A DNA stretch of 64,000 nt from Streptomyces sp. NBC_01497 (GTDB lineage: Bacteria > Actinomycetota > Actinomycetes > Streptomycetales > Streptomycetaceae): assembly GCF_036250695.1 (NCBI RefSeq), contig NZ_CP109427.1, forward strand, positions 1,736,001 through 1,800,000, given 5' to 3'. Below the pieces are notes generated by a model that did no database searches, was not told the DNA's origin, and saw nothing but the letters and a program-made list of their open reading frames with translations. Both the position numbers and the translations under genes were made by a program. This document shows, piece by piece, positions 1 through 64,000 of this stretch (its first letter is position 1; each line of letters opens with the position of its first letter).

Positions 1-1521
1 GCGCGGCTCAACTGCGGAGCGGAACTGCTGGACCGGACAGCGCGGCGACTCGGCCCGGACCGGCCCGCGTTCCGCTCCGGGACCGGCGAGGTCTGGTCGT
101 ACGGACGGCTGCGCGAGCACGTCGACGCGCTCGCGCACACGCTGACCGACCGCCTCGGCGTCGTCCCCGGCAACCGGGTACTGCTGCGCGGCCCCACCAG
201 CCCCGAACTCGCGGCCTGCTGGCTCGCCGTCATGAAGGCGGGCGCGGTGGCCGTGACCGTGCTCCCCCAGCACCGGGCCGGGGAGCTGGCGACGCTCTGC
301 GGGATCGCACGCGTCTCGCACGCCCTGTGCGACGTCCGGTGCCTGGACGCGCTGGCCGAGGCCGCCGTGCCGGGGCTGCGGATCACCCCGTACGGCGGTG
401 CCGGGCCCGAGGACCTGATGACGCTGGCCGCCGCCGCGCCGGCCGAGCCCTACGCGGCGGTGGACACGGCCGCCGACGATGTCGCGCTGATCGCCTTCAC
501 CTCCGGCACCACCGGCCACCCCAAGGGCTGCATGCACTTCCACCGGGACGTCCTCGCGATCGCCGACACCTTCTCGCGCCACGTGCTGCGCCCGGAGCCG
601 GACGACGTCTTCGCGGGCAGTCCCCCGCTCGGCTTCACCTTCGGGCTGGGCGGCCTGGTGGTCTTCCCGCTGCGGGCGGGCGCGTCCTCCCTGCTGCTGG
701 AGGAGGCGCATCCCCGCCAGTTGCTCGCCGCCGTCACACGGCACCGGGTGTCGGTGCTGTTCACCGCGCCGACCGCGTACCGGGCGATGCTCGACGAACT
801 GGCGGCACACCCCGACGCGTACGACATCGGCTCGCTGCGCCGCTGCGTCTCGGCCGGCGAGAACCTGCCCGCCGCGACCTGGCACGCCTGGCACGAGAGG
901 ACCGGGCTGCGGATCGTCAACGGCATCGGCGCGACAGAACTGCTGCACATCTTCCTGTCGGCGGCCGACGACGCGGCACGTCCCGGCACCACGGGGCTGC
1001 CGGTGCCCGGCTGGCAGGCGCGCGTCGTGGACGCCGCCGGGGCGCAGGTGCCGGACGGCGAGCCGGGGCTGCTCGCGGTGCGCGGCCCGGTGGGCTGCCG
1101 CTACCTCGCGGATCCCCGGCAGCGGGAGTACGTACGCGGCGGCTGGAATCTCACCGGGGACACCTACGTGCGTGAGGCCGACGGCTACTTCCGGTACGTG
1201 GCACGCGCCGACGACATGATCATCTCGGCGGGTTACAACGTTCCGGGACCCGAGGTCGAGGACGCGCTGCTCGCCCACCCCGACGTCACCGAGGCCGCGG
1301 TGGTGGGCCGCGCCGACGAGCGGCGCGGCGAGATCGTCACCGCGTACGTCGTCCTGCGGGCGGGTGTCGCGCGGGACGAGGGGACAGCGGACGCGCTCCG
1401 CGCCTTCGTCCGGGCCCGGCTCGTGCCGTACAAGACGCCCCGGGCGGTCCTCTTCCTGGACGCCCTCCCCCGCACCCCCACCGGCAAACTCCAGCGCTTC
1501 CGGCTGCGCGAGGGGCAGTGA
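1..1521 (+). CDS. Aryl-CoA ligase (2-aminobenzoate/benzoate-CoA ligase type), 5' truncated by window edge
   Basis: The reading frame is open from base 1, so the N-terminus lies outside the window; 506 codons are visible. It is an adenylate-forming (ANL) enzyme: the P-loop-like motif TSGTTGHPKG is followed by MHFHRDV, a sequence typical of 2-aminobenzoate- and benzoate-CoA ligases, and the C-terminus has the catalytic-lysine motif PRTPTGKLQR. It would activate an aromatic acid as acyl-AMP and then as CoA thioester in the cytoplasm. It converges on the monooxygenase-reductase gene, whose natural substrates are salicylyl-CoA or 2-aminobenzoyl-CoA, so anthranilate or salicylate is the likely substrate. 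The family assignment is firm; the substrate is inferred from context. Confidence 0.9.
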   Translation, partial: ARLNCGAELLDRTARRLGPDRPAFRSGTGEVWSYGRLREHVDALAHTLTDRLGVVPGNRVLLRGPTSPELAACWLAVMKAGAVAVTVLPQHRAGELATLCGIARVSHALCDVRCLDALAEAAVPGLRITPYGGAGPEDLMTLAAAAPAEPYAAVDTAADDVALIAFTSGTTGHPKGCMHFHRDVLAIADTFSRHVLRPEPDDVFAGSPPLGFTFGLGGLVVFPLRAGASSLLLEEAHPRQLLAAVTRHRVSVLFTAPTAYRAMLDELAAHPDAYDIGSLRRCVSAGENLPAATWHAWHERTGLRIVNGIGATELLHIFLSAADDAARPGTTGLPVPGWQARVVDAAGAQVPDGEPGLLAVRGPVGCRYLADPRQREYVRGGWNLTGDTYVREADGYFRYVARADDMIISAGYNVPGPEVEDALLAHPDVTEAAVVGRADERRGEIVTAYVVLRAGVARDEGTADALRAFVRARLVPYKTPRAVLFLDALPRTPTGKLQRFRLREGQ

Positions 1522-1528
1522 GCGCGGC

Positions 1529-4105
1529 TCAGCTCCGCGCGCGGGCGCCGCGGGGAACCGGTGGCGCGGGCCGCGCCCCGCCGGCGGCCCGCAGCGGACC
1601 GAGGCGCGGCCTCGGCTCGCTCTCCCGCCCGCCCGGTGGCCTGCGGCTGCCCGCCGCGTACGGCGCGGGCCAGGGTGCCCCGGGCCCCGCGTACCCCTGT
1701 TCGGCGGCGGCGTGCAGCGTCCAGTGCGGGTCGTACAGGTGGGGCCTGGCCAGTGCGCACAGGTCGGCCCGGCCCGCCAGCAGCAGGGAGTTGACGTCGT
1801 CCCAGGAGGAGATCGCACCGACGGTGATCACCGGGACGTCCAGGGTGTTACGGATCAGGTCGGCGTACGGGGTCTGGTACGAGCGGCCGAACTCCGGCTT
1901 CTCGTCGGCGACGACCTGGCCGGTGGACACGTCGATCGCGGCGGCGCCGTGTTCGGCGAAGGCCCCGGCGATCGCTACGGCGTCCTCGGCTCCCGTGCCG
2001 CCGGGTGCCCAGTCGGTCGCGGAGACGCGGACGGTCAGCGGGCGGTCGGCGGGCCAGGCGGCGCGCACGGCGTCGAAGACCTCCAGCGGATAGCACAGCC
2101 GGCCGTCGAGGCCACCGCCGTAGCGGTCGGTGCGCCGGTTGGTGAGCGGGGACAGGAAGCCCGACAGCAGGTAGCCGTGCGCGCAGTGGAGTTCGAGGAC
2201 GTCGAACCCGGCGTCGGCCGCGCGGCGCGCGGCGTCCGCGAACCGGTCCCGGAGGGTGGCGAGCCCGTCCTCGTCCAGCTCGGCCGGGACCTGGCTGACA
2301 CCGGGCCGGTAGGGGAGGGGGGAAGCGGCGGCCAGCGGCCAGTTGCCGGCCGGCAGCGGCTCGTCCATGCCCTCCCACATGAGCCGGGTCGAGCCCTTGC
2401 GGCCCGCGTGGCCGAGCTGGACGCCGAGTGCGGTGCCCGGCGACTCGGCGTGCACGAAGTCGGTGATCCGGCGCCAGGCCCCGGCCTGCTCGTCGGTGTA
2501 GAGGCCGGTGCAGCCGGGGGTGATACGGCCCTCGGGGCTCACGCACACCATCTCGGTCATCACGAGCCCGGCGCCGCCGAGTGCGCGGGCACCGAGGTGC
2601 ACGAGGTGGAAGTCGCCGGGGACACCGTCCCGCGCGCGGTACATGTCCATGGCGGAGACCACGACGCGGTTGCGCAGTTCGATGCCGCCGAGCCGGAACG
2701 GGGTGAACATCGGCGGCGTGCCCGGCGGGCAGCCGAACTCGTCCTCGACGGTGTGCACGAATCCCGGATCGCGCAGCCGGAGGTTGTCGTGGGTGACGCG
2801 GCGGCTGCGGGTGAGCAGGCCGAACGCGAAGCGGCGCGGGGGCTGGGCGGTGTACGTGGCGAGCTGCTCGAACCAGCGCAGGCTGGCCGCCGCCGCACGC
2901 TGCGTCGAGGCGACGACGGGCCGGCGCTCCGCCTCGTAGGCGGCGAGCGCGGCGGGCAGGTCCCGCTGCTCCTCGACACAGGCGGCGAGGGCGAGCGCGT
3001 CCTCGACGGCGAGTTTCGTGCCGGAGCCGATGGAGAAGTGCGCGGTGTGGGCGGCGTCGCCCAGCAGGACGATCCGGCCGTTGCTCCAGCGCTCGTTGAC
3101 GACCGTACGAAACGCGGTCCACGCGGACGCGTTGGAGCGCAGCGGCCGGCCGCCCAGGGCACCGGTGAACACCTTCGCGCACCGCTCGGCCGACTCCCGT
3201 TCGCCGAGGCGGTCGAACCCGGCGGCCCGCCAGACCTCCTCGCGCATCTCCACGATGACGGTGCTGGCCCCCGCCGGGCCGCCGGGGCCGGCGCTCTCCT
3301 CACGGGGGCGGGCGTACGGGTAGCCGTGCAGCTGCATCACGCCGTACTCGGTCTCGGCGATGTCGAACCGGAACGCGTCGAACGCGAAGTCGGCGGCGAG
3401 CCAGATGTAGCGGTTGCGGTGCGGGGTGACCTGCGGCCCGAACACGTCCGCGTGGGCGGCCCGGGTGGCGCTGCCCGCCCCGTCCGCCGCGATCACCAGG
3501 TCGTACTCCGAGGCCAGTTCGGCGGCGGGGGGCGCGGTCGTACGGAACCGGAGCCTCACCCCGAGATCCGCGCAGCGCTCCTGGAGGATCGCCAGCAGCC
3601 GGCGCCGGTCGAGGGCCGCGAAGCCGTGCCCGCCGGAGGTGAGGGTGGCGCCCCGGTGCGTGATGTCGATGTCGTCCCAGCGTACGAAGGCGTCGCTGAG
3701 CGCGGCGTACACGACGGGGTCCGCGTGCTCGATCCCGCCGAGCGTCTCGTCGGAGAGCACGACGCCGAAACCGAAGGTGGCGTCGGGCGCCCCCCGCTCC
3801 CAGACCGTGATCTCGCGGGTGGGGTCGAGGCGGGCGAGCAGGGCGGCGGCGTAGAGGCCGCCGGGGCCGCCGCCGATCACGGCGACGCGTCGGGCGGAGG
3901 CGGAACCGGGTCCCGGGCCCGAGTTGCCGTTGCCGGCCGGAACCGCCACGCGCGGACCTGAGCCGACGTCGGCTGCGTGGGGGGCCGCGGTTGCGGAGCC
4001 GGGGCCCGGGGCGACGGTCCCGGCGCCGGAGTCGGGAGCGGGGTCCGGGGCGACCGTTCCGGCCTCGGTCCCGGAGTGGCGGGCGCGAGGGGCGGTGGCC
4101 GTCAT
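1529..4105 (-). CDS. Bifunctional salicylyl-CoA 5-hydroxylase / 2-aminobenzoyl-CoA monooxygenase-reductase
   Basis: An 858-residue fusion. After a roughly 70-residue Pro/Gly/Ala-rich leader, an FAD-monooxygenase domain begins with VAVIGGGPGGLYAA and carries the second FAD motif GDAAHTAHFSIGSG. From about residue 465 an Old Yellow Enzyme (FMN, TIM barrel) domain follows, starting FTPFRLGGIELRNR. This architecture matches 2-aminobenzoyl-CoA monooxygenase/reductase (hydroxylation plus ring reduction) and proteins annotated as salicylyl-CoA 5-hydroxylase/oxidoreductase. The start has a GGGAGGGG ribosome site 7 nt upstream. It lies 39 nt downstream of the enoyl-CoA hydratase gene, so the two are probably one operon. 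The low-complexity leader is unusual and may be a start-site artefact or a linker. Confidence 0.9.
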   Translation of the reverse strand: MTATAPRARHSGTEAGTVAPDPAPDSGAGTVAPGPGSATAAPHAADVGSGPRVAVPAGNGNSGPGPGSASARRVAVIGGGPGGLYAAALLARLDPTREITVWERGAPDATFGFGVVLSDETLGGIEHADPVVYAALSDAFVRWDDIDITHRGATLTSGGHGFAALDRRRLLAILQERCADLGVRLRFRTTAPPAAELASEYDLVIAADGAGSATRAAHADVFGPQVTPHRNRYIWLAADFAFDAFRFDIAETEYGVMQLHGYPYARPREESAGPGGPAGASTVIVEMREEVWRAAGFDRLGERESAERCAKVFTGALGGRPLRSNASAWTAFRTVVNERWSNGRIVLLGDAAHTAHFSIGSGTKLAVEDALALAACVEEQRDLPAALAAYEAERRPVVASTQRAAAASLRWFEQLATYTAQPPRRFAFGLLTRSRRVTHDNLRLRDPGFVHTVEDEFGCPPGTPPMFTPFRLGGIELRNRVVVSAMDMYRARDGVPGDFHLVHLGARALGGAGLVMTEMVCVSPEGRITPGCTGLYTDEQAGAWRRITDFVHAESPGTALGVQLGHAGRKGSTRLMWEGMDEPLPAGNWPLAAASPLPYRPGVSQVPAELDEDGLATLRDRFADAARRAADAGFDVLELHCAHGYLLSGFLSPLTNRRTDRYGGGLDGRLCYPLEVFDAVRAAWPADRPLTVRVSATDWAPGGTGAEDAVAIAGAFAEHGAAAIDVSTGQVVADEKPEFGRSYQTPYADLIRNTLDVPVITVGAISSWDDVNSLLLAGRADLCALARPHLYDPHWTLHAAAEQGYAGPGAPWPAPYAAGSRRPPGGRESEPRPRLGPLRAAGGARPAPPVPRGARARS

Positions 4106-4144
4106 CGGGGCACCCCTCCCGGTGCCGTCAGCGTGCCCATGCCG

Positions 4145-4972
4145 TCACCGCCCCTGCCAGTCGGCGTCGCGGCGGCCGGTGAAGGCGGCGTGGAACTCCG
4201 CGTAGTCCGCGCTGTTCATCAGGAGTGCCTGGGTGCTCGCGTCCATTTCGACGGCCGCGGCGAGCGGCATGTCGAGTTCGGCGGTGAGCAGCGCCTTCGT
4301 CTGCGCGTAGGCGAGGGCCGGTCCCTCGGCGAGGTGGCGGGCGAGGGCGGCGGCGCGCTCGTCGGCGTACCCCTCGTCCGTCAGTTCGCTGATCAGCCCG
4401 ATGCGTTCGGCCTCGGCGGCCCGTACCGGCTCCCCCAGCATCAGCAGCCGGGTGGCGTGGCCGAGGCCGACGACGCGCGGCAGCAGGTAGGCGGCACCCA
4501 TGTCGCCGCCGGAGAGACCGACACGGGTGAAGAGGAAGGAGAAGCGGGCCGAGGGGTCCGCGATCCGGAAGTCGGCGGCGAGCGCGAGGACCGCGCCCGC
4601 GCCGGCGGCCACGCCGTGCACGGCGGCCACGACCGGGAAGGGGCATTCGCGCAGGGCCCGGACGACCTGTCCCGTCATCCGGTTGAAGTCGAGCAGCTCG
4701 GCGGTGTCGAGAGCGAGCGTCGCGCCGATGATCTCGTCGACGTCACCGCCCGAGCAGAAGCCCCGGCCCTCCCCCGCCAGCACCAGCGCGCGCACGGAAC
4801 GCTCCCGGGACAGCTCGGCGAGCAGGTCGCGCAGGTCGGCGTAGGCGCCGAAGGTGAGGGCGTTGAGCTTCTCGGGCCGGGCGAGGGTGACGGTCGCGAC
4901 GCCGTCCTGCCGGGTCAGCCGCAGATGGCGCCAGGTCTCGGTGCGGGGCGTGGAGCCGGTGAACGGGCTCAT
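4145..4972 (-). CDS. Enoyl-CoA hydratase/isomerase family protein
   Basis: A 275-residue crotonase-fold protein. The oxyanion-hole segment is FCSGGDVDEI near residue 76, and the second signature is HGVAAGAGAVLALAADFRIA near residue 121. The start at MSPFTG was preferred to an in-frame ATG 12 codons upstream because GAAGGAGG lies 4 nt before it. It is the first gene of a probable two-gene operon with the aryl-CoA monooxygenase-reductase, so it likely hydrates or hydrolyses a ring-reduced or ring-opened CoA intermediate. Its promoter overlaps a perfect 18-bp palindrome (4989-5006). Family assignment is firm; the exact reaction is not known from sequence. Confidence 0.9.
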   Translation of the reverse strand: MSPFTGSTPRTETWRHLRLTRQDGVATVTLARPEKLNALTFGAYADLRDLLAELSRERSVRALVLAGEGRGFCSGGDVDEIIGATLALDTAELLDFNRMTGQVVRALRECPFPVVAAVHGVAAGAGAVLALAADFRIADPSARFSFLFTRVGLSGGDMGAAYLLPRVVGLGHATRLLMLGEPVRAAEAERIGLISELTDEGYADERAAALARHLAEGPALAYAQTKALLTAELDMPLAAAVEMDASTQALLMNSADYAEFHAAFTGRRDADWQGR

Positions 4973-4988
4973 GGAGCCTCCTTCGGCG

Positions 4989-5006
4989 GATACCGTGCAC
5001 GGTATC
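4989..5006. promoter_or_regulatory. Perfect 18-bp palindromic operator, GATACCGTGCACGGTATC
   Basis: The 18 bases read the same on both strands. The palindrome lies 16 nt upstream of the enoyl-CoA hydratase start, where it would block transcription if a dimeric repressor bound. A second inverted repeat, TCGTGAC-4 nt-GTCACGA, lies at 5013-5030. The form (ACCG...CGGT core) resembles TetR-family operators of aryl-CoA pathways, but no cognate regulator gene is next to it in this window. Confidence 0.6.
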
Positions 5007-5043
5007 ACCGGTTCGTGACCTCCGTCACGAGTACGCGATACGC

Positions 5044-5071
5044 GATCCGCGTTACGCGATCCGCGTTACGC
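5044..5071. repeat. Tandem 14-bp repeat (2 copies) upstream of the hydratase/MFS divergent promoters
   Basis: GATCCGCGTTACGC occurs twice head to tail (5044-5057 and 5058-5071), preceded by a partial related copy. It lies in the 340-base non-coding stretch 4973-5312, which otherwise holds the operators described separately. Function unknown. Confidence 0.6.
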
Positions 5072-5208
5072 GACAGCGACGGGGACGGGGACGCGCCGAC
5101 GTGCCGTGGCGCGCGCAAGCACTTCCGGTGGCGGGACGCACACAGCTCCACTCCTCGGGGCGGTGGCGGCCACCGGACGAGTCGCGGCCGGGCCGCGAGC
5201 CCAAACTA

Positions 5209-5237
5209 TGTTGATATCAAGTATCTTGACATCAAGA
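5209..5237. promoter_or_regulatory. Two adjacent TTGA-N2-TCAA dyads ahead of the MFS gene (MarR-like operators)
   Basis: Two similar dyads stand side by side: TTGATATCAA at 5211-5220 (perfect palindrome) and TCTTGACATCAAGA at 5224-5237 (dyad with a CA centre). They form the only AT-rich patch between the hydratase and MFS genes, about 76 nt before the MFS start. The CTTGA/TCAAG arms resemble MarR-family operators. No MarR gene is visible in the window. Confidence 0.5.
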
Positions 5238-5312
5238 CGAAAGGGCGACACCCTGGCTCCCCGCGGGCCGCCGGGGCGGCGGAGCGACAACCAGGGGGAG
5301 GTCGGTGCTGCG

Positions 5313-6755
5313 GTGAGAGACCGGAACAGCGGACTGCGAGCGCGATGGAGCGAGCCACCGGGCGGACGCGACGCGCGGATCATGCTGACAGCCATCGGTG
5401 CGGACCGAGCCGGTTCGGGACTGTGGACGTCGTCCTCGGTCCTCTACTTCACATTCGTGGCCCATCTCAGCACCCCGCAGGTCGGCCTCCTCCTGGGAGT
5501 CGGCGGCGTCGCGGGCATCGCCGGCTCGCCTCTCGCCGGCATGGCGGCCGCCCGGCTCCCCGTACGCTCCCTGCTGATCGGCTGCCACCTGCTCCGCCTG
5601 GCGACCCTCACGCTCGTGCTGCTGTGCACCGGTTTTGACGCGCTGCTCCCGGTGGTCGCCGTCACCTGCCTGGGCGACCGGTCCGCGAAGACGCTGGAGA
5701 TGCTGTTCGCGACCCGGGCCGCCGGTGAACGGCGCTCCACCTACCAGGCCTTGGCCCGCAGCGCGGGCAACGCCGGGTTCGGGCTCGGCGCGGGTGTCGC
5801 GGCCGTCGGCCTCGCCGTGGGATCGCATGGCGCCTATCAGGCCCTGATCTGCGGCGACGCACTCTCGTTCGCCATCGCCGCCGCACTGGTGTCACGCACG
5901 CACAGACGGGGTGCGGCGGGCGTCGTGGCGAGCCGGTCCCGCCCGGAGACGGGCAGGCCGGCCTCCCCTCGCGAGAATCCGCCGGGCGTTCGGCACACGA
6001 GCCCGTGGCGGGACCGCGGCTACCTGCTGTTCGTGCTGCTCGACATCCCGATGAACCTGGACGACAGCGTCATCGGCGTGGGGCTGCCCTTGTGGCTCGT
6101 GAACCGGACGACGGCACCGCATGCTCTCGTTCCCGCGTTCCTGATCATGAACACCGCGATGGTCGTCCTCCTGCAGATGAACGTGTCCGCGAGATACGCG
6201 GGCCCGCGCGGAGCCACCCGAGCGGTACTGGCGTACGGATGCACGACGTTCGGATGCTGCGTCGTCGTGGCGGCGGCTCCCGGGGGCGGAAACCTGGTGG
6301 CCGGCGCGGCGCTGCTGGCCGCGGCGTTCCTTGCCACCGCCGCGGAACTGATGCGTTCGGTCAGCTCGTGGGAACTGGCGGTGCTGCTCGCCCCCGAGGA
6401 CGCCCGCGCCGAGTACCTGGGGGTCGCGGGGATGTCCCAGTCCATTCAGAAGTCCGTCGGTCCGCCCCTGCTGACCAGCGTGGTGATGGTCGCGGGACCG
6501 GCCGGATGGGTCGCCATGGGAACGGCGGTCGCGGGACTCGCGCTCCTCCAGCGCACCGCCTGCGCACGCCGGCTGCGGACGCTCCGCCGGCCTCCGCACG
6601 ACGACCGGCCGGGAGACGACGCCCTGCCGGCGTCCGGGCCGAGGCGCTTCGGCCGAACCGGCCGCGGCCTCGTCCCACCGCGTCCACCGGGGGGCCTGCG
6701 GGTGCGAAGCCATGACCGTGCCACGCGTGGGACCCACCGGACGGATGGGCGATAG
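5313..6755 (+). CDS. MFS transporter
   Basis: About 480 residues if translation starts at the GTG at 5313, 12 nt after a GGGGAG ribosome site. The reading frame is open further upstream, but that part looks non-coding. The protein has roughly twelve hydrophobic segments with a hydrophilic central loop near residues 210-240, and a long basic, probably disordered tail of about 60 residues. It resembles actinobacterial drug-efflux-type MFS proteins; the substrate cannot be inferred. The upstream TTGA-N2-TCAA dyads suggest ligand-controlled expression, and a TetR gene follows 175 nt downstream in the same direction. Confidence 0.8.
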   Translation: MRDRNSGLRARWSEPPGGRDARIMLTAIGADRAGSGLWTSSSVLYFTFVAHLSTPQVGLLLGVGGVAGIAGSPLAGMAAARLPVRSLLIGCHLLRLATLTLVLLCTGFDALLPVVAVTCLGDRSAKTLEMLFATRAAGERRSTYQALARSAGNAGFGLGAGVAAVGLAVGSHGAYQALICGDALSFAIAAALVSRTHRRGAAGVVASRSRPETGRPASPRENPPGVRHTSPWRDRGYLLFVLLDIPMNLDDSVIGVGLPLWLVNRTTAPHALVPAFLIMNTAMVVLLQMNVSARYAGPRGATRAVLAYGCTTFGCCVVVAAAPGGGNLVAGAALLAAAFLATAAELMRSVSSWELAVLLAPEDARAEYLGVAGMSQSIQKSVGPPLLTSVVMVAGPAGWVAMGTAVAGLALLQRTACARRLRTLRRPPHDDRPGDDALPASGPRRFGRTGRGLVPPRPPGGLRVRSHDRATRGTHRTDGR

Positions 6756-6916
6756 GGGATGGGCGACAGGGGACAAGGGCGCGGCGCGAACAGCCGCGCC
6801 CGAGGAGAACGGCAAGCGCCGAAGGAGTGCGTCAGAGCGGGCGCGGCAGGCACCGGGTGCGCGCCGCCCCGACTCCCGACGTCGGATGCGTATGTGTACA
6901 TCTGTTCTTACGGCTT

Positions 6917-6928
6917 GTACATTTGTAC
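6917..6928. promoter_or_regulatory. GTACA-TT-TGTAC dyad at the TetR start (likely autoregulatory operator)
   Basis: A perfect 5-bp dyad with a 2-nt centre ends 2 nt before the ATG at 6931. A third GTACA half-site is at 6896-6900. The position overlaps the expected transcription and translation start, as is usual for TetR autorepression. The link is inferred from position only. Confidence 0.45.
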
Positions 6929-6930
6929 GC

Positions 6931-7593
6931 ATGACGCGCATCGACCCGCAGGCGGACCCTCCTCCCGAAGGCGAAACGGCCGGGGAAACGGTCGGCACGG
7001 GGAGCCGGGCCTCCGCCGCGACGGACGGCGGGCCGCGCAGGACCCGTCGCCACGACCCCGGCCGCAAGACGCACATCCTGGACGCCACCCTCGATGTGAT
7101 CGTGGAGCACGGGGTGGCCGGGACGACCCATCGGCACATCGCCGCCCGGGCCGGTGTCCCACTCGGGTCGATCACCTACCACTTCACCGGCCTGACCGAT
7201 CTCCTGGCGCAGGCGTTCGCCCGGCACGTCGAGCTGCAGTCCGCGGCGTTCAAGGACCTGTTCCACGACGTGGGAACGCAGGAGCAGTTCGTCGAGACCC
7301 TGGTCGGCCTCGTCGACACGGGCCCCTCCCGGCACCGCGGTGCGGTCCTCGGCTTCGAGCTGCACCTGGCGGCGCTCCGCAGCCCCCGGCTGCGAGCCCT
7401 TACGCGGGCGTGGACGCAGGACAGCCGCGCCGTTCTGGCACGTTTCACCGGCCCGGACCGCGCCGCCGACCTGGATGCCCTGCTCGAAGGAATGATCATG
7501 CACGCCCTGCTCACGACCGTGCCGGAGTCGCGCGAGACGACGCGGGACACCCTCGTCCGGATGCTCGGGCCGACCGGCCGTCCTGGAACGTGA
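6931..7593 (+). CDS. TetR/AcrR family transcriptional regulator
   Basis: A 220-residue protein with an N-terminal helix-turn-helix of TetR type: ILDATLDVIVEHG, then TTHRHIAARAGVPLGSITYHF (residues about 45-85), followed by a variable ligand-binding C-terminal domain. The frame is open upstream, but the ATG at 6931 gives the normal TetR length and sits directly behind a GTACA dyad. It follows the MFS gene and precedes a decayed MFS fragment, so it may control either the intact exporter or a transporter that has since been lost. Confidence 0.85.
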   Translation: MTRIDPQADPPPEGETAGETVGTGSRASAATDGGPRRTRRHDPGRKTHILDATLDVIVEHGVAGTTHRHIAARAGVPLGSITYHFTGLTDLLAQAFARHVELQSAAFKDLFHDVGTQEQFVETLVGLVDTGPSRHRGAVLGFELHLAALRSPRLRALTRAWTQDSRAVLARFTGPDRAADLDALLEGMIMHALLTTVPESRETTRDTLVRMLGPTGRPGT

Positions 7594-7689
7594 ACGCGGC
7601 TCCCACCACCGTCAGATCGCGCCGCCACCCCACGAGGTGACGGCCGGATCAGTGCGAGCGCCGGGCCCGACGAGGCCCTCTTGTGCCGC

Positions 7690-7835
7690 CGACCGGGTGA
7701 GCGCCGCCACCTCGATCGGATACCGCGGCTTCGTCGGCGGACCGCCGCTCATCGGGTGCCTGGGCGAGAGGACCCCCATCGGGCACGCCCTCCGTGCCGT
7801 CGCGATCCTCATGGCCCGGTGCGCTGCGATCGCCG
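7690..7835 (+). pseudogene. C-terminal remnant of an MFS transporter
   Basis: One frame here encodes a stretch that reads like the end of an MFS exporter: VSAATSIGYRGFVGGPPLIG, then an ERT motif, then a hydrophobic helix containing ALRAVAILMARC. In intact relatives this region is the loop and the last two membrane helices, typically with GYLGFLxGPPLIGxLAE. The first ten helices are missing. The fragment sits in the 338-base gap 7594-7931 between the TetR and epoxide hydrolase genes; nothing else was seen in that gap apart from the ribosome site of the hydrolase. The call rests on sequence resemblance from memory. Confidence 0.55.
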
Positions 7836-7931
7836 ACGTCGACCGCCGCGCCCCCGGCCGACGCACGCACACCGGATCCGCGCCTCAGCACGCAGCCCCG
7901 CCATGCGAGAACCGAAGGCCTGGAGATTCCC

Positions 7932-9065
7932 ATGACCCACCACACGCCCATGATCGCCGTCAGTGACGACGAGGTGAACGAGCTGCGCTCACGACTGCTC
8001 GCCACACGCTGGCCGACCCCCTGGCCAACCTCCGGACGAGAGGCCGGCACCGACCCGGGCGAGCTGCGGCGTCTCATCGCCTACTGGGCCTCGGGCTACG
8101 ACTGGCGTGCACAGGAAGCGGGCATCAACGCCCTGCCCTCCTACCTCGCGGACATCGACGGAACCCCCGTCCACTACCTCCGCTTCGACGGCGAACACCC
8201 CGGCGCCCTGCCGATCGTCCTGACCAACGGGTGGCCCAGCTCCTTCCTCGAACTGACCACCCTCGCCCGCCGGCTCGCCACACCCTCGCGCTACGGGGGC
8301 GACGCCGCGGACGCGTTCACCGTCATCGTCCCCTCGCTGCCCGGATTCGCCTTCTCACCTCAGCGGCCCTCCCTCACGCGGCCACCGCAGACCCATGAGA
8401 TCTGGCACCGCCTCATGCGCGACGAACTCGGCTTCGAGCGCTACGCCGCGCACGGGGGCGACCTGGGCGCCGGCATCACCTCCCGGCTCGCGGAGACCCA
8501 TCCGGAGGCCGTGGTGGCCATCCACCTGATGGCCGTCGCGAGCCCGGTCGCCTACGACGAGGCCGGCGTCACCCCCGAGGAGCGGACGTACCTCGACTCC
8601 GTCGCTCGGTGGTCCGCGCAAGAGGGCGCGTACCTGCACCAGCAGAGCACCCGACCCCTGACACTGAGCTACGCCCTGGCCGACTCCCCCACCGGGCTGC
8701 TCGCCTGGATCGTCGAGAAGTACCGCGCGTGGAGCGACTGCGGGGGCGCGCTGTCCTCCCGGTTCAGCGACGACTTCCTCCTCACGCAGGCCTCGCTCTA
8801 CTGGTTCACCGACACCATCTCGACCTCCTTCCGGCCCTACTACGAGTACGCCCAGGGACTGACGAGGAAGGTCGAGCGGGTCGATGTGCCCACCGCCCTG
8901 GCCCTGTTCCCCGCCGACCTCGCTCAGCCGCCCCGCAGCTGGGCCGAGCGCACGTACCACCTCACGAGGTACACCCGCATGCCCCGCGGCGGACACTTCG
9001 CGGCCCACGAGGAACCCGGACTCCTCGCACACGACCTCACCGAATTCTTCCGCGCACACCGGTGA
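7932..9065 (+). CDS. Epoxide hydrolase (EphA/juvenile-hormone-type, N-terminal EHN domain)
   Basis: A 377-residue alpha/beta hydrolase with the EHN lid domain at residues 1-105 (DDEVNELRSRLLATRWP). The oxyanion motif is NGWPSSF near 100, the nucleophile is the Asp in HGGDLGAG near 177, and the late His is in GGHFAAHEEP near 355. These are the hallmarks of cytosolic epoxide hydrolases, which open an epoxide to a vicinal diol. The ATG at 7932 follows GGAG by 6 nt. The gene stands alone downstream of a TetR gene and an MFS remnant, so regulation by that TetR is possible. The substrate is unknown. Confidence 0.88.
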   Translation: MTHHTPMIAVSDDEVNELRSRLLATRWPTPWPTSGREAGTDPGELRRLIAYWASGYDWRAQEAGINALPSYLADIDGTPVHYLRFDGEHPGALPIVLTNGWPSSFLELTTLARRLATPSRYGGDAADAFTVIVPSLPGFAFSPQRPSLTRPPQTHEIWHRLMRDELGFERYAAHGGDLGAGITSRLAETHPEAVVAIHLMAVASPVAYDEAGVTPEERTYLDSVARWSAQEGAYLHQQSTRPLTLSYALADSPTGLLAWIVEKYRAWSDCGGALSSRFSDDFLLTQASLYWFTDTISTSFRPYYEYAQGLTRKVERVDVPTALALFPADLAQPPRSWAERTYHLTRYTRMPRGGHFAAHEEPGLLAHDLTEFFRAHR

Positions 9066-9123
9066 ACAGCGGCGGCCCCAGCAGGGCGTCCGGCGGCTTC
9101 AACCGGTGTGCCGCGGTCGTGAC

Positions 9124-9696
9124 CTAGGCGTTGTCCGCCGTGCCGTGGCACAACCCGTCACACAGGATCGTGGCGACGCGTACCGCGTCGTCCTGCCAGC
9201 CCTGTGCGCGCATCCCGCAGATGCCACCGAGTGCGCGCAGGACGACGCGCCCACCGACGTCCCCGCGGACCACGCCGGCCGCGACACCCGCGGCCAGCAG
9301 TTCGTCCAGGGCGCGGGCCATCTCGTCGCGCGTGTCCTCGAAGACCGGCGAATCGGTCGCCGTGATGCTCTCCAGCGCCTCACCCATTCCCCTGCTCACG
9401 GCGGCGTGCTCCACGAGCAGCAGCAGGAAGGTGCGCAGGGCTTCGTCCGGGGCGTGCTCCGCGAGCAGGCGGCCGGGGGTCGCACAGAGCTCGGCGACCT
9501 CCTGGCGGTACACCTCAGCGACGAGCGCTTCGCGCGTCTCGAAGTGCCGGTACAGGGTGCCGACCGCGACGCCCGCTCGACGGGCGATCTCCTCCACGTG
9601 GGCGTCGTCGTCGGCGAGGAACGCTTCACGGGCCGCGACCAGGAGCGCTTCGCGGTTGCGGCGCGCGTCGGCGCGCAGCGGACGGGGTGACGGCAC
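9124..9696 (-). CDS. TetR/AcrR family regulator, divergent from the SDR gene
   Basis: A 190-residue TetR protein. The DNA-binding helices are at residues 10-55 (REALLVAAREAFL, then VEEIARRAGVAVGTLYRHF). It is transcribed away from the short-chain dehydrogenase gene across a 79-bp gap holding a 19-bp inverted repeat, the standard arrangement of a repressor controlling itself and its divergent target. Confidence 0.9.
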   Translation of the reverse strand: MPSPRPLRADARRNREALLVAAREAFLADDDAHVEEIARRAGVAVGTLYRHFETREALVAEVYRQEVAELCATPGRLLAEHAPDEALRTFLLLLVEHAAVSRGMGEALESITATDSPVFEDTRDEMARALDELLAAGVAAGVVRGDVGGRVVLRALGGICGMRAQGWQDDAVRVATILCDGLCHGTADNA

Positions 9697-9706
9697 GGTA
9701 CCTCCA

Positions 9707-9759
9707 TAAGGTGAATCAGACTCCGCTTGTGTACAGTTTCCGGAGTCAGATTCACCTTA
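9707..9759. promoter_or_regulatory. 19-bp inverted repeat between TetR and SDR (divergent operator)
   Basis: Arms at 9707-9725 and 9741-9759 are complementary at 18 of 19 positions and are separated by 15 nt. They lie between the two divergent start codons and flank the sequence where both promoters must be. Each arm reads TAAGGTGAATC(A/T)GACTCCG and could bind one TetR dimer. Confidence 0.75.
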
Positions 9760-9775
9760 CTGAAGGAGTACGACC

Positions 9776-10549
9776 GTGACGATCGAGGACGAGGGACTCG
9801 ACGGCCTGCGAGTGCTGGTGACCGGTGGCAGCCGCGGGCTGGGAGAGGCGACGGCCCGTCGCTTCGCCGCAGCCGGCGCCACCGTGCTGACGGCCTCACG
9901 CACCGCGCCCCCGGAAGACCTGCCCGCCACGTTCGTTCCCGCCGACCTCCGTTCCGCGCGGGGAGCGGCGGAACTCGGGCGGCGCGTGCTGGACAGCGTG
10001 GGAGGCATCGACGTCCTGGTCAACAACGCCGGGGCCGCGACCGCACCGACGCCGACCCTGCAACGTTCCGACGCCTCCTGGCTCGCCGACCTGGAGATGA
10101 ACCTGCTCAGCGCGGTCCGTCTCGACCGGGTCCTGGTTCCCGGGATGGTCGAGCGCGGCTCAGGCGTCGTGGTGCACGTCTCCTCCATAGCCAGCCGCCT
10201 CCCCCAGCCCGCCGAGGCGTCGTACGCGGCGGCGAAGGCGGCACTCAACACCTACAGCCGCGAACTGGCGACGGCGGTCGGCGAGCACGGCGTACGCGTG
10301 GTGTGCGTTCTGCCCGGCTTCGTCGTCACCGAGGGAGCCGTCGGCCATCTCCAGCAGATGGCCGACGGTCAGGGCGTCGGCCTCGACGAGATCAAGCGGC
10401 AGATCGTGGACCATCTGAAGGTGCCGATGGGGCGCCCCGGCGAACCCGAGGACGTCGCGGAGATGATCGCGTTCCTCGCCTCGGGCCGCGCCAAATGGCT
10501 CACCGGGGCTCAGTTCCGCGTCGACGGCGGCATCATTCCGGCGGTCTGA
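9776..10549 (+). CDS. SDR family oxidoreductase
   Basis: A 257-residue classical short-chain dehydrogenase. The cofactor motif is TGGSRGLG near residue 17, the NNAG motif is near 82, the catalytic Ser is in VSSIAS, and the active-site YAAAK is near 155. The C-terminus ends in the usual DGG motif. The GTG start has GAAGGAG 7 nt upstream. It is probably repressed by the divergent TetR protein. The substrate is unknown; induction by a xenobiotic or metabolite ligand of the TetR protein is the likely mode. Confidence 0.9.
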   Translation: MTIEDEGLDGLRVLVTGGSRGLGEATARRFAAAGATVLTASRTAPPEDLPATFVPADLRSARGAAELGRRVLDSVGGIDVLVNNAGAATAPTPTLQRSDASWLADLEMNLLSAVRLDRVLVPGMVERGSGVVVHVSSIASRLPQPAEASYAAAKAALNTYSRELATAVGEHGVRVVCVLPGFVVTEGAVGHLQQMADGQGVGLDEIKRQIVDHLKVPMGRPGEPEDVAEMIAFLASGRAKWLTGAQFRVDGGIIPAV

Positions 10550-10903
10550 GCCGCACCGCCGCACGGTGAGGGGCGCGGGGCCGCCAGGGGCCGCATGGAT
10601 ACGCGATGCGAGCGGCCGTCCGTCTTGACCTCAAGCGCCCCTTGTGTGCCACACTGACCCACGCATACAAGACCAACCCATCGCGACTGCGGTGCACGGA
10701 TCCGTGCGACGACCGGGCACCAGGATGCGACCAGAATTCGACCCAGTGGACGACAGCACGTACGCGCCCCTGCCCCGACCGGGCACATCCCTCGTCGGAC
10801 GCCTTGCTCCCGCACGAAGGCGAAAGGGGCGGACCGCCCTGCCTCTGCTCTGTGGAGAAAAGCCGGTCCCGTACGTCTCACCGTCCTCGAACGGATTTCT
10901 CCC
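10550..10903. other. Non-coding stretch between the SDR gene and the ATP-binding protein
   Basis: No gene is supported in these 354 bases. The open frames here lack family resemblance. The region must hold the promoter of the downstream ATPase gene; TTGACC at 10625-10630 and CACACT at 10650-10655 could be a promoter but are spaced too far apart (19 nt) to be convincing. Confidence 0.4.
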
Positions 10904-11503
10904 GTGCCCGACACTCCGCACCTCTCCCCCTGGCGCATCGCGCTGCCGCACACCGCGGCCGCGGTGCCCATGGCGCGCGCACTGGTACGGGCCGCGCTGG
11001 CGAACCTGGAGCGGGGAGCCGACGCCGACACGGCGGAACTGCTGACGGCCGAACTGGTGGCCAACGCGGTCGAGCACACCCGTGGAGACGAACCGATACG
11101 ACTGGTCGTTGCTCTACTGCCGACAGGCTGCTGCCATGTCGAGGTGCACGACGCGGACCCGGCGCCGCCGCGTGCCCTGACCAGGCCCGGTCCCGCCACG
11201 ATGCCCGATCCGTGGCAGGAGGACGGCAGGGGTCTGCTGCTGCTCCGCACACTGAGCGCGGAGTGCGGCCACCGTCCGACCGACGGCGGCGGCAAGGCGG
11301 TGTGGTTCACACTGCCGGAGCCGCACGCCCCGGTGCCGGGCCCCCGCCGCAGCCGCCCTGTCCCCGAGGCGGGCGAGGCGACGGGACACCCGGAACACGG
11401 AACCGCCGGGCGTGCCCACCCGCCGGAACGCGGGGAGAACGGGCTGCCAGGACCGACGGTGCCCCGGCAGGCATCGCGATGGCCGCGCGTCAAAGGCGCG
11501 TGA
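10904..11503 (+). CDS. ATP-binding protein, RsbW/SpoIIAB-like anti-sigma histidine kinase fold
   Basis: A 199-residue protein with a GHKL ATPase domain over residues 1-130: the N-box is LLTAELVANAVEHT, the D-box area is VEVHDADP and the G2-like motif is EDGRGLLLLRTLS. It lacks membrane segments and a phospho-acceptor domain. Streptomyces genomes encode dozens of such stand-alone ATPases, thought to act as anti-sigma or partner-switching kinases. The C-terminal 65 residues are Pro/Arg-rich and probably disordered. The start is GTG 10904. No sigma factor or anti-anti-sigma gene is adjacent. Confidence 0.82.
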   Translation: MPDTPHLSPWRIALPHTAAAVPMARALVRAALANLERGADADTAELLTAELVANAVEHTRGDEPIRLVVALLPTGCCHVEVHDADPAPPRALTRPGPATMPDPWQEDGRGLLLLRTLSAECGHRPTDGGGKAVWFTLPEPHAPVPGPRRSRPVPEAGEATGHPEHGTAGRAHPPERGENGLPGPTVPRQASRWPRVKGA

Positions 11504-11505
11504 AC

Positions 11506-11539
11506 GTGAACGACGTACGGCCGTGAACGACGTACGGCC
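11506..11539. repeat. Tandem 17-bp direct repeat, two perfect copies
   Basis: GTGAACGACGTACGGCC occurs at 11506-11522 and again at 11523-11539, in the short gap between two convergent genes (ATPase and arcB). Each copy contains the self-complementary core CGTACG, so transcripts could fold, but no T tract follows. Confidence 0.6.
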
Positions 11540-11555
11540 GTGATCCCCGGGCCGC

Positions 11556-12560
11556 CTACGCGTCGGCCATGCTCGCGACGAGAATGGCCTTGATCGTGTG
11601 CAGGCGGTTCTCCGCCTCGTCGAAGACGACCGAGTGCTCCGACTCGAAGACCTCGTCCGTCACTTCCAGCTCCCGCAGGCCGTAGCGCTCGTGGATCTCC
11701 CTGCCGACCTCGGTTCCCAGGTCGTGGAAGGCGGGCAGGCAGTGCAGGAACCGGACGTCCGGATTGCCGGTGGCACGCAGCACGTCCATCGTCACCGTGT
11801 ACGGCGCGAGGGCCGCGATCCGCACGTCCCAGACTTCCTTGGGCTCGCCCATCGACACCCAGACGTCGGTGACGACGAAGTCGACGCCCGCGACACCCTC
11901 CGCCACGTCCTCGGTCAGGTGCAGCCGCGCGCCACTGACCTCCGCGGCCTTGCGCGCGGCGGCCACGACCTCGTCGGAGGGCCAGAACGCGCGGGGGGCG
12001 ACGATCCGGACGTCCATTCCGAGCAGCGCCGCCGTGACCAGGTAGGAGTTGCCCATGTTGAACCGTGCGTCACCGAGGTAGGCGAAGCTGATCCCGGTGA
12101 GCGGCTTGGCGCAGTGCTCGGTCATGGTGAGCACGTCGGCGAGCATCTGGGTGGGGTGCCAGTCGTCGGTGAGGCCGTTGAAGACGGGGACCCCGGCGTA
12201 CGCGGCGAGTTCCTCGACCGTCGCCTGGGCCTCGCCGCGGTACTGGATGCCGTCGAACATCCGGCCGAGGACCCGGGCGGTGTCCTTCGCGGACTCCTTC
12301 GACCCGATGTGCGAACCCGAGGGATCGATGTAGGTGGTGGCCGCACCCTGGTCGGCGGCGGCCACCTCGAAGGAGCAGCGGGTGCGGGTGGAGGCCTTCT
12401 CGAAGATCAGCGCGATGTTCCGGCCGCGCAGCCGCTGCACCTCGGAGCCCGCCTTCTTGGCGGCCTTGAGCTCGGCGGCCAGGTCGACCAGGCCGCGGAA
12501 CTCCTCGGCCGTGAAGTCGAGCTCCTTGAGGAAGTGGCGGCCGGGGAGATGTATCGCCAT
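11556..12560 (-). CDS. arcB: Ornithine carbamoyltransferase (catabolic, ArcB-type)
   Basis: 334 residues, the normal family length. The carbamoyl-phosphate motif is STRTRCSFE near residue 58, and the ornithine-binding region [10 protein letters not shown] lies near 270. Because it sits beside arginine deiminase, it should run in the catabolic direction, splitting citrulline to ornithine and carbamoyl phosphate. The start is set by comparison with the family ([13 protein letters not shown]), which trims a longer open frame. The 183-bp gap to arcA contains an AT-rich dyad, so arcB probably has its own promoter. No carbamate kinase (arcC) is present in the window. Confidence 0.95.
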
Positions 12561-12635
12561 GGGGGCTGCTCCTGTAGGGATCGGCTGCGGGCGGACGGCG
12601 CACATCCCGTCACGACGGGACGATGTGCACCGTAA

Positions 12636-12665
12636 CTGTATACGACAACCCGTATGGATATACAG
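12636..12665. promoter_or_regulatory. Nested AT-rich dyad upstream of arcB (candidate arginine-pathway operator)
   Basis: CTGTATA (12636-12642) and TATACAG (12659-12665) form a 7-bp inverted repeat, and inside it ATACG (12640-12644) mirrors CGTAT (12651-12655). The patch is the only AT-rich DNA in the arcA-arcB gap and lies about 76 nt before the arcB start. An ArgR-type or other repressor could bind here. It does not match the textbook ARG box closely. Confidence 0.45.
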
Positions 12666-12743
12666 GGTGCCCGGTAGCCTCCGACCGGCCCCGCGCCGAG
12701 CCGTCCCCGGCCGTCCGGCACCCACGGCTCACCTCCCTCGACA

Positions 12744-13976
12744 TCAGTCGGCCGAACGTTCCACCGGGCAGCTCATGCAGCGCGGGCCGCCCCTGCCCCT
12801 GCCGAGCTCGCTGCCCCGGATCTCGATCACCTCGAAGCCCTGCTTGCGCAGATGGGCGTTGGTGGTGGAGTTGCGCTCGTACGCGACGACGACACCGGGT
12901 TCCACGGCCAGCACGTTGCACCCGTCGTCCCACTGCTCCCGCGCCGCCGAATGCACGTCCTGGGTGGGGGTGAGCACCCGGACGGAAGCCAGGCCGAGCG
13001 CCGCGGCGATCGCGCGGTGCATGTGCTCCGGCGGATGGTCGGTGACCTTCAGCTCGTTGCCGCCGTCGCCCGGCTCGATCGTGTACGAGCGGAGCATGCC
13101 GAGCCCCTCGTACTGGGTGAAGGTGTCCTCGTCGATCATCGTCATCACCGTGTCGAGGTGCATGAACGCCCGCCTCTTCGGCATGTCCAGCGCGACGATC
13201 GTGGTGGCCGAGCCGGCGGCGAACACGCCCCGCGCCAGCATCTCCACGGCCTGCGGCGTGGTGCGTTCACTCATGCCGATCAGCACCGCGCCCTTCCCGA
13301 TGACCAGCACGTCCCCGCCCTCGATCGTGGACGGATGGTCGTCCTGGCCCTGGGACCAGTAACGGAAGGGGCCCGCACTGTCCGTGGCGAACAGCGGGTG
13401 GTGGCGGTAGATCGCCTCGAAGTGCACGGTCTCCCGGCGCCGGGCCGGCCGGCTCATCGCGTTGATGGAGACACCGTCGTAGATCCACGCGGACGTGTCA
13501 CGGGTGAACAGGTGGTTGGGCAGCGGGTCGAGCAGGAAGTCGTCCTGCTCCATCACATGGAACCGGACCGACGTGGGCTCCGCGTGGTCCGCCAGGTACT
13601 CCCGCTTGGTCACCCCGCCGACCAGCGACTCGGCCAGATCGGCCGAACCCAGTTCGTCGAAGACGGCCCTGAGGTGGTCCGTGGCGAGCGGACCGTACTC
13701 CTTCTCGTCGAAGACCCGGTCCAGGACCAGGGCCCTGGCCTGCGGGACGTCCAGCACCTCCCGCAGCAGGTCACCGAAGAGATGCACCTCGACACCGCGC
13801 TCCCGCAGGACCTCGGCGAAGCCGTCGTGCTCCTCCTGCGCGCGCCGCACCCACAACACGTCGTCGAACAGCAGGGTGTCCGCGTTCTGCGGGGTCAGCC
13901 GCTTCAGTTCGAGTCCGGGGCGGTGCAGGATGACCCGGCGCAGCCGTCCGGTCTCCGAGTCGACGTGGAAGCTCAT
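12744..13976 (-). CDS. arcA: Arginine deiminase
   Basis: 410 residues, matching the family. It hydrolyses arginine to citrulline and ammonia. Visible motifs are the N-terminal [19 protein letters not shown] (residues about 155-163), [19 protein letters not shown], and the catalytic cysteine in [10 protein letters not shown] near the C-terminus. The start [10 protein letters not shown] was chosen from family conservation; the frame extends upstream without similarity. With arcB downstream this gives the first two steps of the arginine deiminase pathway, which supplies ATP or nitrogen when oxygen or carbon is short. Confidence 0.96.
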
Positions 13977-14277
13977 GCCTCCATCCTGACCGCGTGACCC
14001 GTCGTTCACCCCCCGGGAGCCCCGGCAATCCGCGCCGGTGGCCGCTTCCGCGCACGGTGGACGGGACGGGGTGGCCGGGGCAGGCGCCGGGGCCGGTCCC
14101 CGGGGCGCGGAACCGGGCGGACGAACCGCGCGGCCGGGCCGGGGGGAGGTGGCCGGGGCGGGCGAGGCGGGCGAGGCGGAGGAACCGGGCCAGGCGGCCG
14201 GGGCGGCGTCTTCTCGCCCCGGCCGCAGCCACCCGCGGCCGGCCGGCGGCTCGCACCCGGCCGCCCCTCGACCGGCG
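13977..14277. other. GC-rich spacer between arcA and pnkp
   Basis: 301 bases with no supported gene. It must hold the arcA promoter on the reverse strand. The sequence is dominated by purine-rich GGCGGG/GGCGAG runs; no clear hairpin with a T tract or operator was found. Confidence 0.4.
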
Positions 14278-16893
14278 CTACAGCCTGGGGTCGACCGGCT
14301 CGGACTCCAGGGCGAGCACCGCGAAGACCGCCTCGTGCACGCGCCACAGCGGCTCCCCGTCGGCGAGCCGGTCCAGCGCCTCAAGGCCCAGCGCGTACTC
14401 GCGCAGCGCGAGGGAGCGCTTGTGCCCGAGATACCGGCCGCGCAGCCGCCGCAGGTTCTCCGGACGCGTGTACTCCGGGCCGTAGATGATCCGCAGGTAC
14501 TCCCGGCCGCGCACCTTCAGGCCCGGCTGGAGCAGCCGGCCCTTCCCGTCCACCGCGAGGCCCGCGAGCGGCTTGACGACCATGCCCTCACCGCCACGCC
14601 CGGTCATCTCCAGCCACCAGTCGACCCCGGAGCGCACCGACTCCTCGTCCCCGGTGTCCACCACCAGGCGCCGGGTCGTCCGCAGCAGCCCGCTCGCGTC
14701 GTGCTCCACGAGCCGGTCCATCCAGGCGAGCTGCTGGTCGTGCGGTACGGCGGCGAGGTTGCGCCCCTCGACGGCCAGCAGCTGGAACGGCGCGAGCCGT
14801 ACCCCCTCCAGGCCGTCCGTCGGCCAGCAGTAGCGGCGGTACGCCTCCGTGAACGCGGCCGCGTCCGCGGCGCGCTCGCGCTGCGTGTCCGCCAGCGCCC
14901 GCACGTCCACGCCCCGGGCGGCAGCGGCCTTGACGGCGGACGCCACCGCGGGGAAGGCCGCTCCCGCCGCGGCACCGACGGCCGCGTACTGCGAACGCAG
15001 CAAACCGGAGGCCTTCAGCGACCACGGCATCAACTCGGCGTCCAGCAGCAGCCAGCCCGTGCCGAACTCCTCCCACAGTCCGGCGGCGATGACCGCGTCC
15101 CGCAGCCGGCCGAGCACCTCCTCCGTCACGGCCGGGTCATCGAAGAACGGCCGTCCGGTCCTCGTGTACACCGCGCCCGTCGGCCCGTCCGCGCCGAACC
15201 GCTCCCGCACCGCGTCCGCGTCCCGGCCGACGAGCGCCACCGCGCGCGAACCCATGTGCTTCTCCTCGCACACCACCCGGGCCACACCCTCGTCGCGGTA
15301 CTGCGCGAACGCCTCCACCGGGTGCTCCAGCCAGCCCTCGGCGCCCGACGTCGGGGCCGGCGCCATGGTCGGCGGCAGGTACATCAGCAGCTGCGGGTCG
15401 ATCGCGAAGCGGCTCATCACTTCGAGCGCCGCCGCCGCGTTCTCCTCACGCACGGCGAGCCGCGCCATGCGGCGCGTCTCCACCACGCGCCGCCCGCTCA
15501 CGTCGCCGAGGTCGAGCGGCCTGCCTTCCCGTCCGCCCGGTGCCTCGGTGGCCAGCGGCTTCACCGGCTCGTACCAGACACGCTCCGCCGGTACGTCGAC
15601 GATCTCGCGCTCCGGCCAGCGCAGCGCGGTCAGCTTCCCGCCGAACACCGCGCCGGTGTCCAGGCAGAGGGTGTTGTTGATCCACGAGGTGTTCGGCACC
15701 GGGGTGTGCCCGTAGACCACGGCGGCACGGCCCCGGTAGTCCTCGGCCCACGGATAGCGCACGGGAAGGCCGAACTCGTCGGTCTCGCCGGTGGTGTCCC
15801 CGTACAGGGCGTGCGAGCGGACCCGGCCCGACGTACGGCCGTGGTACTTCTCCGGCAGCCCCGCGTGGCTGACGACCAGGTTGCCGCCGTCCAGGACGTA
15901 GTGACTGACGAGCCCCTGGAGGAAGGCGCGCACCTCGGCGCGGAACGCGTCGTCCTCCTTCTCCAGCTGTTCGATCGTCTCCGCGAGACCGTGGGTGTGC
16001 CGCACGTTGGCGCCCTTGAACCAGCGGCCCAGTTTGTTCTCGTGGTTGCCCGGCACACACAGCGCGGTACCGCCCGCCACCATGCCCATGACGCGGCGCA
16101 GCACTCCGGGTGTGTCGGGGCCCCGGTCCACGAGGTCGCCGACGAACACCGCGGTGCGGCCCGCGGGGTGCACACCGTCCTCGTAGCCGAGGATGGCGAG
16201 CAGCGACTCCAGCTCGGCGGAGCAGCCGTGCACGTCACCGATGATGTCGAACGGACCGCTCAGGTGGGTCAGGTCGTTGTACCTGCGCTCCACCACGATC
16301 TCGGCCGCGTCGATCTCCGCCGTACCGCGCAGGATGTGCACCTTGCGGAACCCCTCGCGCTCCAGCCCGCGCAGCGAGCGGTGCAGTTCGCGCCGGTGCC
16401 GCTGGATCACCCGGCGGGGCATACCGACCCGGTCGGGACGCTCCGCGTTGCGCCGCGCGCAGACCTCTTCCGGCACGTCGAGGACGATGGCGATGGGCAG
16501 GACGTCGTACTCCCGGGCGAGCGCGACAAGTTGTCTGCGCGCCTCGGGCTGCACACTCGTGGCGTCCACGACGGTGCGCCGGCCGGCGGCGAGCCGCTTG
16601 CCCGCGATGTAGTGCAGCACCTCGAAGGCGTCCTTCGTCGCCGACTGGTCGTTCTCGTCGTCCGCGACGAGCCCCCGGCAGAAGTCGGAGGCGATGACCT
16701 CGGTGGGCTTGAAGTGACGGCGTGCGAACGTCGACTTGCCCGACCCGCTGGCCCCGACGAGGACGACGAGGGACAGGTCGGTGACAGCGAGCCGCCGCCG
16801 GGCGCCGACGGCCGAAGCACTCTCCGGTGTGCTCTGCGTGCTCTGCGGGCCGTCCGTGCTCTGCGGGCCGTCCGTGCTCTCCGTGTTGCTCAT
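14278..16893 (-). CDS. pnkp: Polynucleotide kinase-phosphatase Pnkp (RNA repair)
   Basis: 871 residues with the three-part bacterial Pnkp layout. The 5'-kinase has the P-loop GASGSGKST near residue 48. The metallophosphatase has GDVHG near 217, [10 protein letters not shown] near 250, GNHENK near 280 and GHTP. The C-terminal adenylyltransferase/ligase has its nucleophile lysine in EKHMGSR near 546. The protein heals both ends of broken RNA and, with Hen1, seals them. The start ATG overlaps the hen1 stop by 4 nt (ATGA), so translation is coupled. The first 35 residues are a Ser/Thr/Gln-rich repeat (STDGPQ twice) encoded by an 18-bp minisatellite, and are probably disordered. Confidence 0.95.
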
Positions 16894-16927
16894 GCCGTTT
16901 CCTTCGCGTCCTTCGCGTCCTTCGCGT
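16838..16927. repeat. Two short minisatellites on either side of the hen1/pnkp junction
   Basis: An 18-bp unit (GTGCTCTGCGGGCCGTCC) occurs twice at 16838-16873 with degenerate copies on both sides; it encodes the STDGPQ repeats of Pnkp. A 9-bp unit (CCTTCGCGT) occurs three times at 16901-16927; it encodes the KDA repeats at the Hen1 C-terminus. All units are multiples of three, so copy-number change keeps both frames open. Confidence 0.8.
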
Positions 16928-18539
16928 CCTTCGCCGTCATGGTGAACACCGCCATCTGGGTCGGGGCCCCGACCTCGGGGTCCTCGGGCCCCACGGACGT
17001 GAACGCCACGTCGTACCCGTGCCGGAGCGCCACCCGCTCCGCCCACTCCCGGAACTCGCTCCTGCGCCACTCGAACCGGTGGTCCGCGTGGCGTACGTGT
17101 CCGGCCGGCAGGGTCTCCCACCGCACGTTGTACTCGGCGTTCGGAGTGGTCACGACGACCGTCCGGGGCCGGGCCGCACCGAACACCGCGTACTCCAGCG
17201 CCGGGAGCCGTGGCAGGTCGAGGTGCTCGATCACCTCGCTGAGCACCGCAGCGTCCCTGCCGGCGAGCCGCTTGTCGGTGTACGTCAGCGCGCCCTGCGT
17301 CAGCGTCACCCGTGCCGCCTGGCGCTCGCTCATGCGGTCGACTTTCAGCTTGCGGGCGGCGATGGCCAGAGCGCGCACCGACACATCGACGCCGGTGACG
17401 TGCGTGATGCCCGGAACCTTCAACAGGACTTGCACCAAGCGTCCTTCCCCGCATCCGAGGTCCAGTACGGTCGCCGCCCGCGCGCTCTCCAGCGCCCCGA
17501 GGATCGCGTCGCGCCGCTGCCGCGCCAACGAGGGCTCCCGTCCCCCGGCCTCTGCCTCTGCCTCTGCCGTACCGGGTGTCGCCGGCTCCCCGGGGGTCCC
17601 GGAAACCTTCACCCCGGCGGTGTCCAAGCCGCCGGCGCCCGGGCCTGTGTCCATATCTGTCGCCCTGTCCGGCTGCGCGTGCGCGTCCGTGCCGCTTTCC
17701 GTGTCGAGCCGGTCGGCCTCCGGCGTCTCCTCGACGGCGTTGTCCAGGGACTCCACCTCGATGTCGTCCGCGTCGGCCAGCCGCACGAGTTCGAGTCGCT
17801 CGGTGGCCTGCTGGGTGAGCCGCATGCGGCGCGACAGATAGCGCAGCGCGATCAGTCCCCGCTCGGGGTGGTCCGCGAGCCAGCCCTCGCCCGCGCGCAG
17901 CAGCTTGTCCACCTCGTCGGGTGCCACCCAGTAGTGCTTGGCGCCGTCCAGCACCGGAAGCAGTACGTACAACTGGCGCAGGGCGTCCGACAGGCGCACC
18001 TCGCCCTCCAGCGTGAGCTGGACGTACCGCGAGTCGCCCCACTCGGGGAACTGCTCGTCCAGTACGACGGGTTCGGCGGTCACCGCTGTCCAGCCGAGCG
18101 GCTCGAACAGCCGCTTCACCAGCTCCGCACCGCCACGCGCGGACACCGCGGGCACCTCGATCCGCAGCGGCAGCGGGCTCGCGGCCCGCTCCGGCATCGT
18201 CCGGCAGTCGCCGCGCAGCGCGGTCCTGAACACCGAGCTCAGAGCCACCGCGAGAAGTGAGGAGGCCGCGTAGGGGCGGTCGTTGACGTAGTGCGCGAGC
18301 GCCACGTCCGGCGAGGAGTCGCGGCCCTTGGCCCGCCCGCGCTTCAGGAGTGCGGCCGGATCCACCTGGAGCAGCAGCGCCGCGGTGCACCGCTCAGCGG
18401 TCGCCTCGGGGTAGAACACGTGGGCCGTGCCGTGGGTCGTGGAGAACGTCTGCGCGCGGTCGGGATGCTTGTGCAGCAGAAAGCTCAGGTCCGTCGCGGG
18501 ACGCTCAGAAGTGCCGGTGGTCGAGATCGTCAGAAACAC
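16890..18539 (-). CDS. hen1: 3'-terminal RNA ribose 2'-O-methyltransferase Hen1
   Basis: 549 residues. The N-terminal half (about 1-250) is the bacterial Hen1 ligase-activating domain. A charged linker of about 85 residues follows, then the methyltransferase from about 345. The SAM motif is LDLGCGEG near 360. The Mn2+ ligands are in EVIEH near 433 and the later His in RHADHRF near 485. Hen1 methylates the 2'-OH of the 3' end of cleaved RNA so that the Pnkp-repaired junction cannot be cut again by the same ribotoxin. The start is a GTG inside an imperfect ACACTTGATCGAGTGT palindrome (18537-18552), which could control initiation. Confidence 0.95.
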   Translation of the reverse strand: MFLTISTTGTSERPATDLSFLLHKHPDRAQTFSTTHGTAHVFYPEATAERCTAALLLQVDPAALLKRGRAKGRDSSPDVALAHYVNDRPYAASSLLAVALSSVFRTALRGDCRTMPERAASPLPLRIEVPAVSARGGAELVKRLFEPLGWTAVTAEPVVLDEQFPEWGDSRYVQLTLEGEVRLSDALRQLYVLLPVLDGAKHYWVAPDEVDKLLRAGEGWLADHPERGLIALRYLSRRMRLTQQATERLELVRLADADDIEVESLDNAVEETPEADRLDTESGTDAHAQPDRATDMDTGPGAGGLDTAGVKVSGTPGEPATPGTAEAEAEAGGREPSLARQRRDAILGALESARAATVLDLGCGEGRLVQVLLKVPGITHVTGVDVSVRALAIAARKLKVDRMSERQAARVTLTQGALTYTDKRLAGRDAAVLSEVIEHLDLPRLPALEYAVFGAARPRTVVVTTPNAEYNVRWETLPAGHVRHADHRFEWRRSEFREWAERVALRHGYDVAFTSVGPEDPEVGAPTQMAVFTMTAKDAKDAKDAKETA

Positions 18540-18767
18540 TTGATCGAGTGTGCCCTCCGTGTTCGCCCTTGCCCAGTTCTTTTCGTGGCGGTGTTTTCAG
18601 CGGTGAACCCCCTGACTCCGGCAGCGGATTCGGGGCTCCGGCGGGACGTTTCCCACGGTGCCCGTACCGACGCCGCCCGTACCGGGACCGCCGCACCACC
18701 CGGTCCGGAGTCGCCCGGTGCTGACCGGCTCCGGTCGAAACCGCTGCCGGCGACGGCAACGGCCGCC

Positions 18768-19679
18768 TCATCGCTCCGAGGTGCCCGGTGCCGCGCCGAG
18801 AGCGGCGATGGTGTCCGGCCCGACCCGGCAGCAGCCGCCCACCAGACGGGCCCCCGCCGCCCGCCACCCGCGGGCCCTGGGCGCGTCGAACGTGGCGGGC
18901 CCCCGGTACCCATCCGCCACCGCGTCCCACCTTTCGCCGCTGTTGGGATACACGACGACCGGCTTGCCGGTGACCTCGGCCGCCGTCACGACGGCGAGGT
19001 CCGCCTCATCGGGCTCACAGCAGTTCACGCCGACGGCGATCACCTGATCGTCCCCGGCAACCAGCGCGAACGCCTCGGCGAGTGACTGCCCGGCCCGTGT
19101 CCGGCCACCCGCCACGGTGTACGAGAGCCACACCGGCACCCCGGTGCCCCGCGCGGCGGCGAGCAGCGCCTCCGCCTCGTCGACATCCGCGACGGTCTCC
19201 AGCGCGAGGACGTCGGGCCGGGCCGCGACGAGCGCCTCGATCCTCGGCCGGTGGAACCGGGTCAGCTCCCCGACCGTCAGCCCGTACCGCCCCCGGTACT
19301 CGGCGCCGTCCGCGAGCATGGCGCCGTAGGGTCCGACGGAGGCCGCCACCCATACCTCGTCCCCCACGGTTTCGGCCGCCGCTCGCGCCAGCTCCACGCT
19401 GCGGCCCAGCAGTCGCGCCGTCCGCGCCCGCCCGAGGCCGCGCCGCGCGAACCCCTCGAAGGTGGCCTGGTAGCTGGCGGTGATCAGCACTCGTGCGCCC
19501 GCGCGCACATAGGCCGTGTGCGCCTCGGTGATCAGGCCGGGGTCGTCGGCGAGCAGTCGCGCGGACCACAACTCGCCTGACAGGTCCGCCCCTTGGGCAG
19601 CCAGCTGGTTCGACAGCCCGCCGTCCAGGACGACGGTGCCTTCGGCGAGGGCGGTGGACAGCGGTCGGACGGGCCGCAC
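18768..19679 (-). CDS. mmuM: Homocysteine S-methyltransferase
   Basis: 303 residues. It transfers a methyl group, usually from S-methylmethionine or SAM, to homocysteine. The first strand is VVLDGGLSNQL, and the zinc-binding cysteines are in GVNCCEP (near residue 220) and GGCCRVGP near the C-terminus. The start was set at a GTG with AAGGAGG 7 nt upstream, 14 codons inside the longest frame. It stands alone upstream of an F420-dependent oxidoreductase gene and shows no link to the RNA repair operon. Confidence 0.9.
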   Translation of the reverse strand: MRPVRPLSTALAEGTVVLDGGLSNQLAAQGADLSGELWSARLLADDPGLITEAHTAYVRAGARVLITASYQATFEGFARRGLGRARTARLLGRSVELARAAAETVGDEVWVAASVGPYGAMLADGAEYRGRYGLTVGELTRFHRPRIEALVAARPDVLALETVADVDEAEALLAAARGTGVPVWLSYTVAGGRTRAGQSLAEAFALVAGDDQVIAVGVNCCEPDEADLAVVTAAEVTGKPVVVYPNSGERWDAVADGYRGPATFDAPRARGWRAAGARLVGGCCRVGPDTIAALGAAPGTSER

Positions 19680-19817
19680 GGGATGCCTCCTTCGATCGGG
19701 CCGGACGGTGACCCCGGCCACCGGACGCTCCGCCCGGTCAAGGCCACCGGGAGGCGGTCCTGACCGGACACCGGCCGGGCCCGCGCGCGCCCACGGCCCC
19801 GTCCGACGCGCCCGTGC

Positions 19818-20741
19818 TCAGTCGAGCTGGGGCGCGACCTGCGACGCGATCAGTTCCAGATGGTCCAGGTCGGTCATGTCCATCGCCTGGAGGTAGAACC
19901 GGCTCGACCCGACGGCCGCGTACCGGCCGATCTTGTCGACGACCTCGGCGGGCGAGCCGGCGAGGCCGTTCTCCTTGAGCTCGGCCACCTCCCTGCCGAG
20001 GAACGCGGCCCGGCGGGCCACCTCCGCGTCGTCCCTGCCCACACAGATCACGAGTGCGTTGGAGTAGACAAGGTCGTCGGCGGCCCGGTCGGCCTTCCGG
20101 GCCGCCGCGCGTACCCGGCCGAACTGCTCCTCGGTCTGCTTGATCGAGGCGAACGGCATGTTGAACTCGTCCGCGTACCGGGCGGCGAGTCGCGGGGTGC
20201 GCTTCGCCCCGTGTCCGCCGATGATCACCGGCGGCTTGGGCTGGGTGGGCTTGGGCAGCGCGGGCGAGTCGGTCAGCCGGAAGTGCTCGCCCTCGTACGA
20301 GAACGTCTTGCCCGCCTCGGTGGCCCACAGCCCGGTCACCACGTCCAGTTGCTCCTCCAGCCGGGCGAACCGGTCGTCGGGGAACGGAATGCCGTACGCC
20401 GCGTGCTCCTCTTCGAACCAGCCCGCGCCGATTCCCAGTTCGACCCGGCCGCCGGACATCTGGTCGACCTGCGCGACCTGGATGGCGAGGACGCCCGGCA
20501 GCCGGAACGTCGCCGCCGTCACCAGCGTGCCGAGCCGGATCCGCCGGGTCTCCCGCGCGAGGCCGGCGAGGGTGATCCAGGCGTCCGTGGGCCCCGGGAG
20601 CCCGTCGACATCGCCCATGCGCAGGTAGTGGTCCGAGCGGAAGAAGGCGTCGAAGCCGAGGTCCTCGGTGGCCTTGGCGATACGCAGGACGGTGTCGTAG
20701 GTGGCGCCCTGCTGGGGTTCGGTGAAGATACGAAGATCCAT
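19818..20741 (-). CDS. LLM class F420-dependent oxidoreductase
   Basis: 307 residues of the luciferase-like monooxygenase TIM-barrel family that uses coenzyme F420. Typical segments are LGFDAFFRSDHY, ARETRRIRLGTLV, LAIQVAQVDQMSGGRVELGIGAGW and PPVIIGGHG. The start MDLRIFTEP is the usual family start; an ATG three codons upstream is also possible. Streptomyces makes F420, so the cofactor fits. The substrate is unknown. Confidence 0.9.
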   Translation of the reverse strand: MDLRIFTEPQQGATYDTVLRIAKATEDLGFDAFFRSDHYLRMGDVDGLPGPTDAWITLAGLARETRRIRLGTLVTAATFRLPGVLAIQVAQVDQMSGGRVELGIGAGWFEEEHAAYGIPFPDDRFARLEEQLDVVTGLWATEAGKTFSYEGEHFRLTDSPALPKPTQPKPPVIIGGHGAKRTPRLAARYADEFNMPFASIKQTEEQFGRVRAAARKADRAADDLVYSNALVICVGRDDAEVARRAAFLGREVAELKENGLAGSPAEVVDKIGRYAAVGSSRFYLQAMDMTDLDHLELIASQVAPQLD

Positions 20742-20833
20742 GCTCTCCATCCTGCACCTTCCGGCGCCCCGCCCCGCCCGGCCCGCGCTCACGCACCGCC
20801 GCGCCGCCCGCACCAGGCCCCGACCGTCCGTGG

Positions 20834-21322
20834 TCAGCAGGCCCCCGGCGGCCGGCCCGGCGGACCCGGGCCGTCCCGCTCCCGGGTCCCGAGCAGCCGC
20901 AGCAGCTCCGCCGCCCGCTCGCCCGAGTCGGCGGCCGCGTCGATCGCCTCCATGCACTGCCAGTACACCCACGCGTCGTCCGCGACCGTGGCGAGCAGGA
21001 CGAGCGCGGCACCGATCTCCTCCAGCAGCGTTCCGAGCACCGTCAGCGCGGCGCACGCGTCCATCGGGCCGGAAAGCGCGGCGGCCCTGATCCCGCCCGC
21101 GGCGCGCAGGGCGGGATGGTCGGCGGGGCCGCGCCCCCGCTCCCCCGCCTCCGCGAGCTGACGCGCCGCCGAGCACGCCGGACGCGGCAGACCGGTCGCC
21201 AGCCGGTCCCCGATCGCCTGTGCCAGTGCGTGTGCCTGCCACGCCTCAGCGACCACCTCGGCCGTGCTGCCGCTCACCGCGAGCGCGTCGCGGCCCGCCT
21301 CCGCGATCCGTACCGCGTCCAT
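20834..21322 (-). CDS. Hypothetical actinobacterial protein (DUF6099-like)
   Basis: 162 residues, mostly alpha-helical and Ala-rich, with no catalytic motif. The start (MDAVRIAEAGRDALA) and the AEAWQAHALAQAIG segment resemble a small family widespread in Streptomyces that I recall as DUF6099; this was not checked. A second helical block (LLEEIGAALVLLATV...AWVYWQCMEAIDAA) follows a variable middle. Two DnaA-box-like sequences lie about 110-135 bp upstream of the start. Function unknown. Confidence 0.65.
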   Translation of the reverse strand: MDAVRIAEAGRDALAVSGSTAEVVAEAWQAHALAQAIGDRLATGLPRPACSAARQLAEAGERGRGPADHPALRAAGGIRAAALSGPMDACAALTVLGTLLEEIGAALVLLATVADDAWVYWQCMEAIDAAADSGERAAELLRLLGTRERDGPGPPGRPPGAC

Positions 21323-21430
21323 GTGCCCCGCCCCTCGTCGTACGCCCCCACCGGGCGCCGACCGCCCGCGTTCCCCGCATCACCCAGAGTGAGGGAATGC
21401 GGAGTTGGACACCAGGGGGAATCCGCGAAT

Positions 21431-21457
21431 TGTGGACAGGATCCGCATTGTGGACAA
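21431..21457. promoter_or_regulatory. Two DnaA-box-like 9-mers in the same orientation
   Basis: On the reverse strand 21449-21457 reads TTGTCCACA, the Streptomyces DnaA-box consensus, and 21431-21439 reads CTGTCCACA, one base different. They are 18 bp apart, near two helical turns, in the 410-base gap 21323-21732 upstream of the helical hypothetical gene. They could be a DnaA-controlled promoter or a titration site; two boxes alone do not make an origin. Confidence 0.5.
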
Positions 21458-21524
21458 CTCCGCCACTCCGAAGAGTGACAGGCTGGGTCCGCTTCCACGT
21501 AACACCGGCCCCAAATCGCCCCAG

Positions 21525-21573
21525 CGCCCCACCGGACCGAGCCACCCGCCCCACCGCCCCACCGGACCGAGCC
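21525..21573. repeat. 19-bp direct repeat, two copies 30 bp apart
   Basis: CGCCCCACCGGACCGAGCC occurs at 21525-21543 and 21555-21573, with a degenerate third copy after it. It lies in the same non-coding gap as the DnaA-box-like sites, between two reverse-strand genes. No hairpin or gene was found in it. Confidence 0.6.
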
Positions 21574-21732
21574 GACCCACCGGCCCGAGCTGACCGCTGG
21601 TGCGACTGCCGGGGACCTCAAGGGGAGCGCCCCGGGGACCGGACACCTCACAAGCCGGCGGGCGGCTCCGCACCCCTCACCTGTGCCCACGAGTGCCGGG
21701 GCAGCAGCAGGCGGCGCTCGGCACCGGCCGGA

Positions 21733-22110
21733 TCAAGGCGCCGTGGGCGGGAACCGTGTCTCATTGCGCTCGATCTTCGCGGCGAGCGCCGCCAGCGGGT
21801 CGATCCCCAGCACCACACAGAACTGGAGCAGGTACGCGAGCACGTCGGCGACCTCGTCCTCCACGCTGTGTGCGGCCCGGGGGTCCGACATGATCGCGGC
21901 CGACTGTTCCGGCGTCAGCCACTGGAAGATCTCCAGCAGTTCGGATGCCTCCACGCTCAGCGCGGCGACGAGATTCTTCGGCGTGTGGTACTGCTCCCAG
22001 CCGCGCGCGGCGGCGAACTCCGTCAACCGGCGCTGCAGCTCCGGCACATCGAGGCCGTCCGGCCCCGTCCCCCGCGTCGTCCCCGTGCCCCCGTCCGTAC
22101 TCCCGTCCAT
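21733..22110 (-). CDS. MazG-like nucleotide pyrophosphohydrolase
   Basis: 125 residues. The all-alpha NTP pyrophosphohydrolase fold shows its metal-binding acidic residues in LVAALSVEASELLEIFQWL and VEDEVADVLAYLLQFC. Relatives hydrolyse dCTP or non-canonical NTPs (house-cleaning). The ATG shares one base with the stop of the upstream SepF-like gene (TGATG), so the two are translationally coupled. The first 25 residues are Gly/Thr-rich and variable. Confidence 0.88.
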   Translation of the reverse strand: MDGSTDGGTGTTRGTGPDGLDVPELQRRLTEFAAARGWEQYHTPKNLVAALSVEASELLEIFQWLTPEQSAAIMSDPRAAHSVEDEVADVLAYLLQFCVVLGIDPLAALAAKIERNETRFPPTAP

Positions 22111-22505
22111 CACGTGCCGGGCACCGCCGCGGCGGGCGTCCCCTCGACCTCCGTGCCGACGGGCGCCAGCAGGAAGACGTTCCGGTCCACCCGGTGCATC
22201 CCGCAGCCCAGTCCGAACACGACGCCGCTGCTGAAGTCCAGGATCCGCTTCGCGACGTCCGTGTCGGCCGCCGTCAGGTCGAGGAGCACGGGGATCTGCG
22301 CCATCAGGTGCTCGGCGACCTCCCGCGCGTCCGCGAAGATCTGTACCCGCAGCACCACGAAGCGGCGGTGTTCCTCCGTCACTTCCTGGGATGCGGTGCG
22401 GTGGTCGACCCGCGAAGGCCACATGTCGCGGTTGCGCAGCGGTACGACCTGGGCCAGGCCCTGCCACTGCTCGTCGGTCACGTCGTACTCGTCGTACCTG
22501 TTCAC
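22110..22505 (-). CDS. SepF-like cell division protein
   Basis: 131 residues. The C-terminal SepF fold is clear: VVLRVQIFADAREVAEHLMAQ, then PVLLDLTAADTDVAKRILDFSSGVVFGLGC (residues about 50-110), followed by FLLAPVG. It lacks the long linker of true SepF. Streptomyces carries, besides SepF, two SepF-like proteins, SflA and SflB, that influence FtsZ ring behaviour. Nearby arcA and arcB match my recollection of the S. coelicolor SflB neighbourhood, so SflB is the favoured identity, by inference. It is coupled to the MazG-like gene. Confidence 0.82.
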   Translation of the reverse strand: MNRYDEYDVTDEQWQGLAQVVPLRNRDMWPSRVDHRTASQEVTEEHRRFVVLRVQIFADAREVAEHLMAQIPVLLDLTAADTDVAKRILDFSSGVVFGLGCGMHRVDRNVFLLAPVGTEVEGTPAAAVPGT

Positions 22506-22556
22506 GGAATCACCCCGCCCGTGTGCTGTGTATGCATCCGGCCATCTTCTCCCGCC

Positions 22557-24215
22557 TCACCCGTTCAGCCCATCAGCGACACGGTCTCGCCCGGTACGGA
22601 GATGGTCGGCTCCCGACCTGACCGCCCAGACGAAGACCGCGAGCGACAGCACGGCGACCGTCGCCGAGTCGTAGGGAGCGGGCAGCGCGTCCGTGCCACC
22701 GAAGGAACCGAGCCAGGAGAGCAGGGTCAGCGCGGCGAGGTGAAAGACCAGCCAGGCGCCGTGGCGCAGTTCGATCCTCCGGGGGAGGGCGTCGGGGGCC
22801 CGGCGCAGCAGCAGGAACATCGGCAGGCCCGCCAGGACGAGCGGCAGCGCGACGCGCAGGCTGTGCCACCCCGACCAGAAGACGAACTCGCTGGCGACCG
22901 CGAAACTGACGGGTGCGATCCAGCGCATCCCGCGCATCCGGCCGGGCGCGGGCCCGGCGCCGCGCTCCCGGTCGTGCGCGCGGAAGGCGGCGACCGCGAC
23001 GGCCGAGGCCGCGTAGATCAGCAGGTACATGTCGCCCATCACGCTCACGATGCTCTGCCAGCCGCCGAACGGCAGCAGGAAGACGACAATCACCCCGAGG
23101 TTCAGCACCAGGGCCCTGCGTGCCGAACCTGAGCGCGGGTTGATCCGCATGAAGAAGCGGGGCAGCAGGCCGTTCTTCGCCAGTGCGTACGTGTGCCGGG
23201 CGTCGATGGCCACGCCGACGTACGCGGAGCCGCCGGGCGAGATCACGGCGTCCGCGTACAGCAGCGTCGCCAGCCATTGCAGGTTCAGCAGCAGGGCGAG
23301 CTGCCCGAACGGCGAGTCGAAGCTGACGCCGCGCCAGCCGTGCGCGAGGGTCGCGTCGGGCACGGTGAAGAGGAACGCGAGCTGCAGCAGGAGGTAGACC
23401 ACGACGGCCAGGCCGATGCCGGTCAGCACGGCGGCCGGCACCGTACGGCGTGGCTTGCGCGCCTCGCCGGAGAAGTCCAGCGGGGCCTGGAAACCGTTGA
23501 CGGAGTAGACGATGCCGCCGCCGGCGAGGGCGGTGAGGCAGGCCGCGTACCCGTACGGGGCGAAGCCGCCGTGGGCCCCGTCGGTGAGGCGGCCCGCGTG
23601 CGTGCCGGACAGGAACAGCGCGACCACCGTGACGAGCGGGATGATGACCTTGAGCAGCGACACCAGGTTGTTGAGGCGGGCGAACATCCGCACCGCGAAC
23701 CAGTTCAGGGCGGTGAGCAGCATGCTCAGTCCGGTCGCCAGCGCGAGTCCGGGCCAGGTCAGTGAGCCGCTGCGGAAGATCCCCGGCACGTAGTGCGCCG
23801 CGTACTGCATGATCGCGCTGATCTCCGCCGCAGTGCCGCCCACCGACAGCAGCACCGACCAGCCGATCATCGTGCCGACGAGCCGTCCGCTCGCGTACAG
23901 CGGCCAGCGCACGGTGCCGCCGCCCTCGGGGCGCGTCGCCCCGAGTTCGACCATCACGAGCGCGACGAGCGCGCTCAGCGCTCCGGCCGCGATCCAGGAC
24001 AGGAGCGACGCGGGTCCGGCGGTCTGGGCCGCGAACATGGCGGCGAACAGCCAGCCGGAGCCGAGGATGTTGGAGAAACCGATCGCCGTCAGGCCCCAGA
24101 ACCCGAGGTCGCGCTTGAGCCGGCGCTCCTGGGACAACGCGAGCGGTACGCCGGACGCGTCCGGCCCCTGCCCGGGGGGGTTCGCAGGTGGCGATGGCGG
24201 TGGCTTCCGCGGCAC
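22557..24215 (-). CDS. APC-superfamily amino acid permease
   Basis: 552 residues with about twelve to fourteen membrane helices. The first helix motif GFSNILGSGWLFAAMFAAQ is the substrate-contacting unwound helix of APC permeases, and GGGTVRWPLYASG follows. An N-terminal Pro-rich cytosolic tail precedes it. It resembles amino acid or gamma-aminobutyrate/aspartate-type permeases of actinobacteria. The exact substrate cannot be told. The gene ends 51 nt before the SepF-like gene and may head that reverse-strand run. Confidence 0.85.
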   Translation of the reverse strand: MPRKPPPSPPANPPGQGPDASGVPLALSQERRLKRDLGFWGLTAIGFSNILGSGWLFAAMFAAQTAGPASLLSWIAAGALSALVALVMVELGATRPEGGGTVRWPLYASGRLVGTMIGWSVLLSVGGTAAEISAIMQYAAHYVPGIFRSGSLTWPGLALATGLSMLLTALNWFAVRMFARLNNLVSLLKVIIPLVTVVALFLSGTHAGRLTDGAHGGFAPYGYAACLTALAGGGIVYSVNGFQAPLDFSGEARKPRRTVPAAVLTGIGLAVVVYLLLQLAFLFTVPDATLAHGWRGVSFDSPFGQLALLLNLQWLATLLYADAVISPGGSAYVGVAIDARHTYALAKNGLLPRFFMRINPRSGSARRALVLNLGVIVVFLLPFGGWQSIVSVMGDMYLLIYAASAVAVAAFRAHDRERGAGPAPGRMRGMRWIAPVSFAVASEFVFWSGWHSLRVALPLVLAGLPMFLLLRRAPDALPRRIELRHGAWLVFHLAALTLLSWLGSFGGTDALPAPYDSATVAVLSLAVFVWAVRSGADHLRTGRDRVADGLNG

Positions 24216-24792
24216 GTGCCGGTCCCCTCGTACGGTGGTCCGTCCCGGCGCGGGCGCTCGGGGCGGTGGCTGACGGGTGCTTCAGGAACAGAGCGTGCCC
24301 AGCCTGGCACGGTCGACGCGTACGGCCGGCGGGAGACGCGTCACCCACGGCGGCCGATGGGTACGCCGGGCCCGATATCGCCCCGTACACGGGATGGCAT
24401 GCGCGCTCCGACGTCGCCGCACACGGGCAGGATCGAGGCGGCCTCGGCCTCGGGAACCCGTCACGTCCGTGTGTATTTCCGCCGCCGCCGTCAACGCACG
24501 GCGCGATGCGGTCCGCCGGGTGTGGAGGGGATGGTTCCCGTTCGCGTGCGGCGGGCTGATCTCCCGGCCGCGCGAGCCGCGTTCACCGATGGCTCCTCGC
24601 GCGTCGGCGGTCGGCGGGCGTCCGCGCGGACGGTCGACGTCGGCTGATCCCCTCAGGGCCTCGGCTGATCCCTCAGTGTCTCGGCTGATCCCCCTCAAGG
24701 GCCTCGGACGTGGAGCGGGGGCGGTCGTCGGCGCCCCGCGGGGTGAAGGACCGGGCTCACCGGTCGTTCCGGGTCCCGCCCCCACCGCGGGA
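24216..24792. other. 577-bp non-coding stretch between APC permease and HxlR genes
   Basis: No gene is supported. It must contain the permease promoter. The only structured element found is the triple TCGGCTGATCC repeat at 24640-24691, close to the end of the HxlR gene. Confidence 0.45.
24640..24691. repeat. Three TCGGCTGATCC direct repeats with 20-21-bp period
   Basis: The 11-mer occurs at 24640-24650, 24661-24671 and 24681-24691; the intervening bases are similar (CCTCAGGGCC-like). The two-turn period would place the copies on one face of the helix. Confidence 0.65.
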
Positions 24793-25263
24793 TCACCCGG
24801 GGTCGGCGGCGCTGTCGTACGTGGTCTGGTGGCGGCGGATCTCCGCCTGCCGGTCCGCTGACCAGGCCGCCAGTTCCAGCACGGTGGACAGCAGCGAGGT
24901 GCCGAGTGCGGTCAGGGAGTACTCGACGCGCGGCGGCACCTCCGCGTACGCGGTGCGGTCGACCAGCCCGCTGCGGCGGAGCTGCTTCAGGGTGAGGGTC
25001 AACATCCGCTGGGAGATCCCGGGAATGGCGTACGCGAGGTCGGAGTAGCGCACGGGACCGTCGGAGAGGGTGCCGATGATCAGCACACTCCACTTGTCGC
25101 CGACCAGGTCGAGGATCTCGCGGATGAAGTCGGCGTCGCTGTCGGCCCAGCGCGCGCACGGCCCGGGGGTCCGCCGCACGTTCCCCCGTACGTTCGTGCG
25201 CCCCTGTCGGAGCTCGGTGTCGGCGCTCACGTCTCCTGCCCTTCTCGCATGATCCACGCACAT
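24793..25263 (-). CDS. HxlR-type winged-helix transcriptional regulator
   Basis: About 156 residues from the ATG at 25263, which has AAAAGG 7 nt upstream; a GTG at 25230 with AGGAG only 2 nt away is the alternative. The HxlR domain is unmistakable: FIREILDLVGDKWSVLIIG, VRYSDLAYAIPGISQRMLTLTLKQLRRSGLV, then RVEYSLTALG. Such proteins often repress or activate a divergent quinone or azo reductase in response to reactive electrophiles. The neighbour transcribed in the opposite direction, 96 bp away, is exactly such an enzyme. A cysteine near the N-terminus (PGPCARW) could be redox-active. Confidence 0.9.
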   Translation of the reverse strand: MCVDHARRAGDVSADTELRQGRTNVRGNVRRTPGPCARWADSDADFIREILDLVGDKWSVLIIGTLSDGPVRYSDLAYAIPGISQRMLTLTLKQLRRSGLVDRTAYAEVPPRVEYSLTALGTSLLSTVLELAAWSADRQAEIRRHQTTYDSAADPG

Positions 25264-25359
25264 GAATGTGCCTTTTGTAGCGCTTGCCACTCTAATGCAC
25301 AGTGTGGCTACGAACAGATAGTGAGTTTCGTACGTCGCACCGGAAAGAGAGCCACACCC

Positions 25360-26016
25360 ATGTCGTACCTGCTGCGCATCGACTCCTCCGCCTCCGGCGG
25401 GTCCTCCTTCTCCCGCCTGGTCGCCGACTCCTTCACCGACGCGTGGAGGGGCGACATCGTCCGCCGCGACCTCGCACTGGACCCCGTCGGTCACCTGGAC
25501 GCTGCCGCCATCACCGCCCGCACCACCGCCCCCGACGAGCACACCCCCGAACAGAAGGCCTCCGCCCGGCTGCAGGACGAGCTGGTCGAGGAGTTCCTCG
25601 GCGCCGACGCCTATCTCTTCGCCGTGCCGCTGTACAACTACTCGATCCCCTCGGTCTTCAAGGCGTGGCTGGATCACGTCATGGTCATCGGCAGGACCAT
25701 CGGCCTGGGCGGTGCCGTGCCCAGCGCCGGCCGCCCCGCCGTCATCGTCTCGGCCCGTGGCGGCGGATACGGCCCGGGCACACCCCAGCACGGCAAGGAC
25801 TTCCTGGTCCCCGCCCTGGAAACCATCTTCAGCGATCCGAACCTCATGGCCCTCGACGTCCGGACGATCACGCCCGAGCTGACCTTCGCACCGGTCATGG
25901 AGCCTCTGCGGCACCTGCTGCCGCAGCACCGGTCCTCCCTGCGGGAGTCGCACGCCGAGGCGCGCCGGCAGGCCGAGGACGTCGCCCGCGTCACGGCAGC
26001 CCGGGCGACGGCCTGA
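25360..26016 (+). CDS. azoR: FMN-dependent NADH-azoreductase / quinone oxidoreductase
   Basis: 218 residues with the flavodoxin-like AzoR fold. The phosphate-binding start is LRIDSSASGGSSFSR, the FMN contact PLYNYSIPSVFKAWLDHV is near residue 95, and SARGGGYGPG follows. It reduces quinones and azo dyes by two electrons using NAD(P)H. It starts at the ATG after GGAAAGAGAG and is divergent from the HxlR regulator. The intergenic DNA contains GTAGC...GCTAC arms around a CACT/AGTG pair that may be the operator. Confidence 0.9.
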   Translation: MSYLLRIDSSASGGSSFSRLVADSFTDAWRGDIVRRDLALDPVGHLDAAAITARTTAPDEHTPEQKASARLQDELVEEFLGADAYLFAVPLYNYSIPSVFKAWLDHVMVIGRTIGLGGAVPSAGRPAVIVSARGGGYGPGTPQHGKDFLVPALETIFSDPNLMALDVRTITPELTFAPVMEPLRHLLPQHRSSLRESHAEARRQAEDVARVTAARATA

Positions 26017-26248
26017 TACTCCGATTCCCCGGTGTCCGCATTCCGGGGATCGCCTGGTCCGCCACCACCGCGCCGCCGCGGTGGTGGCGGACCCCGTTCC
26101 GTGAGACGTTCCCAGCACCTCGACGTTGTCCGTTTGGGGGTGTTTGGGCGCGCTCCGCGCGGGCAGTCGGACGCCGTCCTTCCCCGTCTTCTCCCCCGTC
26201 CCCCGTGTTCCCCCCGCACGCCCCTCATCACCCGTTCCAGGAGGCATG

Positions 26249-27325
26249 GTGACCGCTGACGCGACGACTCCCGCTCGCCCCGCGCCGCAGCAGGACGACG
26301 ACCGGGACACCCGCGCCCCGGCCGCGCTCCGGCGGACGGTGGCGGACCGCTTCGTCGCGCTGACCGCGGCGCGCGGCCCGGCCGCCGCGGACGGCCGGCT
26401 GCTCGCCGATGTACCGCTGCCCGGCTCCGGCCGCACCGCCGAGCGATTCCTCGCCCTGCACGCGCTGGGCCGCGAGGATTTGTGCGTGGCCCGGCTGGTG
26501 GAAGGCCATCTGGACGCCGTGGCCATCCTCGACGAGATCGCCGGTATCCGCGTCGAGCCCGGTGAACGGTGGGGGGTGTGGGCCGCGCAACCCCCGGGCC
26601 CCGCACTCTGCGCCCGTCGCACCGGCGGCCGGTGGGTGCTGGACGGCCCGAAACCGTACTGCTCGGGTGCGCACAGCGTCACGCACGCGCTGGTCACCGC
26701 CGACACCGAGGACGGCCGGCGGCTGTTCGCCGTGCGGGTCGCGCAGGCCGGCGTGCGGCCGGTACCCGGCAGCTGGCAGGCCATCGGGATGGCCGGCAGC
26801 GACACCCCTGACGTGGAATTCACCGAGGTCGAGGGCACACCGGTCGGCGAAGTCGACGCATATCTCGACCGACCCGGTTTCCAGCACGGCGGGATCGGGG
26901 TGGCGGCCTGCTGGCTGGGCGGTGCGCGGGCGGTGGCCGAGACGCTCTACGCCTCGGCGCGCCGGCGTACGCACGACGCCATCGCCGCCGCGCACCTGGG
27001 GGCCGTGGACATGCTCCTCTCGTCCGCCGCGACGGTGCTGGAACGCGCGGCCGACGACATCGACGCGGACCCGCTCGACGTCCTGGGCGGTGCGCGCATG
27101 CGCAGCCTGCGGGTGCGGGCCCTGGCGGACCTGGTCTGCACCCAGGTCCTCGACCACGTGGGACGCGCCACCGGCGCCGGGCCGCTGTGCCACGACCCGC
27201 GGCACGCGCGGGCCGCCGCCGATCTGAGCGTGTACGTGCGCCAGCACCACGCGGAACGCGATCTGGCGGAGTTGGGGCGTGTGTTCGGCGTACGCGACGA
27301 GGACGGCAGGGAGACCGACCGATGA
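26249..27325 (+). CDS. Acyl-CoA dehydrogenase-like flavoprotein, first gene of a four-gene operon
   Basis: 358 residues from the GTG at 26249, 4 nt after AGGAGG; an overlapping ATG three bases earlier is too close to that site. The acyl-CoA dehydrogenase fold is visible in WGVWAAQPPGPALCA (substrate/flavin loop), RWVLDGPKPYCSGAHSVTHALVTA (middle beta-domain), and a helical C-terminal half. The canonical catalytic Glu region is hard to place, so activity on a true acyl-CoA is uncertain. Its stop overlaps the next start by ATGA. The neighbours (deacetylase, methyltransferase, glycosyltransferase) suggest a role in modifying a lipid or amino-sugar conjugate, by inference. Confidence 0.75.
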   Translation: MTADATTPARPAPQQDDDRDTRAPAALRRTVADRFVALTAARGPAAADGRLLADVPLPGSGRTAERFLALHALGREDLCVARLVEGHLDAVAILDEIAGIRVEPGERWGVWAAQPPGPALCARRTGGRWVLDGPKPYCSGAHSVTHALVTADTEDGRRLFAVRVAQAGVRPVPGSWQAIGMAGSDTPDVEFTEVEGTPVGEVDAYLDRPGFQHGGIGVAACWLGGARAVAETLYASARRRTHDAIAAAHLGAVDMLLSSAATVLERAADDIDADPLDVLGGARMRSLRVRALADLVCTQVLDHVGRATGAGPLCHDPRHARAAADLSVYVRQHHAERDLAELGRVFGVRDEDGRETDR

Positions 27326-28299
27326 CCGGCACAGCACCGAACGCGGCACCCGACCCGCTACCGGGGACCGCACCCGACTCCCCGTCCCCCGCGGTACCGG
27401 GGACCGCGCCCGGCCTCCTGAGCGGCCCGGTGCCGGACCGGGCGGCACGGCCCGCCCCGGTTGCGCGCCCCGGGCCCCCGCCCCGGAGCGCGCCGGAGGT
27501 GCGGGAGACGGCGAGCCTGGAGGCGGGCGCCGCGGGCACCGCGTGCCGGCGGGCCGCGGCCTACGCGATCGACGCGGACGGCACGCCCGAGTCCCACTGG
27601 GCCGCCTGGGACGGGCTCGGCGCCCTGCCGGTGGCGCTGCTTCCGCCGGGCCCCGTGCTCGTGGTGGCGGCGCACCCCGACGACGAGGTGCTCGGCTTCG
27701 GCGGGACGATGGCGGCACTGGCGGCCGCCGAGACGCCCGTACACCTGCTGTCGGTGACCGACGGGGAGGCGTCGCATCCCCGCTCCACCCGTCCGGCCGC
27801 CCGCCGGCTGGCGCAACTCCGCCGGGCCGAGCTGGACGCGGCCCTCGGGGAGCTGGGCCTCGCACGGGTCCGCACGACGCGGCTCGCGGTCCCGGACACC
27901 GCCGTCGACCGGCATGAGGACCGGGTACGCGACGCCGTCGCCGAGCTGCTGCGGGAGACCGGCGCCCGGTTGTGCGTGGCGCCGTGGACCGGCGATCTGC
28001 ACAGCGACCACGAGGCGGCGGGCCGGGCGACCGCCACGGCATGTGCCGCGGCGGGGGTACCGCTGTGGTGCTACCCGGTGTGGCTGTGGCACTGGTCCTT
28101 CCCCGGTGACCCGCGGGTGCCGTGGGGAAGTGCCGCACGGCTGCCGCTGGACGAGGGGTCCGCCGCGGCGAAACGGCGTGCCGTGCGGCGGTTCGTCACC
28201 CAGACCGAGCCGATCGGCGCGGGCCCGGAGGATGGCGCGATCCTGCCGCCCGCCGAACTGGCCCATCACACCAGGGGGTTCGAGGTGGTCTTCCGATGA
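27322..28299 (+). CDS. PIG-L family deacetylase
   Basis: 325 residues. After a Pro-rich disordered leader of about 60 residues come the zinc motif AHPDDEVLGFGGT near residue 115 and the second metal site HSDHEAAG near 225. PIG-L enzymes remove the acetyl group from N-acetylglucosamine conjugates (as in GlcNAc-PI, MshB or BshB). The start overlaps the upstream stop by ATGA and its own stop overlaps the next start the same way. Mycothiol synthesis (MshB) is an alternative, but the three neighbours are not mycothiol genes. Confidence 0.87.
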   Translation: MTGTAPNAAPDPLPGTAPDSPSPAVPGTAPGLLSGPVPDRAARPAPVARPGPPPRSAPEVRETASLEAGAAGTACRRAAAYAIDADGTPESHWAAWDGLGALPVALLPPGPVLVVAAHPDDEVLGFGGTMAALAAAETPVHLLSVTDGEASHPRSTRPAARRLAQLRRAELDAALGELGLARVRTTRLAVPDTAVDRHEDRVRDAVAELLRETGARLCVAPWTGDLHSDHEAAGRATATACAAAGVPLWCYPVWLWHWSFPGDPRVPWGSAARLPLDEGSAAAKRRAVRRFVTQTEPIGAGPEDGAILPPAELAHHTRGFEVVFR

Positions 28300-28910
28300 G
28301 CACCCCCGCCGGCTATTTCGACGCCATGTACGCGTCGGACAGGGACCCGTGGGATCTGGCGGGCCGCTGGTACGAGCGCCGGAAGTACGCGCTGACGATG
28401 GCGTCCCTGCCGCGTGCGCGCTACCGCAGCGCGTTCGAGCCCGGCTGCTCCGTCGGTGTGCTCACCGCGCTGCTGGCCGAGCGGTGCGACCGGCTGCTCG
28501 CGGCCGACCGCGTGGAGTCGGCGGTCGCCACGACCGCGGACCGGATGGGCGGCGTGCCCCACGTCACGGTGGCCAGGATGACGGTGCCCGGCGAGTGGCC
28601 CGACGGCACGTTCGACCTGATCGTGCTCTCCGAGCTGCTGTACTACTTCGACGACGCGACCCGTGAGGCGCTGCTCGCACGGGCGGTCCGGAGTCTGGAG
28701 CCGGACGGCACACTCGTCACGGTCCACTGGGACCACCCCGTCCCCGAGCACCACCGCACCGGTTCCCAGCTGGCGCGGCCAGTCGCCGCGACGCCCGGCC
28801 TGGCCCCGCTGACGGACGTACGGGACGCCGACTTCCGGCTGCAGGTCTTCACCCGCACCGGCGGCGCGACCGGTGCGCGCTCCCCCGCACAGGCGGAGGG
28901 GCTGGTGTGA
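28296..28910 (+). CDS. NodS-type SAM-dependent methyltransferase
   Basis: 204 residues. It begins YFDAMYASDRDPWDLAGRWYERRKY, a start shared with the nodulation N-methyltransferase NodS family. The SAM-binding motif is FEPGCSVGVLT near residue 47 and the post-motif acidic loop is LIVLSELLYYFDD near 105. NodS methylates the free amine of the deacetylated glucosamine in Nod factor, so following a PIG-L deacetylase makes chemical sense. The start is within the ATGA overlap with the PIG-L gene. Confidence 0.85.
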   Translation: MSTPAGYFDAMYASDRDPWDLAGRWYERRKYALTMASLPRARYRSAFEPGCSVGVLTALLAERCDRLLAADRVESAVATTADRMGGVPHVTVARMTVPGEWPDGTFDLIVLSELLYYFDDATREALLARAVRSLEPDGTLVTVHWDHPVPEHHRTGSQLARPVAATPGLAPLTDVRDADFRLQVFTRTGGATGARSPAQAEGLV

Positions 28911-29623
28911 ACGCCGCCCCGTCGGCCTGCGCGGTGATCGTGCCGGCCCATGACGAGGCCGCCTCGCTGTCCGCGACTCTGCACTCGGTACGGGCCGCGG
29001 CCCGCCATCCCGAGGTCGCGGGGGTGCCGGTCGTGGTCGTGGTGGTCGCCGACGCCTGTACGGACGGCACGGTGGCGGTGGCCGAGGCAGAGGGCGCGCT
29101 GGTGGTGCGCGCGTCGTTCCGCAATGTCGGCCGGGCGCGGGCCGCCGGCGCGGATGCCGCGCTGCGCCTGCTCGCCTCGTACGGGGACGGGCTCTGGCTC
29201 GCCACCACCGACGCGGACACGGTGGTCCCGCCGCGCTGGCTGGCTCACCAGCTGCGTCACGCCCGGCAGGGCTGGGAGTGCGTGGTGGGCACGGTACGGC
29301 TGGCACCGCACCCTCTGCTCAGTGCCACCACCGCCGCCCGCCACGACGCGCACTACTTCGCCCAGCGCCCGCCGGGGCCCGGCGCGTGGCAGCATCCGCA
29401 CGTGCACGGCGCCAACCTCGGTGTGGCGGCAGGCCCTTACCTGGCAGCCGGCGGGTTCCCCCCGCTGGCGCACAGCGAGGACAGGTCGCTGGTGGCCGCC
29501 CTGGAGCGGGCGGGCCGGCGGATCCTGCGGACGGACGTGTGCCCTGTCCTGACGTCGGGGCGCGTCGACTCGCGGGCCCCGCACGGATTCGGCGCGTTCC
29601 TCACCTCGCTCGCGAACACCTGA
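28907..29623 (+). CDS. Family 2 glycosyltransferase
   Basis: 238 residues with a GT-A fold. The nucleotide-sugar entry is VIVPAHDEAASLSATL, the DAC motif is VVVVADACTDGT, and the metal-binding DxD is TTDADTVVPPRWL near residue 105. HSEDRSLV near 190 is the acceptor-side ED motif. No membrane segment is obvious, so it likely works in the cytosol on a soluble or lipid-linked acceptor. It starts at a GTG in a GTGA overlap with the methyltransferase stop and is the last gene of the four-gene operon. Confidence 0.87.
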   Translation: MNAAPSACAVIVPAHDEAASLSATLHSVRAAARHPEVAGVPVVVVVVADACTDGTVAVAEAEGALVVRASFRNVGRARAAGADAALRLLASYGDGLWLATTDADTVVPPRWLAHQLRHARQGWECVVGTVRLAPHPLLSATTAARHDAHYFAQRPPGPGAWQHPHVHGANLGVAAGPYLAAGGFPPLAHSEDRSLVAALERAGRRILRTDVCPVLTSGRVDSRAPHGFGAFLTSLANT

Positions 29624-29885
29624 CGGGCCCCGGTCCCCCTCTCCGGCCTGTCCGGAGCCGGAGCCGGACTCGGCACGGGCCAGGCCCCCGCATGCCCGGC
29701 TCGCCCGGCCACCCCGCATGCCCCTCACAACCGCACGTCCCGCATCCACACCGCGCGTACCGGCACGGCCCGCACGCCCGCGACCCCGCCGGCCCGTGCG
29801 ACCGCCCCTCAGGGCAGACGTACGGACCGACGGGGCCGTGGTTCCTCACCGTGTCGCGCGGGCCGTCCTGGCCGGCCCGCCCCGC

Positions 29886-31031
29886 TCAACTCGCCGTGGC
29901 CGTACCGGCGAGCGGCGCCCTGCCGCTGCCTTCGGTGGCCGTGTCCGCCAGGATGGCGACGGCGGTCTCCTCGTCGGGCGAGACGAACACCGGGTCGCCG
30001 TGGGAGAGTCCGACCTTCTCCTTGTAGATGCGGGCACGCAGCAGGGTGTCGCCGACCCGCACGTGGTAGTCCCAGCAGTCGCCGTGGAAGATGCTGAACT
30101 CCACGGTGCCCTTCCAGCCGCGCCCGGTCGTGTCCTTGCGGGACAGCGACAGGCTCTCGGGCCGGATGAACACGTTGACCTGGTGTCCTTCCGCCAGTTC
30201 GCCCGCCGCGACGCACCGCAGCGTGCCGTGCGGCAGGTCGATGTCCACCAGGTCCTCGCTGCACGCGGTGACCGTGCCCGGCAGGCTGTTGGAGATGCCC
30301 ATGAAGCGGGCGGTGAACTCGCTGCGCGGGCGGGCGTAGATCTGCTGGGCCGGACCGCGCTCCACGATCTGCCCGAACTCCATGAGGATGACCTCGTCGG
30401 AGACGGCCAGTGCCTCGTCCTGGTCGTGGGTGACGAACACGGTGGTGATGCCGAGTCGTTGCTGCACCGCGCGGATCTCGTCCCGGACGCGGTCGCGCAG
30501 CCCCTTGTCGAGGTTGGACAGCGGCTCGTCGAGCAGCAGCACCTCGGGCTCCCTGGTCAGCGCGCGGGCGAGCGAGATGCGCTGCTGCTGGCCGCCGGAG
30601 AGCGCGGGCGCCGGGCGATCGGCCAGGTCGGCGAGGCCCACCAGGTCGAGGGCCTCCATGGCCTTGCGGCGCGCCTCGGGCACGGGGAGTTTCTTCTGCC
30701 CGGAGCGCAGCGGGAACATCACGTTCTGGATGGCGGTCATGTGCGGCCACACCGCGTACGACTGGAACACCACGCCGATGGGGCGCTGGTGCACACTCAC
30801 GTACACGTTGTCGTCGGACGAGTAGACGACCTTCCCGCCGATGCGGATCTCTCCCGCGTCGGGCCGTTCAAGACCCGCGATGAGGCGCAGGGTGGTGGTC
30901 TTGCCGCAGCCACTGGGGCCGAGCAGGGTGACCAGTTTCCCTTCCGGCACCATCAGGTCGATGTTGTCGACGGCGTTGCGGGTGACCGCCTTGCCTTCGA
31001 ATCGCTTGATCAGTCCGCGTATTTCGATCAC
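29886..31031 (-). CDS. ABC transporter ATP-binding protein (FbpC/PotA-like)
   Basis: 381 residues. Walker A is GPSGCGKTT near residue 39, the signature is LSGGQQQR near 145, Walker B is LLLDEPLSNLD near 165, and the switch His is in VFVTHDQ. A C-terminal TOBE domain (from about 260) carries IRPESLSL. The length and TOBE place it with Fe3+, polyamine and phosphonate importers. It ends a reverse-strand operon of binding protein, fused permease and ATPase. Given the neighbours, the ligand is probably an organic acid or aromatic substrate of the island rather than iron, but this is inference. Confidence 0.92.
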   Translation of the reverse strand: MIEIRGLIKRFEGKAVTRNAVDNIDLMVPEGKLVTLLGPSGCGKTTTLRLIAGLERPDAGEIRIGGKVVYSSDDNVYVSVHQRPIGVVFQSYAVWPHMTAIQNVMFPLRSGQKKLPVPEARRKAMEALDLVGLADLADRPAPALSGGQQQRISLARALTREPEVLLLDEPLSNLDKGLRDRVRDEIRAVQQRLGITTVFVTHDQDEALAVSDEVILMEFGQIVERGPAQQIYARPRSEFTARFMGISNSLPGTVTACSEDLVDIDLPHGTLRCVAAGELAEGHQVNVFIRPESLSLSRKDTTGRGWKGTVEFSIFHGDCWDYHVRVGDTLLRARIYKEKVGLSHGDPVFVSPDEETAVAILADTATEGSGRAPLAGTATAS

Positions 31032-31050
31032 GAGACTCTCCTTCGAGCGC

Positions 31051-32835
31051 TCAGTGGCGGTTCCGGTTCAGCCCGGTCTTCCTGGTGACGAGGCTGACAA
31101 GGCCGACGATGACGGCCAGGAAGACGACGATGAAGACTCCGAGTGCGGCCACGATGGGGTAACTGCCGTTCGCCCACTCGGTGTAGATGGTCACCGACAC
31201 CACCTGGGTGTTCTCGGTGTAGAGGAAGATGGCGGCCGAGATCTCACGGAACGCGACGATGACCGTGTAGAGGAACGCGGCCAGCAGCGAGGGCGCGAGC
31301 AGGGGCACGTAGATGCGCCGGAAGGTGCGTATCCAGGAGGCGCCGCTGACGGCGGCCGCCTCCTCCAGTTCGTCCTTGATCTGGGCGATGCCCGGCACGA
31401 TGTAGCGCAGGCCGTACGGCAGGCCGATGGTGACGAACGCGATGACGAGGATGGCGAGGGTGCCGTACAGGTGGAACGGCAGGGGCGCCGTCAGGTACCA
31501 GTACAGGATGCCGACGCCCATCACGACGCTGGGCACCGCGATCGGCACGGTCGCGAGGCCGTCGAGGAGGCCCCGGCCGCGCGCCTTGGTCTTGACGGTG
31601 ATGTAGGCGACCAGCGAGCTGAGCACGGTGACGATGGCGCCCGCGAGCACCGCCGTGATCAGGCTGTTGGTCACGGACTTGGTCAGCGCGGGGGTGTGCA
31701 GGACCGCGCTGTAGTTGGAGAGGGTGAGCCGGTGCAGGGCCGACAGCGACGGGGGTTCGTACCCCGGCAGCAGCGACGACCAGACCAGCATCAGCAGGGG
31801 CAGTGCCACGGCCACGACGAAGAACACCACGAACGCCGCGAGGCCGAGCCACTTCCAGCGGCCGAGGTCGATGGAGGTGGGCCGGAAGCCCTTGCCGGTG
31901 ATGGTCTGCGCCTCCACGCCCGAGCCGCCGAGCTTGCGGGAGAAGTACAGGCCGACGCTCGCCACGACGAGGATGAAGATGCCGATGACACCGACCGTGC
32001 CGTAGTCGGTGGGGAACTGCTGGAGCGCGTTGTAGATGCGGCTGACGAAGACGAAGGTGTGTCCGGGGACGCCGATGAGCTGCGGCACCTCGAAGGTGGA
32101 GATCGTCTGGACGAACATCAGCAGGGCCGCCGACATCACGGCGGGCCGGATCAGCCGGGCCGTGATGGTGCGGAAGACCCGCCACGGTGGCGCGCCCGAG
32201 CTGAGGGCCGCCTCCTCCAGCGAGGAGTCCATGTTGCCGAAGGCCGCGGTCCCCATCAGGAAGGCGACCGGGGTGACGTGCATGGACTGGACGAGGACCA
32301 TGCCGGCGAGTGAGTAGATGTCGAAGGCCGGCAGGTGCACGTCGCGCAGCAGCACGTTGAGCGCACCGGTGCGCGGAGCGAACAGCAGTGCCCACGCGAC
32401 GGTGTTGAGGATGCCGGGAATGATCAGTGGCACCAGCGCGGCGATCTGCGCGAAGAACTTCGCCGGTGTGTTGGTGCGGGAGACGAGGTAGGCCAGTCCG
32501 AACCCGATGACCGTGCACACGACGGCGGTCGCGGCGGCGTAGGCGAAGGAGTTGCCGACCAGGACCCAGAAGTCGGAACTGCCGAGCGTCTCGCTGTAGT
32601 GCCGCAGCGTCCAGGTGGTCTTGTCCGCGGAGAGGAAGGAGCCCTGGAGGCTGGCGATGACCATCGTGCCCGCCGGGACGACGGCCAGGTAGGCGACGAC
32701 GAGGGCGACGACGGCGAGCAGGATGTTCCGCGGGTTGCGGAACCAGGCCAGGATGCGGGACGTGGCTGTGCCTGCGGGGCGGAATGCTCCGCGGTTCTCA
32801 GGTGGCGCGGGGCGCGACCGACTGATGAGGCTCAT
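31051..32835 (-). CDS. ABC transporter permease, double-length (FbpB-like)
   Basis: 594 residues with two copies of the binding-protein-dependent permease domain in one chain, each with about six helices. The two EAA loops are LEEAALSSGAPPWRVF (residues about 215-230) and LEEAAAVSGASWIRTF (about 485-500), the sites that dock the ATPase. This fused layout is typical of Fe3+ and 2-aminoethylphosphonate/spermidine-like importers. The start is at MSLISRS, which trims an upstream open frame lacking similarity. It is 19 nt from the ATPase gene. Confidence 0.92.
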   Translation of the reverse strand: MSLISRSRPAPPENRGAFRPAGTATSRILAWFRNPRNILLAVVALVVAYLAVVPAGTMVIASLQGSFLSADKTTWTLRHYSETLGSSDFWVLVGNSFAYAAATAVVCTVIGFGLAYLVSRTNTPAKFFAQIAALVPLIIPGILNTVAWALLFAPRTGALNVLLRDVHLPAFDIYSLAGMVLVQSMHVTPVAFLMGTAAFGNMDSSLEEAALSSGAPPWRVFRTITARLIRPAVMSAALLMFVQTISTFEVPQLIGVPGHTFVFVSRIYNALQQFPTDYGTVGVIGIFILVVASVGLYFSRKLGGSGVEAQTITGKGFRPTSIDLGRWKWLGLAAFVVFFVVAVALPLLMLVWSSLLPGYEPPSLSALHRLTLSNYSAVLHTPALTKSVTNSLITAVLAGAIVTVLSSLVAYITVKTKARGRGLLDGLATVPIAVPSVVMGVGILYWYLTAPLPFHLYGTLAILVIAFVTIGLPYGLRYIVPGIAQIKDELEEAAAVSGASWIRTFRRIYVPLLAPSLLAAFLYTVIVAFREISAAIFLYTENTQVVSVTIYTEWANGSYPIVAALGVFIVVFLAVIVGLVSLVTRKTGLNRNRH

Positions 32836-33242
32836 TGCTTGGCCGTCCTCGGGGTGGGAGGGGCGGTGGCCTGTGCGGTCACGCCCTGGGGTGAGGTCAG
32901 GGGCACACGGTCGGGGGTCGTGGGCACGTGAACAAGAAGACGCGGGAGCAGGTGAAGCGGTGAGCGGTGGCTCCGGGGCCGAAGACCGGTACCGCGGGGC
33001 CCGGGGTCCGGTGCGGATCACGGGTCGGCGGGGGAAAGCGGGTTCGGTGGGGAGCACGGGTTCAACGGATCACGGATTCGAAGGGGTACGGAAGGGTTCG
33101 GTACGTGGAAATGAGCGGTATGCGAGGGGTACTGGGGGTGTGTGAGGAGTACGGAGCGGGCGGCGCACACCGCCTGGCGGAGCCGGTGCCGTCCGCGTCG
33201 GCCGCGTACCCGCCACCGGGACCCCCCTGAGCTGCGCGGGGG
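32836..33242. other. 407-bp gap inside the ABC transporter operon
   Basis: It lies between the binding-protein gene and the permease gene, which are usually close. It contains no supported gene and no clear hairpin. Such a gap can allow higher expression of the binding protein than of the membrane subunits through processing or attenuation, but nothing specific was seen. Confidence 0.4.
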
Positions 33243-34358
33243 TCAGATGGCGTGCAGGGCCTTCTGGTATTCCTGCAGCAGGATGTCGTACTTGTCGGGC
33301 TCGATCACCGGTGTGGACCACGCCGGCTTCCACTTCTTCTCGTTCCACACCGAGGGGTCGTCGTGTGCCAGGTCGCTCAGCGAGACGTGGTTCGTGATGG
33401 AGACGACCTGCTTCTGCCCCTCCTTCGACATGATCCAGTCGATGAAGAGCTTCGCGGCGGCCGGGTGGGGCGCCTTCTTGGCCAGTTCCTCCAGCACGGC
33501 GGCGGAGGGCAGTGGGTCCGGGTTGGAGAAGGCGAGGCGCGTCGGTGTCTTCTTCTTCAGTGCGGCCGCCTTGTAGCCGTACGCGTTGGCGACGGCGGCC
33601 GGCTCTCCGCCCTGCACCTCGGTGAGCGACTGGGTGTGGCTCTCCACCAGGCGGGGCTGGTTGGCGCCGAGCTTCTTGACGAGGGCGAGCGCCTTGTCGT
33701 GGCCCATGGCCGAGATGAGCCCCTCGTACCAGTTGATGGCCTTGGGGTCGATGGAGAACTTGCCCTTCCAGGCGGGCTTGGTGAGGTCCTCCAGCTGCGT
33801 CGGCACCGGCAGGTGCTGCGACTTGACCGCTTGCGGGTTGTAGGCGATGGCACTGGTGTTGATGTACACGACATTGCGGTAGCCGTCCGGGAGGTTCTGC
33901 AACTCCTTGGGCAGCGCGGGAATTTCAGGAACACGGTACGGGGCGAGCGTGCCGACCTTGATCAGCTGGTACACGGGTTCGGAGTCTGCCGAGATGACGT
34001 CGGCGTTGAACTTGCCGCCGCGTTGCTCGGTGACGAGCCGGGAGGGCAGTTTGTCGGCGCTCAGCCGCAGCGCCTCCACCTTCACTCCGGGGTACGTCTT
34101 CTGGAATGCCGAGATCATGTCGTCGACATCGTCGTCCGCGAATGTCGTGTACCAGAGCAGCTTTCCCTCTTTCTTCGCCTGGGCGAGGAGTTGGCCCGGC
34201 TGCTGGGCGGGGGCGACCTTGGTGACGGCGCCGCCGCCGGTGGTTCCTCCGCAGGCGGTCAGGGCGCCGGCGAGCAGGAGTGCGCCCGACATCCGCACAG
34301 GGGAACGCAGTGTTGTCATCACGGCTCGTGGTGCGTGCGGTGCGCGTCGTCCGCGCAT
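33243..34358 (-). CDS. ABC transporter substrate-binding lipoprotein (Fe3+/organic-acid type)
   Basis: 371 residues. An Arg-rich start, a hydrophobic core and the lipobox LTAC (residues about 33-36) show a lipoprotein anchored outside the membrane. The mature domain has the type-2 periplasmic-binding fold: GKLLWYTTFADDDVDDMISAFQKTYPGVKVE, then VVYINTSAIAYNPQAV. The start at 34358 was chosen because GGAGGTGG lies 5 nt upstream; a later ATG at 34319 has no such site. Its promoter region is shared with the GntR gene and contains two TGGT-N3-ACC sites. Confidence 0.9.
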   Translation of the reverse strand: MRGRRAPHAPRAVMTTLRSPVRMSGALLLAGALTACGGTTGGGAVTKVAPAQQPGQLLAQAKKEGKLLWYTTFADDDVDDMISAFQKTYPGVKVEALRLSADKLPSRLVTEQRGGKFNADVISADSEPVYQLIKVGTLAPYRVPEIPALPKELQNLPDGYRNVVYINTSAIAYNPQAVKSQHLPVPTQLEDLTKPAWKGKFSIDPKAINWYEGLISAMGHDKALALVKKLGANQPRLVESHTQSLTEVQGGEPAAVANAYGYKAAALKKKTPTRLAFSNPDPLPSAAVLEELAKKAPHPAAAKLFIDWIMSKEGQKQVVSITNHVSLSDLAHDDPSVWNEKKWKPAWSTPVIEPDKYDILLQEYQKALHAI

Positions 34359-34450
34359 TTCCGCCACCTCCAGTCGAGGGCCCCGTGGAACCCGACCGGT
34401 GGGTGTCTTTCGTGGGGCCTCGCCGAAAAACAAGTGACATTCTGGGCTGA

Positions 34451-34461
34451 CGGTATGACCA
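34451..34461 (-). promoter_or_regulatory. FCD-GntR-type operator site 1 (ABC transporter promoter)
   Basis: Reverse strand reads TGGTCATACCG. It lies 93 nt upstream of the binding-protein start. The ten-base core TGGTCATACC is identical to site 2 in front of the GntR gene, 332 bp away. Confidence 0.6.
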
Positions 34462-34782
34462 TTGCAATAGTCGCGCAGGCTTTTCTTGCGAGATGCGCAA
34501 CCGTGTCCGTCGCGTGACGACAACGCCCCGCTCACCCGGAACGCGCGCTTCAGTAGGCCTGCGACAGAACCGAGTTGGACCATGGGAGACTTGACCCGTC
34601 CGACCGTGAAAGAATCGTCGGCCACGACCGCGGGCGGTCCCCCGGACCGCACGGCCCACGAGCGTGACCGACGGGACCCGCTCGACGCGGGCCACCGGCA
34701 CGGCGACCGAGGAGAGCGACCGGAGCGGGCCCGCGTCACCGCGTCAGGGGTTACGGTGGGCTGTTCGGGCCACAGGGATCAT

Positions 34783-34792
34783 TGGTCATACC
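34783..34792 (+). promoter_or_regulatory. FCD-GntR-type operator site 2 (GntR promoter)
   Basis: TGGTCATACC, 47 nt before the GntR start, overlapping its likely promoter (TAGACT at 34802-34807 as -10). The location suggests autoregulation. Confidence 0.65.
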
Positions 34793-34839
34793 CTATTCCG
34801 GTAGACTAGGACGGTCAATGCATGACGAAAGGACTCTCC

Positions 34840-35604
34840 ATGCCGGCGCGCCGAGCGAGTGCGAAGGACGACGGCCGGCAGGCCGGGCTTCTCACTCCCG
34901 TGAACGACCGCCGCATCTCCGCGTTGATCGTGGACCAGGTGCGGACCCTCATCCACGAGGGCAAGCTCACCGCCGGGGACCGGCTGCCCCCCGAGAGGGA
35001 GATGTGCGAGCGGTTCGGCGTCAGCCGCGTCACCGTACGCGAGGCCCTGCGGGTGCTGGAGGCCAGCGGCCTCGTGGAGATCCGGGTGGGCGCGCACGGC
35101 GGCGCCTTCGTCACCAAGCCGACCAGTGACCGGGTGGGCGCGAGCATCGTCGACCTGCTGACCCTGTCGTCGGTGACGGCCACCGAGGTCACCGCGGTCC
35201 GCATGGTGCTGGAGGTCGGCATCATCCCGCTGCTGTCCGAGAGCGTGGACGACGAGGACATCGCCGAGCTGAACGCCATCTGCGACCGGCAGGAAGAAGC
35301 GCTCGACACCGGCGACTACCACGTGGAGCTGTCCGCCGAATTCCACACCCGCCTGGCGGCCGCGACGCACAACACCGCGTTCGAGATGCTGATCCAGTCC
35401 TTCCACGGCCCGCTGCTGATGTCGCTGGCCAAGGCCAAGAGCACGGCGCCGGAGATGGGCCGCCGCGGCCTGGACGAGCACCGCGCCATCGTCGAGGCGG
35501 TACGGACCGGCGACGTGGCGACGGGCGAGCGGATCATGCGCGAGCACCTGACGCGCACCGCCGACCGGCTCTGCCTGGACGAGGAACCCGCCAAGAACGC
35601 GTGA
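34840..35604 (+). CDS. GntR family regulator, FadR/FCD subfamily
   Basis: 254 residues from the ATG at 34840, which has AAAGGA upstream; an ATG six codons earlier lacks one. The winged helix is at residues 25-90 (LIVDQVRTLIHEGKLTAGDR, then FGVSRVTVREALRVLEASGL). The all-helical FCD ligand domain follows, with likely metal-binding residues in ELSAEFHTRLA, LDEHRAIVEAV and MREHLTRT. FCD regulators usually bind organic acids and repress catabolic genes through TGGT-N(2-3)-ACCA operators. Six such sites lie in this island, so this protein is the best candidate for its regulator. Confidence 0.92.
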   Translation: MPARRASAKDDGRQAGLLTPVNDRRISALIVDQVRTLIHEGKLTAGDRLPPEREMCERFGVSRVTVREALRVLEASGLVEIRVGAHGGAFVTKPTSDRVGASIVDLLTLSSVTATEVTAVRMVLEVGIIPLLSESVDDEDIAELNAICDRQEEALDTGDYHVELSAEFHTRLAAATHNTAFEMLIQSFHGPLLMSLAKAKSTAPEMGRRGLDEHRAIVEAVRTGDVATGERIMREHLTRTADRLCLDEEPAKNA

Positions 35605-35610
35605 GCGAGC

Positions 35611-35641
35611 CGCGGGCCGGATACTCCCGGCCCCGCGGCCC
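35611..35641. terminator. Hairpin between convergent GntR and MFS genes
   Basis: GCCGCGG-GCCGG and CCGGC-CCCGCGGC pair with one bulge around a short loop. It lies between the stops of two converging genes, so it may serve both. No T tract follows, as is common in Streptomyces. Confidence 0.45.
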
Positions 35642-35701
35642 CGCCCCGCGCTCCCCGGCGGGGTGGGCGGCAGACCCCGCCGGCCCCCGCGGGGACCGTG
35701 C

Positions 35702-37000
35702 TCAGTAGCCCTGAGGCCGTAGCACGAGACAGCACCCGAGCGAGATCAGCACGGCGACGAACAGCACTCCGAAACCGGCCGTGTACGAACCCGTCGCGGT
35801 GAGCAGGGTGCCCATGAGCGCGGGCAGTACGGCGCCGACCAGGTTCGTCAGCGACGAGAACACACTGCTGGAGTACTCGGTCTGCCGTGTCGGCATCAGA
35901 CTGTGCAGCAGCGACCAGTTGGTCACCACGCACCACGCGTTGCCCGCGAGGCCCAGGAAGATGAAGAAACTGTCCACGCCCGCGTTGGTGAACAGGGCGG
36001 TGCCGGCGATCCCGACGCCCTCCACGGCGAAGCCCCAGGCCGCCCAGCCCGCGCGTTTGACCTTGCGGTCGGAGGCCCGGCCCACCAGCACCATGACCAC
36101 GATGGACAGCACGTTGGCGACCGTCAGCACGATGCCGATGTTGCCGAGGGTGACGTGGCGGGCCTGCTGGAGGTAGAGCGGCACCCAGGTGACCAGCCCG
36201 TAGAACGGGGCGTTGGTGCCGATGTACATCAGCATGGTCAGCCAGTAGCGGTAGTTGCGAAACGGCGACTCCGGCCCGAGCTTGGGCACCGTGGTCGTGT
36301 TCTCGAAGCGGTCCGCCTCGATGTGCTGGACCTCTTCCTCGCTCATCCCGTCCGCGTTCTCGGGCCGGTCCTGGAGGAAGATCAGCACGATCAGGAAGGC
36401 GAACACGGCCGCGACGACGGCCTGGGTGAGGAAGGTGACCCGCCATCCCGTACCGCTGATCATCACCGTCGTCAGCGAGCTGCCGATCGCGGATCCGACG
36501 AAGATCCCGGAGAGCCAGGACGCGTTGGCGCGCCCCCGTTCCTGCATCGGGAACCAGCGTGCGGTCAGGGTGTGCGCGACGGGGTAGAAGCACGCCTCAC
36601 CGATGGCGAGCAGGATGCGCGTCCCGTACAGCTCGTTCAGGCTGTTCACGAACGGTGGCAGTGCCAGGGCGAGCACCCAGATCGCGGTGCCGATGAGCAT
36701 CGACTTGCGTGGTCCGAGCCGTTTCAGCACGAACCCCCAGCCGAACAGCGCGATGCCGTAGGCGTAGAGGAAGAGGCTGGTCAGCCACCCCACGGAGCCG
36801 GGGTGCTTGTCCAGACCGAACTGGTGGCTGAAGGCGTGGTCGGTGACGATGACGCCGATGGAGGACTTGCTCAACTGCGCCACTGAGAAGGCGATCAGCA
36901 GCGGCAGACTGACGTGGAGCCATCTCTGTGCGTGCCGGCCGCGCAGGGCGGTCCGGCGGCGGGGTGGGGATTCGGCCCTCAGTTCTGTCTCGGGTGTCAC
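35702..37000 (-). CDS. MFS transporter of the anion/aromatic-acid symporter type
   Basis: 432 residues, twelve helices. The first loop motif KRLGPRKSMLIGTAIW (between helices 2 and 3) and the N-terminal HAQRWLHVSLPLLIAFSVAQLSKSSIGV resemble the anion:cation symporter/phthalate permease group that imports aromatic and sugar acids. The start is the GTG at 37000, with AAGGA 9 nt upstream. It lies downstream of the methyltransferase and bicupin genes on the same strand, with a 254-bp gap. With the ABC importer, this island has two uptake systems. Confidence 0.85.
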   Translation of the reverse strand: MTPETELRAESPPRRRTALRGRHAQRWLHVSLPLLIAFSVAQLSKSSIGVIVTDHAFSHQFGLDKHPGSVGWLTSLFLYAYGIALFGWGFVLKRLGPRKSMLIGTAIWVLALALPPFVNSLNELYGTRILLAIGEACFYPVAHTLTARWFPMQERGRANASWLSGIFVGSAIGSSLTTVMISGTGWRVTFLTQAVVAAVFAFLIVLIFLQDRPENADGMSEEEVQHIEADRFENTTTVPKLGPESPFRNYRYWLTMLMYIGTNAPFYGLVTWVPLYLQQARHVTLGNIGIVLTVANVLSIVVMVLVGRASDRKVKRAGWAAWGFAVEGVGIAGTALFTNAGVDSFFIFLGLAGNAWCVVTNWSLLHSLMPTRQTEYSSSVFSSLTNLVGAVLPALMGTLLTATGSYTAGFGVLFVAVLISLGCCLVLRPQGY

Positions 37001-37254
37001 GTGCTTGCGTCCTTGCATGTACGTACGAGTGAGCACGCGGCCCTGCGGTGCCGGGCGCGCGTGCTCAAGGGGTGCGCGGCAGTGCGCGGTGTCTTTTCTT
37101 GACGGTGTGCGGGCCCTGGCGGGCCGCCCGACGGTTCTCCCGCCCGACGGCGTTCGGGCCCGGTGGTCTCCCGGGGTGTGCCGGGTGTCCTTCGGTGCCC
37201 GGCCCGCGCGTCGCGCAGCGCACAGGATGCGCGACGCAGGGCCGGGGCGGTGGA

Positions 37255-37947
37255 TCAGGCCGGTGGGCGGCGGCCCACGAACAGGCAGGTGTAGAACGCC
37301 TTCCAGGCGACGTCCACCTCGCTCAGACCCGCGGCACGATACCCGTCGAGGTGGTCGTCCACCGCGGTGAGCGGGTAGTGGTGATGGTGTGCCGGTGCGG
37401 GCTTGCGCGGGGCCCAGTACTTCTTGCGCACCGACCGGTAGCGCCGGTCCCACACGTCCTCGGGACCGATGTGGTCCAGATTGACCAGCCAGCCGTCCGG
37501 GGCCAGCAGCCCCGCCGCCTCCTGGTAGAAGGCGTGCAGTTCCGCCCGGTCGAGGTGGTGGCTGGCCCGCGAGCTCGCGATGACGTCCGCGCCCTCGGGG
37601 ATCCCCGCCGCGCGCAGCGCCTGCATGTCGCCGACCTGGAAGGTGACCCGGTCGCCGAAGCCGGCCAGGTCCTTCCTCGCCTGCTGGAGCATGGTCTCGG
37701 AGACGTCCGACCAGACGCCCCTGGCCTTCGGGAACGCGGTGAGCAGGACGGAGAGGAACTTCCCCGCGCCACTCGCGATGTCCACGATGAGCGTGGGCTC
37801 CGGTTTGTCCTCCGCCACCATTTGCGCCGCGATCGTGCGGGGCAGTTCGAGCAGGTCCCGCGTGCCGTTCGGGTCGCCGCCCAGCCACGCCGTGGCGAAG
37901 GCCGGGTCGGACCACACCTGGGCCGCGGTCGGGCCCTCTTGTCGCAT
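37255..37947 (-). CDS. Class I SAM-dependent methyltransferase
   Basis: 230 residues. The SAM site is LIVDIASGAGKFLSVLL near residue 55, with VWSDVSETMLQQARKDL and VTFQVGDMQAL next, and SRASHHLDRAELHAFYQEAAGLLAPDGWLVNLDHIG after motif IV. The start was set at 37947 by GAGGAG 5 nt upstream. The gene is 69 nt downstream of the bicupin gene and probably in its operon. The acceptor is unknown; it could protect a ring hydroxyl or methylate a pathway intermediate. Confidence 0.85.
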   Translation of the reverse strand: MRQEGPTAAQVWSDPAFATAWLGGDPNGTRDLLELPRTIAAQMVAEDKPEPTLIVDIASGAGKFLSVLLTAFPKARGVWSDVSETMLQQARKDLAGFGDRVTFQVGDMQALRAAGIPEGADVIASSRASHHLDRAELHAFYQEAAGLLAPDGWLVNLDHIGPEDVWDRRYRSVRKKYWAPRKPAPAHHHHYPLTAVDDHLDGYRAAGLSEVDVAWKAFYTCLFVGRRPPA

Positions 37948-38016
37948 CTCGTCTCCTCGTCGGCTCCGCGCGGGACGGGAGCGCCCCACGTCATCGCGAA
38001 AACGGACCGGACCGCG

Positions 38017-39033
38017 TCAGGAGCGGGCTCCCGCGGGACCGTCGTACTCCGGGGCGTTCTCCAGGAACACGGTGTTCTGGTACCCGAGCTCCTTGAACTG
38101 GCGGTTCTGCGCGGAGATCAGCTTCAGGGGCGACCCGTCGGCGGCGAAGTGCTGGGCGACGGTGTTGTGCGGTACGTAGACCGTGTCGCCCTCCTTGAAG
38201 TCGTGGCGCGTGGGCTCGTTGGCGATGCGGGCGTAGTACTTCTCCGCGATCTCGGCCTCGACCTCCCAGTGAAGGCTGTAGCCGGATCCCTCACGCACGT
38301 ACAGGACCTCGTCGGCCATCGTCCAGCGCTTGCCGGAACGGCTGCCCGCCGGGACCTCCAGGACGTACGTGTCCACACTGAAGGTGCGGACGTCGTCGCC
38401 GGGCTGCGACATGGTGCGGACCTTGCCCAGCGGCGTGGACTCCCAGGGGGTGTCGGCCGACTTGACGACCTTGCGCATCTTCTCGACGTTCGGCGTCCAC
38501 AGCTGCGACCAGTCGACGCGCTCGCCGAACTTGTCGGGGCTGTCGATGGGGCCGCTGCGGCCCTGCTGGATGAGGCCGAGGTACATCCACAGCGACTTGG
38601 CCTTGAAGATGAGGCACTTCGCCGTCTGGTCGTACGGGTTGAAGTGCCGGTGCACCGAGTCGGTGTGGACGATCACGAGGTCGTCCTTCTCCCACTCGTA
38701 ACGCTGGTCGTCGTGGATCTCGTAGCCCGCGCCCTCCAGGATGTAGAAGGCGGCCTCGTTCTGGTGGCCGTGGCCGTGGTTCGAGGACTGCGGGGGCAGT
38801 TCGACGAAGTGGACCTGGAGGCTCTGGGTGAGGAACGGGTCGTCGCCGGGGCCGATCCGCCACCAGGTACGGGACTTCTCCGAGTCGCCGCTGTGGCCGA
38901 CCTTCGCGTCGTCGACGACGATCGAGTCGTCGCGGACACGGGGGGCGTCCAGCTGGCTGCGGCGGAACTCCTTGAGGCCGTAGGTCTCCGACGTGATCCC
39001 CCGCAGGAAGACCCGCCCCTTCTTCTCGCTCAT
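38017..39033 (-). CDS. Bicupin protein A (gentisate 1,2-dioxygenase-like)
   Basis: 338 residues with two cupin domains. The N-terminal cupin has the full metal site: HGHGHQNEAAFYILEGAGYEI near residues 87-105 (His, His, Glu) and HTDSVHRHFN near 125. The C-terminal cupin (RTFSVDTYVLEVPAGSRSG, then VYVPHNTVAQHF) keeps a late His but lacks the early HxH pair. Gentisate, homogentisate and salicylate ring-cleaving dioxygenases are bicupins that bind Fe2+, so ring opening is a plausible role beside a Rieske oxygenase. An isomerase or metal-storage role remains possible. Confidence 0.75.
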   Translation of the reverse strand: MSEKKGRVFLRGITSETYGLKEFRRSQLDAPRVRDDSIVVDDAKVGHSGDSEKSRTWWRIGPGDDPFLTQSLQVHFVELPPQSSNHGHGHQNEAAFYILEGAGYEIHDDQRYEWEKDDLVIVHTDSVHRHFNPYDQTAKCLIFKAKSLWMYLGLIQQGRSGPIDSPDKFGERVDWSQLWTPNVEKMRKVVKSADTPWESTPLGKVRTMSQPGDDVRTFSVDTYVLEVPAGSRSGKRWTMADEVLYVREGSGYSLHWEVEAEIAEKYYARIANEPTRHDFKEGDTVYVPHNTVAQHFAADGSPLKLISAQNRQFKELGYQNTVFLENAPEYDGPAGARS

Positions 39034-39395
39034 AGACTTCTCCTCGTGATGTCGGACCGGGGCGCGGCGGCGTCCACCGGTCCGTGCGGCGGTCTTGTCC
39101 CCGGCGCCCGCCGGGGAGAGACAGATTCAGATACGCGGCCATGCAGGCCACAACGAACGGGCACTGCTGGGGAGTTATGAGTCCGTCCGGCCTCAGACCA
39201 CTGACTCGGCCGTGATTGATTCGGGCATTCAGCCTGACTTCATTGGCCTAACCTTTATATCAACGGGCCGGAGAGCGAGTCAACGATTCGGGCACGTGAC
39301 CGCACAGTCACAGGCGCCGCACCGGTACGGCTTCCGCCCGATGGTTCAATGGTATTACATTAAGAACATCGAGCATCGACTGAGAGGGGTTCCCG
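39034..39395. other. Divergent promoter region between bicupin A and ferredoxin reductase
   Basis: 362 bases without a gene. It holds GntR-type site 3 at 39350-39359 and a weaker relative, TGGCCTAACC, at 39244-39253. TTTATA at 39256-39261 lies in an AT-rich patch suitable for a promoter of the reverse-strand operon. Confidence 0.5.
39350..39359 (+). promoter_or_regulatory. FCD-GntR-type operator site 3 (ferredoxin reductase promoter)
   Basis: TGGTATTACA within a larger AATG...CATT dyad, 36 nt before the ferredoxin reductase start, where repressor binding would stop transcription. Confidence 0.5.
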
Positions 39396-40676
39396 ATGCC
39401 ACGCAAGGACGGCGAAGGCCGCGCGACGAGTGACGGCACACTGATCGTCGGCGCCAGCCAGGCCGGGCTCCAACTGGCCGTCTCGCTGCGGCAGCTGGGC
39501 GACACCCGGCCGATCACCCTGGTCGGCGAGGAGCCCCACGCGCCCTACCAGCGGCCACCCCTGTCGAAGGAGTTCCTGGCGGGCACGGCGGAGCTCGACT
39601 CGCTGGCCTTCCGGACGCCGTCCTTCTACCCGGACCACGACATCGACCTGGTGTGCGGCGAGCGGATCACCAGCCTGCGGCCCGGCCGCGCGCTGACCGC
39701 GTCCGGCCGTGAACTGCCCTACGCGCGGCTCGCCCTGACCACCGGGGCGGGCCCCAGGCGGCTGTCCGTGCCCGGCGCTGAGCTGGCCGGAGTGTGTTAC
39801 CTCCGCGATCACGACGATGCGGCCGGCCTGCGCCGCGCACTCGCCTCCGCCTCGCGCGCGGTGGTGGTGGGCGGCGGCTTCATCGGCCTGGAAGCCGCGT
39901 CCGCCGCGCGCGCGGCAGGGTTGTCGGTGACCGTCGTCGAGGCGGCGGGACGGCTGCTGGGCCGGGCCGTGGCACCGGTCGTCTCCGACTTCTACGCGCG
40001 GGCGCACCGGCGCAGGGGCGTTCAGGTGCTGCTCTCGACCGGGGTGACGGCCTTCGAGCCGGACGCCGACGGCCGCCGGGTGTCCGGCGTGGTCCTCGCG
40101 GACGGCACGGTCCTCCCCACCGACCTGGTCCTGGTCGGCGTCGGAGCGGTACCGAGGACGGAACTTGCCGAGCAGCTCGGCCTGGTGTGCGAGGGCGGCA
40201 TCGTGGTCGACGCGTCCGCCAGGACGAGCGACCCGTCCGTGGTCGCGGCGGGCGACTGCACGGTGCAGCCGCACCCGCTGACCGGCGAGGGCCGAGTGCG
40301 GATCGAGTCGGTGCAGAACGCCGTGGCGCAGGCGCAGATCGCGGCCGCCACACTGCTCGGGCGCACCGCACCGGCGAAGGCCGTGCCGTGGTTCTGGTCG
40401 TACCAGGGGGACCTGCGCCTGCAGATCGCGGGACTGTCGCTCGGGCACGACACGACCGTGGTGCGCGGCACGGTCGACGACGAGCACTTCTCGGTCCTCT
40501 ACTACCGCGACGGCCGGCTCCTCGCGGTGGACGCCGTCAACCGCCCGGCGGACTACATGGCGGTCCGCAAGGCGCTGACCCAGGGGGCGACCATCCCGGC
40601 GGGCGCCGCGGCCGATGCCGAGGCCCCGCTGAAGTCGCTGATCACCGGGGTGGAGAGCGCGGCGCCCGCCGCGTGA
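39396..40676 (+). CDS. NAD(P)H-dependent ferredoxin reductase (rhodocoxin/putidaredoxin reductase type)
   Basis: 426 residues. FAD site IVGASQAGLQLAVSLRQLG near residue 17, RPPLSKEFLAG near 52, NAD site AVVVGGGFIGLEAA near 152, and the late FAD motif VVAAGDC near 285. A C-terminal reductase domain (WFWSYQGDLRLQIAGL) closes it. It passes electrons from NAD(P)H to the [2Fe-2S] ferredoxin encoded 3.4 kb away, which feeds the Rieske oxygenase. It is transcribed opposite to bicupin A from a shared promoter region. Confidence 0.93.
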   Translation: MPRKDGEGRATSDGTLIVGASQAGLQLAVSLRQLGDTRPITLVGEEPHAPYQRPPLSKEFLAGTAELDSLAFRTPSFYPDHDIDLVCGERITSLRPGRALTASGRELPYARLALTTGAGPRRLSVPGAELAGVCYLRDHDDAAGLRRALASASRAVVVGGGFIGLEAASAARAAGLSVTVVEAAGRLLGRAVAPVVSDFYARAHRRRGVQVLLSTGVTAFEPDADGRRVSGVVLADGTVLPTDLVLVGVGAVPRTELAEQLGLVCEGGIVVDASARTSDPSVVAAGDCTVQPHPLTGEGRVRIESVQNAVAQAQIAAATLLGRTAPAKAVPWFWSYQGDLRLQIAGLSLGHDTTVVRGTVDDEHFSVLYYRDGRLLAVDAVNRPADYMAVRKALTQGATIPAGAAADAEAPLKSLITGVESAAPAA

Positions 40677-40706
40677 GAGCCGCCGGTAGGGGCGTACGGA
40701 AGGTCA

Positions 40707-40740
40707 GGAGGGGCGGACCGCCACGGCGGTCCGCCCCTCC
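40707..40740. terminator. Strong bidirectional terminator hairpin
   Basis: Arms 40707-40722 and 40725-40740 are perfectly complementary over 16 bp (GGAGGGGCGGACCGCC on the left). It lies between the converging ferredoxin reductase and EutA-family genes and can serve both strands. Confidence 0.85.
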
Positions 40741-40829
40741 TGTCACCGGCCCCCGGGATCCCGCGCGCCACGACGGCGCACCGAGTGGCGAGGGGCCGCG
40801 CGGCCGGCACGGGCCGCGCGGCCCCGGGG

Positions 40830-42440
40830 TCAGGCCCCGGCGCGCGGGTCCTCACTGAAGATCAGGGACTTGATGGTCACGGGGACCGTGTGGGACGGGA
40901 AGCGCTGCCGGCCGATGTCGATGTAGTCGAAGTCCCGCAGGCTGACCCCGTCGATCACGAGGATCTCCCCCGGCACCTCCAACTCGTCCCGCAGCAGCCG
41001 CCCCAGGGTCATCGCGACATCGCCGTCCAGCATCACGTACACCGGTCGTCCCAGCGCGGTGCGCTCGGCGAGTCCGTCGCGGATGCCGGTGGCCAGCGCC
41101 ACCACCCGTTCGTAGCTCGGCAGACCCTGCCAGCCCATCGCGAGGGCCACGTCCGCGTCCGGCACCACGTCGAGCGCGACCAGCTGGCGGCGGACCGCCG
41201 CGGCGATCTCCGTCGCGTCCACGCTCTCAGCCAACTCGTAGGCAGGTTTGGCCACTTGCAGGTTGCGGCGGGGCAGCAGTGCCTCCGGGGAGGTGATGAA
41301 ACCGGTGTTGCCGCTGAGCTGGACGCTGTACTCGCTCGCGCCGAGCGCGGTCGCCCGGATGCACTCCCCCGCCGGCAGCAGCGGGTAGGGCAGCGCACCG
41401 GTGTCGAGCCGGCGGCGCAGGGCGTGGCCGAGGGGCATGCCGAGGTCGCCGAAGCGTCGCGTCTCCCGTTCGTAGACGTATTCGGCGACTCCGCCGGAGA
41501 CCATCAGGCCGTCGATCCGGCCGAGCGCGCCGAGCGGCTCCGTGAGGTACAGATCGGCCACGTCGGCGGGCGGCACCTCCGCCGTGAGGGCGGTGATCAG
41601 GGTGTCGGCCATCGTCTCCGCGACCTTCCCGATCTCCTCGGGCGTCGCCGCGTCACCCCGCTCCCAGGCGTATCCGGCACGGGCCGCGTGGGTCCGGCCC
41701 GCCGGGTCGAGCCGCACGATGCTGCCCGCCTCGTCGGTGACCTGGAGCCGGCCGCCGATGTGGACGGCGGCGGTGCGCAGCACCCGGCCGTCCTCGACGA
41801 GGGCGAGCTTCGTGGTGCCGCCGCCGATGTCGACGTTGAGGATGCGCTGCCGCCGCTCGTACGAGGCCTGCGCGGCGCCCGACCCGTAGGCGGCGAGCAT
41901 GGCCTCCATGTGGTGCCCGGCGGTCGCCGTCACGAGTTCGCCCCCGCGCTCGGCGAGCACACCCGCGATGGCCGCCGCGTTCTGCCGCCGCAGCGCCTCA
42001 CCGGTGAGGATGACGACGCCCGTGTCCACCTGGTCCGGGTGCACACGGGCCGCGTTGTAGGCGCGGTCGATGATCGAGCCGAGCGCCTGCGCGTCGATGC
42101 TCTCGGCGCTCGCGTACGGGGTGAGTTCGACCGGCGAGCGGTAGGTGGTCGCGCGGCGCACGACGATGTACCGGCTGGTCATCTCCTCGCTGATGCGGCG
42201 CAGCCGCAGTTCGGAGAAGACCACCTGGGTGCCCGACGAGCCGATGTCCATGCCGACGCTGCGCAGGGTGACGTTGTCCTGCTGCCAGATCGGGTTGTCC
42301 TGCAGCGGGCCGAGCGGCTCGTCGTCGTGGTCGTGGTCGCCGCCCGGGGCGTACGCGGCGGAGTACACGGCGGCTGCTTCCGCCGTGCCGTCGTCGTGCC
42401 GGTGGTGGTGGCCGTGGTGGTGGTGCTCGTCGTGCTGCAC
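40830..42440 (-). CDS. EutA-family (ASKHA) ATPase with His-rich N-terminus
   Basis: 536 residues. The ATPase fold reads VGMDIGSSGTQVVFSELRL near residue 63 (phosphate 1), VVILTGEALRR, then RILNVDIGGGTTKLALV near 215 (phosphate 2), typical of EutA, the factor that reactivates B12-dependent ethanolamine ammonia-lyase. No eutB or eutC is present. The first 40 residues hold a cluster rich in His and Asp (HDEHHHHGHHHRHDD), like metal-loading domains of UreE, HypB or SlyD. The start is the GTG at 42440 with GAGGAG 7 nt upstream. It may reactivate or metallate another enzyme of the island. Confidence 0.85.
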   Translation of the reverse strand: MQHDEHHHHGHHHRHDDGTAEAAAVYSAAYAPGGDHDHDDEPLGPLQDNPIWQQDNVTLRSVGMDIGSSGTQVVFSELRLRRISEEMTSRYIVVRRATTYRSPVELTPYASAESIDAQALGSIIDRAYNAARVHPDQVDTGVVILTGEALRRQNAAAIAGVLAERGGELVTATAGHHMEAMLAAYGSGAAQASYERRQRILNVDIGGGTTKLALVEDGRVLRTAAVHIGGRLQVTDEAGSIVRLDPAGRTHAARAGYAWERGDAATPEEIGKVAETMADTLITALTAEVPPADVADLYLTEPLGALGRIDGLMVSGGVAEYVYERETRRFGDLGMPLGHALRRRLDTGALPYPLLPAGECIRATALGASEYSVQLSGNTGFITSPEALLPRRNLQVAKPAYELAESVDATEIAAAVRRQLVALDVVPDADVALAMGWQGLPSYERVVALATGIRDGLAERTALGRPVYVMLDGDVAMTLGRLLRDELEVPGEILVIDGVSLRDFDYIDIGRQRFPSHTVPVTIKSLIFSEDPRAGA

Positions 42441-42460
42441 GTTCGTACTCCTCACGCACC

Positions 42461-42557
42461 GTGCGGCCCGCCGGGTCATCAGGCGGGCCGCACGGAGTCC
42501 GGGCGGTGGTGGCGGCGCGCCGCCCATGATCGGGCGGCCCCGCAGCTGCGGGGCCGC
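42461..42557 (-). terminator. Two hairpins in the bicupin B-EutA gap (attenuator or terminator)
   Basis: Arms 42461-42472 and 42482-42493 (12 bp, perfect, 9-nt loop) and a perfect 24-bp palindrome at 42534-42557 lie in the 150-bp gap downstream of the bicupin B stop. They could end or reduce transcription before the EutA-family gene, so bicupin B would be made in excess. Confidence 0.6.
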
Positions 42558-42590
42558 GTGACCAGCGGCGCGCCGCTCACGCCCCGCGGC

Positions 42591-43706
42591 TCACGGCTTG
42601 GGCGGCAGGCCCGGGATCTCGGCCTCGTAGACCTCGTCCATCTGCGGCTTCGCGCCGGTCTTCGCCAGTTCGTCGCGGAACATGTCGCGCACGACGGGCG
42701 ACTCGTCCGCGTAGTCGATCTGGTCGCCGCCGATGCGCATGCTGATCCACGCCTTCGGCACACCCTGCGCGTTGCGGACCGACACCACCTCGTGCTTGAA
42801 GGCGAGGTAACGGCCGGGCTCCTCACCGGTGTTGAAGTGCTGGTGGAACCACATGTTGGGCGGCACGATCAGCGAGCCGGGACCCCACTCGTAGCGGCGG
42901 GGCTCCTCGCCCTCCGGCCACATCAGGCTGTAGCCGGTGCCGGACAGGATGATCACGTGCGCGCCGGGGCCGTGCCGGTGGCCCTTCTTGTACGTACCGA
43001 CGGGGAACTGCGAGATGTGACTGTTCATCGACCCGCGGGCCATGTTGAAGCGGATGTGGCCGCCGCCCGCGCCGCGCTCCTTGGCCTCGACCAGCGGCAG
43101 GTTGACCGCGTCCGCGACGAAGTTGGTGTCGAGGAGGAGGCCCTTCTGCTCGCCCTTGGGCGAGAAGTAGTCGGGCTCGCCGTTGAAGCGGTTCGGGAAG
43201 TCCTTCTCCGTGCCGAAGACGAAGTCGACGTCGTCGTAGAGGTTGATGATGGGCGGCATGTTCGTCGAGGAGACGAACCGCGCCGCCTTCTTGCCCGAGC
43301 CGTTGAAGTGCTGGTGGTGGGCGTTGAGCGGGATGGCGAAGAGGGATCCCGGGCCCCACTCGAAGGTGACCTCGCCGCCCTGGTCGTTCCACACCTTCGT
43401 GGAGCCCTGGCCCTCCAGGACCAGGATCATCTCCTCGAACAGCTGGCGCTGCGGGGCCAGCTTGCCGCCCGCGGGGATCTCGCACACGTAGCAGTCGTTG
43501 GACGTACGGGTGGCCTCGTGGTTGATGAACACACCCCGGCCGCCCCTGCGCTCCCAGTCCTTGAGCTCCACGGTGCGCAGGTCGGGAACGTAGTGCGCGG
43601 CGATGATGTCCAGGCCCTCGTCCGCCACCCAGCGGGTGTAGGGGGAGTCCTTCTCGGTGGCGAACTTCGCCGCCAGGCTGTCGTTGACGATCGCGTCCTT
43701 GGCCAT
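42591..43706 (-). CDS. Bicupin protein B
   Basis: 371 residues with two cupin repeats. The first is APQRQLFEEMILVLEGQGST followed by IPLNAHHQHFNGS; the second has GHRHGPGAHVIILSGTGYSL (near residue 270) and VPPNMWFHQHFNTG. The complete HxH...E-like and late His set is in the C-terminal cupin, the reverse of bicupin A. It does not closely match a characterised dioxygenase that I recognise; ring-cleaving or isomerase activity is possible. The ATG at 43706 has GGGAGGG 6 nt upstream. GntR-type sites lie 132-141 and 260-270 nt upstream. Confidence 0.7.
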   Translation of the reverse strand: MAKDAIVNDSLAAKFATEKDSPYTRWVADEGLDIIAAHYVPDLRTVELKDWERRGGRGVFINHEATRTSNDCYVCEIPAGGKLAPQRQLFEEMILVLEGQGSTKVWNDQGGEVTFEWGPGSLFAIPLNAHHQHFNGSGKKAARFVSSTNMPPIINLYDDVDFVFGTEKDFPNRFNGEPDYFSPKGEQKGLLLDTNFVADAVNLPLVEAKERGAGGGHIRFNMARGSMNSHISQFPVGTYKKGHRHGPGAHVIILSGTGYSLMWPEGEEPRRYEWGPGSLIVPPNMWFHQHFNTGEEPGRYLAFKHEVVSVRNAQGVPKAWISMRIGGDQIDYADESPVVRDMFRDELAKTGAKPQMDEVYEAEIPGLPPKP

Positions 43707-43837
43707 ACGGGGCCCTCCCTGTCGTCGTACCCGGCCCCCGCGCGAGGGGCCGGCGCGCCGGGGGACGGTCTCGTCCGGACCTCTCCTCCGCACCTCCCCG
43801 GACCTTTTACCGGACGGGGAGTGCCACGGCGGCGCAT

Positions 43838-43847
43838 TGGTAGGACC
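43838..43847 (+). promoter_or_regulatory. FCD-GntR-type operator site 4 (bicupin B side)
   Basis: TGGTAGGACC within ATTGGTAGGACCCTA; the flanks match site 2 (ATTGGTCATACCCTA). It is 132 nt before the bicupin B start. Confidence 0.55.
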
Positions 43848-43965
43848 CTAAGGCCAGGGATTTCGGCATGTCAACGGCTCGCGGGGAGCTGCCGCACCCC
43901 CGCCCGCACACCCTGGGGGCACCCGCCGACAGGCGCTTGTGCGGCCGACGGAGGGTCTGGTCTAA

Positions 43966-43976
43966 TGGACATACCA
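43966..43976 (+). promoter_or_regulatory. FCD-GntR-type operator site 5 (ferredoxin/Rieske promoter)
   Basis: TGGACATACCA, 71 nt before the ferredoxin start, overlapping the candidate -10 hexamer TCTAAT at 43961-43966. The 341-base gap 43707-44047 otherwise holds only site 4. Confidence 0.6.
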
Positions 43977-44047
43977 ACGGCCCCGCAGGACGGGAGCCGC
44001 GCGTCCCGCCACTTCGGGGACGTCCGAGTGAGAGGACACGAGGGATC

Positions 44048-44371
44048 TTGTCCAAAGTGACCTATACCGACAGCTCCGGCCGCGCTTACACGGTCGACGC
44101 ATCGATCGGTGAATCCGTCATGGCAGCGGCGGTCAAGAACGGAGTCCCCGGGATCGTCGCGGAATGCGGTGGCAACTGCTCCTGCGCGACCTGCCATGTC
44201 TACGTGGGCGCCGACTTCGCCCAACGGGTCGGGGGCCCTGGGGACATGGAGGAGGACCTGCTCGACATGGCCGTGTCCGAACGGCGTGACACGAGCCGCC
44301 TCTCCTGCCAGATCCGTGTCACGGAGGAACTCGACGGACTGACCGTCGAGATCCCCCCGGAGCAGCCCTGA
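44048..44371 (+). CDS. [2Fe-2S] ferredoxin (adrenodoxin/putidaredoxin type)
   Basis: 107 residues from a TTG start at 44048; a GTG at 44057 is the alternative. Cluster ligands Cys40, Cys46, Cys49 and Cys87 give the pattern C-x5-C-x2-C...C of adrenodoxin-like ferredoxins (AECGGNCSCATCH, then LSCQIRV). It would carry electrons from the ferredoxin reductase at 39.4 kb to the Rieske oxygenase, whose gene starts 72 nt downstream in the same operon. A plant-type or reductase-fused donor is absent, so the system is a three-component one. Confidence 0.93.
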   Translation: MSKVTYTDSSGRAYTVDASIGESVMAAAVKNGVPGIVAECGGNCSCATCHVYVGADFAQRVGGPGDMEEDLLDMAVSERRDTSRLSCQIRVTEELDGLTVEIPPEQP

Positions 44372-44443
44372 CCGCTGCGCCGTGCGTCAACGCAGGGTTG
44401 CCGTCACCCCGGTGACGGGCCACCACGTGAAAGGGAAACGGCC

Positions 44444-45730
44444 GTGCTTAGAAAAGACATCAACGAGCTCCTCACGCAGACCGGCCCGGGAACGGCGATG
44501 GGCGAGCTGTTCCGGCAGTACTGGATGCCGGCGATGCTCGCTGAGGAACTGCCGGAGAACGACTGTCCGCCGGTGCGCGTGAAGCTCCTGTCCGAGCGCA
44601 TGGTCGCCTTCCGTGACAGCGAGGGCCGCTACGGCCTGATGGACGAGTTCTGCGCGCACCGCGGCGCCTCGCTGTGGTTCGGCCGCAACGAGGGCTCCGG
44701 GCTGCGCTGCCCGTACCACGGCTGGAAGTACGACGTCACCGGGCAGTGCATCGAGGTGCCGTCGGAGGCCGACAACAGCAGCTTCTGCGAGAACGTCAAG
44801 CTCACCTCGTACCCGCTGGTCAAGATCGGCGACCTGCTGTGGACCTACATGGGCGACCCGGCCAAGAAGCCGCCGCTGCCCGAGTTCGAGTTCGCGCACG
44901 TGCCGGCCGAGCAGACGTACACCTCGAAGCGCGTACAGCAGTGCAACTGGCTGCAGGCCTTCGAGGGCGGCATCGACTCCAGCCACGTCACGTTCCTGCA
45001 CTCGGGCGGCCTGAAGACCGACCCGCTGTTCAAGGGCGCCAAGGGCAACGAGTACAACATGAAGGACACGAAGCCCTTCTTCGAGGTCGCCGACACCGAG
45101 GGCGGCCTGTTCGTGGGGGCCCGCCGCAACGCCGAGGACGGCACGTACTACTGGCGGATCACGCCGTGGGTGATGCCGAACTTCACCATGGTGCCGCCGC
45201 GCGGCGACCACCCGGTGCACGGTCACTTCTGGGTGCCGATCGACGACGAGAACTGCTGGGCCTACTCCTTCGACTACCACCCGGTGCGGGCGCTGACCGA
45301 GGCGGAACGCCAGGCGATGATCGACGGCCACGGCGTGCACAGCAAGAACATCCCGGGCACCTACCGCACCGCCGCCAACATGGACAACGACTACCTGATC
45401 GACCGCGAGGCACAAAAGCGCGGCGAGACGTACTCCGGCGTCGCGGGCATCGCGATGCAGGACGCGTCGCTCCAGGAGTCGATGGGCCCGATCGTCGACC
45501 GGACGAAGGAACGCCTCGTCCCCGCGGACAGCGGCATCATCAAGGCGCGTCAGAAGCTGCGGAAGGCCGTGGTGGCGCTGCGCGACGAGGGTGTCACGCC
45601 TCCCGGGGTCAACCCCGAGCACCACAAGGTCCGTTCGGCGGCGATCGTGCTGCCGCAGGCGGAGTCGTTCCTCGACGCCTGCCGGGACGCGGTCACGGTC
45701 CAGCCCGGCGTCCGCCAGACCACGGTGTGA
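44444..45730 (+). CDS. Rieske non-heme iron oxygenase, phthalate 4,5-dioxygenase-like
   Basis: 428 residues. The Rieske [2Fe-2S] motif is CAHRGAS near residue 70 and CPYHGWKY near 90. The mononuclear iron site is GIDSSHVTFLHSG near 180 (2-His-1-Asp). The start LTQTGPGTAMGELFRQYWMPAM resembles the phthalate 4,5-dioxygenase alpha subunit, a group with no beta subunit that includes dioxygenases and O-demethylases of carboxylated aromatics. The GTG start is preceded by GTGAAAGGGAAA. Its stop overlaps the next start (GTGA). Two dihydroxyphthalate decarboxylase-like genes downstream support a phthalate-like substrate. Confidence 0.92.
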   Translation: MLRKDINELLTQTGPGTAMGELFRQYWMPAMLAEELPENDCPPVRVKLLSERMVAFRDSEGRYGLMDEFCAHRGASLWFGRNEGSGLRCPYHGWKYDVTGQCIEVPSEADNSSFCENVKLTSYPLVKIGDLLWTYMGDPAKKPPLPEFEFAHVPAEQTYTSKRVQQCNWLQAFEGGIDSSHVTFLHSGGLKTDPLFKGAKGNEYNMKDTKPFFEVADTEGGLFVGARRNAEDGTYYWRITPWVMPNFTMVPPRGDHPVHGHFWVPIDDENCWAYSFDYHPVRALTEAERQAMIDGHGVHSKNIPGTYRTAANMDNDYLIDREAQKRGETYSGVAGIAMQDASLQESMGPIVDRTKERLVPADSGIIKARQKLRKAVVALRDEGVTPPGVNPEHHKVRSAAIVLPQAESFLDACRDAVTVQPGVRQTTV

Positions 45731-46263
45731 CCGTGGCGCAGGCAACGGAGCGGGAGACGGCCGCATCGGCGGCGGCGGCACCGGGGGCCGCGCTCAGCGA
45801 GTGCGCGCGGGCGACCTCCGCCTACGAGTCGCGGTTCCGTATCGACCGGCCGATCGTGCCGGCCCGCGCCGCACGGGTCATCGCGCTGGACGAACGCGCG
45901 GTCGCGGTCGCCCGCCATGTCGCGGGACGGCAGTGGGCGCACGCCCGGTTCTACGCGTGCGAGGGCGGCGATCCGCTGGATCCGGTGCTGCGCAGGCTGG
46001 ACGGTGTGCCCGCACCGCTGCGGCAGGTGCTGACCGGCACCGACGTGGTCGTCGTACTCGCCACCGAGGACACGGGCCGGGCGTACGCGGAGGCGATCGG
46101 CAGGACGTGCAGGGAGCGCGGCATCACGACGGCGGGCCTGGTGCTCGGCATCGACTACGAGGCACAGGACGCGGTCGCCGCGCTGCGGCCGTACGCCCGG
46201 GTGCTGCTGCCGTCGGCGGACGAGAACGACGTGCTCGAACTGCTCACGGCCCTGCGGGTGTGA
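45727..46263 (+). CDS. Unrecognised small protein coupled to the Rieske oxygenase
   Basis: 178 residues, starting at a GTG that overlaps the oxygenase stop (GTGA), so it is made together with it. I do not recognise the family. After a 35-residue Ala-rich leader the pattern is alternating beta/alpha: ARVIALDERAVAVARHVAG, TDVVVVLATEDTGRAYAEAIG, RGITTAGLVLG, ARVLLPSADENDVLELLTALR. It looks like a single Rossmann- or flavodoxin-like domain without catalytic motif, and the middle segment recalls the GTPase half of tubulin/FtsZ-like folds. A regulatory or assembly subunit of the oxygenase is possible. Confidence 0.6.
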   Translation: MTVAQATERETAASAAAAPGAALSECARATSAYESRFRIDRPIVPARAARVIALDERAVAVARHVAGRQWAHARFYACEGGDPLDPVLRRLDGVPAPLRQVLTGTDVVVVLATEDTGRAYAEAIGRTCRERGITTAGLVLGIDYEAQDAVAALRPYARVLLPSADENDVLELLTALRV

Positions 46264-46264
46264 G

Positions 46265-46321
46265 CGCATGCGTGAGGGGCCGTACGGGCCGGGCGCGTCC
46301 GTACGGCCCCTCACGCATGCG
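46265..46321. terminator. 23-bp perfect inverted repeat with 11-nt loop
   Basis: Arms 46265-46287 and 46299-46321 are fully complementary and begin 2 nt after the stop of the upstream gene. It should form a very stable hairpin separating the ferredoxin-Rieske group from the PanB-like gene. No T tract follows. It can act as a terminator, a mRNA 3'-end stabiliser or a processing site. Confidence 0.7.
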
Positions 46322-46496
46322 GGAACGGGCAGCCGCGCGATGTCCCTCCGTCCGCCGTCCGGATGGGCGCAGGGACGTACGGACGGACGGGGCCGGCCCG
46401 GCCGGGCGGGCCGAAGCGGCCCGCCCGGTCGCAAGAGGCCGACGGAACGGGCCGGCAACCGCTGCCGGCGACGAGAGCGAAAGGCGGTGCGGCACC

Positions 46497-47333
46497 ATGG
46501 CCGAAAAGGTCACGACAGGCACGCTCCAGCGGATGAAGGACGAGGGCCGCAAGATCGTCGGCGTCGTCGCCTGGGACTACCAGATCGCCCGGATCGTGGA
46601 CCGGGCCGGCGTGGAGATCGTGTCGGTGGGCGACACCGTCGGAGTCAATCTGTGGGGGCAGGCCAACCCCTTCGAGATCACCATGGACCAGATGGTGACC
46701 GTCGCCCAGGCGGTCCGCCGGGGTGTCAGCCGCGCGCTGGTCAGTGTGGACTTCCCGTTCGGCCCGCTCCAGGAGGGCACGGACAGCGCGGTGCGCGCCG
46801 CGATCCGCTTCGTGAAGGAGGCGGGCGTCGACATGGTGAAGGTCGACGCCGCGTCGGACTTCCCCGAGGCGGTCACGGAGATCACCCGGGCCGGCATCCC
46901 GGTCTTCGCGCAGTTCGGCATCACCCCCCAGACCGCGCTGCGTTACGGCGTCGAGTACAAGGCGATCCCCTCCGCGGACGACGCCGTGCCGGTGGAGATG
47001 CGGGACGCCATGGTGGCGGAGGCCAAGCTTCTTGAGGACGCGGGCGCGGTACTGCTGAACTTCACCAACTCCGGCCCCGTGGTGGGCGCGGCCGTCGCCG
47101 GGGCGGTGTCCGTGCCGGTGGTCGGCGGGTTCGGCGGCGGCCCCTGGCTGGACGGCCGGATGCGGATGGCGCACGCGGCGATCGGCTACGCGGCGTCGGC
47201 GATCGACGACCCGCCGGACACGTACGCGAACGTCGCGCGGACCACGCTCGACGCGATCAGCGCGTACGCGGCCGACGTGCGGGCGGCACGGCAGGTGGCG
47301 GGCGGCATCCCCGTCCCGCCCGCCGGGAACTGA
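46497..47333 (+). CDS. PanB-like aldolase (ketopantoate hydroxymethyltransferase family, divergent)
   Basis: 278 residues of the PEP-mutase/isocitrate-lyase superfamily. It aligns with PanB over VGVVAWDYQIARIVDRAGVEIVSVGD, VTVAQAVRRGVSRALVSVDFPFG, and GIPVFAQFGITPQTALRYG. Two PanB hallmarks are changed: the KLEGG metal-site segment reads KVDAA, and the VLECVP segment reads LLNFTNSG. It is therefore unlikely to make ketopantoate; a retro-aldol or C-C lyase step on a branched keto acid is more plausible. The ATG has only a weak ribosome site. It follows the hairpin at 46265-46321. Confidence 0.78.
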   Translation: MAEKVTTGTLQRMKDEGRKIVGVVAWDYQIARIVDRAGVEIVSVGDTVGVNLWGQANPFEITMDQMVTVAQAVRRGVSRALVSVDFPFGPLQEGTDSAVRAAIRFVKEAGVDMVKVDAASDFPEAVTEITRAGIPVFAQFGITPQTALRYGVEYKAIPSADDAVPVEMRDAMVAEAKLLEDAGAVLLNFTNSGPVVGAAVAGAVSVPVVGGFGGGPWLDGRMRMAHAAIGYAASAIDDPPDTYANVARTTLDAISAYAADVRAARQVAGGIPVPPAGN

Positions 47334-47346
47334 GAGGAACGGGCCC

Positions 47347-48252
47347 ATGCCCACGACACGAACCAAGGACACGGAGACCGAGGACGCCGGCGCCACGCGC
47401 ACGGTCGAGATCGGCGGCCTGCGCACGCGCTACCAGGTGACGGGCCAGGGGCCCGCGCTGCTGATGTTCTCTCCGGGCGGCTTCGACTCGACGCTGGAGA
47501 GCTGGCGCACGACCGGCGTCTACAAGCGGCTGGACCTGCTGGAGCACCTCTCCCGCTCGTACACCTGCGTCACCTTCGACCGTCGCGAGTCGGGGCACTC
47601 GGGCGGCCGGATCGAGCGGATCTCATGGGCGCACTACGTGGCGCAGGGGGTGGGCCTGCTCGACCACCTCGGCATCGAACGGGCGCACCTGATGGGCGGC
47701 TGCGTGGGGTGCTCGACGGTGGCGGCCTTCGGTGTCGCGCACCCCGAGCGGGTGCTCAGCATGGTGCTGTACTCGCCCGCGGGCGGGGTCAGGTACCGGA
47801 TGAAGCAGCACGCGCGCTTCCAGGAGCACCTGGCCTACGCGCGGGACGAGGGCCTCGCCGGGGTCGTGGCACTGGCGCGCGGCTCGGCGTCCGGGTTCAC
47901 CGCCGACCCGCGGGTCGGCCCGTGGGTGTCGGTGCTGCGCACGGACGAGGCGTTCGCCGAGCGCTACGCGGCGATCGATCCGCAGCGGTACGCGACGACG
48001 GTCACGGGCCTCGTGCGCCACCTCTTCGACCGGGACACCGTGCCGGGCCCCGAGCCGGAGGACCTGCTGACGCTGGACGTCCCCGCGCTGATCGTCCCCG
48101 GCCAGGACGCCTCGCACGCGCCGTCCGCGGCGCGCTACCTCCAGGAGTGCCTGCCTGCCGCCGAGTACTGGGACGTGCCGGTGGCGGAGCAGACGCGGGA
48201 GACGGCCCCGGCGCGGATCCTGCGCTTCCTCGCGCAACGGCGGGAGGGCTGA
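47347..48252 (+). CDS. Alpha/beta hydrolase with Cys in the nucleophile position
   Basis: 301 residues. The nucleophile elbow reads MGGCVGCS near residue 118, so the G-x-Nuc-x-G motif has Cys instead of Ser, as in dienelactone hydrolases. The acid Asp is in VPGQDASHAP near 256. The usual catalytic His about 25-30 residues later is missing; the region reads VPVAEQTRETAP. RYQVTGQGPALLMFSPGG is the oxyanion strand. It may hydrolyse an enol-lactone or ring-fission product, or it may have lost hydrolysis altogether. It follows the PanB-like gene by 13 nt. Confidence 0.8.
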   Translation: MPTTRTKDTETEDAGATRTVEIGGLRTRYQVTGQGPALLMFSPGGFDSTLESWRTTGVYKRLDLLEHLSRSYTCVTFDRRESGHSGGRIERISWAHYVAQGVGLLDHLGIERAHLMGGCVGCSTVAAFGVAHPERVLSMVLYSPAGGVRYRMKQHARFQEHLAYARDEGLAGVVALARGSASGFTADPRVGPWVSVLRTDEAFAERYAAIDPQRYATTVTGLVRHLFDRDTVPGPEPEDLLTLDVPALIVPGQDASHAPSAARYLQECLPAAEYWDVPVAEQTRETAPARILRFLAQRREG

Positions 48253-48367
48253 ACGAGCGCCCGGCCTGGCCGGGGCGAGTGCCCACCGCAAAGGGGACCG
48301 GTGTGCCGTGAGACGGCGGGCGACGAGCGGCTCAGCAGCGCCGTCCACCTGCGGGTAAAACTGGTAT

Positions 48368-51112
48368 ATGGCGCGACATCGGCACGTGCGTTCCCCGAAG
48401 CCGGCCCGCCCCGTGGACGGCGGGGGGCGACAGGCCCCGGTCGGCATCAGGTCGCTGGCGAGCCTGCGCAGCATCGTGGGCCAGATGTTCCTGCTCCAGC
48501 TCGTGGTGGTGCTCCTGATCGCGGTCGGCGCGGGCCTCCTGCTGGTGTACACGATTCAGCACGAGAAGTCCGAGAACGCCTCGCAGCGGGCGCTCGCGGT
48601 GGCCGAGGGCTTCGCCAACGCTCCGGGGGTGGCCACGGCGATGACCTCGCCCGGCGCGTCGGAGGTGCTCCAGCCGCAGGCCCGCGCCGCGATGCAGGGC
48701 GCCGACGTCGATTTCGTGACGGTCGTGGACCGGCAGGGAATACGCCTCACGTCCGCCATTCCCAGTCTGATCGGCCGCCGCAGCAACCAGGACATGGCGC
48801 CGCTGCTGGCCGGCCGGACGGTCCAGAGCCGCACCACCGGCACCCTCAGCTCCCAGTTCCGGGCGTTCGTCCCCGTGGAGAACGATGACGGGAAAGTGGT
48901 CGGCGCCGTCGGCGCCGCGGTGAGGATGAGCAGCGTCAGCGACTCCGTGAACCGGCAGCTCCCGCTGCTGCTGGGGGGCGCCGCCGCCGCCGTCGCCGTC
49001 ATCACCGGGGGCGCCGCGCTGATCAGCAGGCGATTGCTGCGGCAGACCCACGGCCTGGGGCCCACGGAGATCACCCGCATGTACGAGCACCACGACGCGG
49101 TGTTGCACGCCGCGCGGGAGGGCGTGCTCATCGTGGACGGCGACGGCATCCTGCTGCTCGCGAACGACGAGGCCCACCGGCTGCTCGAACTGCCCGCCGA
49201 CGCCCGGGGCCGTCCCGTGGCGGAGCTGGGCCTACCGCCTCCGATGGCGGAACTGCTGGTGTCGAACCGTACGGCCACCGACGAGGTGCACCTCGTCGGT
49301 GGCCGGGTGCTGGCCGTCAACCAGCGCCGTACAGGGACGGACGGTGGCCCGCCGGGCAGCGTGGCGACGCTGCGCGACTCCACGGAGCTGCGCGCACTGT
49401 CGGGCCGGGCCGAGGCGGCGAGCAGCCGGCTCGAACTTCTGTACGACGCCGGGATAGGCATCGGCACCACGCTCGACGTGCGCAGGACCGCCGAGGAGCT
49501 GGCCGAGGTGGCCGTCCCCCAGTTCTCCGACTTCGCCACCGTGGACCTGGTCGACCCGGTACTGCGCGGCGACGAGCCCCCGGGGGGGACCCAGTACACG
49601 TTCCGCCGCGTCGCCCTCGTCGGGGTCGTGGACACCGATCCACTGTTCCGCCCAGGGGCGCGGCTGCGGCTGGCCAAGGACTCGCCCCAGGTACGGGGAC
49701 TGCTCTCCGGGCATGCCGTACTGGAGCCCGACCTGCGCAAGGCGACCAGCTGGCAGGCGCAGGACCCGCAGCGCGCGGCGCGGGTCGTGTCCTACGGCAT
49801 CAGGTCACTGATCTCGGTGCCGCTGAACACGCGGGACGCCGTGCTCGGGGTGGCGAACTTCTGGCGGTCCACGGACTCGGGCGCCTTCGAGGACGAGGAC
49901 CTGGCCCTGGCGGAGGAGCTGGCGGCACGGGCCGCCGTGTCCATCGACAACGCCCGCCGCTACACGCGGGAGCACGACATGGCCGTGGCCCTGCAGCGCA
50001 GCCTGCTGCCGAGCGCCCTTCCCGAGCAGAGCGCGCTGGACGTGGCGTACCGCTACCTGCCCGCGCAGAAGAGTGTCGGCGGCGACTGGTTCGACGTCAT
50101 TCCGCTGCCCGGCGCGCGGGTGGCCCTCGTGGTGGGCGACGTCGTCGGTCAGGGCGTGGCGGCGGCGGTGACCATGGGCCGGCTGCGCACGGCCGTGCAC
50201 GTCTTCTCGGCGCTCGACCTGCCGCCCGACGAACTGCTGGCGCGCATGGACGAGCTCGCCGACCGCATCGACCGGGAGAACTCCGCGGAGTCCGACCGCG
50301 GGATCATGGGCGCGACCTGCCTGTACGCGATCTACGACCCTGTCGACCGCCGCTGCACCATGGCGCGGGCCGGGCATCTGCCGCCGGCCCTGGTGGACCC
50401 GGACGGCGCGGTGCGGTTCCTGGACCTGCCGGCGGGCCCGCCGCTGGGCGTGGGCGGCCTGCCCTTCGAGTCGGCGGAGGTGGTGGTCCCCGAGGGCAGC
50501 GAGCTGGTCCTGTACACGGACGGCCTGGTGGAGGAGCGCGGCCGGGACATCGACGAGGGGATGGCGGACCTGGCCGCGGTGCTGTCCCGCGCTCGGGGCG
50601 AGCCGGAGGAGGTGTGCACCGAGGTGCTCGACGCACTGCTGGGCGGCCGGGCGGCGGACGACACCGCGCTGCTCGTGGCGCGGACCCGCGTGCTGCCGCG
50701 CGAGCGGGTGGCGCGCTGGGAGGTGCCGGGCGATCCGGCCGCGGTCGCGGATGTGCGGACCGTCGCGGCGGCGAAGCTCGCCGAGTGGGGTCTCGCGGAG
50801 TCGGGGTTCACCACCGAGCTGATCCTGAGCGAGCTCGTCACCAACGCGATCCGGTACGCGGCGGGGCCCATCACCGTGCGGCTGCTGCTCGACCAGCGAC
50901 TGATCTGCGAGGTGACCGACGGCAGCGGCACCTCCCCCCACCTGGGCCACGCCGCGGACACCGACGAGGGCGGTCGCGGACTGTTCCTGGTGGCGCAGCT
51001 CGCGGAGCGGTGGGGCACCCGGTATGCGGAGGGCGGCAAGATCATCTGGGCCGAGCAGCAGCTCCCCGCGGGGTACGCGCCACCGCGCGGCGCGCTCACG
51101 AACCCCGCGTGA
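48368..51112 (+). CDS. Membrane sensor SpoIIE-type phosphatase with cache, PAS, GAF and ATPase domains
   Basis: 914 residues in this order: helix 1 (about 38-62), an extracellular single-cache domain of DcuS/CitA type (about 68-170; VDFVTVVDRQGIRLT), helix 2 (about 178-198), PAS (about 215-320), GAF (about 345-540), PP2C/SpoIIE phosphatase (about 555-770; VGGDWFDVIPL, VVGDVVGQG, LYTDGLVEERG) and a C-terminal RsbW-like ATPase (about 780-900; ELVTNAIRYAAG, DEGGRGLFLV). It would sense an external carboxylate and drive partner switching of sigma factors. It starts 115 nt after the hydrolase gene, within the catabolic island. Confidence 0.9.
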   Translation: MARHRHVRSPKPARPVDGGGRQAPVGIRSLASLRSIVGQMFLLQLVVVLLIAVGAGLLLVYTIQHEKSENASQRALAVAEGFANAPGVATAMTSPGASEVLQPQARAAMQGADVDFVTVVDRQGIRLTSAIPSLIGRRSNQDMAPLLAGRTVQSRTTGTLSSQFRAFVPVENDDGKVVGAVGAAVRMSSVSDSVNRQLPLLLGGAAAAVAVITGGAALISRRLLRQTHGLGPTEITRMYEHHDAVLHAAREGVLIVDGDGILLLANDEAHRLLELPADARGRPVAELGLPPPMAELLVSNRTATDEVHLVGGRVLAVNQRRTGTDGGPPGSVATLRDSTELRALSGRAEAASSRLELLYDAGIGIGTTLDVRRTAEELAEVAVPQFSDFATVDLVDPVLRGDEPPGGTQYTFRRVALVGVVDTDPLFRPGARLRLAKDSPQVRGLLSGHAVLEPDLRKATSWQAQDPQRAARVVSYGIRSLISVPLNTRDAVLGVANFWRSTDSGAFEDEDLALAEELAARAAVSIDNARRYTREHDMAVALQRSLLPSALPEQSALDVAYRYLPAQKSVGGDWFDVIPLPGARVALVVGDVVGQGVAAAVTMGRLRTAVHVFSALDLPPDELLARMDELADRIDRENSAESDRGIMGATCLYAIYDPVDRRCTMARAGHLPPALVDPDGAVRFLDLPAGPPLGVGGLPFESAEVVVPEGSELVLYTDGLVEERGRDIDEGMADLAAVLSRARGEPEEVCTEVLDALLGGRAADDTALLVARTRVLPRERVARWEVPGDPAAVADVRTVAAAKLAEWGLAESGFTTELILSELVTNAIRYAAGPITVRLLLDQRLICEVTDGSGTSPHLGHAADTDEGGRGLFLVAQLAERWGTRYAEGGKIIWAEQQLPAGYAPPRGALTNPA

Positions 51113-51303
51113 GCGGGCGCTCACGATCCGCGCGTGGCTGAGCGGGCTCGCGTGAACCCCGCGTCACCGGGGGGCACTCACGAACCCGCGCCACCGGGGG
51201 CGCGGGCCGCCCGAGCGGCCCCGGCCCGGGGTCGCCGCGCTCCCACGTACGCGCCTGGCGCACGGACCCGTCACACGGACCCGTCACGCGCGGGTGCCGG
51301 GTG

Positions 51304-51762
51304 TCAGGACAGCGTCTCGCCGCGCTCCAGGGCGGCGATCTGAGCCACCCTGCGGGCGTGCACACCGCCCTTGAACGGGGTCGTCAGCCAGCGGTCGGCC
51401 ACCTTGCGCGCCTCCAGCGCGGGCAGCGTCTTCGCGGCGAGCACCAGGACGTTCGCGTCGTTGTTGCCGCGCGAGATGCCGGCGCTCCACTCGTCGTGGC
51501 ACAGCCCGGCCCTGATGCCGCGGATCTTGTTGCAGGCGACGGTCTCGCCGAGGCCGCTGCCGCCGAGGACGATGCCCCGGTCCGCGCGGCCGGCGACCAC
51601 CTCGCCGCAGACGTCGGCACACAGCGCCGGGTAGTCGACGACGGTCGCGGGGTCGGGGGCGCCACCGCGGTCGTCCACCGCGTACCCCTCGGCGGTGAGC
51701 CACCGGACGAGGTCGTCGCGCAGGGCGGTGCCGTTGTGGTCGGCCGTGATCGCGACCCGCAT
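51304..51762 (-). CDS. RpiB/LacAB family sugar-phosphate isomerase
   Basis: 152 residues. The RpiB fold is plain: ITADHNGTALRDDLVRWL, GIVLGGSGLGETVACNKIRGIRAGLCHDEWSAG, and NDANVLVLAAKTLPAL. In true RpiB the first motif is SDHAG; here ADHNG is found, and the Cys base of classical RpiB reads GGSGLG (Ser instead of Cys). Members with Ser often act on other aldose/ketose phosphates or tautomerise acids. Its start overlaps the stop of the upstream decarboxylase-like gene (TGATG). A role as keto-enol isomerase in the island is possible. Confidence 0.82.
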   Translation of the reverse strand: MRVAITADHNGTALRDDLVRWLTAEGYAVDDRGGAPDPATVVDYPALCADVCGEVVAGRADRGIVLGGSGLGETVACNKIRGIRAGLCHDEWSAGISRGNNDANVLVLAAKTLPALEARKVADRWLTTPFKGGVHARRVAQIAALERGETLS

Positions 51763-52733
51763 CAGCCCGTCACCTCCAGCGTGCTCGTGGCGAAGACGTC
51801 CTCCAGCGCCGGTGCCCGGCGCAGGATGCGCTGGTCGACCGCGTGGCGCAGCAGTGTGTCGAGCACCGCGCGGTTCGGCGCGATGCCGTACGGGAGGGGG
51901 TCCTCGCCGGTGGTCTCCAGGACGCGCGCGTACATCCGGTCCGTGGCCGTCGGGTTCTCGATCGTCCCGGCGCGCAGCCGCTCGACGTACAGCTGCTTCG
52001 CCCGTGCGAACGCGTCGAAGACCTCGGCGCCCAGTCGCGGCCGCTCCCGCAGGAGTTCGTCCTTCACCACCACCAGGTGGTTGATGGGGTAGAACCCGCG
52101 GGTCTGCAGCGCCGCGTAACCGGCGCCCTCCGCGTCGGGGATCAGTGCCGTGACACCGGGCACGTCCGCCCCCGCGCCGATGCAGGCCGCCAACTCGCCG
52201 TCGGCCAGCATCTGTTCGAGGGTGGTGCCGGCCGGCATCCGGACGACGTTGGACGGCGGCTCGTACGCCTCGACGTGCTCGTCGCCGGAGAGCACCCAGG
52301 TGATGGTCGACAGGTCGACGCCGTACTCCTCCTGGAGGACGGCACGGGCCCACACGCCGGTGGTGACGGTGTAGCCGCGGCTGACCCCGACGCGGTGGCC
52401 CTCCAGGTCCTTGGGGCTCCGGATCCCCGGCCACCGGGACGGGTTGTAGTGGATCGCGCCGTGGTGGAAACCGCGCACGAGGAAGGCGGGGACGGCGGTG
52501 AAGCGGGCGCCGTGCTCCTTGGCGACCAGGTACGTGGTGAGGGCCATCTCGCTGACGTCGAACTCCAGGCCGCGCACCATCCGGCGGAAGGCGTGCACGA
52601 GGACGGGGACCTCCTCGAACGCGAAGGACCAGCCGGCCGGCTTCACCTCTCCCGTCTTGAGCGCCTCGTTGTCACCCTGCGTGCGGGTCACCGCGAGGAG
52701 AGTGCGGTCGCCGGTGCGAGTCGTCTCTGCCAT
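51762..52733 (-). CDS. 4,5-dihydroxyphthalate decarboxylase-like protein 1
   Basis: 323 residues with a type-2 periplasmic-binding fold and no signal peptide, which separates it from transporter proteins. Segments PVLVHAFRRMVRGLEFDVSEMALTTYLVAKEHGARFTAVPAFLVRGFHHGAIHYN and RVGVSRGYTVTTGVWARAVLQEEYG parallel the 4,5-dihydroxyphthalate decarboxylase family. It is translationally coupled to the RpiB-like gene and divergent from the dehydrogenase gene. It differs from the second homologue at 55.7 kb, so the two may act on different ring acids, or one may bind rather than convert. Confidence 0.75.
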   Translation of the reverse strand: MAETTRTGDRTLLAVTRTQGDNEALKTGEVKPAGWSFAFEEVPVLVHAFRRMVRGLEFDVSEMALTTYLVAKEHGARFTAVPAFLVRGFHHGAIHYNPSRWPGIRSPKDLEGHRVGVSRGYTVTTGVWARAVLQEEYGVDLSTITWVLSGDEHVEAYEPPSNVVRMPAGTTLEQMLADGELAACIGAGADVPGVTALIPDAEGAGYAALQTRGFYPINHLVVVKDELLRERPRLGAEVFDAFARAKQLYVERLRAGTIENPTATDRMYARVLETTGEDPLPYGIAPNRAVLDTLLRHAVDQRILRRAPALEDVFATSTLEVTG

Positions 52734-52786
52734 GTCTGCTGCTCGATTCTCTCGCGCACGGACCTCTCGACGGTCGAAAGGTACCA

Positions 52787-52797
52787 TGGTCAGTCCA
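52787..52797 (+). promoter_or_regulatory. FCD-GntR-type operator site 6 (dehydrogenase/decarboxylase divergent promoter)
   Basis: TGGTCAGTCCA in the 143-bp gap between the divergent genes, about 54 nt from the decarboxylase-like start and 79 nt from the dehydrogenase start. Confidence 0.5.
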
Positions 52798-52876
52798 TCA
52801 GCCCATAGAGTAGTGTCCCCCACGCAAACCATCGCGGAACAGCCCGGCGAACGTTCCCCACGGGTGAGGAGAAGTC

Positions 52877-53995
52877 ATGGCAGAGCAGGTGTTGGCGGCG
52901 GTCAGGACAGGTCCCGGCACGACAGAGCTGCGCGAGTTCCCGATGCCGGACATTCCGGCCGACGGCGCCCTGTTGAAGGTCGAGGTCGCCGGTATCTGCG
53001 GCACGGACGTCAAGATGTACGGGAAACCGCCGTTCGCCGATCCGGTGATCATGGGCCACGAGAACGTCGGCGTGATCGCCAAGGCCGGACGGGAGTTCAC
53101 CGAGCGCAAGGGCCTCGTCGAGGGCGACCGCATCTTCGTGGAGCACTACGTCGGCTGCATGCGCTGCGCCTGGTGCCACGCGGGCGAGTACCGCCACTGC
53201 GAGGGCACCGACTGGCGCACCAACCCCGACGCGCGCCGCTACGGCTACACGTCGGCGAACAACCCGTACCACCTGTGGGGCGGTTTCGCGCAGTACCTCT
53301 ACCTCCCGTGGAACTCGGTGACGCACCGCGTGCCGGACGGAGTCTCCGCCGAACTGGCCGGACTCGTCACGCCGTTGTCGAACGGCATCGAGTGGGCGCT
53401 GGTGACCGCCGGCGTCGGCTACGCCAGCACCGTCCTCATCCAGGGCCCCGGCCAGCAGGGCCTGTCGCAGGTCGTCGCCTGCAAGCAGGCCGGCGCCTCA
53501 CTGATCATCATGACGGGTACGACGAAGGACGCGGCGCGCCTCGCGATGGCGAAGGAACTCGGCGCGGACGCCGTCATCGACGTCCGGAAGGAGGACGCGC
53601 TGGCGCGGGTCCTCGAACTCACCGGCGGCCGCGGTGTGGACGTCGTGCTCGACTGCACGGCGGGAGCGGGCACCGCGCCCGTCCTGCTCGGCATCGACGC
53701 GCTCAAGCGCCGCGAGGGCACCATGGTCGTGCAGGGCGAGGTCGCGGCCTTCCCCGACTTCCCGCTGAAGAAGCTCACCGAGAAGTCCATCGCCATGAAG
53801 AGCGCACGCGGACACAGCTACCGTGCCTGCGAACTCGCCCTGGAACAGCTCGCGTCGGGCCGCTTCCCGCTGGAGCGGCTGGCCACCCACACCTTCCCGC
53901 TCGCCGACACCGACCGCGCCATCCGCACCGTCGGCGGCGAGAACGGCGAGGACGCGGTGCACGTCTCCCTGCTGCCCTGGGCGGACGCGGCATGA
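52877..53995 (+). CDS. Zinc-dependent medium-chain alcohol dehydrogenase
   Basis: 372 residues. The catalytic zinc site is CGTDVKMYG near residue 36 and GHENVGVI near 60; the structural zinc cysteines are in CMRCAWCHAGEYRHC near 95-110. The nucleotide-binding motif is IQGPGQQGLSQVVA near 195. The protein resembles threonine- and sorbitol-type dehydrogenases. In the island it could oxidise a dihydrodiol or a semialdehyde intermediate. The ATG has GAGGAGAAG 4 nt upstream, and its stop overlaps the LigK-like start (ATGA). Confidence 0.9.
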   Translation: MAEQVLAAVRTGPGTTELREFPMPDIPADGALLKVEVAGICGTDVKMYGKPPFADPVIMGHENVGVIAKAGREFTERKGLVEGDRIFVEHYVGCMRCAWCHAGEYRHCEGTDWRTNPDARRYGYTSANNPYHLWGGFAQYLYLPWNSVTHRVPDGVSAELAGLVTPLSNGIEWALVTAGVGYASTVLIQGPGQQGLSQVVACKQAGASLIIMTGTTKDAARLAMAKELGADAVIDVRKEDALARVLELTGGRGVDVVLDCTAGAGTAPVLLGIDALKRREGTMVVQGEVAAFPDFPLKKLTEKSIAMKSARGHSYRACELALEQLASGRFPLERLATHTFPLADTDRAIRTVGGENGEDAVHVSLLPWADAA

Positions 53996-54684
53996 GCGGC
54001 GTCGTCGTACGGAACACACCGCGCGCGGACGAGGCCGCGGTCTCGGCCCTCGCCGGTTTCGGTGTGGCCACGGTCCACGAGGCGCAGGGCCGGACGGGCC
54101 TGCTCTCCCCCGCCCTGCGGCCCGTCTTCCCTGGCGCGCACATCGCCGGCAGCGCGGTGACGGTCAGCGTGCCGCCCGCCGACAACTGGATGCTGCACGT
54201 CGCCGTCGAGCAGTGCCGGCCGGGCGACATCCTGGTGGTCTCCCCCACCTCCCCTTCCGACGCCGGGTACTTCGGCGAGCTGCTCGCCACCTCGCTCGCG
54301 GCGCGCGGGGTGCGCGGCCTCGTCATCGACGCCGGCTGCCGGGACATCGCGGAGCTGACGGCGATGGGGTTCCCGGTGTGGTCACGGCATGTCTGCGCGT
54401 TCGGCACGGTGAAGGAGACCCTCGGCGACATCGGGCTGCCGCTGGCGTGCGCGGGCCAGATCATCCACTCCGGTGACGTGATCGTCGCGGACGACGACGG
54501 TGCCGTGGTGGTGCCGCGTCTGACGGCGGCGGAGGTGGCGCGGGCCTCCCGGTCCCGCGAGGACAAGGAGGCGCGCTCGCGGGACCGGTACGCGAAGGGC
54601 GAACTCGGCCTGGACGTCAACGCGATGCGTGAGCGCCTCGCGGCGAAGGGCCTGACGTACACCGACTACGAGGGCACGGAGTGA
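53992..54684 (+). CDS. 4-carboxy-4-hydroxy-2-oxoadipate aldolase (LigK/ProA-like, RraA fold)
   Basis: 230 residues of the RraA-like aldolase family. The active-site segment GYFGELLATSLAARGVRGLVIDAGCRD contains the conserved Arg-Asp pair, and the fold closes with DVIVADDDGAVVVPR. LigK cleaves 4-carboxy-4-hydroxy-2-oxoadipate to pyruvate and oxaloacetate and also decarboxylates oxaloacetate. The immediate neighbour is a LigJ homologue, the enzyme that makes its substrate, which supports the assignment over generic RraA. Confidence 0.88.
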   Translation: MSGVVVRNTPRADEAAVSALAGFGVATVHEAQGRTGLLSPALRPVFPGAHIAGSAVTVSVPPADNWMLHVAVEQCRPGDILVVSPTSPSDAGYFGELLATSLAARGVRGLVIDAGCRDIAELTAMGFPVWSRHVCAFGTVKETLGDIGLPLACAGQIIHSGDVIVADDDGAVVVPRLTAAEVARASRSREDKEARSRDRYAKGELGLDVNAMRERLAAKGLTYTDYEGTE

Positions 54685-54691
54685 GGCCGCG

Positions 54692-55714
54692 GTGATCATC
54701 GACATCCACGGCCACTACACCACCGCCCCGCCGCAGCTCCAGGCCTTCAGGGACGCCCAGCTGGCGCGCCTGGACGACCCGTCGCTGCCGCTCCCCTCGC
54801 TCGCACCGATCGGTGACGACGCGATCCGGGAGTCCGTCGAGAACCACCAGCTGAAGGTGTTGCGCGAGCGCGGCGGCGACCTGATGCTGTTCTCGCCGAA
54901 GGCGTCCGGCATGGAGCACCACGTCGGCGACCCGGCGACCGCGCGCGCCTGGGCCGAGGTGAGCAACGACCTGGTGCACCGGGTGGCCGGCCTCTTCCCC
55001 GAGCACTTCGCGGCCGTCTGCCAGCTCCCCCAGACCGCGAACGGCCCACTGAACGGCGTGATAGCCGAACTGCGGCGCTGCGTTCAGCAGTTGGGCTTCG
55101 TGGGCTGCAACCTCAACCCCGACCCCTCGGGTGGCCACTGGACGTCGCCGCCCCTGACCGACCCGTACTGGTTCCCGCTGTACGAGGTGCTGGTGGAGCT
55201 CGACGTACCGGCCATGGTGCATGTGTCGACGTCCTGCAACCCGGCGTTCCACACCCTCGGCGCGCACTACCTCAACGCCGACACGTCCGTGTTCATGCAG
55301 TTCGTGGGGAGCGACCTGTTCGACAGGTTCCCCGGCCTGCGGTTCGTCATCCCGCACGGCGGCGGCGCCGTCCCGTACCACTGGGGCCGCTACCGGGGCC
55401 TCGCGATGCGGTCGGGCCTGCCCGACCCGTCGGTCCACCTCATGGACAACGTCTTCTTCGACACCTGTGTCTACCACCAGCCCGGAGTCGACCTGCTGAC
55501 GAGCGTCGTCCCGGCGGGCAACGTGCTGTTCGCCTCGGAGATGCTCGGCGCCGTGCGCGGTGTCGACCCGGACACCGGCATCGCGTGGGACGACACCAAA
55601 CACTACGTGGACGCGACCGGACTCCCGGCCGAGCGGCTCCGCGGGATCTACGAGGACAACGCCCGGCGCGTCTATCCCCGGCTCGACGCACGGCTCACAG
55701 CGGAAGGCAGGTAG
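54692..55714 (+). CDS. 4-oxalomesaconate hydratase (LigJ-like amidohydrolase)
   Basis: 340 residues of the amidohydrolase superfamily (ACMSD branch). The zinc motif is DIHGHYTTAP at the N-terminus. The segment LNPDPSGGHWTSPPLTDPYWFPLYE, the VHVSTSCNPAFHTLGAHYLNADT block and FVIPHGGGAVPYHWGR agree closely with LigJ as I remember it. LigJ hydrates 4-oxalomesaconate in the protocatechuate 4,5-cleavage and gallate pathways. It begins at a GTG 7 nt after the LigK-like stop. The product feeds directly into LigK. Confidence 0.9.
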   Translation: MIIDIHGHYTTAPPQLQAFRDAQLARLDDPSLPLPSLAPIGDDAIRESVENHQLKVLRERGGDLMLFSPKASGMEHHVGDPATARAWAEVSNDLVHRVAGLFPEHFAAVCQLPQTANGPLNGVIAELRRCVQQLGFVGCNLNPDPSGGHWTSPPLTDPYWFPLYEVLVELDVPAMVHVSTSCNPAFHTLGAHYLNADTSVFMQFVGSDLFDRFPGLRFVIPHGGGAVPYHWGRYRGLAMRSGLPDPSVHLMDNVFFDTCVYHQPGVDLLTSVVPAGNVLFASEMLGAVRGVDPDTGIAWDDTKHYVDATGLPAERLRGIYEDNARRVYPRLDARLTAEGR

Positions 55715-55723
55715 AGCGGACCC

Positions 55724-56719
55724 ATGCCCCGACTCAGGCTCACCATGGCGTGCGGCGACTACGACCGCACGCGCGCGCTGTACGAGGACACCATCAGGCC
55801 CGACGGCATCGACCTGACGTATCTGCGGCTGCCGGTGGAGGAGACCTTCTTCCGGATGATGCGCCACCAGGAGTTCGAGGTCGCCGAACTCTCGCTCTCC
55901 TCCTACGTGGTGTCGCTGCGGCAGGACCCCTCACCGTTCGTGGCCCTGCCGGTGTACACCTCGCGGATGTTCCGGCACAGCTCCTGGTACGCGAACGCGG
56001 ACGCGGGCATCGAGTCGCCCGAGGACCTGCGCGGCAAGGTCGTCGGCACGCCCGAGTTCCAGCTCACGGCGTGCGTGTGGATGCGCGGCATCGTCGGCGA
56101 CCGGCACGGCGTGCCGTTCGACGCGTACGAGCACCGCACCGGCGGCCAGGAGACCCCCGGCCGGATCGAGAAGGCGAAGGTCGACCTGGGGGACTCGGTG
56201 AAGATCCGGGCCGTCCCCCGTGACCGCACGCTCTCGCAGATGCTGGCGGAGGGCGAGATCGACGCGCTCGTCACCCCGCGCGTCCCCTCGCCGTTCGCCC
56301 AGGGCGACCCCCGGGTCAAGCGGATCTTCCCCGATGTCATCGGCGCGGAGAAGGCCTACTACGCGGACACCGGCATCTTCCCCATCATGCATGTACTGGT
56401 GGTCCGCAGGGACGTCTACGAGCGCCACCCGTGGGTCGCCCAGTCGCTGTACAAGGCGATGCTGGAGGCCAAGCAGCAGGCGTACACCAGCATGTACGAC
56501 ACGTCCGCGCTGCGCTTCACCCTGCCCTGGCTCACCCCGCAACTGGAGGAGGCCCGCGCCCTGCTGGGCGAGGACTTCTGGTCGTACGGGCTCGGCGAGG
56601 ACAACCACCGGACCCTGTCGACGTTCCTGCGCTACCACCACGAGCAGGGCCTGTCCGACCGGCTCCGCACCCCCGAGGAACTGTTCGCGCCCGAGGCGCT
56701 GGAGTCCGCGGTGATCTGA
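55724..56719 (+). CDS. 4,5-dihydroxyphthalate decarboxylase-like protein 2
   Basis: 331 residues, cytosolic, with a binding-protein fold. The start LRLTMACGDYDRTRALYEDTIRPDGIDLTYL and ELSLSSYVVSLRQ are typical of 4,5-dihydroxyphthalate decarboxylase (Pht5-like), which turns 4,5-dihydroxyphthalate into protocatechuate. FRHSSWYANADAGIESPEDLRGKVVG and PIMHVLVVRRDVYERHPW complete it. It is the last gene of the dehydrogenase-LigK-LigJ operon (9-nt gap) and the better family match of the two homologues. Confidence 0.85.
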   Translation: MPRLRLTMACGDYDRTRALYEDTIRPDGIDLTYLRLPVEETFFRMMRHQEFEVAELSLSSYVVSLRQDPSPFVALPVYTSRMFRHSSWYANADAGIESPEDLRGKVVGTPEFQLTACVWMRGIVGDRHGVPFDAYEHRTGGQETPGRIEKAKVDLGDSVKIRAVPRDRTLSQMLAEGEIDALVTPRVPSPFAQGDPRVKRIFPDVIGAEKAYYADTGIFPIMHVLVVRRDVYERHPWVAQSLYKAMLEAKQQAYTSMYDTSALRFTLPWLTPQLEEARALLGEDFWSYGLGEDNHRTLSTFLRYHHEQGLSDRLRTPEELFAPEALESAVI

Positions 56720-56811
56720 GGGCAGGCCGACATCACGCCCCGAGGGCGCCGTTCCGGAGCACGCCGGGGCGGCGCCCGCACCGCTGTCCCGGGTGCCGGA
56801 TACGCGCCGGC

Positions 56812-59481
56812 TCAGCGCGCCCCGCGCCGCCGGGCGAGGGCCAGTGCCCCCGCGTACAGCGCGAGGACCCCGGCGAGCAGGGGATAGAAGGACAGGGGCG
56901 GCGCCGTCATGCCGAGGGCCGCGCCCGCCGGCAGGAGGGGCAGCGCCAGCCCGAACGCCGCGAGGAACGCGGCGGCGACCCGGATCGGCACCGGCACCCT
57001 GCCCGGCCCGCGCCCCGCACCCCGCGGGCGCATCATCAGCATGACGAGCGCCTGCGTCAGCAGGTTCTCGGTGAACCAGCCCGCGTGGAAGGCCGACTGG
57101 CCGTCGATGTGCCGGGACGCCGGCATGGCGAGCGCCAGGACGGCGAACGTCGCGAGGTCGGCGCACGCGTTGATCAGCCCGTACCCGGCGATCACGCGCG
57201 GCAGTCCGCGCGGGTGCAGCGTCGCGGGCCGGTCGGCGGCGGACTCGGGCGGCCGGTCGAGCGCGAGGGTCAGCTGGGCGGCGTCGAAGCACAGGTTCTG
57301 CAGCAGCACCTGGGCGGGCAGCATCGGCAGGAACGGCATCACCAGGCCCGCGCCGAGCATCGCGATCACGTTGCCGACATTGGACGACAGCGTGATCCGC
57401 AGGTACGTGAGGATGTTCGCGGTCGCCCTGCGCCCGTAGGCGACGGCGTGGGACAGCGCGGTCAGGTCCTTGGTGGCGAGGACGACACCGGCCGCCTCAC
57501 GCGCGACCTGCGCCGCCTCCTTCGTACAGATGCCGAGATCCGCGGCGCGCAGTGCGGGCAGGTCGTTGACGCCGTCGCCCAGATATCCCGTGGTGTGGCC
57601 GGCGGAGCGCAGCGCCCGCACCACGCGGGCCTTGTGCTCGGGCGTGCAGCGCGCGAAGACGGTCGTACGGGCGGCGAGAGCCGCCAGTTCGCCGTCGTCG
57701 AGCGCGTCGAGACGGTCCCCGGTGACGACGTCGCCGGGGCCGGTGGCAAGGCCGAGATCGCGGCAGGCGCGGGCCGCGGTGCCCGGGTGGTCGCCGGTCA
57801 GGACGGTGACGGACACGCCGCGACGGGCGAGGGAGGCGAGGGCGTCGGCGGCCGTGGGGGCGAGGGCGTCGCGCAGGCCGACGAACCCGACGAGTGTGAG
57901 GTCGCGCTCGTCGGCGACCGTCAGCGGGCGGGGGCGCAGCGGCAGGTGCGCGTGGGCGACCGCGAGGACCCGCAGCCCGGCTCCGGCGGCCCGGGTGACC
58001 AGCGCGTCGAGCCGGGCCCGCGCGGCCGCGTCGAGGGCCGCCGTCGCACCGCCCTCTCCGGTACGCATCCGGGTGCAGCGGTCGAGCACGTCCTCGGGTG
58101 CGCCCTTGACGGCGAGCACATGGCCGCGGCCGTCCCGTACCAGCGCTCCCGACCTGCGGCGCACCGGGTCGAGCGGCAGGGCCGCGAGACCCTCGTACCG
58201 TTCGGCGGCGCCGGGCGGGGCGGCGGCGAGGATCGCCTCGTCGAGCGCGTCGGGCAGTGGGACCTCCGCCAGTTGCAGGGTGACGAGGCTGTTGACGGCC
58301 GCCCACTCCAGAGCCGCCGGGTCCTCGCGGCCGTCCGGTGCCACACTGCGGTCCAGGACCGGCAGGTCCTGGGTGAGGGTTCCGGTCTTGTCCGTGCACA
58401 GCACGTCGACGGCTCCGAGGTCGTGCAGGGCGGGCAGCCGCTTGACGATCACGCCGTACCGCCCGCCGAGCCGCCCCGCACCGCGCGCCAGCACCGTGTT
58501 GACGACGACGGGCAGCATCTCGGGCGTGAGCCCGACCGCGACGGCCACCGCGAACGCGGGCGACTCCGGGCTGCTGCGGTGCAGCACCGCGCCGGCCGCG
58601 AGGACCAGCGGCGGGGTGAGCGCCATCAGCCGGACGAGCAGCCAGGACACGCCCTTGACCGACCGGTCGAACGGCCGCTCCCGGCGCCCGGCGTCCGATC
58701 CCCGCTCGCCCCCGCCGTGCTCCGCCGCGAACCGCGTCCCCGGCCCGGTGGCCGTCACCACGGCGGTCGCGCTGCCCGCCGCGACACTGCTGCCCTGGAA
58801 GCACAGGTGCGGCCGGTCGAAGGCACCCTCACCGTCGCAGCGGGGCGCCGGTTCGTCCACGGGATGCTTGGCCACCGGCACCGACTCGCCGGTCAGCGCG
58901 GCCTGATGGACGCTCAGCCCGGTGGCGCGCAGCAGCCGTACGTCGGCGGGCACCAGGTCGCCGGGGGCGAGCCGGACGATGTCGCCCGGCACCAGGTCAC
59001 AGGTGGGCACCTCGCGCTCGCACGTCTCGGTGTACGAGGGCCCGGCGCGGCGCCGCACGGTCGCGGTGGCGGCGATCGCGCCGTGCAGCGCGGCGGCCGA
59101 CCGGTCGGCCCGCTGGTCCGCGCGGGTGCGCAGCGCGCAGCTGACCGCGACGAGCACGGTGAGGACGCACGCCGCCCCCCAGGAGGAGACGGCCGCGGAG
59201 ATGATCGCGAGGCAGAGCAGGACACCGGTGAAGGGGTCGCGCACACCACTGGGGAAACGGCGCAGCCAGTGCGCGGGGCGTGCGGCGGGCAGGCTGTTCT
59301 CGCCGTGCCGGGTGAGGCGTTCCTCGGCGTCGGCCTCGGTGAGGCCGCGCGGTCCCGTGTCGAGTCCGCGGAGCACCGCGAGGGTGGTGTCGCCGTCCCC
59401 GGCGCCGGGGCCGTCCGGCGCGGCAGGGCCGGTGCCCGGTGGCCGGCGCGTACCGGGGACCGTGGGCTCGCTGGTCTTCAT
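56812..59481 (-). CDS. mgtA: Magnesium-transporting P-type ATPase (MgtA-like)
   Basis: 889 residues. The phosphorylation motif is CTDKTGTLT near residue 365, the actuator motif is LTGESVPVAKH near 190, and the hinge GDGVNDLPALRAADLGI is near 630. Ten helices are predicted, with the C-terminal six after residue 680. The helix-4 segment VAVGLTPEMLPVVVNTVLARGA matches the Mg2+-type (P3B) group. It imports Mg2+ (or Ni2+) using ATP. The ArsR gene lies 18 nt upstream in the same operon. Confidence 0.92.
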   Translation of the reverse strand: MKTSEPTVPGTRRPPGTGPAAPDGPGAGDGDTTLAVLRGLDTGPRGLTEADAEERLTRHGENSLPAARPAHWLRRFPSGVRDPFTGVLLCLAIISAAVSSWGAACVLTVLVAVSCALRTRADQRADRSAAALHGAIAATATVRRRAGPSYTETCEREVPTCDLVPGDIVRLAPGDLVPADVRLLRATGLSVHQAALTGESVPVAKHPVDEPAPRCDGEGAFDRPHLCFQGSSVAAGSATAVVTATGPGTRFAAEHGGGERGSDAGRRERPFDRSVKGVSWLLVRLMALTPPLVLAAGAVLHRSSPESPAFAVAVAVGLTPEMLPVVVNTVLARGAGRLGGRYGVIVKRLPALHDLGAVDVLCTDKTGTLTQDLPVLDRSVAPDGREDPAALEWAAVNSLVTLQLAEVPLPDALDEAILAAAPPGAAERYEGLAALPLDPVRRRSGALVRDGRGHVLAVKGAPEDVLDRCTRMRTGEGGATAALDAAARARLDALVTRAAGAGLRVLAVAHAHLPLRPRPLTVADERDLTLVGFVGLRDALAPTAADALASLARRGVSVTVLTGDHPGTAARACRDLGLATGPGDVVTGDRLDALDDGELAALAARTTVFARCTPEHKARVVRALRSAGHTTGYLGDGVNDLPALRAADLGICTKEAAQVAREAAGVVLATKDLTALSHAVAYGRRATANILTYLRITLSSNVGNVIAMLGAGLVMPFLPMLPAQVLLQNLCFDAAQLTLALDRPPESAADRPATLHPRGLPRVIAGYGLINACADLATFAVLALAMPASRHIDGQSAFHAGWFTENLLTQALVMLMMRPRGAGRGPGRVPVPIRVAAAFLAAFGLALPLLPAGAALGMTAPPLSFYPLLAGVLALYAGALALARRRGAR

Positions 59482-59499
59482 GGCGCCACCGGGGACCTG

Positions 59500-59871
59500 T
59501 CAGGCCACCGGGCCGACCGGGCCGCCCGCGGCGGCGGGCCGGCCGGGCGCCCCGTCCGCGCGGCTCGTGAGCTGGCCGACCATCAACTGGACCACGGTCA
59601 CCAGCGCCGGATCGTCGACCAGGTAGACCTGCCGGCGTCCCTCGCGCCGCGCCCGGACGAGGCCGGCGAGCTTCAGCTTGGCGAGGTGCTGGCTGACGGC
59701 GGGCAGCGAACCGCCGACCCGTTCCGCGAGACCCGTGACATCGCTCTCGCCCTGGGCGAGTATCCATACGATGTGCAACCGGACGGCGGACGAGAGAAGA
59801 CCGAAGGCGGCGGCGGCGTCCTGGAGCACGTCGTCTCTCGGGTCGGCCGGCCTCGCGGGCGACCTCGTCAC
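59500..59871 (-). CDS. ArsR family winged-helix regulator
   Basis: 123 residues from the GTG at 59871, with GGAGG 5 nt upstream; a GTG four codons earlier is the longest option but overlaps that ribosome site. The ArsR fold is AFGLLSSAVRLHIVWILAQGESDVTGLAERVGGSLPAVSQHLAKLKLAGLVRARREGRR split over the recognition helix. No cysteine metal site of the ArsR/SmtB alpha-3 type (CxC) is present, so sensing Mg2+ directly would need another site. It heads the mgtA operon and probably represses it. Confidence 0.88.
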   Translation of the reverse strand: MTRSPARPADPRDDVLQDAAAAFGLLSSAVRLHIVWILAQGESDVTGLAERVGGSLPAVSQHLAKLKLAGLVRARREGRRQVYLVDDPALVTVVQLMVGQLTSRADGAPGRPAAAGGPVGPVA

Positions 59872-60084
59872 GTGAACCTCCACAGATTGACGTGCCAGGG
59901 TAGGGACGACCGCCGGGCGCGTCCCCGGTCGGACCGGTGCGACAGCCTACGCGAGCGGGCGAAGAGCGCGGGTGCCGACCGGGTCCGGGCCGGGCCGCTC
60001 AGTTGCTCGGTTGCGTAATGTGGCAACCTTATGGCGCCGGTGGCGATCGCCGCCCGTGCCCGTCGTACCCGGAGGTGGCATCGC

Positions 60085-60372
60085 ATGCTCAGAAACGGCC
60101 TGGAGCCCTGGCACGTGATCCTTGTCGTGGTCGTCGTAGCCTTGCTGTTCGGATCGAAGAAGCTCCCGGACGCCGCCCGCGGTCTCGGCAGGTCCATGCG
60201 CATCTTCAAGAGCGAGGTCAAGGCCATGAAGTCCATGGAGGACGACGACACGCGGACGGCTCCCGTCACGGCGGACGCCGCGCCGTTCAGCACGGCCCCC
60301 ACGGCCCCCGTGACCACCGCGCCGAAGGCCGCCACCGAGGCGACCGAGCGGAAGTCCGCCACGGCTCACTGA
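60085..60372 (+). CDS. tatA: Twin-arginine translocase subunit TatA
   Basis: 95 residues. One N-terminal membrane helix ([22 protein letters not shown]) is followed by the amphipathic helix [19 protein letters not shown] and a Thr/Ala-rich tail, the exact plan of TatA/TatE. The GSKKLPD hinge is invariant. The ATG at 60085 has GGAGGTGG 6 nt upstream. TatB and TatC are not adjacent; Streptomyces often scatters tat genes and carries more than one TatA. Confidence 0.93.
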
Positions 60373-60429
60373 GCCGCCACGTCGGCCGTTTGTACGTCCA
60401 ACGACCACTGACGCACAGGGAGTTCGCAG

Positions 60430-62190
60430 ATGACGGACCCGAGGGCCGGCGATCGCGCCCGCCAGGCGACACGCCACCGACCCTCGGGGCCGCCACGGCA
60501 GCGCTCACCCCAGGACGCGCCCGCCCCCGGCTCCACGGGCGGGGCTCCCCCGAGCGGCAGGGCCGCCGCCCGCAAGGCGGCCCGCGGCAAGGACCGGGGC
60601 CATCAGCGTCGTCGCGCGAAGCCGCTGCCGCGCCGCAAACGCGTCGTACGGACGCTGCTGACGGTGGTCTCCGCGCTGGTGCTGATCGTCGCGGGCGGCG
60701 GCGCCTGGCTGTACGAGCACCTCAGCGGCAACATCCACAGCGTGGCCATAGACGGCGGCGGTTCGAAGGAGCAGGCCGACTCGTTCGGCAGGACGCCGAT
60801 CAACATACTGGCGATCGGGTCCGACGGCCGGAACTCCAAGAGCGACTGCAAGCTCGGCGGCGGCTGCGGCTCCAGTGACTCGACGGCCGGGCACAACGCG
60901 GACGTCGACATGGTGCTGCATATCTCCGCGGACCGGTCCAACGCGACCGTGATGAGCATCCCGCGCGACACGATGACCCAGATCCCGGCCTGCAAGGGCA
61001 CCGACGGCGGCCCGTCGACCCCCGGCTACCAGGGACAGATCAACAGCGCGCTCCAGTACGGCCCCGCCTGCCAGGTCTCCGCCGTGCACCAGCTCACCGG
61101 GATCCCCATCGACCACTTCGTGATGCTGGACTTCTCCGGTGTGGTGCAGATGTCGGACGCGGTGGGCGGTGTGTCGGTGTGTGTGAGTGACAACGTCTAC
61201 GACACGTACTCGCACCTGAAGCTCGCCAAGGGGACGCACACACTCAAGGGCGACGCGGCACTGGAGTTCGTCCGCACGCGGCACGGGCTGGGCGACGGCA
61301 GCGACCTGGGCCGTACGTACGCGCAGCACATCTTCCTCAGCGCGATGATCCGCAAGCTCAAGAGCGCGGGCACCCTGTCCAACCCGACCAAGGTCTACTC
61401 GCTGGCCAACAGCGCCACCAAGGCCATGACGGTGGACACCGGCCTGAACAGCATCGCCAAGCTGATCGGGCTGGCCGACGACCTGAACAAGGTCCCCACG
61501 AAGCGGCTGACCTTCACGACGATGCAGACAGGACAGTCGCCGACGGACGCCAACCGGGTCGTGCCGGCCGCGGGCGCCGACGCGTTGTTCGCTGCCATCG
61601 CCGACGACAAGTCGCTGACGGCCTCCGACGGCAAGAAGACGACAGGGACGAAGCCCTCCTCCGGCGCGAAGACGGACGCGAAGCCGTCCCCGTCGGCGAC
61701 CGTCCCGCCCGCCGACGTCTCGGTGCAGGTGGAGAACGGCACCGGCACGTCGGGGCGCGCCGCCGCGATCGCGACGGCGCTGACCGGGAAGGGGTTCACC
61801 ATCGGCTCCTCGGGCAACGCGGGCGCGCCGCAGTCGAAGACCACGCTGACCTACGGGCCAGGGCAGCAGGCGGCGGCGCAGACGGCGGCGAACGCGCTCG
61901 GCCTGCCCCCCTCCCACCTGACCTCGTCGAACGCGAACGGGGTCGTGCTCACGATCGGTGCGGACTGGCCGACGGGCACGGCGTTCCCCGGCGGTTCCGG
62001 GACGGGAGGGGCGGGAGGCTCGACGGCCGACGCCAAGGCGGCGGTCTCCGGGGCCCACGCGGACACCGCGGACGACTCCAAGGCCTGCGCCAAGGTCAGC
62101 CAGTACAAGACCGTCGAGATCAACGGCGTACCCATGACGCCTTCTCAGGCATATGGCGAATCTACCAACAAAAAGGACTCCGCGTCCTGA
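60430..62190 (+). CDS. LytR-CpsA-Psr family cell-wall ligase with LytR_C domain
   Basis: 586 residues. A basic cytosolic tail (1-75) precedes one membrane helix (about 76-97). The LCP domain (about 115-330) has MSIPRDTMTQIP and the conserved Arg-rich pocket FVRTRHGLGDGSDLGRTYAQ. A Lys/Ser/Pro linker leads to a C-terminal LytR_C domain (about 425-520; VSVQVENGTGTSGRAAAIATAL). LCP enzymes attach teichoic acid-like or other glycopolymers to peptidoglycan outside the membrane. Four cysteines in the LCP domain (CKLGGGC, IPAC, GPAC) suggest a disulfide-stabilised insertion. Confidence 0.92.
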   Translation: MTDPRAGDRARQATRHRPSGPPRQRSPQDAPAPGSTGGAPPSGRAAARKAARGKDRGHQRRRAKPLPRRKRVVRTLLTVVSALVLIVAGGGAWLYEHLSGNIHSVAIDGGGSKEQADSFGRTPINILAIGSDGRNSKSDCKLGGGCGSSDSTAGHNADVDMVLHISADRSNATVMSIPRDTMTQIPACKGTDGGPSTPGYQGQINSALQYGPACQVSAVHQLTGIPIDHFVMLDFSGVVQMSDAVGGVSVCVSDNVYDTYSHLKLAKGTHTLKGDAALEFVRTRHGLGDGSDLGRTYAQHIFLSAMIRKLKSAGTLSNPTKVYSLANSATKAMTVDTGLNSIAKLIGLADDLNKVPTKRLTFTTMQTGQSPTDANRVVPAAGADALFAAIADDKSLTASDGKKTTGTKPSSGAKTDAKPSPSATVPPADVSVQVENGTGTSGRAAAIATALTGKGFTIGSSGNAGAPQSKTTLTYGPGQQAAAQTAANALGLPPSHLTSSNANGVVLTIGADWPTGTAFPGGSGTGGAGGSTADAKAAVSGAHADTADDSKACAKVSQYKTVEINGVPMTPSQAYGESTNKKDSAS

Positions 62191-62400
62191 CCCCGGCCAC
62201 TGGTGGCGGGCCCGCACGGGCTCGCCGCCACCGCTTTCGCCATCGCGTTCCAGGATCCGACATCCTCCCCCTCGCGCACGCATGGCCGCCCCCTCGCACC
62301 CGCCCCGCGCGGCTGCCGTCATCCGGGCCGCGCCTCCGCTCCTCCGGGACGACGGGTGGGGAGCGCCTCGCGTCCGTGCGACCCGGGCTGTCCTGGGCGC

Positions 62401-62469
62401 GTCGGTGTGACATCCGGAGCCTGATCGTGTCGGTGTGACGCGCACGAAGCCGTGGACACGTCGGTGTGA
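62401..62469. repeat. Three GTCGGTGTGA direct repeats with about 30-bp period
   Basis: Copies at 62401-62410, 62429-62438 and 62460-62469, all in the same orientation. The 28 and 31 bp periods are close to three helical turns. They lie just upstream of the AT-rich dyad. Confidence 0.7.
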
Positions 62470-62505
62470 TACGCCGGGAAACCCACCCATCCCACTGGTC
62501 GATTT

Positions 62506-62543
62506 GCCCGTATATGACCCATAAATCACACTCATATACGGGC
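62506..62543. promoter_or_regulatory. 12-bp perfect inverted repeat, AT-rich, 14-nt spacer
   Basis: GCCCGTATATGA (62506-62517) and its exact complement at 62532-62543. The AT content is exceptional for this genome. It could be an operator, an unannotated promoter or the stem of a small RNA. No open reading frame starts just downstream. Confidence 0.5.
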
Positions 62544-62859
62544 GCACACCAGGGTCGTGGAGGGCTGAGGCGACACCGGGAGCAGACCAGGGGTGCCAGG
62601 CCGGAGGGGGTCGGTGGGCGGGGGCACCGGATAGAGGGCGGTGCGGCGGCACGACGGGTGGGACGGCGGCGGCGCGGGCCTTACCCGCGCGACCCTCACC
62701 CGCGGCGCCCGTACCCGCGGCCCCCTACCCGCGCGGCCCGGCCTCCGCGCGGCCCGTCCCGCCACGAGCCTCGGGCCGCGCTCGTCGAGGGCCACCAGGG
62801 CGGACCCGGCAGCCGGTGGGATCCGGCCACCGCGGCCCGCCCGCCGTGGGCGGACACGC

Positions 62860-62894
62860 CACAGGCCCGCCAGGCGGTGCCTGGCGGGCCTGTG
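62860..62894. terminator. 16-bp perfect terminator hairpin downstream of the LysM gene
   Basis: Arms 62860-62875 and 62879-62894 are fully complementary around a 3-nt loop (GGT). It lies 55 nt past the stop of the reverse-strand LysM gene and can also end the converging LCP transcript. Confidence 0.85.
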
Positions 62895-62948
62895 GGTTGC
62901 CCGGCGGGCCCGGTGTGTCCGAGGGGCCCGTCAGTGGTGGGGCGTCTG

Positions 62949-63791
62949 TCAGTACGGGCCGTTGACGTTGTCGATCGAGCCGTACGTCGCGGCGGCGTAG
63001 TTGCACGCGGCCGTGATGTTCGCGACCGGGTCGTACGGGTCCATCGAGGTGCCGGCCACGTGGTACGTCTGGAACGTGGGGTCGATCACCTGGAGCAGGC
63101 CCTTGGACGGGGTGCCCTTGGCCGCGTTGGAGTCCCAGTTGTTGATCGCCAGCGGGTTGCCGGACGACTCACGCATCACGTTGCGGTAGATGCCGTCGTA
63201 GCTGCCGGGGATGCCGTGCTGGCCCATGATGCTCAGCGACTGGCGTATCCAGCCGTCCAGGTTGTTCGCGTATACCGGGGCGGCCGCCTTGGCCGGGGCC
63301 GCCGTCTTGACGGCGGTGGCGTCGGCGGTGGTCTGCGCCTTGATGACGGTCTTGTGGGCGGAGCCGTTGGCGGAGCTGCGCGCCTCACCCGTGGTGCGGG
63401 CGGCGGGGGCGGCCTTGCCGTTCAGCGTGAGCTTGAGACCGGGGTGGATCAGCGACGGGTTGCCGCCGACCGCCTCACGGTTGTCCTGGTAGAGCTTCTT
63501 CCAGCCGCCGGAGAGCGAGTGGTCGCGGGCGATCTTCGAGAGCGAGTCGCCCCGGACCACGGTGTACGCGGAGTGGGCGGCCTTCTTCGCCGCCGCGCTG
63601 ACCTGCGCGGGGGCCTTCGGAGCCTGGTGGACCGCGGCCTCGTGGGCCACGGACTGGGCGGCCGGCGCGGCGTTGGCGGCGGCGGCGGTCAGCAGAGGTA
63701 CGGCGATCACTGCACCGCCCACGCCTGCGACCATGAGGCCGCGGGTCAGCGTTCGGGGCATGGGACGACGGTGGCTGGCCTTTTTGGGCAT
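62949..63791 (-). CDS. Secreted LysM peptidoglycan-binding protein with lytic transglycosylase-like domain
   Basis: 280 residues. A signal peptide (basic start, hydrophobic core GLMVAGVGGAVIAVPLLTAAAA, cut after ANA near residue 41) shows export. A LysM domain (about 78-125; YTVVRGDSLSKIARDHSL) binds the wall. The C-terminal SLT-like domain (about 180-280) has MRESSGNPLAINNWD, with the catalytic Glu, and SKGLLQVIDPTFQTYH. It cleaves peptidoglycan during growth or spore germination, like Streptomyces Rpf/SwlA-type hydrolases. Its leader carries a c-di-AMP riboswitch. The ATG at 63791 has GAGGAA 6 nt upstream. Confidence 0.93.
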   Translation of the reverse strand: MPKKASHRRPMPRTLTRGLMVAGVGGAVIAVPLLTAAAANAAPAAQSVAHEAAVHQAPKAPAQVSAAAKKAAHSAYTVVRGDSLSKIARDHSLSGGWKKLYQDNREAVGGNPSLIHPGLKLTLNGKAAPAARTTGEARSSANGSAHKTVIKAQTTADATAVKTAAPAKAAAPVYANNLDGWIRQSLSIMGQHGIPGSYDGIYRNVMRESSGNPLAINNWDSNAAKGTPSKGLLQVIDPTFQTYHVAGTSMDPYDPVANITAACNYAAATYGSIDNVNGPY

Positions 63792-63808
63792 GCTGAGTTC
63801 CTCTCCGT

Positions 63809-63982
63809 CGCCTGCGAGGTGAGCTGTCGGGTTCGGGCTGGAGATGCCCGGCCGCATGGGATGCGACTTGACCCCTAGCCGGTCCGCTTTCGCGGCTCGG
63901 CGACTTACCTGGGTCCCCCGCTCCTGCCGTATGGATGCGGTTGTTGGTTGAGGTATCCGGACAGCGGCAGGATTCGGCGGTC
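63809..63982 (-). ncRNA. ydaO-yuaA c-di-AMP riboswitch
   Basis: The reverse strand upstream of the LysM gene contains the hallmark segments of this riboswitch in order: AGCGGGGGACCCA near 63915, GGGGTCAAGTCGC near 63870, and AGCCCGAACCCGACAGCT followed by ACCTCGCAGGCG at 63809-63840. A GC stem closes the first helix. In Streptomyces this class controls cell-wall hydrolase genes and turns expression off when c-di-AMP is high. It ends about 18 nt before the start codon. Confidence 0.92.
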
Positions 63983-64000
63983 TGTCCGGAATGACGAGAA

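Follow-up and report, generated by a model that had tools for sequence, protein, structure and literature searches.

Isophthalate dioxygenase (IPDO) of Comamonas testosteroni KF1 (9INA/9IOY; PMC12445078) is among the closest described relatives of the oxygenase considered here, and its description names eight determinants: G172, T175, R234, I246, F249, H257, I294 and F333. In the passage that describes it, the iph cluster (iphA2CBA1) has a named oxygenase, reductase, transporter and dehydrogenase, with no cupin, EutA or LigJ among the genes named. Bicupins that cleave rings with a three-histidine (3-His) metal site, such as the gentisate and salicylate 1,2-dioxygenases, are treated in a review (PMC4019311). 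The protocatechuate 4,5-cleavage route and the lower gallate pathway share the enzymes LigJ and LigK. EutA reactivates the cobalamin-dependent ethanolamine ammonia-lyase.

A locus of Streptomyces sp. NBC_01497 resembles each of these systems in part. It probably encodes a catabolic route for a carboxylated aromatic acid in which an EutA-like ATPase (g33) partners a bicupin (g34). The first-pass annotation knew of no characterised pathway with this gene set, and a literature search mostly of openly available papers likewise recognised none; the word “cupin” does not occur in the accessible portions of PMC13040137 and PMC9836352.

Extent and gene content of the island

Gene calls, together with family and PDB searches, place the aromatic-catabolic island at about 29886-56719 of the window (the whole stretch of 64,000 nucleotides that was analysed). 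It had earlier been drawn at 35702..56719; the genes inside that span stand, and the boundary moves, with an ABC importer and a GntR regulator (29886-35604) that are kept beside the island in close relatives joining it at the left. Gene neighbourhoods were counted in the 80 loci kept for g34, and 82 loci, the window included, were gene-called; the calls were seeded with tblastn matches, and the EutA gene of one locus (L096) was seen by tblastn only. A relative, at any identity, of the importer ATPase g25 (29886..31031, minus strand; Pfam ABC_tran and TOBE_2) is found in 48 of the 80 loci, and of the permease g26 (31051..32835, minus; BPD_transp_1) in 40. The solute-binding protein g27 (33243..34292, minus; SBP_bac_6/8) has a relative in 43, often at just 25-34% identity. 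The regulator g28 (34900..35604, plus; GntR and FCD domains) accompanies 25 of the 80 loci and none of the 23 proteobacterial ones. A common operator motif was sought in the intergenic regions of the island, with only GC-rich, chance-type matches.

Missing from the earlier inventory were an MFS transporter, g29 (35702..36883, minus; MFS_1; 4/80 loci), an accessory SAM methyltransferase, g30 (37255..37947, minus; Methyltransf_25; 7/80 loci), and a SpoIIE-type phosphatase, g40 (48413..51112), which looks like a passenger, present in only three of the 82 gene-called loci, window included. The rest of that inventory was borne out. Gene calls with Pfam, NCBIfam and PDB searches return the three-component Rieske system (g32, g35, g36) and two bicupins (g31, g34); the same family and structure searches return the EutA-family ATPase (g33) and PanB homologue (g38), Pfam the RpiB-like protein (g41) and the Zn-dehydrogenase (g43), and NCBIfam and PDB, respectively, LigK (g44) and LigJ (g45). 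The alpha/beta hydrolase g39 (47347..48252, plus; Abhydrolase_1; 37/80 loci) has the expected Cys nucleophile (C119, motif GGCVG) and is weakly similar to esterases and to hydrolases of meta-cleavage products. Two 4,5-dihydroxyphthalate-decarboxylase-type proteins are likewise present: g46 (55745..56719, plus) matches the solved decarboxylase 9JP7 over residues 2-321 (E 8.8e-89), in keeping with the decarboxylation that the first-pass annotation had suggested, and g42 (51762..52691, minus) is assigned only through 30% identity to g46, its PF09084 match lying below the cut-off.

The Rieske oxygenase and the predicted pathway

The oxygenase g36 (44444..45730, plus; Rieske and LigXa_C domains) is 47% identical to IPDO over 403 positions (9INA, E 3.1e-131), and the solved structures nearest to it are those of phthalate-type dioxygenases rather than demethylases. 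It keeps G172, R234 and H257 of the eight determinants, whereas T175 is replaced by Ser, I246 and I294 by Val, F249 by Arg and F333 by Ile; L198, which is not one of the eight, is replaced by Asn. The IPDO carboxylate ligands R234 and H257 correspond to R238 and H261 and are kept in all 51 Rieske proteins compared; 48 of the 51 have Arg and Asn in place of F249 and L198, and the substrate is therefore probably other than plain isophthalate. In further contrast to IPDO, g36 has its own ferredoxin and reductase pair (g35, 44057..44371, plus, Fer2; g32, 39396..40676, plus, Pyr_redox_2 and Reductase_C) and is directly followed by g37 (45727..46263, plus; 178 aa; 46/80 loci). This small protein is without a Pfam match, and sequence searches of the PDB give nothing credible for it; its AF2 model (pLDDT 84.7) is weakly FtsZ-like (Foldseek, best E 5.4e-4, TM ~0.5), a likeness of fold only. 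The earlier view that a carboxylated aromatic is hydroxylated is thus consistent, in its carboxylate part, with the pocket. We infer that the substrate is most likely an isophthalate-type ring (meta carboxylates) with an additional polar or acidic substituent. Dipicolinate was considered as a substrate, but support sought in the literature was not found, and for benzene tricarboxylates the literature yielded no gene cluster.

At the other end of the route, g44 (53992..54684, plus) exceeds the equivalog cut-off of the LigK (CHA aldolase) family TIGR02798 (318.4 vs 304.5 bits), and g45 (54692..55714, plus) is similar over its full length to solved LigJ enzymes, the 4-oxalomesaconate hydratases (2GWG, E 5.5e-141; 6DWV/6DXQ, E 1.7e-133). 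Because both are by sequence true members of their families, the likely end products are pyruvate and oxaloacetate. The HGH at residues 6-8 of g45 matches what we take to be the metal-binding His6 and His8 of LigJ, and its H177 and E283 lie one residue from the presumed further ligands at 178 and 284. In contrast to the protocatechuate 4,5-cleavage route, family scans of the island name no gene as LigAB-, LigC-, LigI- or LigU-like. A LigAB-type protocatechuate or gallate dioxygenase elsewhere in the genome was considered and set aside, as the sole LigB-family match, at 4.9 Mb and outside the island, is presumably DODA-like.

Between these ends lie a Zn-dependent dehydrogenase, g43 (52877..53995, plus; ADH_N and ADH_zinc_N; 32/80 loci, three of these at 27-30% identity), an RpiB-like isomerase, g41 (51304..51762, minus; LacAB_rpiB; 28/80 loci), and the PanB-like g38 (46497..47333, plus; PF02548; 36/80 loci). 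The last shares the fold family of PanB, ketopantoate hydroxymethyltransferase, and keeps two aspartates that we take to be Mg ligands, but it is not PanB: it scores below the TIGR00222 equivalog cut-off (146.3 vs 207.55 bits) and shares 31% identity with the PanB that the genome also encodes, whose Glu and His positions are replaced in g38. The segment VVLELVP, which holds the presumably catalytic Glu of the own PanB, reads LLNFTNS in g38.

In the predicted route, the acid would enter through the ABC and MFS carriers, be hydroxylated by g32, g35 and g36 with g37, dehydrogenated by g43 and decarboxylated by g42/g46. The bicupin g34, as a 3-His non-haem dioxygenase, would open the ring, and g38, g39 and g41 may trim the product to 4-oxalomesaconate, which LigJ would hydrate and LigK would split by aldol cleavage into pyruvate and oxaloacetate. 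This order of steps, like the assignment of ring opening to g34, is putative.

Two other routes could be read from the same enzymes. The Rieske protein might be an O-demethylase or hydroxylase of a lignin- or tannin-type acid (e.g., 5-carboxyvanillate, or a methoxylated or hydroxylated isophthalate), yielding a gallate-like ring for direct opening to 4-oxalomesaconate by the bicupin. The LigXa_C domain, the wide spread of the family, the place of LigJ and LigK as lower steps of the gallate/protocatechuate route, and extra polar pocket residues suited to an additional ring substituent all agree with this, but the phthalate-type relatives of g36 do not, and direct formation of 4-oxalomesaconate would make g43, g39 and g38 superfluous, so the reading is possible but doubtful. 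It is unlikely that plain isophthalate or phthalate is converted to protocatechuate and cleaved at the 4,5 position with the bicupin, Zn-dehydrogenase, alpha/beta hydrolase and RpiB-like protein as non-homologous stand-ins for LigAB, LigC, LigI and LigU. Such a route would accommodate the likeness of g36 to IPDO with both carboxylate ligands, the decarboxylase likeness of g46, LigJ and LigK, and an island devoid of LigB-family genes; the Arg and Asn of the pocket, however, disfavour plain isophthalate, and the route has no need for two decarboxylase-like genes and a PanB-like one.

The bicupins and the EutA-like ATPase

The two bicupins have unlike metal sites. In g31 (38017..39033, minus; Cupin_2) the HxH motif is confined to the N-terminal cupin (86-88), and the betaproteobacterial counterpart is two single-cupin genes (F30+F23 pairs). 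In g34 (42591..43706, minus; Cupin_2) the HxH...H motif (H243, H245, H288) lies in the C-terminal cupin and is invariant in 30 of 30 aligned proteins, all of which have Ala at position 249 and are without the Glu ligand. Ring opening by a bicupin, as first proposed, is favoured by VIA-align, which puts the salicylate and gentisate ring-cleaving bicupins nearest to g34, but not by Foldseek, which ranks oxalate decarboxylase first. Like the gentisate and salicylate 1,2-dioxygenases in having a motif without Glu, g34 differs from them in carrying the intact motif in its C-terminal cupin, in sharing 11-17% identity and in having an ATPase partner; it scores 19.6 bits against the gentisate dioxygenase equivalog TIGR02272 (cut-off 442.1). 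Several g34-type bicupins are annotated “ethanolamine ammonia lyase-activating protein”.

The ATPase g33 (40830..42440, minus) resembles EutA in a full-length PF06277 match (E 1.4e-110) and in three intact ATPase motifs. It falls below the cut-offs of all four NCBIfam EutA equivalogs matched (best 289.5 vs 598 bits) and shares 30-35% identity with two EutA proteins linked to EutB, from which it differs in its partner, a bicupin rather than EutB, and in a His-rich N-terminal tail (11 of the first 58 residues are His). Such tails, at one end or the other, occur in most bicupin-linked EutA-like ATPases and are absent from two true EutA proteins that were checked; EutA2 lacks the tail and keeps the pairing.

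The pairing itself recurs. By tblastn at 45% coverage, g33 is present in 72 of the 80 loci; seven of the remaining eight are short contigs (3.5-6.7 kb), and in the last, L079, the contig ends within the gene. Of 82 loci, 61 hold one EutA-like gene and one bicupin gene (1:1) and 12 hold two of each (2:2). Among 396 Actinomycetota genomes, 11 encode an EutA-family protein at full length. Six of these possess EutB but lack a g34 match; the other five, NBC_01497 included, lack EutB and all possess the bicupin, and the distance between each EutA-like match and a bicupin match is 83-327 bp. EutB is also without a match in all 16 further genomes searched. This partnership is absent from the first-pass annotation. 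We infer that g33 is an ATP-driven metal-loading or reactivating partner of g34; it would probably bind metal through its tail and, by analogy with EutA and ethanolamine ammonia-lyase, probably spend ATP to load or restore the cupin metal.

ASKHA-fold proteins include enzymes that act on substrates, and g33 might thus be a catalytic pathway enzyme (e.g., an ATP-dependent carboxylate activator) with the bicupin a mere neighbour. The intact ATP motifs, the tailless EutA2 that is still paired, and the proteobacterial loci in which some genes often separate the two would allow this, but the matched copy numbers, the exclusive swap for EutB and the tails better suit a metal-handling partner, which leaves a catalytic role improbable. 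Nor do the tails seem to store or buffer metal entering with a chelating carboxylate through an iron/polyamine-type ABC importer, with no specific tie to the cupin: an SBP_bac_6/8-type importer is present in many loci, but in three (L068, L069 and L072) the fetched stretch shows Tct-type carriers, lacks an ABC importer and still encodes the His-tailed protein, making this very unlikely.

Distribution and meaning

Across 84,980 species genomes scanned, 435 genomic stretches encode g34 relatives, and at least 7,486 relatives occur among 8,000 scored candidates; metagenome origin is common among the 120 listed. The gene set, when sought in other genomes, recurs in several actinobacterial genera, near-complete in longer stretches of Mycolicibacterium, Blastococcus, Nonomuraea and Microbacterium, and because it recurs the island is beyond chance. 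The co-occurrence across genomes that the first-pass annotation had expected holds in Actinobacteria and in Pusillimonas (Betaproteobacteria), where much or most of the set is kept together, and only partly in Alphaproteobacteria, whose loci share bicupin and ATPase and mostly the Rieske part. Sixteen genomes were picked from the 80 loci, 13 without a Rieske gene in the fetched flank and three with one. All 16 have a Rieske ortholog (66-85% identity), 14 a LigJ ortholog (62-75%), in 12 of these on the same contig and at most ~43 kb from the best Rieske match, and 13 a LigK above the family cut-off; LigJ and LigK as the lower route are thus retained and mostly linked, with exceptions. A Phyllobacterium plasmid carries a 39% identical bicupin and an EutA-like gene with LigJ, dehydrogenase and hydrolase and no Rieske match in 31 kb, and so ties g34 and g33 to the lower pathway. 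A non-aromatic polycarboxylate pathway of recruited families is highly improbable, since generic cupin, PanB-like, RpiB-like and aldolase families and Tct carriers, which also move non-aromatic acids, stand against isophthalate ligands in the Rieske pocket, LigJ/LigK membership and the decarboxylase likeness of g46.

The large size and high conservation of the bicupin family point to an aromatic substrate that occurs in nature, and no description of a route for its degradation was found. Somewhat short of probable is the wider proposal that His-tailed EutA-fold ATPases form a new ATP-driven class that loads metal into 3-His cupin dioxygenases or reactivates them, the actin/Hsp70-fold equivalent of P-loop metallochaperones, and that the bicupin-ATPase pair is the ring-opening core of a widespread, undescribed pathway ending in LigJ and LigK. 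Whether an EutA-fold ATPase serves a metalloenzyme without cobalamin is a testable question. If it does, the annotation “ethanolamine ammonia lyase-activating protein” on several bicupins misleads, and cupin dioxygenases, for which we know of no maturation system, would acquire one.

Gene content and conservation of the island

The genome carrying the window (G000:C1:1736001-1800000) is 9.08 Mb in size. All of the genes that the first-pass annotation named in this aromatic catabolic island are borne out by a codon-model gene call and by Pfam, NCBIfam, and PDB searches. The gene call and family searches also place an ABC importer and a GntR regulator at the left of the island (29886-35604), which additionally encodes an MFS carrier, a methyltransferase, and the 178-aa protein g37. 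The SpoIIE-type phosphatase gene g40 (48413-51112; cache, PAS, and GAF domains) looks like a passenger, as it occurs in only 3 of 82 gene-called loci, those of the window and its two close relatives L033 and L034. The bicupin g31 lacks the HxH motif in its C-terminal cupin; in Betaproteobacteria, two adjacent single-cupin genes are the counterpart of this actinobacterial bicupin (L088, L095, L106, L109, and others).

Rather than a local mixture of genes, the island represents a pathway that is conserved. The second bicupin, g34, is rare in the host's order (8 of 391 genomes, its own included), and the comparison of gene order proposed in the first-pass annotation found the core order kept in six of the seven other g34 genomes of that order. 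Across 84,980 species genomes scanned, 435 stretches encode g34 relatives. The best 80 were retained for comparison and comprise 57 loci that are mainly actinobacterial, 14 alphaproteobacterial, and 9 betaproteobacterial ones, with identities of 77-96%. By tblastn, in flanks of up to 10 kb, the EutA-like ATPase g33 is found in 72 of the 80 loci, the Rieske oxygenase g36 in 51, g37 in 46, the dihydroxyphthalate-decarboxylase-like g42 and g46 (which cross-match) in 42 each, the hydrolase g39 in 37, the PanB-like g38 in 36, the dehydrogenase g43 in 32 (three of these matches being 27-30% identical), LigK (g44) and the RpiB-like g41 in 28 each, and LigJ (g45) in 27. The constant genes of the 23 proteobacterial loci are g34, g33 (12/14 alpha, 5/9 beta), and g36 (10/14 alpha, 3/9 beta); g38, g39, g41, g43, g44, and g45 were not found in any of these flanks.

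Much of this gap is filled by whole genomes. Sixteen were taken from the 80 loci, 13 without a Rieske gene in the flank and 3 with one. All 16 have a Rieske ortholog (66-85% identity) and 14 a LigJ ortholog (62-75%), which in 12 of the 14 shares a contig with the best Rieske match, at most about 43 kb away. The two genes are on different contigs in G398 and about 700 kb apart in G405 (Rhizobiales), the sole alphaproteobacterium among the 16. The only LigJ match in G391 is 38% identical with an internal stop, and a genome-wide search of the MAG G392 found none. LigK exceeds its curated cut-off in 13 of the 16 genomes and falls slightly below it in G401, where it adjoins LigJ; no ortholog was found in G405 or G392, and the cut-off is not reached in any of 14 named control genomes.

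Nearly the whole gene set is present in a longer stretch of Mycolicibacterium stellerae; the same holds for Blastococcus, Nonomuraea, and Microbacterium when the g34 loci on those contigs are added. A Nitriliruptorales MAG carries ten genes (g36-g39, g41-g46) on a single 12.6-kb contig, and an Actinophytocola MAG is similar. One 60-kb stretch of the betaproteobacterium Pusillimonas caeni holds g33, g34, two Rieske genes, a split g31, g38, g39, g42, g43, g45, and g46; g37, g41, g44, and the Rieske reductase and ferredoxin genes g32 and g35 are unmatched in that stretch, and LigK lies on another contig. The 35-kb stretch of G405 has only g33, g34, g36, g37, a g46-like gene, carriers, a paralogous bicupin-ATPase (BIC35/EutA2) pair, and a few accessory families.

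Likely entry and exit of the pathway

The LigJ and LigK families convert 4-oxalomesaconate to pyruvate and oxaloacetate. This conversion is likely the exit of the island, since g45 matches solved LigJ enzymes (E 5.5e-141 to 4.5e-133) and g44 scores above the LigK equivalog cut-off. For the entry, g36 shares 47% identity across 403 positions with isophthalate dioxygenase (9INA), whose R234 and H257 are reported to bind the two carboxylates (PMC12445078). Equivalents of both residues are conserved in 51/51 Rieske proteins of g34 loci. F249 and L198 of the dioxygenase are replaced by Arg and Asn in 48 of the 51, and by Tyr and Ala in the remaining three, which are betaproteobacterial. We infer that the Rieske substrate would be a meta-dicarboxylate that carries one further group of polar or anionic character. 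In a PDB search, g46 hits a 4,5-dihydroxyphthalate decarboxylase of solved structure.

The gene g37 (45727-46263) follows the Rieske gene and possibly encodes an extra subunit. It stands behind the majority of the closer Rieske orthologs (51/82 gene-called loci have the Rieske gene and 47/82 have g37), and is unmatched beside the 55-58% orthologs of L088, L095, and L106 and the 66% ortholog of P. caeni. Its fold is weakly FtsZ-like, and its ends are conserved (N-terminal ARAxxAxExRYRI-like, C-terminal LTALRx). Judged by its residues, g38 is not PanB: it is without the Glu and His of the genome's own PanB, and has conserved aspartates that we take to be Mg ligands.

The EutA-like ATPase and its bicupin

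EutA exchanges damaged cobalamin. The g33 protein has a full EutA domain with intact ATP motifs, and EutB, the partner of EutA, has no match in the host genome or in any of 16 further carriers. Of 396 Actinomycetota genomes, 245 match the EutA model somewhere, mostly over short stretches; with up to three candidates scored per genome, full-length matches number 12 proteins in 11 genomes. Among these 11, six carry EutB and have no match to g34; the other five lack EutB, and every one has a bicupin of the g34 family, 83-327 bp from each EutA-like match, one genome having two such pairs. One more genome, G437, shows a bicupin match that is weak and partial (E 2.7e-16), without full-length EutA.

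EutA-like genes and bicupins (families F0 and F35) stand at 1:1 in 61 of 82 gene-called loci, 2:2 in 12, and 1:3 in one (G341). Eight loci are without a called EutA: seven of them are contigs 3.5-6.7 kb long, and in the eighth, L096, tblastn detects the gene. EutA directly adjoins 60 of 91 F0 bicupin genes, lies 2-10 genes off in 21, and is not called for 10. Among the EutA1 proteins whose N-terminus is visible, 69 of 72 have an N-terminal tail with at least three His; a C-terminal tail of 43-88 residues with 13-27 His occurs in 16 EutA-like proteins, each encoded in a proteobacterial locus. Eleven tail-less EutA2 paralogs have a His-rich tail at neither end; G583 and G538 are exceptions among the EutA-like proteins. 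Two EutB-linked EutA proteins lack such a tail. Taken together, the matched copy numbers, the switch between EutB and bicupin, and the metal-binding-type tails at one end or the other suggest that the EutA-like ATPase is a partner that uses ATP to load metal into the cupin or to reactivate it.

The 31-32%-identical bicupin paralog BIC35 directly adjoins a tail-less EutA paralog in 7/7 of its loci (L081, L090, L098, L100, L102, L104, and L110; in L090 the EutA is called as two pieces). In a genome listed under the same genus, G341:C1:6998106-7020256 (L029-L030) has three g34-like bicupins, one His-tailed EutA-like gene, a distant LigJ-like gene, three genes resembling LigK, and a Rieske-like protein of 32% identity; this locus perhaps applies the same chemistry to a different substrate. 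BIC18, another bicupin family, has a directly adjoining AAA+ ATPase gene in 17 of 20 loci (L059:8828-10779, L074:566-2529, L036:6695-8593, and others), the AAA gene not being called in the other three; it represents a second cupin with its own ATPase within the same islands.

Position of the pair and novelty

A Phyllobacterium plasmid groups a 39% bicupin, accompanied by a EutA-like gene, with LigJ (61%), the dehydrogenase (70%), the hydrolase (58%), relatives of g42 (40%) and of RraA/LigK (30%), and carriers of the Tct type; the Rieske gene is unmatched in 31 kb. This locus links the pair to the lower half of the pathway, where the ring is opened, and not to the Rieske step. The loci of Alphaproteobacteria described above, with a Rieske gene and LigJ not nearby, point the opposite way. 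Both locus types would fit a pair placed between the Rieske half and the LigJ half.

The gene set as a whole was recognised in no paper of the literature searched, a search from which subscription journals were mostly absent and which is no proof of absence. We regard the island as a new form of aromatic ring-cleavage catabolism, and the maturation principle within it as possibly new as well.
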